The position numbers and the translations under genes are program-made. Positions 1-25,000 of a DNA stretch of 25,000 nucleotides are shown one piece after another. How positions within the stretch are numbered: position 1 is the first letter of the stretch; every line of letters starts with the position of its first letter. Source of the DNA: Anaeromyces robustus (taxonomy: Eukaryota > Neocallimastigomycota > Neocallimastigomycetes > Neocallimastigales > Neocallimastigaceae); assembly GCA_002104895.1 (NCBI GenBank), contig MCFG01000136.1, forward strand, positions 72,501 through 97,500, given 5' to 3'. The notes under the pieces were generated by a model. That model saw only the letters and a list, made by a program, of their open reading frames with translations. It did no database searches and was not told the origin of the DNA.

Positions 1-713
1 AATAATATTGTAATAATTATTTTGAATTAATAATTTTATTATTTTTCTTTAATTAATCACATAATTATTATTTTTTTTTATTTTTTTTTATTAATTTTTA
101 TTCCATTTTTTTTTACTTATTTTTTTTTAAACTTCTATAATATAATAGAATAATTATTTATTTTTTTTTTATTCTATTTTACTTTTTATAAATAAATAAT
201 AAATCAAAATATATATGTTTTGATATACGATAAATTATCTTGATTTATATATTTATAATTTATTATAAAAAATATTTTCTAATTTAAAAATATTGATGAT
301 TTAAATATATTTGTAATATTTAAATGCTTATTATATAAAATATTGTTTATTTTAAATATATAATTTTTTTAGTATAATTTAATTATTACAATTCTTTTTG
401 AAATTAAAAAAAAAAAAAGACTTTTTTTCGTAAGTAATTAATTATACTAATTAAATTATATATTAATTTTTGAAGTATTTATTATTATAATATGTTTTTG
501 TTTTTATTTTTTTTTTTTAATACGATATGTTTTTTCTTGTATTTTATATTTTTTTTTATTTCAAAATTTGTTAATTATATATATGTATATGTATGTGTGT
601 ATTAGTATGTTTTGTGTAATATTTATTATTATTTCATTATATTTCATTATACATGAATTTTTTTTTGTTTATATTTGTATTTTATTTATTTTTATATATT
701 ATATTTATTGACT
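1..713. other. A+T-rich spacer
   Basis: Downstream of the minus-strand receptor-like gene. It holds T and A homopolymers and a short TATG-type array near 575-600. No gene or relic was seen. Confidence 0.6.
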
Positions 714-2290
714 TTATTTATATGCTCCATAATTATTATCAATATCTGCACTATTACGGAATTTTATACTTTTATTGTAGTTTTTACCTTCAATATTATA
801 TACTTTTTCAGGTTTATTGAAATTTCTATTATTTTCATTACTAAGATTATCATAGTAATATTGTGAATTAATATTTCTTTGATTATAGATTTTTGGACTA
901 TATATTTGAGGACTAGTCATTTGAGAACTAGTCATTTGAGAACTAGTAAGTTTAGGACTGTAATTTTTATAACTTTTTTCTTTACTACTTATATTGTTAT
1001 AAGATCCTTTATTACTGCTAGTTTCATTTTTGGATATACATAATAAAATTTGATCTATAAACATCATATAATATTGAATACTTGCGACAAATAATCTTAA
1101 ATCGTCAAAATCAAATTCTACACTTTTATAATTTGGTTGTGCATTATACCAAAATTTAATACCAAGAGTAAATGCAGCAACTGGAACGAAAATTAACGAT
1201 ACACCAGCAGTGAAAAATATTCTATATTCAGAAATAGCTTTAAATTTCTTGAAAAATCCAAAATGTGATTCTGTTACTTTAAATACATATTTTTTTAATA
1301 CAAAAAAAACAGTTAAATCATATAAAAGAGCACCAATCATAATGGTGAATTGAATAATCCAATGTCTATTATAAAATTTATCTCTTTCATTTTGGTTGTA
1401 TATTCCATCATTTGTATATGTTTTTTTTAATGAATATAAGAATAAATGATTTAAAATCAATACAATTTTTGTTATGTTAAATATAATACATGTTATATAC
1501 ACAGGCATTATTTTCTTTTTATTCTTTACTACGGCTTTTGTACGAAGTAATGGATACCAATCACCTACCATTTCACCAGTATACCAAAAAATAGTAGCTG
1601 CTTGTCTAGTAATAAAAAATTTTAAAGGATGGTACTCATTTTTATCTACTGTATGATGACATGAATACACTTGAGTATTTTCGTTGAAAGATAAAGCAAA
1701 GTAAGTTGGGAATAAATCACCAGTTTTATCTAATATATCTCCAATTGCACTATGATAATAATTATTATAATAATAATAAAAATATTTAATAAATATATAT
1801 ATTTATATCTATCTATATTTAAATATTTATTTTTATTTATTTTTGTTTCTTTATATTTTATATTTTATATTTTATATTTTATATTGATATAGATATTAAT
1901 ATTGATATTAATTCATAGTTATTTATATATATTTACTTACCGTAATAAAAAGTGAAATAATATAATTTTCATTACAGGTTTTTTAAATTTAAATTTGTGT
2001 AAAAAGAATATAGTCATAGTCCAGAAAAAGAAATACATTTTTGAAAATGGCTGAGTCAAAGCAAGAAGTATTACTCTTACATAATTTATTTTTTGATTAA
2101 ATCCATAATCTGGATTTTGACGCATCATATAATCTACATAACATTCAAAACTTGTTCCTTTACTACCCAACCAATCTAAGAAAGAATAATCCTTTTCTCC
2201 TAAATTCGTAAGAAAATATTTTCTTTGAGATTCATATAGAGCATATTGTGCTTCTGTAAAATTAAGATTTTGTGGAATTGGAACTACCAT
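714..2290 (-). CDS. Seven-TM GPCR-like membrane protein, member A (two exons)
   Basis: Joining exon 2290-1941 to exon 1749-714 across a GTAAGT...TAG intron gives 461 residues; codon 117 (CG|T, Arg) is split in phase 2. The N-terminus (1-70) has an NFT glycosylation sequon and SKGT-SFECY with Cys50. Hydrophobic segments lie near 83-99, 106-124, 160-182, 197-222, 246-268, 294-317 and 333-354. Loops 100-104, 185-196 and 267-287 are rich in Lys/Arg, which by the positive-inside rule puts the N-terminus outside and the tail inside. Motifs: Cys147 before segment 3, GEMVGDWYPLLR at 175-186, FKKFK and EYR before segment 6, and QYYMMFIDQ in segment 7. The tail (355-461) is Ser/Asn/Tyr-rich with repeated TSSQM. 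It lies in the same orientation as the 3736-5126 gene; its closest relative here is the 20508-21820 copy. No named family is recognised; receptor function is inferred from topology only. Confidence 0.88.
1750..1940 (-). other. Spliceosomal intron of member A (191 nt)
   Basis: The donor reads GTAAGT and the acceptor ATCATAG on the minus strand. Without splicing, the upstream frame stops immediately after the donor (CGG TAA). Splicing restores a frame that continues the protein homology with the three other copies. The intron is almost pure A+T with AT-rich microsatellite sequence. Confidence 0.88.
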
Positions 2291-2486
2291 TTTAAATTAT
2301 TATTAATATTCTTTCATTCAAAAAAAATATTAATTAAATATTATAAATATTGTCAATAATAACAATATTTTTTTTATATTATACTTAAATTAATTATTAT
2401 TTTTTTTACAATTTAAATAAATTTTTTTTTAAAAGTAATAGTAATACTTTTTCTTTTAATTTTTAAAAAAAAATTTTTTTAAAAAG

Positions 2487-2519
<33 letters not shown>

Positions 2520-2816
2520 CATGAAGTAATCAAATATACGGTACTCACATGTATTGTTTCATTTTTTTTTTTTATTAAAAATTTAAATGATAAATTTCAT
2601 TGTAAATAAATATCCTATATAATATATTGTAATATACTATATTATACTATATTATAATATATTATAATATAATATATTGTTTATTATAATTATATAATAA
2701 TATATTATTAATATAAATAATAATTAAATTTTTTTATAAACATACAAAAATAAAAATAAAGAGCACAAAGAAAAATAGAATAAAATTAAATACTAATTAA
2801 TATTTAAAAAACTTTA

Positions 2817-2837
2817 AATAAATAAATAAATAAATAA

Positions 2838-2876
<39 letters not shown>

Positions 2877-2930
2877 ATATATAAATAAATAAATAAATAT
2901 ATAAATAAATAAATATATAAATATTTTTAT
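2817..2930. repeat. AAAT tetranucleotide microsatellite
   Basis: Repeated AAAT units, with ATAT interruptions in the second half. Similar arrays lie at 5928-6004 and 17401-17456. Confidence 0.93.
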
Positions 2931-3222
2931 ATTTTTTTTTAATAAATGAAAATATAATAATTAATAGTTATTATTATTACAAAAGGAAAAAAAAATTCTA
3001 TTTCAATAAATATATATAAAAAAAAATAGCGTATAATATAAAATTATTATATAATAATTATAATAAAAAATTATTAGTTTGAGAATACAATTTCCATTAA
3101 AAATATAATAAAAAAACTTTTTTCTTTTGGATACAATCATTATTTTAAACCGTTCTTAAAAAAAAAAAAAAAATAATTCAAATTAAAAGGTGATAATTTT
3201 TTTTTTCATATTATAAATTATA

Positions 3223-3285
3223 TATATTAAAAATATCTTAATATAATAAAATTTATATTAAAAATATCTTAATATTATGAAAATT
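3223..3285. repeat. 31-bp direct repeat, two units
   Basis: Two copies of a unit containing ATTAAAAATATCTTAATAT stand next to each other at 3223 and 3254. Confidence 0.7.
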
Positions 3286-3463
3286 CTTTTTATATTATTT
3301 TGTAATAATTTCTATATTACATCATATTATATTATATTGTACTTTAATAAATTAAATTATAATTTTTTACATTGTGTTAAATTACTTTTCATTGTGTGAT
3401 AACACTTTATTTTTTATTATTTTATTGTTATTTTTTTTTATTGTTTATGTTTCATTAATAATT

Positions 3464-3494
<31 letters not shown>

Positions 3495-3595
3495 TTATTA
3501 TTTTATTATTAATAATTTTTATTTTATTATTATTATTTTATTATTTATGTAGTGTATTTTTTTATTTATTTATTTATATATACTCTATTTTTTAA

Positions 3596-3750
3596 TTAAT
3601 TAATTAATTAATTATTTATTTAATTATTCATTCATTCATTTATTTATTATTATAATTAATTAACTAATTATTTAATTATTTATTTAATTATTTAATTATT
3701 TAATTATTTAATTATTTAATTATTTAATTATTTAATTATTTATTATTATA
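3596..3750. repeat. AATT/AATTATTT microsatellite at the 3' end of member B
   Basis: TTAA tetramers and then an eight-base AATTATTT period run into the stop codon of the 3736-5126 gene. Length changes here could alter the end of that protein. Confidence 0.85.
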
Positions 3751-5126
3751 CTTATTATAATCAATATTATAGGAAGTTAATTCTTTGTATTTAGCATCAT
3801 TTAAAAATCCAAAATCATTATTTGTATTTAATGGAGTGCTATCTGATATAAAGGTAGTTCCTAATTCTACTGAATTAGTACTACTAATATGATTTAATAA
3901 GTCACTATTTGAAACACTATAATTCATATTTTCATAACGGAATCTACCACTACTGTATTTATTATTATAACTCCTTGAATATATTTCAGCGGAATTAGTA
4001 GATATATTATTAGAATGAATAAGAAATATTTGATCAACAAAAATCATGAAATATTGTAGACCAGCTAAAAAATCTCTAAGTTCTTCCATTGTAAAATCAA
4101 CTCCAGTTTCTGCATTCTTTATATGATAAATCATATGTAATATACCGGCTGAAGAAACTAATAACATGGAAATGAAATTAAAAATTTGCATACATGAAAG
4201 TCTATATTCAGGAACATTTTTAAACTTTTTACTGAAATTACTATATTCTGAATATTTAGTTTGATGAATATATCTTCTTATAACAATCCATACTGAAATA
4301 CTATAAATAGCTGATGCATAAGTAACAATTAATCGAATAAAGGTTAAATTTAAATTATATTTATTTATTTTTTCTGTATTATACATTCCATTATTATCGT
4401 ATATATTTGATGGACCAAGAGTTAAGTTATATGCAGCTAAAACTATTTTTGATATATTAAAAAGTATAGAGGTAAAAATAACAGATATAGCTTCTTTTTT
4501 TGAATTTACTATTTCAATTGTACGAAGTAAAGGATATAAATCACCAATTATTTCACCCAAAATTGAAAAGACATTTCCTAATTCTATTTTAAATAGCCAT
4601 TTATATGGATGAATAGAATCAAATATACATCCTGTGTTACTATTAACAAAATAATGAGGCCATAATTCACTAATTTGCTTAAATATTTCACTTATAGAAC
4701 TATTAGTAGTGTTATATATATATATATATAAATATCATTAATAAAGTATTTTCCATTAAAATTTATTTAAAAATTTATAAATATAATATAATATAATATA
4801 TGATATTATGAAATAAAAATATAAGAACTATTTAATTACCGTAAAGTATAATAAGTTAAAACTAATTTCATAACTTTATGTTTAAAATTAAACTTGTATA
4901 AGATAAATAATAACACTGTCCAATAAAAGAATGTATATTGTAGTGGTTTATATATAGCACCAATTATTATTCTTATAGTACTAACTGTTAAATCTAATTC
5001 TTGAGCTGGTGAAAATGAACTTTTAAATTCTTTATAGCATTCATAACTTGTTCCTTTACTTGATAACCACTTTAGTGTACCAGGACTTTCATTTTGAATA
5101 AATTGGCTTTCTTCATAGTTAAGCAT
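3736..5126 (-). CDS. Seven-TM GPCR-like membrane protein, member B (two exons)
   Basis: Exon 5126-4840 joined to exon 4699-3736 gives 416 residues, with Arg96 split CG|T. The start ATG at 5126 is supported by the equal 95-codon first exon of the copy at 14315-15680. Visible parts: a short N-terminus with an NES sequon at 12 and SKGTSYECY with Cys30; segment 1 near 62-78; conserved Cys120 in the loop before segment 3; GEIIGDLYPLLR at 144-155; a basic loop with KKFK and EYR; and QYFMIFVDQ in segment 7. The tail carries SNSD and SSTN runs and ends YNIDYNKYNNK, a motif shared with the 14315-15680 copy. The stop codon lies inside the edge of an AATTATTT microsatellite, so the 3' end may vary. Same family as the 714-2290 gene but the other subgroup. 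Function unknown; a sensory receptor is inferred from topology. Confidence 0.87.
4700..4839 (-). other. Spliceosomal intron of member B (140 nt)
   Basis: The donor is GTAATT and the acceptor ends ACTACTAATAG on the minus strand. The ACTAAT just before the AG resembles a branch-point consensus but is unusually close to it. The intron holds a TA-rich microsatellite. It is in the same phase and protein position as the introns of the other three copies. Confidence 0.85.
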
Positions 5127-5922
5127 TTTTTGTATATATTTATATATTACTTAAATTATTTTACTTAAATATTTATTAAAAAGTCTTTTATATATTTTTC
5201 TTTTTTCTTTTTTTTTATATTTCTTTATTTTTATATTTCTTTTTTTATATTATTTTTTTTTTTTTACTTTTACTTTTTTTTTATTTTGAATAGATATATA
5301 TATAATGTAGTTTTTAATTAATTATAAATATTATTTATTTTATTATATAATAAAATAAATATTTATTTAAAATATTTACTATTTTAAAGTAAAATAGTAA
5401 AGTAAAATATTTTATATTACTTAACTATTTTAAAAATTTTATTTTTTAAATCTATATTATAAAAAATGAAAATTTCAGGAAAAAAAATTTTTTTTTCAAA
5501 GTTTTTTTATTTTTTTTATTTTAACAAAAATAATAATTTTTTTCTATAATAAATAATTCTGCCAATGATATTAAATAAACCTTATTATTATTTATTACTA
5601 AATTTTAATTAATTATATATTTATAAGTATATTGAATTAATATATTATTAATTATTTAAAGTTAAAAAAAAAATCCATAAAAAGCAAAAAGGAAAATTAA
5701 AAAAATAATTAAAAGAAAAAGATAAAACAAACAACAACAATAATTAAAAAAAAAAAAAAAAAAAAAAAAATAAACGATGAAATAAATTTTGAAATATAAT
5801 AAAGTATGATTATTATTAATCTAAACAATAATAAAATAAATAAAAGTATTATTAAATAGAAATAAATAAATAATTATATAAATATATAAACATAAATATA
5901 CAAATTTACATATAAATAAAAT

Positions 5923-5982
<60 letters not shown>

Positions 5983-6788
5983 ATTAATAAATAAATAAAT
6001 AAATAATATTTTATTTATTATTTTTATTATTTAAATAAATTTTTATTTTTTAAGTAGAATTTTCCTTTATTATTTATGTAATTTAATTTAGTATATTATT
6101 TTTGTTCTATTTTTTTTTTCCCTTTTAATTATTATTATCGAAAAAATATTACAATAGAATTTAATATATTGTTTTATTAAATTCTAAACTTTAAAAGTTA
6201 CATTTTATATATTTTAAATTTTTGTTAAACTTAAAAAATTATTAAAAGCTCATATGTACCATAATTAATATAAAAAATAAAGGATACTACCTATTTCTAT
6301 ATAAATAAATAATTTTTTTTTTTGTATCACGTTTTTATTATTTATTTATTTATTTTATATATTATATATTTTATATATATTATAATAATTATTTACTTTT
6401 ATTAAATTTAAAAAAAAATATATATATATATATTTTAAATATAATGTTTCAAAAATTTACACAGTTATATATTGAATATTAAATTTAAAAATTTTTATAC
6501 ATAAAATAAAATATTACAAAAACAAAAAAGTATTACAAAAAAGTTATTTATTTAAAAAGATATAAATATAAAATTAATTTTTTCTATTTCTGCTGATATT
6601 ATAGTTTTTTGAAAATTTTAATATTTTGAAAATTTTTATTTGATATATTAAAAATTTAGAGTTATAGTCGTTTATTCTATGAGTATTAATATTTAAACTA
6701 TTTTAATTTTATTTCTGAACATAATATTATTAAGTCTTTTTTTTTTCTTAATGAAAATGATTCAGCTGATTTGTGGGAGAATTTAACG
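5127..6788. other. A+T-rich spacer upstream of member B
   Basis: Promoter side of the 3736-5126 gene. It holds poly-T and poly-A tracts (about 5747-5770), an AAAT array and no visible gene. Confidence 0.6.
5928..6004. repeat. AAAT tetranucleotide microsatellite
   Basis: About 18 copies of AAAT in a gene-free region. Confidence 0.93.
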
Positions 6789-7032
6789 GGCAACACATTA
6801 CCTTATTATATTAATGTTGCCTCTTTGATAAATTCCAAATAAAAATTTTAATATAGTTAATGTTGCCTCTTTGATAAATTCTAAATAATATTAATATAGT
6901 TAAATGTTGCCTCTTTGATAAATTCCAAATAAAAATTTTAATATAGTTAATGTTGCCTCTTTGATAAATTCCAAATAATGTTAATATAGTTAATGTTACT
7001 TCTTTGATAAATTCCAAATAATGTTAATATAG
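6789..7032. repeat. Tandem repeat of 43-47 bp, five units, with a leading hairpin
   Basis: Five units start at 6811, 6857, 6900, 6947 and 6990, each with the core ATGTTGCCTCTTTGATAA and ending ATATAG. Lengths run 46, 43, 47, 43, 43, which suggests duplication of a two-unit block. Just before the first unit, GGCAACA (6789-6795) is the reverse complement of TGTTGCC (6815-6821) and can form a hairpin. The apparent minus-strand ORF here is only the repeat read through. Confidence 0.88.
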
Positions 7033-7258
7033 TTAATTTAATTGTAATATGATATATTTTCTTGAATAATATATAAATTTTGAACTTGGAATTATTAATA
7101 CATGAAATAGAGTATAAACATCCATCTTAATATATATATATATATGTTACTTTTAACAAAATTTATTAATTATATAATTATTTTTTTATTTTCATTCTCA
7201 TTACATATATATTTAAGTGATTTTAATCAAAAAATATTTATATTAAATAATGATATTT

Positions 7259-7521
7259 GCTTTAAGATGTTTTTTTTTCTTATTATTTTTTTCTTGAATT
7301 AAAATGTTTTTTTTTATTATTTTTTGCTTTAATTAAAATGTTTTTTTTTCTTATTACCTTTACTTTAATTAAAATGTTTTTGTTTCTTATTATTTTTTGA
7401 TTTAATTAAAATGTTTTTTTTTATTATTTTTTTGCTTATATTAAAATGTTTTTGTTTCTTATTATCTTTGCTTTAATTAAAATATTCTTGTTTCTCATTA
7501 TCTTTGCTTTAATTTAATTTT
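7259..7521. repeat. Imperfect tandem repeat of about 33-37 bp
   Basis: About eight degenerate units containing TTAATTAAAATGTTTTT, followed by TTTCTTATTA and TTTGCTT. No coding frame spans it convincingly. Confidence 0.75.
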
Positions 7522-8113
7522 TTTTGTTTCTTTGAATTCTTTTTTAAAAAAAAATAATTATTAACATTTCCATTTTATTATAAAAATATAAAGCTATATA
7601 TTCTTTATTTTCTATAATTTTAATTTATATAGATTATATATAAATATTTTCCTGTTTTATTGTTATAATAATATATAACATTTATCATTGAAATTTTTTC
7701 ATTAATATTATATATATTAGGATATTCTTTTTGAAATAATGATATACTTATATTTGTTTTAATAATTTTTTTTGAATTATTTTGAATTTAAATTTTAACT
7801 ATTCTTTTTTTTTTTAAAAAAAAAATAGTTAAAATTTAATTAATAATTCTGAAGATTATAAAATAATATGTAGCACTAATTATTATATCATATATCATTT
7901 ATTAATTATAATAATATGAATTTACATCTTCATTATTTACTATTGAGATATTGTATTATAAAATATTAATTAGATAGTTGGCATTTTTATATAATTATAT
8001 TGTCATTTTAAATAATTCAAATATTATCGAAAAAAATAAGTAAAAATATGTTAATGTTATAATTTTACAACATAAATAACTTTTATAATAATTTTAATAA
8101 AATCTTCATGATA
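7522..8113. other. Gene-free spacer
   Basis: A foldback at about 7789-7838 (AATTTTAACTATTCTTTTTT against AAAAAATAGTTAAAATT) is the only structure seen. Confidence 0.5.
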
Positions 8114-8175
8114 ATTGGCAGTGATAGGCTAATTCCAATAACTGGAATAATTCAAACCCTACTTACTCTGCCAAT
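8114..8175. other. Nested 62-nt hairpin
   Basis: ATTGGCAG (8114-8121) can pair with CTGCCAAT (8168-8175), TAGG (8125-8128) with CCTA (8158-8161), and ATTCCA (8132-8137) with TGGAAT (8143-8148) across a five-base loop. It is much more G+C-rich than its surroundings. It is too short and lacks the A and B boxes for a tRNA. It could be a structured RNA or a foldback element end. Confidence 0.4.
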
Positions 8176-8261
8176 GTTTAAAGGTGAATTTAAATTTATA
8201 TGAATTAGAATTTAGAATTTAGGTATACTTTAAATCATTAATATAAATAAGTAACAATTTA

Positions 8262-8965
8262 GGATTTTTCTTGAAAAAAAAATTGATTGAACCCTAGATA
8301 AAAACTTAAATAATATATTATTTTGCAAAAGATATTGAACCCTAGATAAAAAATTAAATAATATGTTTTTTTACAAAGGATATTGAATTCTCTGTAAAAT
8401 TTAAGTAATATATGTTTCACAAATTTCAAAAAATCAATTTCTTTAAATGGATTATCAATTCTGTCTTAAAGTATTTTATCCAACAGTAGCTTGGAATTGG
8501 TTAATTTCACCATTTTTATTCCATAAATTTCAAATAATTCAAATTTATTTTATGTTTATTTAGGTTGTTATAAAGAATTAATTGAAATTTTAAATTATTT
8601 TCCATTGAATTCTTAATACTAAAAAAATATGATGTTATGGTTAATTATATTAGAATTGCTTCTTATTCATCACTATTTAAAATTGATGTAAAACAATTAA
8701 GAGTTTTTTTATTTACTTTTGTATAATTCTTTCTTGAATAACTAATTGATCAATTTTACTATTGTTATTTTCAAATCTTAAGCGTTATCATGTTTAATTC
8801 ATTTTAACATTAATAATACCTATTTTCTAAATTCTTTATCATTATTCGTTCCTACCATTTTTTTCTCTATTAATTTACATAAGGAATATAAAAAAATTGA
8901 ATTCCAAATTATAATTTCATCATAATTTTTATATAACATATAAAAGATATCATTCTATGTTGAAC
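8262..8965 (-). pseudogene. Possible decayed protein-coding sequence, family unknown
   Basis: Several minus-strand stretches read more like protein than the local background, but are split by stops and frame changes. About 8960-8826 gives NDIFYMLYKNYDEI... to VGTNNDKEFRK; about 8770-8715 gives FENNNSKIDQLVIQERIIQ; about 8475-8265 is open for nearly 70 codons, starting DRIDNPFKEIDFLKF and running through the 122-bp inverted-repeat arm. Use of GAA, GAT, CAA and GGT codons is higher than in plain spacer. I recognise no family and cannot rule out chance. A plus-strand 38-codon ORF at 8447-8563 overlaps it. Confidence 0.3.
8295..8416 (+). repeat. Left arm of a 122-bp inverted repeat
   Basis: This stretch matches the reverse complement of 10219-10340 over 122 bases with four mismatches by direct reading. 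It contains about 2.5 copies of an internal unit of roughly 48 bases, beginning ATTGAACCCTAGATAAAA. Similarity stops abruptly at both ends. Confidence 0.9.
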
Positions 8966-9994
8966 TACTCTAATCAATAGCAAAATATTTATTCTGTTGT
9001 ACTATTTTTTTTATCTATAATTATAAATTATTATAAAATATAATAATGGATTAGATAAAAAAATAATAATATTTAAATTATATATAATTTTTTAATTGAA
9101 TTATATGATATAATACTTAACAAATAATTGAATTATTTTACTGCCAAAATTTTATTTTAATTTGGGTTTAGCTAACCACAGATTAAAAAAAATTTAATAA
9201 TAATAATAGTTATTCAAATTTATATATGTTATTTTGGATAAAAACTTTTTTATTATTTATTATATTATAAATATTATTTAAATAAATTATGTAGTATATA
9301 TAAGCTTAGGTTTTTTAAAGGAAAATATTGATATATATAATTTGAATATTAAAATTTAAGAAAAAAAATATAAATAAATTAAAAAAATAAAAAAAATTAC
9401 TTTTTATTTTTTTTTTAAATTAATATATTTAATAATATTTAAAAAAAAAATAATATTTTATATTATAGCTACTAAGTTATTATGCTAGGAATAATTTATA
9501 TATGGATAAAATTGAATAATAATTTATACTAATATTTAAACATAATTTATGTATGGTTAGTTAAGTAACTTTTGTAAATATTTAATATAAATATAAAATA
9601 ATATTTTGCTTTAAAAATAATTATTAGTTTAAATAAGATATTTTATATGTTTAATAAAATAATACTTGACTTTTAAAACAAAAATTATTATAAAAATTTA
9701 AGATAATTTCTTTTTTTTTAAAAATTATTCTATATTAAGAAAACTTTTTAAAAATTTTAAAAAACGAAAGTGATTTTCTTTATAAGTATATTTTTAATAC
9801 TTAAGAAATAGAAATTCTAATAAAAAAAAAAGAACAATAAACAATTATAATAGATTCAACTAGGATAGAAAAAAACAAATTTTATTAATTATTAAATATA
9901 TTTATATTGTTATTATAATTTTTTATTATGATGAATAAAAGAAGAATAATTAAATAACTACTATAGTTTCTTTTTAATTTAATTTCAAATTATA
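8966..9994. other. Gene-free spacer inside the inverted repeat
   Basis: A+T-rich, with GGTTTAGCTAACC-like palindromic sequence near 9163-9178. No coding stretch was seen. Confidence 0.5.
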
Positions 9995-10150
9995 CTTTTT
10001 TTTTATTATTTTAATAATTGTTATACAAAGTAATGAATATAATTTTTTATAGATGTAAAAATTAATTTTTTTATTTAATAATTAAGCAAAGTAATTTGGA
10101 AATATATCACTCTATTTATCAATCATATTTTCAAATGAATTATGATAATA
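9995..10150 (-). pseudogene. Relic of exon 2 of the seven-TM family
   Basis: On the minus strand, 10140-10083 reads like the start of exon 2 in the 714-2290 gene: it gives S-FENMIDK-stop-SDIFPNYFA-stop, where that gene has A-IGDILDKTGDLFPTYFAL. The DNA next to it (TATGATAATAAT at 10141-10152) matches the intron end of that gene, though the AG acceptor is lost. After a deletion, 10042-9995 resembles the segment-3 end (TATTCATTACTTTGTATA where the gene has TATCCATTACTTCGTACA). Two stops, a lost splice site and missing parts show it is dead. No matching first exon was found upstream. Confidence 0.6.
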
Positions 10151-10218
10151 ATAAATAATAAATAATAAATAATAATAATAAATAATAAATAATAAATAAT
10201 AATAATAATACTAATACT

Positions 10219-10340
10219 AACATATATTACTTAAATTTTACAGAGAGTTCTATATCCTTTGTAAAAAAATATATTATTTAATTTTTTATATAGGGTTCAA
10301 TATCTTTTGCAAAATAATATATTATTTAAGTTTTTATCTA
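10219..10340 (-). repeat. Right arm of the 122-bp inverted repeat
   Basis: Near-perfect reverse-complement copy of 8295-8416 (four mismatches), lying about 70 bases beyond the exon-2 relic and flanked on both sides by CTAATA and AAT microsatellites. The frame that is open through the left arm is also open here. Confidence 0.9.
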
Positions 10341-10493
10341 ATACTAATACTAACACTAATACTAATAATAGTAATAAAAAGAAAACATAATAAAATAATA
10401 ATAATAATAATATTAATAATAATAGTAATAAAAAGAAAACATAAAAAAATTATAATAATGACAATAATAAAATAATAATAATAATAATAGTAA

Positions 10494-10628
10494 TAAAAAG
10501 AAAACGTAATAAAAAAAGAAAAATTATAATAAAAAAGAAATATAATAAAATAAAGGGTTAAATTATTTTTATTTATAAATTTAATTGTTAGATCAAACTA
10601 AAATAGAAATTATTAATAATAATAAATA

Positions 10629-10660
<32 letters not shown>

Positions 10661-10719
10661 TATATAAATTAAATATTGTTGTTGAAGGAAATAGAAATTG
10701 AATTATTAATAATAATAAA
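10494..10719. repeat. Direct duplication, copy 1
   Basis: The blocks at 10498-10590 and 10660-10718 recur at 11818-11907 and 11965-12021 in the same orientation (shared AAATTGAATTATTAATAATA and TATTGTTGTTGAAG). Copy 1 has an ACA microsatellite (about 10632-10660) between the blocks. Partial extra copies of the leading AGTAATAAAAAGAAAACA motif lie at about 10366 and 10421. Confidence 0.75.
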
Positions 10720-10805
10720 TAACAACAACAATTATTAATATATAATAATAGTAATTATAATTACATTGATAATATATTAATGTATTTAATACTATTATTG
10801 AAACT

Positions 10806-11340
10806 ATGAAATTAAAAATGATAGTTTCTCCCATTGATATATTTATATTGAATTTATTGAAAATGATAGTATATTAAACATGGTTTGTTGTTCCAAGTTA
10901 TGATTTAAAACTTTCCATAGTTTTTTATTGTTCTTTTCCAATTATTAAATTATTTTATCATTATATCGATAATTATATCGTTCTCTTCATGATAAAATTT
11001 AAGTTATTAAAATTAAATAGATAATATTGACATTGTATTTTTTATTGCTATAGAACGAAAATATTTAAATTAATAAAAATACTAATTCTTTTATTACTAT
11101 AAGGTGGTTGAACCATTTTTTTCAAAGTTTAATTTAGATTTTTTAAGTGTATTTATGATCTTTAAAAGAAATAAAAATAAACATGTAGAAATATCAAAAT
11201 TTTTATATCTTTTTAAATTTTTTAAAATTAAGGATATTAATGTTTGTAAAGGTAGATGGAAGTGAACTGAATTTGTTGATGTCCTATAACTGATGTTGAA
11301 AAGATATTTGTTAATTTTAATGAATCTCAAAGAAAATTTG
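10806..11340 (+). pseudogene. Possible broken ORF, family unknown
   Basis: From ATG at 10806 the plus strand reads 23 codons to a TAA at 10875, then 48 more open codons in the same frame (TWFVVPSYDLKLSIVFYCS...) to 11022. A further open stretch from about 11080 to 11260 includes KVVEPFFSKFNLDF and ends INVCKGRWK. The complementary strand holds an intact 77-codon ORF at 11330-11097 of equally unknown kind. G+C is slightly above the flanks. Nothing is recognised; it may be a decayed gene, or simply a less A+T-rich spacer. Confidence 0.2.
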
Positions 11341-11444
11341 TAATGTTTTTATTAATTTGTATTTTTTATACATAAAAATACACTTATTATATGATAATTA
11401 ATTCAATTAATAAAAAAATTGTAATAGGAAAATAGAATATTCAA

Positions 11445-11496
<52 letters not shown>

Positions 11497-11546
11497 TGAT
11501 AAAAAATAGTAATTATAAATACTAATAATAATAGAAATAAATAATA

Positions 11547-11580
<34 letters not shown>

Positions 11581-11737
11581 GTAATAATAATAATAGTAAT
11601 AAATAATAAATAATAATAATAATAATAATAATAGTAATAATAATAATAGTAATAAATAATAAATAATAATAATAATAATAATAATAAAATTATATTAATA
11701 ATAAATAATAATAATAATAATAATAATAATTAATAAT

Positions 11738-11774
<37 letters not shown>

Positions 11775-11817
11775 TAATAATAATAATAATAATAAAATAA
11801 TAATAATGATAATAGCA
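11445..11817. repeat. Long AAT trinucleotide array with interruptions
   Basis: About 370 bases of AAT units broken by AGT, AAAT and ATTAAT variants. Shorter AAT arrays occur at about 10143-10212 and 10390-10500. Confidence 0.93.
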
Positions 11818-12024
11818 AAAAGAAAACATAAAAAAGAAAAATTATAATAAAAAAGAAATATAATAAAATAAAGAGTTAAATTATTTTTATTTATAATTTA
11901 ATTGTTGGTTCATTTTTATCAATAATTTAATTGTTGATTCAAATCTTTTAAACATACATTCTAAAATATAAATTAAGTATTGTTGTTGAAGAAAATAAAA
12001 ATTGAATTATTAATAATAAGTAAA
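11816..12024. repeat. Direct duplication, copy 2
   Basis: Second copy of the 10494-10719 segment, about 1.3 kb downstream. In place of the ACA array it has a unique stretch with an internal near-repeat of TTTAATTGTTG. Both copies are preceded by AAT arrays, a likely route for unequal exchange. Confidence 0.75.
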
Positions 12025-12148
12025 TATCAATATATAATTGATCTTAAAAAAAAATTAAAGTTTAAATTCACTATAAAAGAAATAAAAAAATTTGAAATAG
12101 AATAATAACAACAAAAAAAATAGACATGATGTTCATAATTTGGTACTA

Positions 12149-12171
12149 GTGATAGTAGGGAGAGGAATTAA
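12149..12171. repeat. 23-bp direct repeat, copy 1
   Basis: A 23-base string containing GATAGTAGGGAGAGGAATT is repeated exactly at 12437-12459. The purine-rich core stands out in this A+T-rich DNA. Confidence 0.85.
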
Positions 12172-12436
12172 GGTGTTTCCTTGACATACATAAGGTTTCT
12201 TGGTTTATTCCACCTTTACTACAATGTAGATTCCTTTAGGTAATATAATGAATTATAATTACTCAAACAAATAATTATTTATAATAATATAATTTTCAAT
12301 ATTTAATGTAGTTTTAGTTATAATCGTGTATTTTCTTATTTATATATAATGTTTGCTTACAAGAAATGTTCTTAATGAGAATGTAGAGTCAAAGTGCAAA
12401 TATAAAATATATGATCATACCAAAGGTATCGATACT

Positions 12437-12459
12437 GTGATAGTAGGGAGAGGAATTAA
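12437..12459. repeat. 23-bp direct repeat, copy 2
   Basis: Exact copy of 12149-12171, 288 bases downstream. It is directly preceded by the palindrome GTATCGATAC (12426-12435). The enclosed segments (about 12129-12240 and 12350-12520) are also less A+T-rich than the flanks. Confidence 0.85.
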
Positions 12460-12747
12460 ATTTCGATACATTTATATATTCCAATGTACTTATATGATAA
12501 GTCTATAAAAAAAGACCATAATATTTATAAATTATGAATTTTAAATATAAATAAATAATAAATAAATTAATAAATAAAAAAAAAATTATAAATTACTGAT
12601 TTATTAATCAATTTCATAATAATTTAAAGTTTAAAAAAAAAGATAATATAAATTAAAATATATTATCTTTTTATTTAATGTGTTTTATTTTTTTAATATA
12701 TATTTAATATGTGTAATGTATTATAAATAAAGAAATTAGACTAACAT

Positions 12748-13200
12748 ATGGGTACCCATCTCCCATACATACACTACAGGTGTACCTTTAGGGTGATGCT
12801 ATATGACATATCGATTCGATGTCGCTGCTCCATCTATATCGTTACATTCTTCTAGAGTATAGTTCCTATACATTCTTACATAGTCTCCTTTTACCACGAG
12901 CATCAGGATGGAACTGCTTTCTCCTCACAGTGATCGCAATCATTGGCATGGTGGACTGTAGACTCGCCTAATTCCGAACAGATTTAACCGGTACCCACGC
13001 ATCAAGCCTAATGGAATCAAAGTATAGTACCTGATGTTGAGTAGGTAACACATATAAGGGAAAGCCTTTTGAATACCATGATGGTAACATGATACACCTA
13101 GAATAGAAACCTTACATGCATTAACACAGCCTTCAAATACTCTCTTGCTCCCAAGATCCCCACGATTACAATAATCCCAAAGCACCAACTTGGGAGTGAT
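12748..13200. other. G+C island of about 450 bp, nature unknown
   Basis: Base composition jumps to about 45-48% G+C (29 of 60 in 12901-12960) with sharp edges against A+T-rich spacer. The left edge is a perfect 12-base palindrome ATGGGTACCCAT; CATCTCCCA near the left end and TGGGAGTGATG at the right end are imperfect inverted repeats. On the minus strand one frame from 13200 to about 12736 (some 155 codons) has only three stops, at 12942-12940, 12927-12925 and 12801-12799; the first part is open for about 86 codons, with WDYCNRGD and GIQKAFPYMCYL. I recognise neither a protein family nor a structural RNA. It could be a decayed mobile element or transferred gene, or a structured RNA. Confidence 0.6.
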
Positions 13201-14314
13201 GTATTATATATTAATAAATTCCATTTTTTTGTTTGTTCTTTAAATATATTATTAATTATATTATCATATAATATTTAATGTTTTTTTTTTTTTTCTTTCT
13301 TTCTTTGTATTCAATATATAAATATTTAACATTTTAAAGTAGAAAAATTTGAAACAATAAAAAATAACGACTAAAAAAAGTTCCTTTGTTTCAATAAAAT
13401 ATTAGAAAATTTTTTATTAACCTTGCTTTAAATTAATAATATTGTCATATTTTTTGTCATTCTTTTATTGCAATATATATGAACTTTTTTTAAATGTTAA
13501 AAAATTGTATAATATATAAAATTAACATATATTATAAAATATTAAAAAATTAATGATATAAAAGAAATTATTATAATGAAAATTTATTAACACTTATACT
13601 TTTTAATTTTTAATACGAAATAAATATCCAAATAAAAACAAATAAAAATAAAAAGATATAATAAAAATTTATATTAATATATATTAGAATAATTAATTTG
13701 TTATATAATAATTTAATAAAATATTAGATAACATAAAGTTCATTATAATTTAATTAGTAAATAATTAATTAATTATAATATAACAATTTAATAAAGCACT
13801 GTTTTGGATTATCCATTATCATAAATAATTGGAAGAAAATGTTTGATTAAATTTTTTTGATATGTTTTAGTTTTTTCTTTTTTTTTTTTAAATTTTGGTT
13901 AATATAAAAATAATATAAATTAGAGTTTATTTAATTATAAATTTATTTTCTAGAATAATAAATTAAGGTTGGTATTATATATTTTATTTTATATAATATA
14001 TATTTAAGGATATTAACATATTATATTAAAAAATAAATAAAACAAAACAACAAAACACAAAAAAAAAAAAAAAAAAAATAAAAAATAAAAAAAAAAGAAA
14101 ATAATTATAATAAAAAATAATGTAAAAATTTTGTTTAATATGTTTATTTAATATTTTATAAATTACTTATAAATAATATTAAATTATTATTATATAATAA
14201 AAATATTATTTTTATATATAAAACATAATATTTTATAATTTTTTCTTATTTCTTATATTATATATTATTATATTATGTTATATTTTTATGTTAAATAAAT
14301 GACGAATTTTTATT
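13201..14314. other. A+T-rich spacer downstream of member C
   Basis: Homopolymer-rich (poly-A at about 14058-14077). No gene, relic or array of note. Confidence 0.55.
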
Positions 14315-15680
14315 TTAAATATTATTCCATTTATTATTTTTACTCATTCTATTATATTCATTATAATCAATATAATATGAAGTTAATTGTTTATATTTGT
14401 TATCATTTTTTGAATTATTATTAATATTATTATTATTTTCAGGTATTAATAAATCGTTATTTAAATTATTATGATTTAAATTTTCATAGTGAAATTTACC
14501 ACTAGAGATACCACTGTTATTACTATATTTATAATTATAGCTGCTAGAATAAACTTCAACACTACTAGAAGGAAGAATTTGAGAGTAAAAAAGTAATATT
14601 TGATCAATATAAATCATAAAATATTGAATGCTTGCTAAGAAATCTCTAAGTTCTTCCATTGTAAAGTCAATTGTTGTATTTTTATACTTTTTATTATATA
14701 TTAATTGAGATAGGTTTGCAATTGAAATTAATGACATAGCAATGATATTAAAGATCGAAGAAATCAGAATTCTAAATTCAGAAATATTTTTAAATTTTCT
14801 AATTATATTATTATGATCTAAGTATTTTCTTTGATAAATATATTTCTTAATTACTATACAAATCGAAATACTGTAAATAACTGAAGTATATGTAACTATT
14901 AATTGAATTAATATGTATTTTATGTTATGTTCTTTTATTAAATCATTTCTATATACTCCATTACTGTCATATATATCGGCAGGACCGATAGTTAATTTAT
15001 AGATAATTAAAAATAATTTTGATAAATTAAATAACATGCATGTCAAAAAAATAAATTTAATTTCTCTTTTTATGTTTGATATTTCTTTTATACGGAGTAA
15101 AAAATATAAATCACCAAAAATTTCACCTAAAAGAGAAAATACATTAGCCAATTCATTTTGTAACATCCATTTAATGGGATGAATAGCATTATTATTACAC
15201 TTTAGTTGATTATTTTGATCGTACTTGTTAGCATAATAGTTCGGCCATAAGTCACCTATTTTTTTAAGAATATCACCTAAAACACTATAAATAATATTAA
15301 ATAATTAATATATATTATATATACATTCATATATTTGTACTCATTTAAAAAAATAATTAAGTAATTTTAACATATATTTAAATATATAATTACTGTAAAA
15401 TGAAAAAAGCTAAAGTTAATTTAACAAATTTATTGTTAAATTTAAATTTATATAAGATCAATAATAATATGGTCCAAAAAAAAAAAGTATATTGTATTGG
15501 TTTATACAATATACTAAATATAATTTTTATATTTTCTACAGTCATTGATAATTTTGTACTTTTGGTAAGCTTACTATTAAATTCTAAATAGCATTGATAA
15601 TTCGTTCCTTTGCTCCATAACCATTCTAATGTACTAGCAGTTCTATTTTCTATAAAATAACTTTTATCAATATCTGCCAT
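14315..15680 (-). CDS. Seven-TM GPCR-like membrane protein, member C (two exons)
   Basis: Exon 15680-15394 joined to exon 15284-14315 gives 418 residues, with codon 96 split CA|T (His where the other copies have Arg). It has an NRT sequon at 12 and SKGTNYQCY with Cys30. Segment 1 (TFFFWTILLLILYKF) is followed by a basic FNNKFVK turn. Next come GDILKKIGDLWPNYYA at the start of exon 2, Cys125 in the following loop, GEIFGDLYFLLR at 149-160, a RKFK/EFR basic loop, and QYFMIYIDQ in segment 7. The tail has an Asn-rich run near NNNNINNN and the YIDYNEYN ending shared with the 3736-5126 copy, so these two form one subgroup. It is transcribed away from the xylanase gene across a 2-kb spacer. Function unknown; receptor-like topology is inferred. 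Confidence 0.87.
15285..15393 (-). other. Spliceosomal intron of member C (109 nt)
   Basis: The donor GTAATT directly follows CA of the split codon and the acceptor is TTTATAG on the minus strand. It is the shortest intron of the four copies. Splicing joins the first exon to a frame that starts VLGDILKKIGDLWP, which aligns with the other members. Confidence 0.86.
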
Positions 15681-16059
15681 TTTATTATTATATTATTTTT
15701 TTTATTATAAAATTATTTTTATTTTATTCGTATTATATTATTTTTTTTATTCTAAAATTATTTTTATTCTTATTTTACTTTTATTTATTGTTTTATTTTT
15801 GTTTATTATTTTATTTTTATATATTATTTTATCTTTATATATTATTTTATTTTTACTTTTTTATTTATTTATATTTTTACTTTTTTATTTATTTATATTT
15901 TTATATATTTTTTTATTTTGTTTTTAAATATATTTTTACTTTTTTATTCTTTTCTTTAATTTATATTTATATATATTATTTTTTTAATGAAAAATAAATA
16001 TTTTAAATATATAATTTTTTAATTAATTGTAAAAATTACATATTTTTGTTATATTCACA

Positions 16060-16093
<34 letters not shown>

Positions 16094-17339
16094 CGAAGTA
16101 TTTTTTCATATTTATATATTTATTTTTTATCTTAAACTTTATAATTCCACCAATTAGAAATTTTCCAACCTCAATATTAATTTATATCTACTAACTAGTT
16201 CATATATTATATATCAAATTAATTAATACATTAGATATTATATGATTAAATGTATTTCTTTCTAATACTTATAATTTATGTTTAAATAATAAAAAAATAG
16301 AAAAAGAATAATAATTATAATAATAAAAATATGTATATAATATAAGAATAATTAAAAAAAGATTAAATTTAAAAAGAATAATATAACTCTAAAGAAAGAA
16401 TAAGATGATATAACAATAATAATGATTATAATAAAATATAATAAAAAATAATTAGTAAATACATTTATAAATATACAAATAGTAACTGTGTAATAATAAT
16501 TATATATATAAAACATAATAAGTAATAATTACATAAATAAAAATAAATAATTAAACAAATAAATAATTAATTAATTAATTAAATCAATTGATAAAAAGTA
16601 TGAATAAAGTAACTTTTTTTTAATCATGTAGAATATATAAAAATTTTTACAATCAACTGATAATATATGTCAATTTTTAAACAACAAAAAAAAAAAAAGT
16701 TTGTTGTTATTCAATATATTATATTTAATATTTAAATTAAATTAATGATAAAAATATTTATTAAATATTTAATATATTTTATTACAAATTTTTATATTTA
16801 ATAATTAATAGAATTTTATATTTTCCAATTAATTTATTTTTAATATTTTTTAAGGTTTTTTTTTTTTTTGTCATAATTAAATTTTTCTTTTTTCATGCTT
16901 TTTATTTATTGTTTATATAATTCCCTTTGATTTTTTAAACCTTTTTATATATTATATAATTAATTAAATAGGATGTTATATAAGTTATATCAAATATGTA
17001 TATTTACTAATATTAAGTTGTGTATTTTATAAATGTTATATTATTTAATATGTATTTATTAAGTAATATAAATTGTTTAAAATTTTTTTATATAAAAATT
17101 AATTTTTAGTTTCTATTAGTTTTTATTATTATATTATTATTATTTAAACTTAGAATAATATAAATAATAAATTATAATCACAATATAGTATTTTTTGTTT
17201 CATTTTAAATTTTAATAAAAAATTAATTTAATAAAAGTTACATACAATTTCCACTTTTATGAGAATTTACATATATAAAATTAAATTCAAAGAATAATGC
17301 ATATTAAAATATATTAATAAAAATATTGTCTAAAAAAAG
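15681..17339. other. Divergent intergenic region between member C and the xylanase
   Basis: It must carry the promoters of both the minus-strand 14315-15680 gene and the plus-strand xylanase. It begins with TTTTTATTTATATATT-type repeats (about 15710-15970) and then becomes mixed A+T sequence. No conserved operator-like motif stands out. Confidence 0.5.
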
Positions 17340-17349
17340 TATATAAATA
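17340..17349 (+). promoter_or_regulatory. Candidate TATA box of the xylanase gene
   Basis: TATATAAATA lies about 350 bases before the xylanase ATG and is followed by a less A-rich stretch (TTTCTCTTCATAG) that could hold the transcription start. In DNA this A+T-rich such strings are common, so the call rests mostly on position. Confidence 0.22.
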
Positions 17350-17400
17350 CAAAAATTTCTCTTCATAGTGTTTTAAATACAAAATTAATAATTAAAAAAA

Positions 17401-17402
17401 AG

Positions 17403-17456
<54 letters not shown>
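17401..17456. repeat. AAAT microsatellite in the xylanase leader
   Basis: About 14 AAAT copies followed at once by a short ATTT array, so the two can pair as a foldback. It lies between the candidate TATA box and the xylanase ATG, so it may be part of the transcript leader. Confidence 0.9.
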
Positions 17457-17459
<3 letters not shown>

Positions 17460-17700
17460 ATTTATTTATTTATTTAAACATAGAATTATAGAAAGTAATA
17501 AATTAATATAAAGAATAAAATAAAATAAATTAAATATAAAAATATAAAAATAATAAAATATAAATAAAAGATAAAAAAATATAAAAATAAAAGCAAAAAA
17601 ATAAGTAAAAAAAGTAAATTATCAAAATAAAATTTAATAAAATAAAATAAAATAAAATAAAAAAATAGATTTTGGTAAATAATAAATTAATTAAATAAAA

Positions 17701-19551
17701 ATGAAAACTATTGATTTATTAATAATAACTTCAGCATTAGTTAGTGTTTCTCTTGCTAAACCAGCTGATAATGGTTGTTGGTCTGAAAAGTTCAACATTC
17801 CATGTTGTCAATCCACTTCTGAAGTAGTTAGAAAAACTTATGACGGTGAATGGGGTATAGAAGATGGTAAATGGTGTAGTATTGGTGAATCTACTAGACC
17901 AAGTGATGATGTTCCACCACCACCACCACCACCATCTGATCTTGATTCTTTGGTTGATCCAGCTGCTGATTGTGATATTACTGACTCTGTTACAGGTGAT
18001 TCTTTAGCTAAATTAGCACCATTCCGTATGGGTGTAGGATTAAACGGTGGTAATATTAGCAATTATACTCCAAGTTCTAAGAAAATGATGGAACTTATTA
18101 ATTATCAATTTAATTCTATGACTTACTCTAATGGTATGAAATCACTTTTTATTATGGATCAAGAAAAGTCACTTAAGAACTTAGCAGAAGGTAAAGAAGA
18201 AGTTGGTATAAATTTCTCAGGAGTTATAGATGGTTTAGAATTTTCAGCTAAAAATAATCTTAATATTAGAGGACATGTTTTAGTTTGGCATAAGCAAACT
18301 CCAGAATGGTTTTGGAGAAAAGATTTTGATGAAACTAAAGAATATGTCGATCGTGAAACTATTTTCAAGCGTTTAGATAGTTTCATGAAAAATTATTTTG
18401 ATTTCTTAAATTTCAACTACCCAGGTGTTGTAGATGTTGTTGATGTTGTTAATGAAGCTGTTGAAGTTCTTGAAGGAAAATATGATAATTCTACTGGTTG
18501 GTACACTCGTACAGAATCATATGAAGGTGATGAAAACATTTGGTATAACTTAGTTGGACCAGATTATGTTAAGGAAGCTTTCCGTATTGCTCGTAAATAT
18601 GCACTTCCAACCACTAAATTAGTTTATAATGATTATGATACTTGGAGAACTACTCCTCATGATAAAACTGAAGCTATTATTAATCTTATGAAAATATTAA
18701 AAGCTGAAGATTTAGTTGATGTTATTGGTATGGAATCTTATATTACTCCAGGTGAACCAACTCCAGAAGAATATGGTAAAGCTATTGAACGTTATGCTGC
18801 TGAAGGATTAGAAATTCAAATTACTGAATTTACTATTTATGTTACTGATGGTGATGATTGGTTAGAACAACAAACCATTCATTATCGTGATATGTTCAAA
18901 GCTATTATGGAAGCTTATAAAAAGGGAGCTAATATTACTAGTTTCACTGTTTTCGGTTTACAAGATGGTTATAGATTCTATGATAGTGATAGTACTAGAA
19001 CTCGTTTATATGACCACGATCTTCAAAAGAAACCAAACTTCCAAGCTATTATGGATATCTTAAAGGAATATAATGCCAAACTTGGAAAGACAGATGATAC
19101 TGAAACCACCAGTATTGAAGATGATGATTTTGAAACTACCAGTGTTGAAGATGATAATAATGAAACTACCAGTATTGAAGATGATGATATTGAAACATCA
19201 TTTGCTGAAGAATCTGAAACTGATGGTGTTGAAGATATTACAAGTGGTCTTGAAGATACTGAGAATTCTGAGGATTCTGACGATGATAATAAAAAAGAAA
19301 ATGAAAGTGATAAGAAAGAAGATGAAAGTGATAAGAAGGAAAATGAAGGTGAAGGTGATAAGAAGGAAGATGAAGGTGATAATAAGGAAAATGAAGGTAA
19401 TAAGAAGGAAAATGAAGGTGAAAAATCTGTTGATGATAACAAGGAAGATCTTAAAGATGGAGAAGATTCTTCTGAAAATGAAGATCAAGCTTTAGCTACT
19501 GATGGTAACGCTCCAGTAAAGGCTAAGAAGTGTGTTGTTAGACATAAATAA
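17701..19551 (+). CDS. Secreted GH10 endo-1,4-beta-xylanase with N-terminal fungal dockerin and acidic C-terminal tail
   Basis: The product has 616 residues and no intron. The signal peptide ends near SLA at 17-19. A fungal dockerin (CBM10-like) follows at about 25-62: CW at 26-27, CC at 35-36, WG at 51-52, WC at 58-59; four Cys fit two disulfides. This module binds cellulosomal scaffold proteins. A Pro run (72-78) leads to the GH10 barrel (about 100-460). Visible active-site parts are FNSMTYSNGMK (Asn144 and Lys147 for substrate), GHVLVWHKQTPEW, DVVNEA with acid/base Glu252, YNDYDTW and QITEF with nucleophile Glu376. So it should cleave xylan outside the cell. Oddities: Val replaces the usual Trp before DVVNEA, FGLQDGYRF stands where many GH10 enzymes have a Trp-containing motif, and residues 463-600 are a repeat-rich acidic tail ending KAKKCVVRHK. 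The upstream leader is AAAT-rich. Confidence 0.96.
   Translation: MKTIDLLIITSALVSVSLAKPADNGCWSEKFNIPCCQSTSEVVRKTYDGEWGIEDGKWCSIGESTRPSDDVPPPPPPPSDLDSLVDPAADCDITDSVTGDSLAKLAPFRMGVGLNGGNISNYTPSSKKMMELINYQFNSMTYSNGMKSLFIMDQEKSLKNLAEGKEEVGINFSGVIDGLEFSAKNNLNIRGHVLVWHKQTPEWFWRKDFDETKEYVDRETIFKRLDSFMKNYFDFLNFNYPGVVDVVDVVNEAVEVLEGKYDNSTGWYTRTESYEGDENIWYNLVGPDYVKEAFRIARKYALPTTKLVYNDYDTWRTTPHDKTEAIINLMKILKAEDLVDVIGMESYITPGEPTPEEYGKAIERYAAEGLEIQITEFTIYVTDGDDWLEQQTIHYRDMFKAIMEAYKKGANITSFTVFGLQDGYRFYDSDSTRTRLYDHDLQKKPNFQAIMDILKEYNAKLGKTDDTETTSIEDDDFETTSVEDDNNETTSIEDDDIETSFAEESETDGVEDITSGLEDTENSEDSDDDNKKENESDKKEDESDKKENEGEGDKKEDEGDNKENEGNKKENEGEKSVDDNKEDLKDGEDSSENEDQALATDGNAPVKAKKCVVRHK
19102..19221 (+). 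repeat. 30-bp coding repeat in the xylanase tail
   Basis: Residues 468-507 repeat a ten-residue ETT-S-[IV]-EDD unit about three to four times, the last copies degenerate. This Thr/Ser/Asp/Glu-rich stretch is probably a disordered, possibly O-glycosylated linker. Confidence 0.8.
19288..19419 (+). repeat. 21-bp coding repeat in the xylanase tail
   Basis: Residues 530-573 are about six heptads of the type DKKE-[ND]-E-[SG], encoded by a 21-bp minisatellite in frame with the gene. It is highly charged and likely disordered; copy number may vary among strains. Confidence 0.85.
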
Positions 19552-20507
19552 ATTAATATATAAATATATAAATAAATATAGAATGATGTAAAAATAAAAT
19601 AGTAATAATAATAGTAAAGAATAATGAACAATGATTATTAACAACAATAGATTATTTATTAAATTTTCCTTTGAATTGTTAATTTATTTAGATGTTACAA
19701 TCAATACATTTAAAAAGTATTATATATAAATATAAAATTATGAAAAAGAAATTTTTTAACAAATAAATGTTAAAATTCAAAAAAAAAAAAAATAAAATAA
19801 AAAAAATAAAATAAAAATATTTATTATATTATTATTTGTTTACTTAAAAAATAAATATAATGAAAAAAATTATATATATATATAATTTAAAAAAAAATAT
19901 TTATTTTAAATAAAATAAAATAAATAAAATAAAATAGTAATAAACAAAAAGAAATTTTTAGTAAAAATATATATTTTAATTAAAATATTTATTTATTTAT
20001 TTAATATTATATGAATAATGTTTATTATTTATTACATAATATAATATAATATAATATAATATAATATAATATAATATAATATAATATAATATAATATAAT
20101 ATAATATAATATAATATAATATAATATAATATAATATAATATAATACATATTTGGTAAAAATTTTCTAATGGAAAATTATATAAATTAAAAAGAAGACAA
20201 ATAAAAATTTGTTCTTTTTTTTTTTTTTTTTTTTAATTAAATGTCATTTTTGTTAAAGCTTTTTATTTATTACTTTTTTTTTTTAATTTATTTATTAATA
20301 TGATTCATAAAAAAATTAATTATAAAAAAAAATTATGGAAAAAAAAAAATAAAAAAAAAAAAAAACAAAATAATTATAAAAATTATAGAATAAAAAAAAT
20401 AATAAAATTATAAAAAAAATTATAGAATAAAAAAAAACAATAAATAAATATTAATCGAATTTTTTAAATGTTTGAGTTTTTTTTTTTTAATTAGATTAAA
20501 CTAGAAG
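19552..20507. other. Spacer between the xylanase and member D
   Basis: Xylanase 3' untranslated region, the AATAT array, then poly-T and poly-A tracts up to the ATG at 20508. No gene was seen. Confidence 0.55.
20036..20146. repeat. AATAT pentanucleotide microsatellite
   Basis: About 22 almost perfect copies of the pentamer ATAAT lie between the xylanase gene and the downstream receptor-like copy. Confidence 0.95.
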
Positions 20508-21820
20508 ATGGTCCCAAATATTCATAATTTTACTTCAGAAGATTATTCCTTATATGAATCAGAAAGAAAATATTTTCTTTCTGATTTAACAGAACGAAAC
20601 TATACATTTTTTGATTGGTTTTTCAGTAAAGGTACTAGTTTTGATTGTTATGTTGAAGCTATGAAAAAACAAACTTATGAAGATAAATTTAATAATAACA
20701 TTAATATTGTAAGGACAATTTTATTGGGAATTAGTCGACCATTTTCTATTGTTTATTTTTTCTGGACAATGCTAGTTTTTTTATTTCATGGTTTTAATTT
20801 AAAAAAGCCGGTAATGAAAATTATATTATTACATTTTGTATTACGGTAAGAGAAAAAAATAATATAAATATAAATATAAATATAAATATAAATATAAATA
20901 TAAATATAAATATAAATATAAATATAAGAAAAAGTATTAATATGAACGTAATTACTGTAATAATTATAATTAATGTCATCATTATTATTATTATTATTAT
21001 TATTAATATTATTATTATCATTATTACTATTATAATTATTAATATGATTTTATAATTATTACTATTATAATTATTAGTGCAACTGGAAATATGGTAGATA
21101 TGCTAGGTAACTTGTATTCAAATTATTATGCATTATCTTATGACAGTCAAACAGATACATATAGCTGTATTAATAATGGTACGAATGAGTATTTTCCAGC
21201 TAAATTTTTTTTTAAAAGATATATTGCTACAATATTATGGTATACAGGTGAAATTGTAGGCGATTGGTATTTATTACTAAGAACCAAAGATGTTGTAAAA
21301 AATGAAAATAAAATAAAAATTGTAAAATTGTCTTGTGCGTTTTATAATTTATCCAAGGTTTTATTAATATTATACCATTTTAGGTATAAAATAAATGTAC
21401 ACTGATAAAGGTGTACTTGATGAAGATAGAAGAACTAATTTTTATAAAGTTTATTGGGCCATACAAATTATTATTATCTTGAGTTCTTTCTTTTACGATG
21501 TTACTGTTTATATTATTTTACGGAAAAATCTATTCAAAGTTGCAGAATCACGTTTTGGATTTTTTAAAAAATTTAAAACTATATCTGAATATAGAATTGT
21601 TTTTACTGCCTTAGTAAGTGCAATATTTTTACCATTAATTGCCTTTACATTTGTTCTTAGAATATATTATAATTCAAAGGAAGAATATAAAAATGTTGGA
21701 TTTGATTTTGATGAACTTCGAAGAGTGGTTGCTAGCATCCAATATTACATGATGTTTATTGACCAAATTTTGTTATCAATTTCAAATAAAGAAGTAAGTA
21801 CTTATAATGAATCAAAATAA
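20508..21820 (+). pseudogene. Seven-TM GPCR-like membrane protein, member D: frameshifted, short tail
   Basis: Exon 20508-20845 (NFT sequon; SKGTSFDCY with Cys47) splices from CG|GTAAGA to TTATTAG|T at 21078. Exon 2 then reads RATGNMVDMLGN, Cys143 and GEIVGDWYLLLR, and runs to a stop at 21405 just after segment 4. The rest of the family sequence (YTDKGVLDEDRR, segments 5-7, QYYMMFIDQ) continues in another frame from about 21396 to 21820. Against the 714-2290 copy, the loop between segments 4 and 5 is 8 bases shorter, which explains the frameshift. The tail after segment 7 is only about 14 residues, against about 107 in that copy, and ends at a poly-A tract. Conservation on both sides of the break points to recent inactivation or a sequencing/assembly indel. 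A mini-intron of under 30 bases is the less likely alternative. Confidence 0.75.
20846..21077 (+). other. Intron of member D (232 nt), microsatellite-expanded
   Basis: The donor is GTAAGA and the acceptor TTATTAG, in the same phase and position as the other three copies. The intron is longest here because of a hexanucleotide AAATAT array at about 20863-20929 and an ATT array at about 20980-21005. Confidence 0.85.
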
Positions 21821-22127
21821 AAAAAAAAAGCTTCCAATAATAAAAAATAAAATGAAATGTACAAAAAAGGGACATTGATAAAAAAAATAAATATAATATA
21901 AATTATTATAATAAGAATATAAAACAAAAATAAAACATTAAATAAAAATAAAATATAATTGAAATATGTATATATATATAAAGAAATAAAAAGGGATTAA
22001 ATAACAAAAAAAAAGAGATAAAAAGAAATAAAATTTTTAAAAAATAATTGTAAAATAAAGTAAATATAATAAATAAATGAATAAAAATAATATAAATTAA
22101 ATAAATATAATGACTATTATAGATATC

Positions 22128-22158
<31 letters not shown>

Positions 22159-22387
22159 CATTATTACTATTATTCAGTTTTAAATAATTAGTTTTATTAG
22201 AATCAATTAAATTATAATTTTTGTAGGAGTAATATATAAATATTTATTTATAAATAATTTAAATAATAACAAGATTTATTAATACTTTTAATATAGTGCT
22301 TATTAGAAAATAAAGATAAGTATTATAGATATCAAATAAAAATTTATTAATTTTTTCTTTAAGTTTGTAATTTTAATTTTTTTTTTT

Positions 22388-22423
<36 letters not shown>

Positions 22424-23414
22424 CATTAATAAATAAAATTTTTATATATTTTCCATTTTTAATATTTAATTTATTATTATTATTATTTTTTTATGATATG
22501 ATTTAAAATTATAAAAATAATATATAAATTTATAATAAATAAACTTTATATATATTATACATAATTTTCAATTTTTATTTTTTAATTAAACATTAAAATG
22601 TTTATGGAAAAAAAAAATTTTTTTTTTTGATAAAAATTATATTAAAAATTTCTTTTTATGATCATCCATCAAAAAAGAAATTTAGTAAATTATTTATTAA
22701 TATATTAGAATACAAAGATATATATTTGTTTTATATATTTTTTATTTGATTTAATATATAAAAACCTAATAAACTATTATTATAAATTATTTAGTAATAT
22801 TTAATCATTATTATTATATGAATATAATTATAAAAAAAATTAATTTTAATAAAATAATATTATTTTGCTAATATTATGAAAATGAATTTATTTATATATA
22901 TTAATACAATTATTTCCAAAATAAATACATAATAACATTGTATATAACAATATTTTCATAAATGAATTTTTTAAGAATTAATATTTATTTAATAAATAAA
23001 AAGAACTAAATATTTGTATAAATAAATATATATAGATAGATAAGTATTATTAATTAAAAAATAACAAAAATAATGATATAATAATATTTAATTTATGTTT
23101 TTTTTTTTTTTTTCCATAAAAATATCACTTTAAATTATAGTTCATTTATAATAACAAGTTTTCTGTAAAAAATAATCATAATAAAAGAAAGAAATATTTT
23201 TTATTAAAATATAAATGTTAAATCAAATGAATGTGCTCTAATAGAAATGAAACAAATTTGTTTTTGCCAAGTATTTATATAAACAATATAAATAAATAAT
23301 AAATATTGTTCAATAAATTTCAAACAAACCTTTCTAAATATGTCAATATTAAAATTACTATAGAATAAATTGTGCAAAAAACAAATAATGAAATATTTAT
23401 AATTAAATGAGTAC
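21821..23414. other. A+T-rich spacer
   Basis: Follows the frameshifted receptor copy. It has a T tract of nearly 30 bases at 22390-22419 and an ATT array at 22132-22160. A slightly less A+T-rich patch at 23200-23400 holds a 70-codon minus-strand frame that I do not trust as a gene. Confidence 0.5.
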
Positions 23415-23752
23415 ATTATAATTTACTAATAAAAAACCATTTTTTAATATACAAAAAAAAAAAAAAAACACAATGAAACAATTATAATTTACTAATAAAA
23501 AACCATTTTTTAATATACAAAAAAAAAAAAAAAACACAATGAAAAAATTATAATTTACTAATAAAAAACCGTTTTTTAATGTACAAAAAAAAATAATTAA
23601 ACAATTATTATTTACTAATAAAAAACCCATTTTTAATGTACAAAAAAAATGAAACAATTAAATTTACTAATAAAAAACCTTTTTTTTAATGGTACAAAAA
23701 AAATAATGAAACAATTATAATTTACAAGTAAAAAAACCCATTTTTTCATGTG
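23415..23752. repeat. Tandem minisatellite of 53-66 bp, six units
   Basis: Units start near 23415, 23481, 23547, 23604, 23657 and 23714. Each has ATTTACTAATAAAAAACC, then a short T run, TAAT, GTACAA or ATACAA and a poly-A tract. The first two are nearly identical; the later ones differ mainly in poly-A length. The open minus-strand frame through it (repeated KNGFLLVN) is a by-product of the repeat. Confidence 0.88.
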
Positions 23753-24864
23753 TATTATTTTTCTTAATTTATTATATTTTATTATTATTTTTTTTTTGTA
23801 TATAATTATTTTAAATAATATTTAATATTTATAATTAAAATTTTTAATTTTTTACATTATTTAATATAAACTTTAATTTATAATATATTACAACTTTTTA
23901 TTTTAATTATATGATTTGATATAAAGAAAATTAAAATGTTTTCATTTGTAAAAAAAAATATATTAAATTTTTTTTAATTTCTTTTTTTGGTTATAGAAAA
24001 GAAATTCATTTATATAAAATTAATAATGAATTTGTGTACAATTACTATTATAATTTCTATACCTTTTATGGTTTTATAAATAATAGAAAAAAAATTAATA
24101 ATAAAAGAAACTAAAAATTAACCAATAGTAATTATTTGTCTTTTTTTTTTAAACTATATTTAATATATAATTTAGTAAATAAATACATAAAATATTGAAT
24201 TAAAAATTTTTCATTCATTTTTTTTATTATTATAATTTTTTAATAAATTTCTTTTGAATATACAATAATTATATTATTTGTATTATAAAAATTAATATAA
24301 ATTTACTATTTGAATTTAAGAGAAAAATAGAATATAAAATTATTTATATTAATATTAAATAATTACATTATTTATGTTAATACTAAATAATATTTTATTA
24401 TTAATTATTTATTAATATATTTTTATCAATAATAAATTATAATGAATATGTTCATTATTACAATCATTATTAATTAGATAAATATTTTAATTATTAGGAT
24501 TTTAGTACGTTCTAATTCTGTCATAATCATTAATATTTAATTATTTAAATAAATAAGAAAATTATAATAATTTAAAAAAAAATATGGAAAAGGTATAAAC
24601 TTTTATAATTTCATATATTTTTATTATTCTTTATATCTTTTTATATTTTAATATTTTTTTTTTATCTTTTATTAATACTGATTTACTTTTATTTTTTTTT
24701 TTATCTTAATATATGGTTTTATATAATTTAAAATAATACATAAATTAAATATTTTTTTTACAATAATATAAAATAATTAATACATAAATTCATATATTTT
24801 TTTTTATAAATATATGAATTTATTTAGAAAAAATTAATATTCTTTTTATCTTATCATATACTCT
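23753..24864. other. A+T-rich spacer
   Basis: No gene or clear relic was seen. The window itself ends in a T tract from about 24979. Confidence 0.55.
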
Positions 24865-24927
24865 AATTTATTTTAACGAAATATGAATTTATTTTAACGA
24901 AATATGAATTTATTTTAACGAAATATG
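24865..24927. repeat. 21-bp tandem repeat, three units
   Basis: Three exact copies of a 21-base unit with TTTTAACGAAATATG start at 24865, 24886 and 24907, followed by a TA microsatellite. Confidence 0.9.
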
Positions 24928-25000
24928 AAATATATATATATATATAAAAGAGAGAGAAAAAAAAATTTATATTATATCTTTTTTTTTTTTTTTTTTTTTT

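Follow-up and report, generated by a model that had tools for sequence, protein, structure and literature searches.

The genome of the anaerobic gut fungus Anaeromyces robustus encodes a large family of proteins with seven predicted membrane segments. The family occupies 48 or more loci spread over 30 contigs, and we found no named family that matches it in the libraries we searched. On balance, with a confidence only slightly above even, we interpret these proteins as fast-turning-over seven-helix receptors of the plasma membrane that act in a GPCR-like manner and lie outside the catalogued classes.

The window analyzed here is the whole stretch of 25,000 nucleotides of contig MCFG01000136.1 (assembly GCA_002104895.1, positions 72,501 to 97,500). 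The initial sequence-only reading described four related copies in it. All four are present and copies 1 to 3 are intact, but the frame of copy 4 is broken. The features are as follows.

714–1749, minus strand: copy 1 exon 2, end of TM2 and ECL1 through TM7, with an Asn/Ser-rich C-terminal tail (from splicing)
1941–2290, minus strand: copy 1 exon 1, N-terminus with SKGTSFECY, TM1 and TM2 (from splicing and protein matches in the genome)
3736–4699, minus strand: copy 2 exon 2 (from splicing)
4840–5126, minus strand: copy 2 exon 1 (from splicing)
9477–10201, minus strand: decayed exon 2 relic (from alignment to copy 1 exon 2)
14315–15284, minus strand: copy 3 exon 2 (from splicing)
15394–15680, minus strand: copy 3 exon 1 (from splicing)
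20508–20845, plus strand: copy 4 exon 1, intact
21078–21820, plus strand: copy 4 exon 2, broken, with a frame change at about 21385–21402

Copies 1, 2, and 3 each contain one GT-AG intron (1750–1940, 4700–4839, and 15285–15393, respectively), and their spliced open frames encode 461, 416, and 418 amino acids. The stretch before TM1 is about 85 amino acids or shorter in the window copies. Three motifs described at the outset (SKGTxxxCY, GExxGD[WL]YxLLR, and QY[YF]Mx[FY][IV]DQ) occur in copies 1 to 3 and in pieces of copy 4. Rfam and tRNA scans across the window gave no matches. The window also encodes a GH10 xylanase with a CBM_10 domain, which fits its gut-fungus origin.

The intron of copy 4 spans 20846–21077. 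By-eye comparison shows that its exon 2 has 8 nt fewer than that of copy 1 at the site of the frame change, and copy 4 is therefore likely to be a recent pseudogene or the product of an assembly indel. The relic, at first placed at 9995–10150, is weakly borne out over a longer interval: its alignment with copy 1 exon 2 scores 260, whereas the best of 200 dinucleotide shuffles reaches 257 and six neighboring intergenic stretches of 1.7 kb reach 187–205. The two arms of a 122-nt inverted repeat, which we find at this place only, flank the relic.

The copies had been described as a local expansion; the cluster is real, but the description understates a family that is spread across the genome. Ten contigs carry more than one member, the contig of the window (C42) among them. 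The locus count leaves out two rows (C70 and C712) and a 34-residue fragment (C120:27551). Open reading frames of 1215 and 1941 amino acids in two members were rejected as artefacts of N stretches. Protein matches within the genome number 72 at E ≤ 1, with a best non-self value of 1.4e-78; since, in addition, eight columns are invariant in an alignment of 27 sequences and dN/dS is below 1 in 13 of the 15 paralogue pairs compared, the relatedness of the members is not due to chance.

We divided the loci by hand into two clades: an N-extended clade, mostly with one intron (20 loci, including the window cluster), and a shorter, single-exon clade (28 loci). The tree leaves out copy 4 and seven unspliced relatives. 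Exon 1 was identified in 19 N-extended loci and has the motif [SK][KR]GTxxxC[YF] in 18 of them (C424 is the exception), a count that is circular for eight spliced loci because the splicing procedure, which succeeded for these eight out of 15 loci and failed for seven, required the exon 1 motif. For one further locus, C590b, exon 1 was not found. With its 48 or more loci, some of them clustered, its frame-changed copies, and its relic, the family shows a turnover by birth and death like that of chemoreceptor families.

Family-average hydropathy shows seven peaks. Taken singly, 29 of the 37 members also show seven, six show six (including copy 1), one shows five, and one, copy 3, shows eight, so that at the level of hydropathy the original count of seven segments holds. 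The loops ICL1–3 together with the start of the C-terminal tail contain more Lys and Arg than ECL1–3 in 31 of 36 distinct sequences, with the N-terminus not counted; the other five have no such excess on the inner side. This agrees with the earlier description of basic loops on one face and a predicted N-out layout. Hydropathy and the positive-inside rule together indicate that the proteins probably have the N-terminus outside and the C-terminus inside.

When the eight invariant columns (D, Y, R, F, R, R, D, and Q) are mapped onto this predicted topology, seven fall where TM3, TM6, and TM7 border the cytoplasm; the motifs there are D-[WL]-Y-x3-R in TM3, R in TM6, and D-Q in TM7. The patterns D[WL]Yx3R[TI] and [YF][ILV]DQ are each found in all 37 rows, and the motif of ICL3/TM6, usually K-F-[KQR]-x-x-[ST]-x-[YFL]-R-[IL], has its full form in 32 of the 37; two of these rows have identical cores, and the choice of open reading frame was partly motif-based. 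No His, Cys, or Ser is invariant among the columns of the 27-sequence alignment. In the N-extended clade, the N-terminus has one or more Cys and the TM2–TM3 loop has one. Several of the charged residues conserved in the family are placed within predicted helices.

Conservation also differs between the two sides of the membrane. It is 0.565 in the inner loops against 0.367 in the outer parts, and 0.613 in the cytosolic halves of the helices against 0.511 in their outer halves. A stricter control, in which the column scores are rotated and the end of TM7 is moved from column 294 to column 304, weakens this contrast: of 312 rotations, 16 are as high as the observed value when all rows are used, 12 with the short clade, and 45 with the N-extended clade, which includes the window copies.

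The suggestion that the proteins match no named family is upheld in the libraries searched, in which Pfam scores stay below the cut-offs and the PDB, viral, and prokaryote searches return no significant relative. The full-length copies 1 to 3 match no Pfam family at E ≤ 10. No family exceeds its cut-off for 27 trimmed members scanned together (19 families are listed at E up to 10) or for 23 of these 27 scanned singly, transporter, channel, and enzyme families included; for copies 1 to 3, the comparison with cut-offs is that of the full-length forms. Against PDB sequences, copy 1 has no match and the family profile reaches only E = 0.13, to a G-protein construct. Pattern searches gave 105 stretches in viral contigs and 80 in prokaryote genomes, none of which was confirmed, in collections that may omit records of the same genome or of one very close to it. 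We found no paper describing the family, judged by titles and the openings of abstracts. The nearest domain of undefined function, DUF6796 (PF20599), has seven places over the cut-off in the same genome; four of the 27 members match it over ~50 residues around TM6 (E = 0.0067–0.065), but its model is shorter (225 positions). We rejected a link, with best scores of 16.5 bits in the member scans and 21.1 in the genome search (at locus C569) against a cut-off of 26.9, and an hhalign probability of 0.3% from a two-sequence profile.

A partial AlphaFold model of copy 1, covering TM3–7 without TM1–2 and built from five alignment rows, has a pLDDT of 73.2 and a pTM of 0.69. A PDB fold search with this model gave no matches at E ≤ 0.001 (best E, 0.14). 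The TM-scores of GPCRs are 0.22–0.35, amid those of unrelated helical proteins, and the top listed TM-score (0.43/0.53) is that of 4dzu, which is a helical bundle and not a GPCR. The receptor reading proposed at the outset therefore stands in part: The family is expanded, seven-segmented, and probably N-out, but the TM3–7 model has no significant fold match in the PDB.

These data also bear on other readings. The family could be a lineage-expanded seven-helix transporter or ion channel in which residues of TM2, TM3, TM4, TM5, and TM7 (R, D, N, K, D, and DQ) line the path and the expansion mirrors the varied sugars and ions of the rumen. Charged residues are indeed conserved in or beside the predicted helices, and gut fungi have many small-solute transporters (PMC5168858). 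We nevertheless regard this reading as rather unlikely: No such Pfam family passes its cut-off in the members scanned, the only PDB sequence match is the G-protein construct, no fold match is significant (ORAI reaches only E = 0.63–1.1), and the invariant positions gather on the cytoplasmic side rather than running through the membrane.

The same topology would be expected of a known GPCR class (class C, class A, Dicty-CAR/Git3-like, or nematode-Srd-like) whose sequences had diverged too far for profiles to detect. Class C receptors (7tm_3, PF00003) resemble the family in having seven helices, an outside N-terminus, and large families in gut fungi, with at least 142 places at E ≤ 1 in the same genome (150 of 187 candidates scored); however, they have a large ligand-binding ectodomain and other motifs, whereas the N-termini of the family are short. 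By eye, none of the 142 listed places coincides with a locus of the family, and the class C link was rejected at an hhalign probability of 0.1% against same-genome domains (three-sequence profile, without a positive control). Nematode Srd (PF10317) is a seven-transmembrane chemoreceptor family with lineage-specific expansion. One member, L033, scores just under its cut-off (22.4 against 22.8 bits, over residues 115–193), but it is the only one of 27 to match, and the genome search gives 16.9 bits (E = 0.0675). Class B receptors (calcitonin and amylin receptors) recur as the commonest class among the listed fold matches of the TM3–7 model, but at E = 0.14 or worse and TM-scores of at most 0.35, which are not significant. 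The 19 families listed at E up to 10 for the 27 members include neither PF00003 nor PF00001, Git3, STE2, STE3, or Dicty_CAR; a genome search with Dicty-CAR (PF05462) matched nothing anywhere and adds nothing, because its controls also gave no match. The reported absence of DRY and NPxxY is confirmed in the N-extended clade (none of 12 rows), and across all 37 rows [DE]RY occurs in two and NPxxY in one, counted at any position. Descent from a known class is thus unlikely.

Nor do we favor a gut-fungal expansion of a membrane enzyme or of a structural or lipid-handling membrane protein. The invariant D, Y, R, D, and Q could be catalytic, but the family lacks the invariant His, Cys, or Ser of membrane hydrolases such as the CREST superfamily, and no Pfam enzyme family passes its cut-off, so that this reading is very unlikely. 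That the copies are non-functional repeat DNA or a mobile element encoding hydrophobic stretches by chance, as one frame-changed copy and one relic within an inverted repeat might suggest, is most improbable given three intact spliced frames in the window, many long open frames elsewhere, dN/dS mostly below 1, and an inverted repeat at the relic only.

If the proteins are GPCR-like receptors, the Cys of the N-terminus and that of the TM2–TM3 loop may pair in a disulfide in the N-extended clade, and the variable outer face would bind ligands from digesta or plant material. The conserved cytoplasmic cluster (D-[WL]-Y-x3-R-[TI] of TM3, ICL3/TM6, and [YF]-[ILV]-D-Q of TM7) would then read out helix movement to a partner that may be a heterotrimeric G protein; G-alpha models have 30 exon-level matches in the same genome, several over the cut-off. 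The long Asn/Ser-rich C-terminal tail might have a regulatory or anchoring role. The proteins may plausibly act in motile zoospores: According to a review, gut-fungal zoospores show chemotaxis to soluble sugars and phenolic acids, and are released by haems (PMC7609409). A more specific proposal, which we put forward tentatively as an appreciable but lesser possibility, is that of an uncatalogued receptor class with a cytoplasmic switch of its own, formed by the TM3, TM6, and TM7 motifs, which originated in anaerobic gut fungi, expanded there, and gives their zoospores a sense for plant chemicals beside the class C receptors.

That review (PMC7609409) does not, in the text searched, use the word "receptor", and surveys keyed to InterPro terms, such as PMC5168858, would overlook a family that has no model. 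If its members are receptors, they would form a second large sensory repertoire in the same genome, a candidate for how gut fungi locate plant tissue, and a new class in which to study the origins of seven-transmembrane receptors.

All four genes that the sequence-only reading had assigned to a seven-segment membrane protein family do belong to one family. Copies 1-3 splice open, but copy 4 is frame-changed in its second exon. The features of the window (bases 72501-97500 of contig C42), whose G+C content per kilobase is 9-31%, are as follows.

714-2290, minus strand: family copy 1, one GT-AG intron, 461 aa after splicing
3736-5126, minus strand: family copy 2, one GT-AG intron, 416 aa after splicing
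8295-8416 and 10219-10340: arms of a 122-nt inverted repeat, 97% complementary and 1802 nt apart
9477-10201: family relic (decayed exon 2), between these arms
12151-12171 and 12439-12459: the 21-base stretch gatagtagggagaggaattaa, twice, 288 bases apart
12740-13200: G+C-richer block
14315-15680, minus strand: family copy 3, one GT-AG intron, 418 aa after splicing
17701-19551, plus strand: GH10 xylanase (CBM_10 domain at the N-terminus, acidic low-complexity tail), within the family cluster
20508-21820, plus strand: family copy 4, exon 1 intact, frame change in exon 2 near 21385-21402
23403-23657, minus strand: ORF built of a repeated CTLKNGFLLVNYN-like unit

The relic, first placed at 9995-10150, is weakly supported over a longer stretch: with exon 2 of copy 1 as the query it scores 260, against a best score of 257 in 200 dinucleotide shuffles and 187-205 in six neighboring stretches. 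A further copy beyond the window on the same contig (C42:63994-65215) likewise has a frame-changed exon 2, and the C42 cluster therefore comprises three intact genes, two frame-changed genes, and one relic. A genome search for the inverted repeat gave no places besides its two window sites. The block at 12740-13200 is a dispersed repeat with at least 43 genome matches including itself (40 of 60 candidates scored), the others being 69%-92% identical. Both the xylanase and the G+C range would suit an anaerobic gut fungus.

With the copy 1 protein as query, we found 72 places at E ≤ 1 in the same genome (70.2 Mb, 769 contigs). Merging 70 rows, with contigs C70 and C712 left out, gave 49 loci, from which one 34-residue fragment was dropped; the family thus has at least 48 loci on 30 contigs, 10 of which carry more than one. 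A query from the second clade adds four fragments (C61:2-220 and others on C70, C467, and C234), and all these counts are lower bounds. Two loci, C135:85769-86608 and C508:29099-29938, have identical core sequences and could represent a single gene duplicated in the assembly.

In a tree built by a quick method, 37 members fall into two groups (SH-aLRT 100), one of 12 N-extended sequences and the other of 25 short sequences with a single exon. Assigned by hand from exon layout and similarity, 20 loci are of the N-extended type and 28 of the short type; the N-extended group includes two intronless exceptions (L010 and a member on C424) that read straight through. Since copies 2 and 3 pair with each other (support 100) and copy 1 joins two members on contig C346 (support 93), the C42 cluster is a mixture of two subfamilies. 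dN/dS is 0.18-0.75 in 13 of the 15 pairs compared, which overlap and are therefore not independent tests; the remaining pairs are one near-identical (dS 0.01, dN/dS 1.11) and one identical.

Hydropathy agrees with the proposed seven segments: there are seven peaks in the family average and in 29 of 37 members singly (six in copy 1, seven in copy 2, and eight in copy 3). The N-out layout is likewise favored by prediction, as in 31 of 36 distinct sequences the inner loops and the start of the C-tail carry more lysines and arginines than the three outer loops do (loops assigned for N-out, N-terminus excluded). Conservation is higher in inner loops than in outer parts (0.565 vs. 0.367; P = 2e-8, Mann-Whitney) and in cytosolic than in outer helix halves (0.613 vs. 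0.511; P = 6e-4). Because neighboring columns are not independent, the scores were also rotated (TM7 end shifted from column 294 to 304): Of 312 rotations, 16 reach the observed value when all rows are used, 12 when the short clade is taken alone, and 45 when the N-extended clade is. A conserved inner face is moderately indicated for the whole family and weakly for the N-extended clade of the window copies.

Eight columns are invariant in 27 sequences (L036 numbering): D111, Y113, and R117 at the end of TM3, F222 and R229 at the start of TM6, R274 near the outer start of TM7, and D288 and Q289 near its inner end. All 12 N-extended rows, eight of them chosen by a pattern demanding an N-terminal cysteine, have at least one such cysteine and one in the TM2-TM3 loop, which suggests a disulfide. 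The C-tails (median 142 aa) average 28% Asn, with 17% Ser+Thr; since PMC11878562 describes Asn-rich low-complexity stretches as widespread in Neocallimastigomycota, this is no receptor signature.

The motifs had been assigned to no named family, and in Pfam scans of family members no model of any kind, transporters and enzymes included, reaches its cut-off. The nearest are the nematode chemoreceptor family Srd (one member, 22.4 vs. 22.8 bits; a genome search weakens this to E = 0.0675) and DUF6796 (four of 27 members around TM6, reaching at most 16.5 of the 26.9 bits required). A DUF6796 link was rejected at an hhalign probability of 0.3%, and a link to class C GPCRs at 0.1% (27-member alignment vs. 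three class C sequences), both with a shallow profile and no positive control. DUF6796 itself exceeds its cut-off at seven genome places (three in a row at C767:56969-62290, and on C225, C387, C679, and C423). Class C GPCRs are abundant in the genome: scoring 150 of 187 candidates gave at least 142 places with E ≤ 1, none overlapping family loci by eye. Family members lie within about 2-5 kb of such matches at C590:110120-113682 and C346:144338-150988. PDB sequences gave a single match (E = 0.13), and no relatives were found in viral contigs or prokaryote genomes.

A structure model of copy 1 exon 2 (247 residues, TM3-TM7, alignment of five rows) has a mean pLDDT of 73.2, a pTM of 0.69, and long helices at 41-74, 77-104, 119-154, 173-202, and 214-245. 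Searched against PDB, it has 277 matches up to E = 10, of which none passes E ≤ 0.001. GPCRs, mostly class B, make up 22 of the 50 matches listed (E = 0.14 or worse, TM-scores to 0.35), and the highest TM-score among these 50 (0.43/0.53) belongs to a helical bundle, 4dzu. With TM1-2 lacking and so thin an alignment, the GPCR matches of this partial model are at most a lead.

We found no paper describing the family, judging from titles and abstract openings, and we therefore file it as seven-transmembrane receptor-like, without class and outside any named family. Having no model, it would be missing from surveys by InterPro keyword such as PMC5168858. The strongest competing explanation, a transporter or channel, draws on several conserved charged residues that are placed inside predicted helices. 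Receptors are the most likely reading: the outer loops vary among paralogs and the inner face and switch-like residues less; copy number is shaped by birth and death, as in chemoreceptor families; and a candidate partner, the heterotrimeric G protein, would be available, G-alpha models matching several genome loci. According to PMC7609409, zoospores move chemotactically toward phenolic acids and soluble sugars, and haems trigger their release; the putative receptors may act in zoospore chemotaxis or zoospore release.
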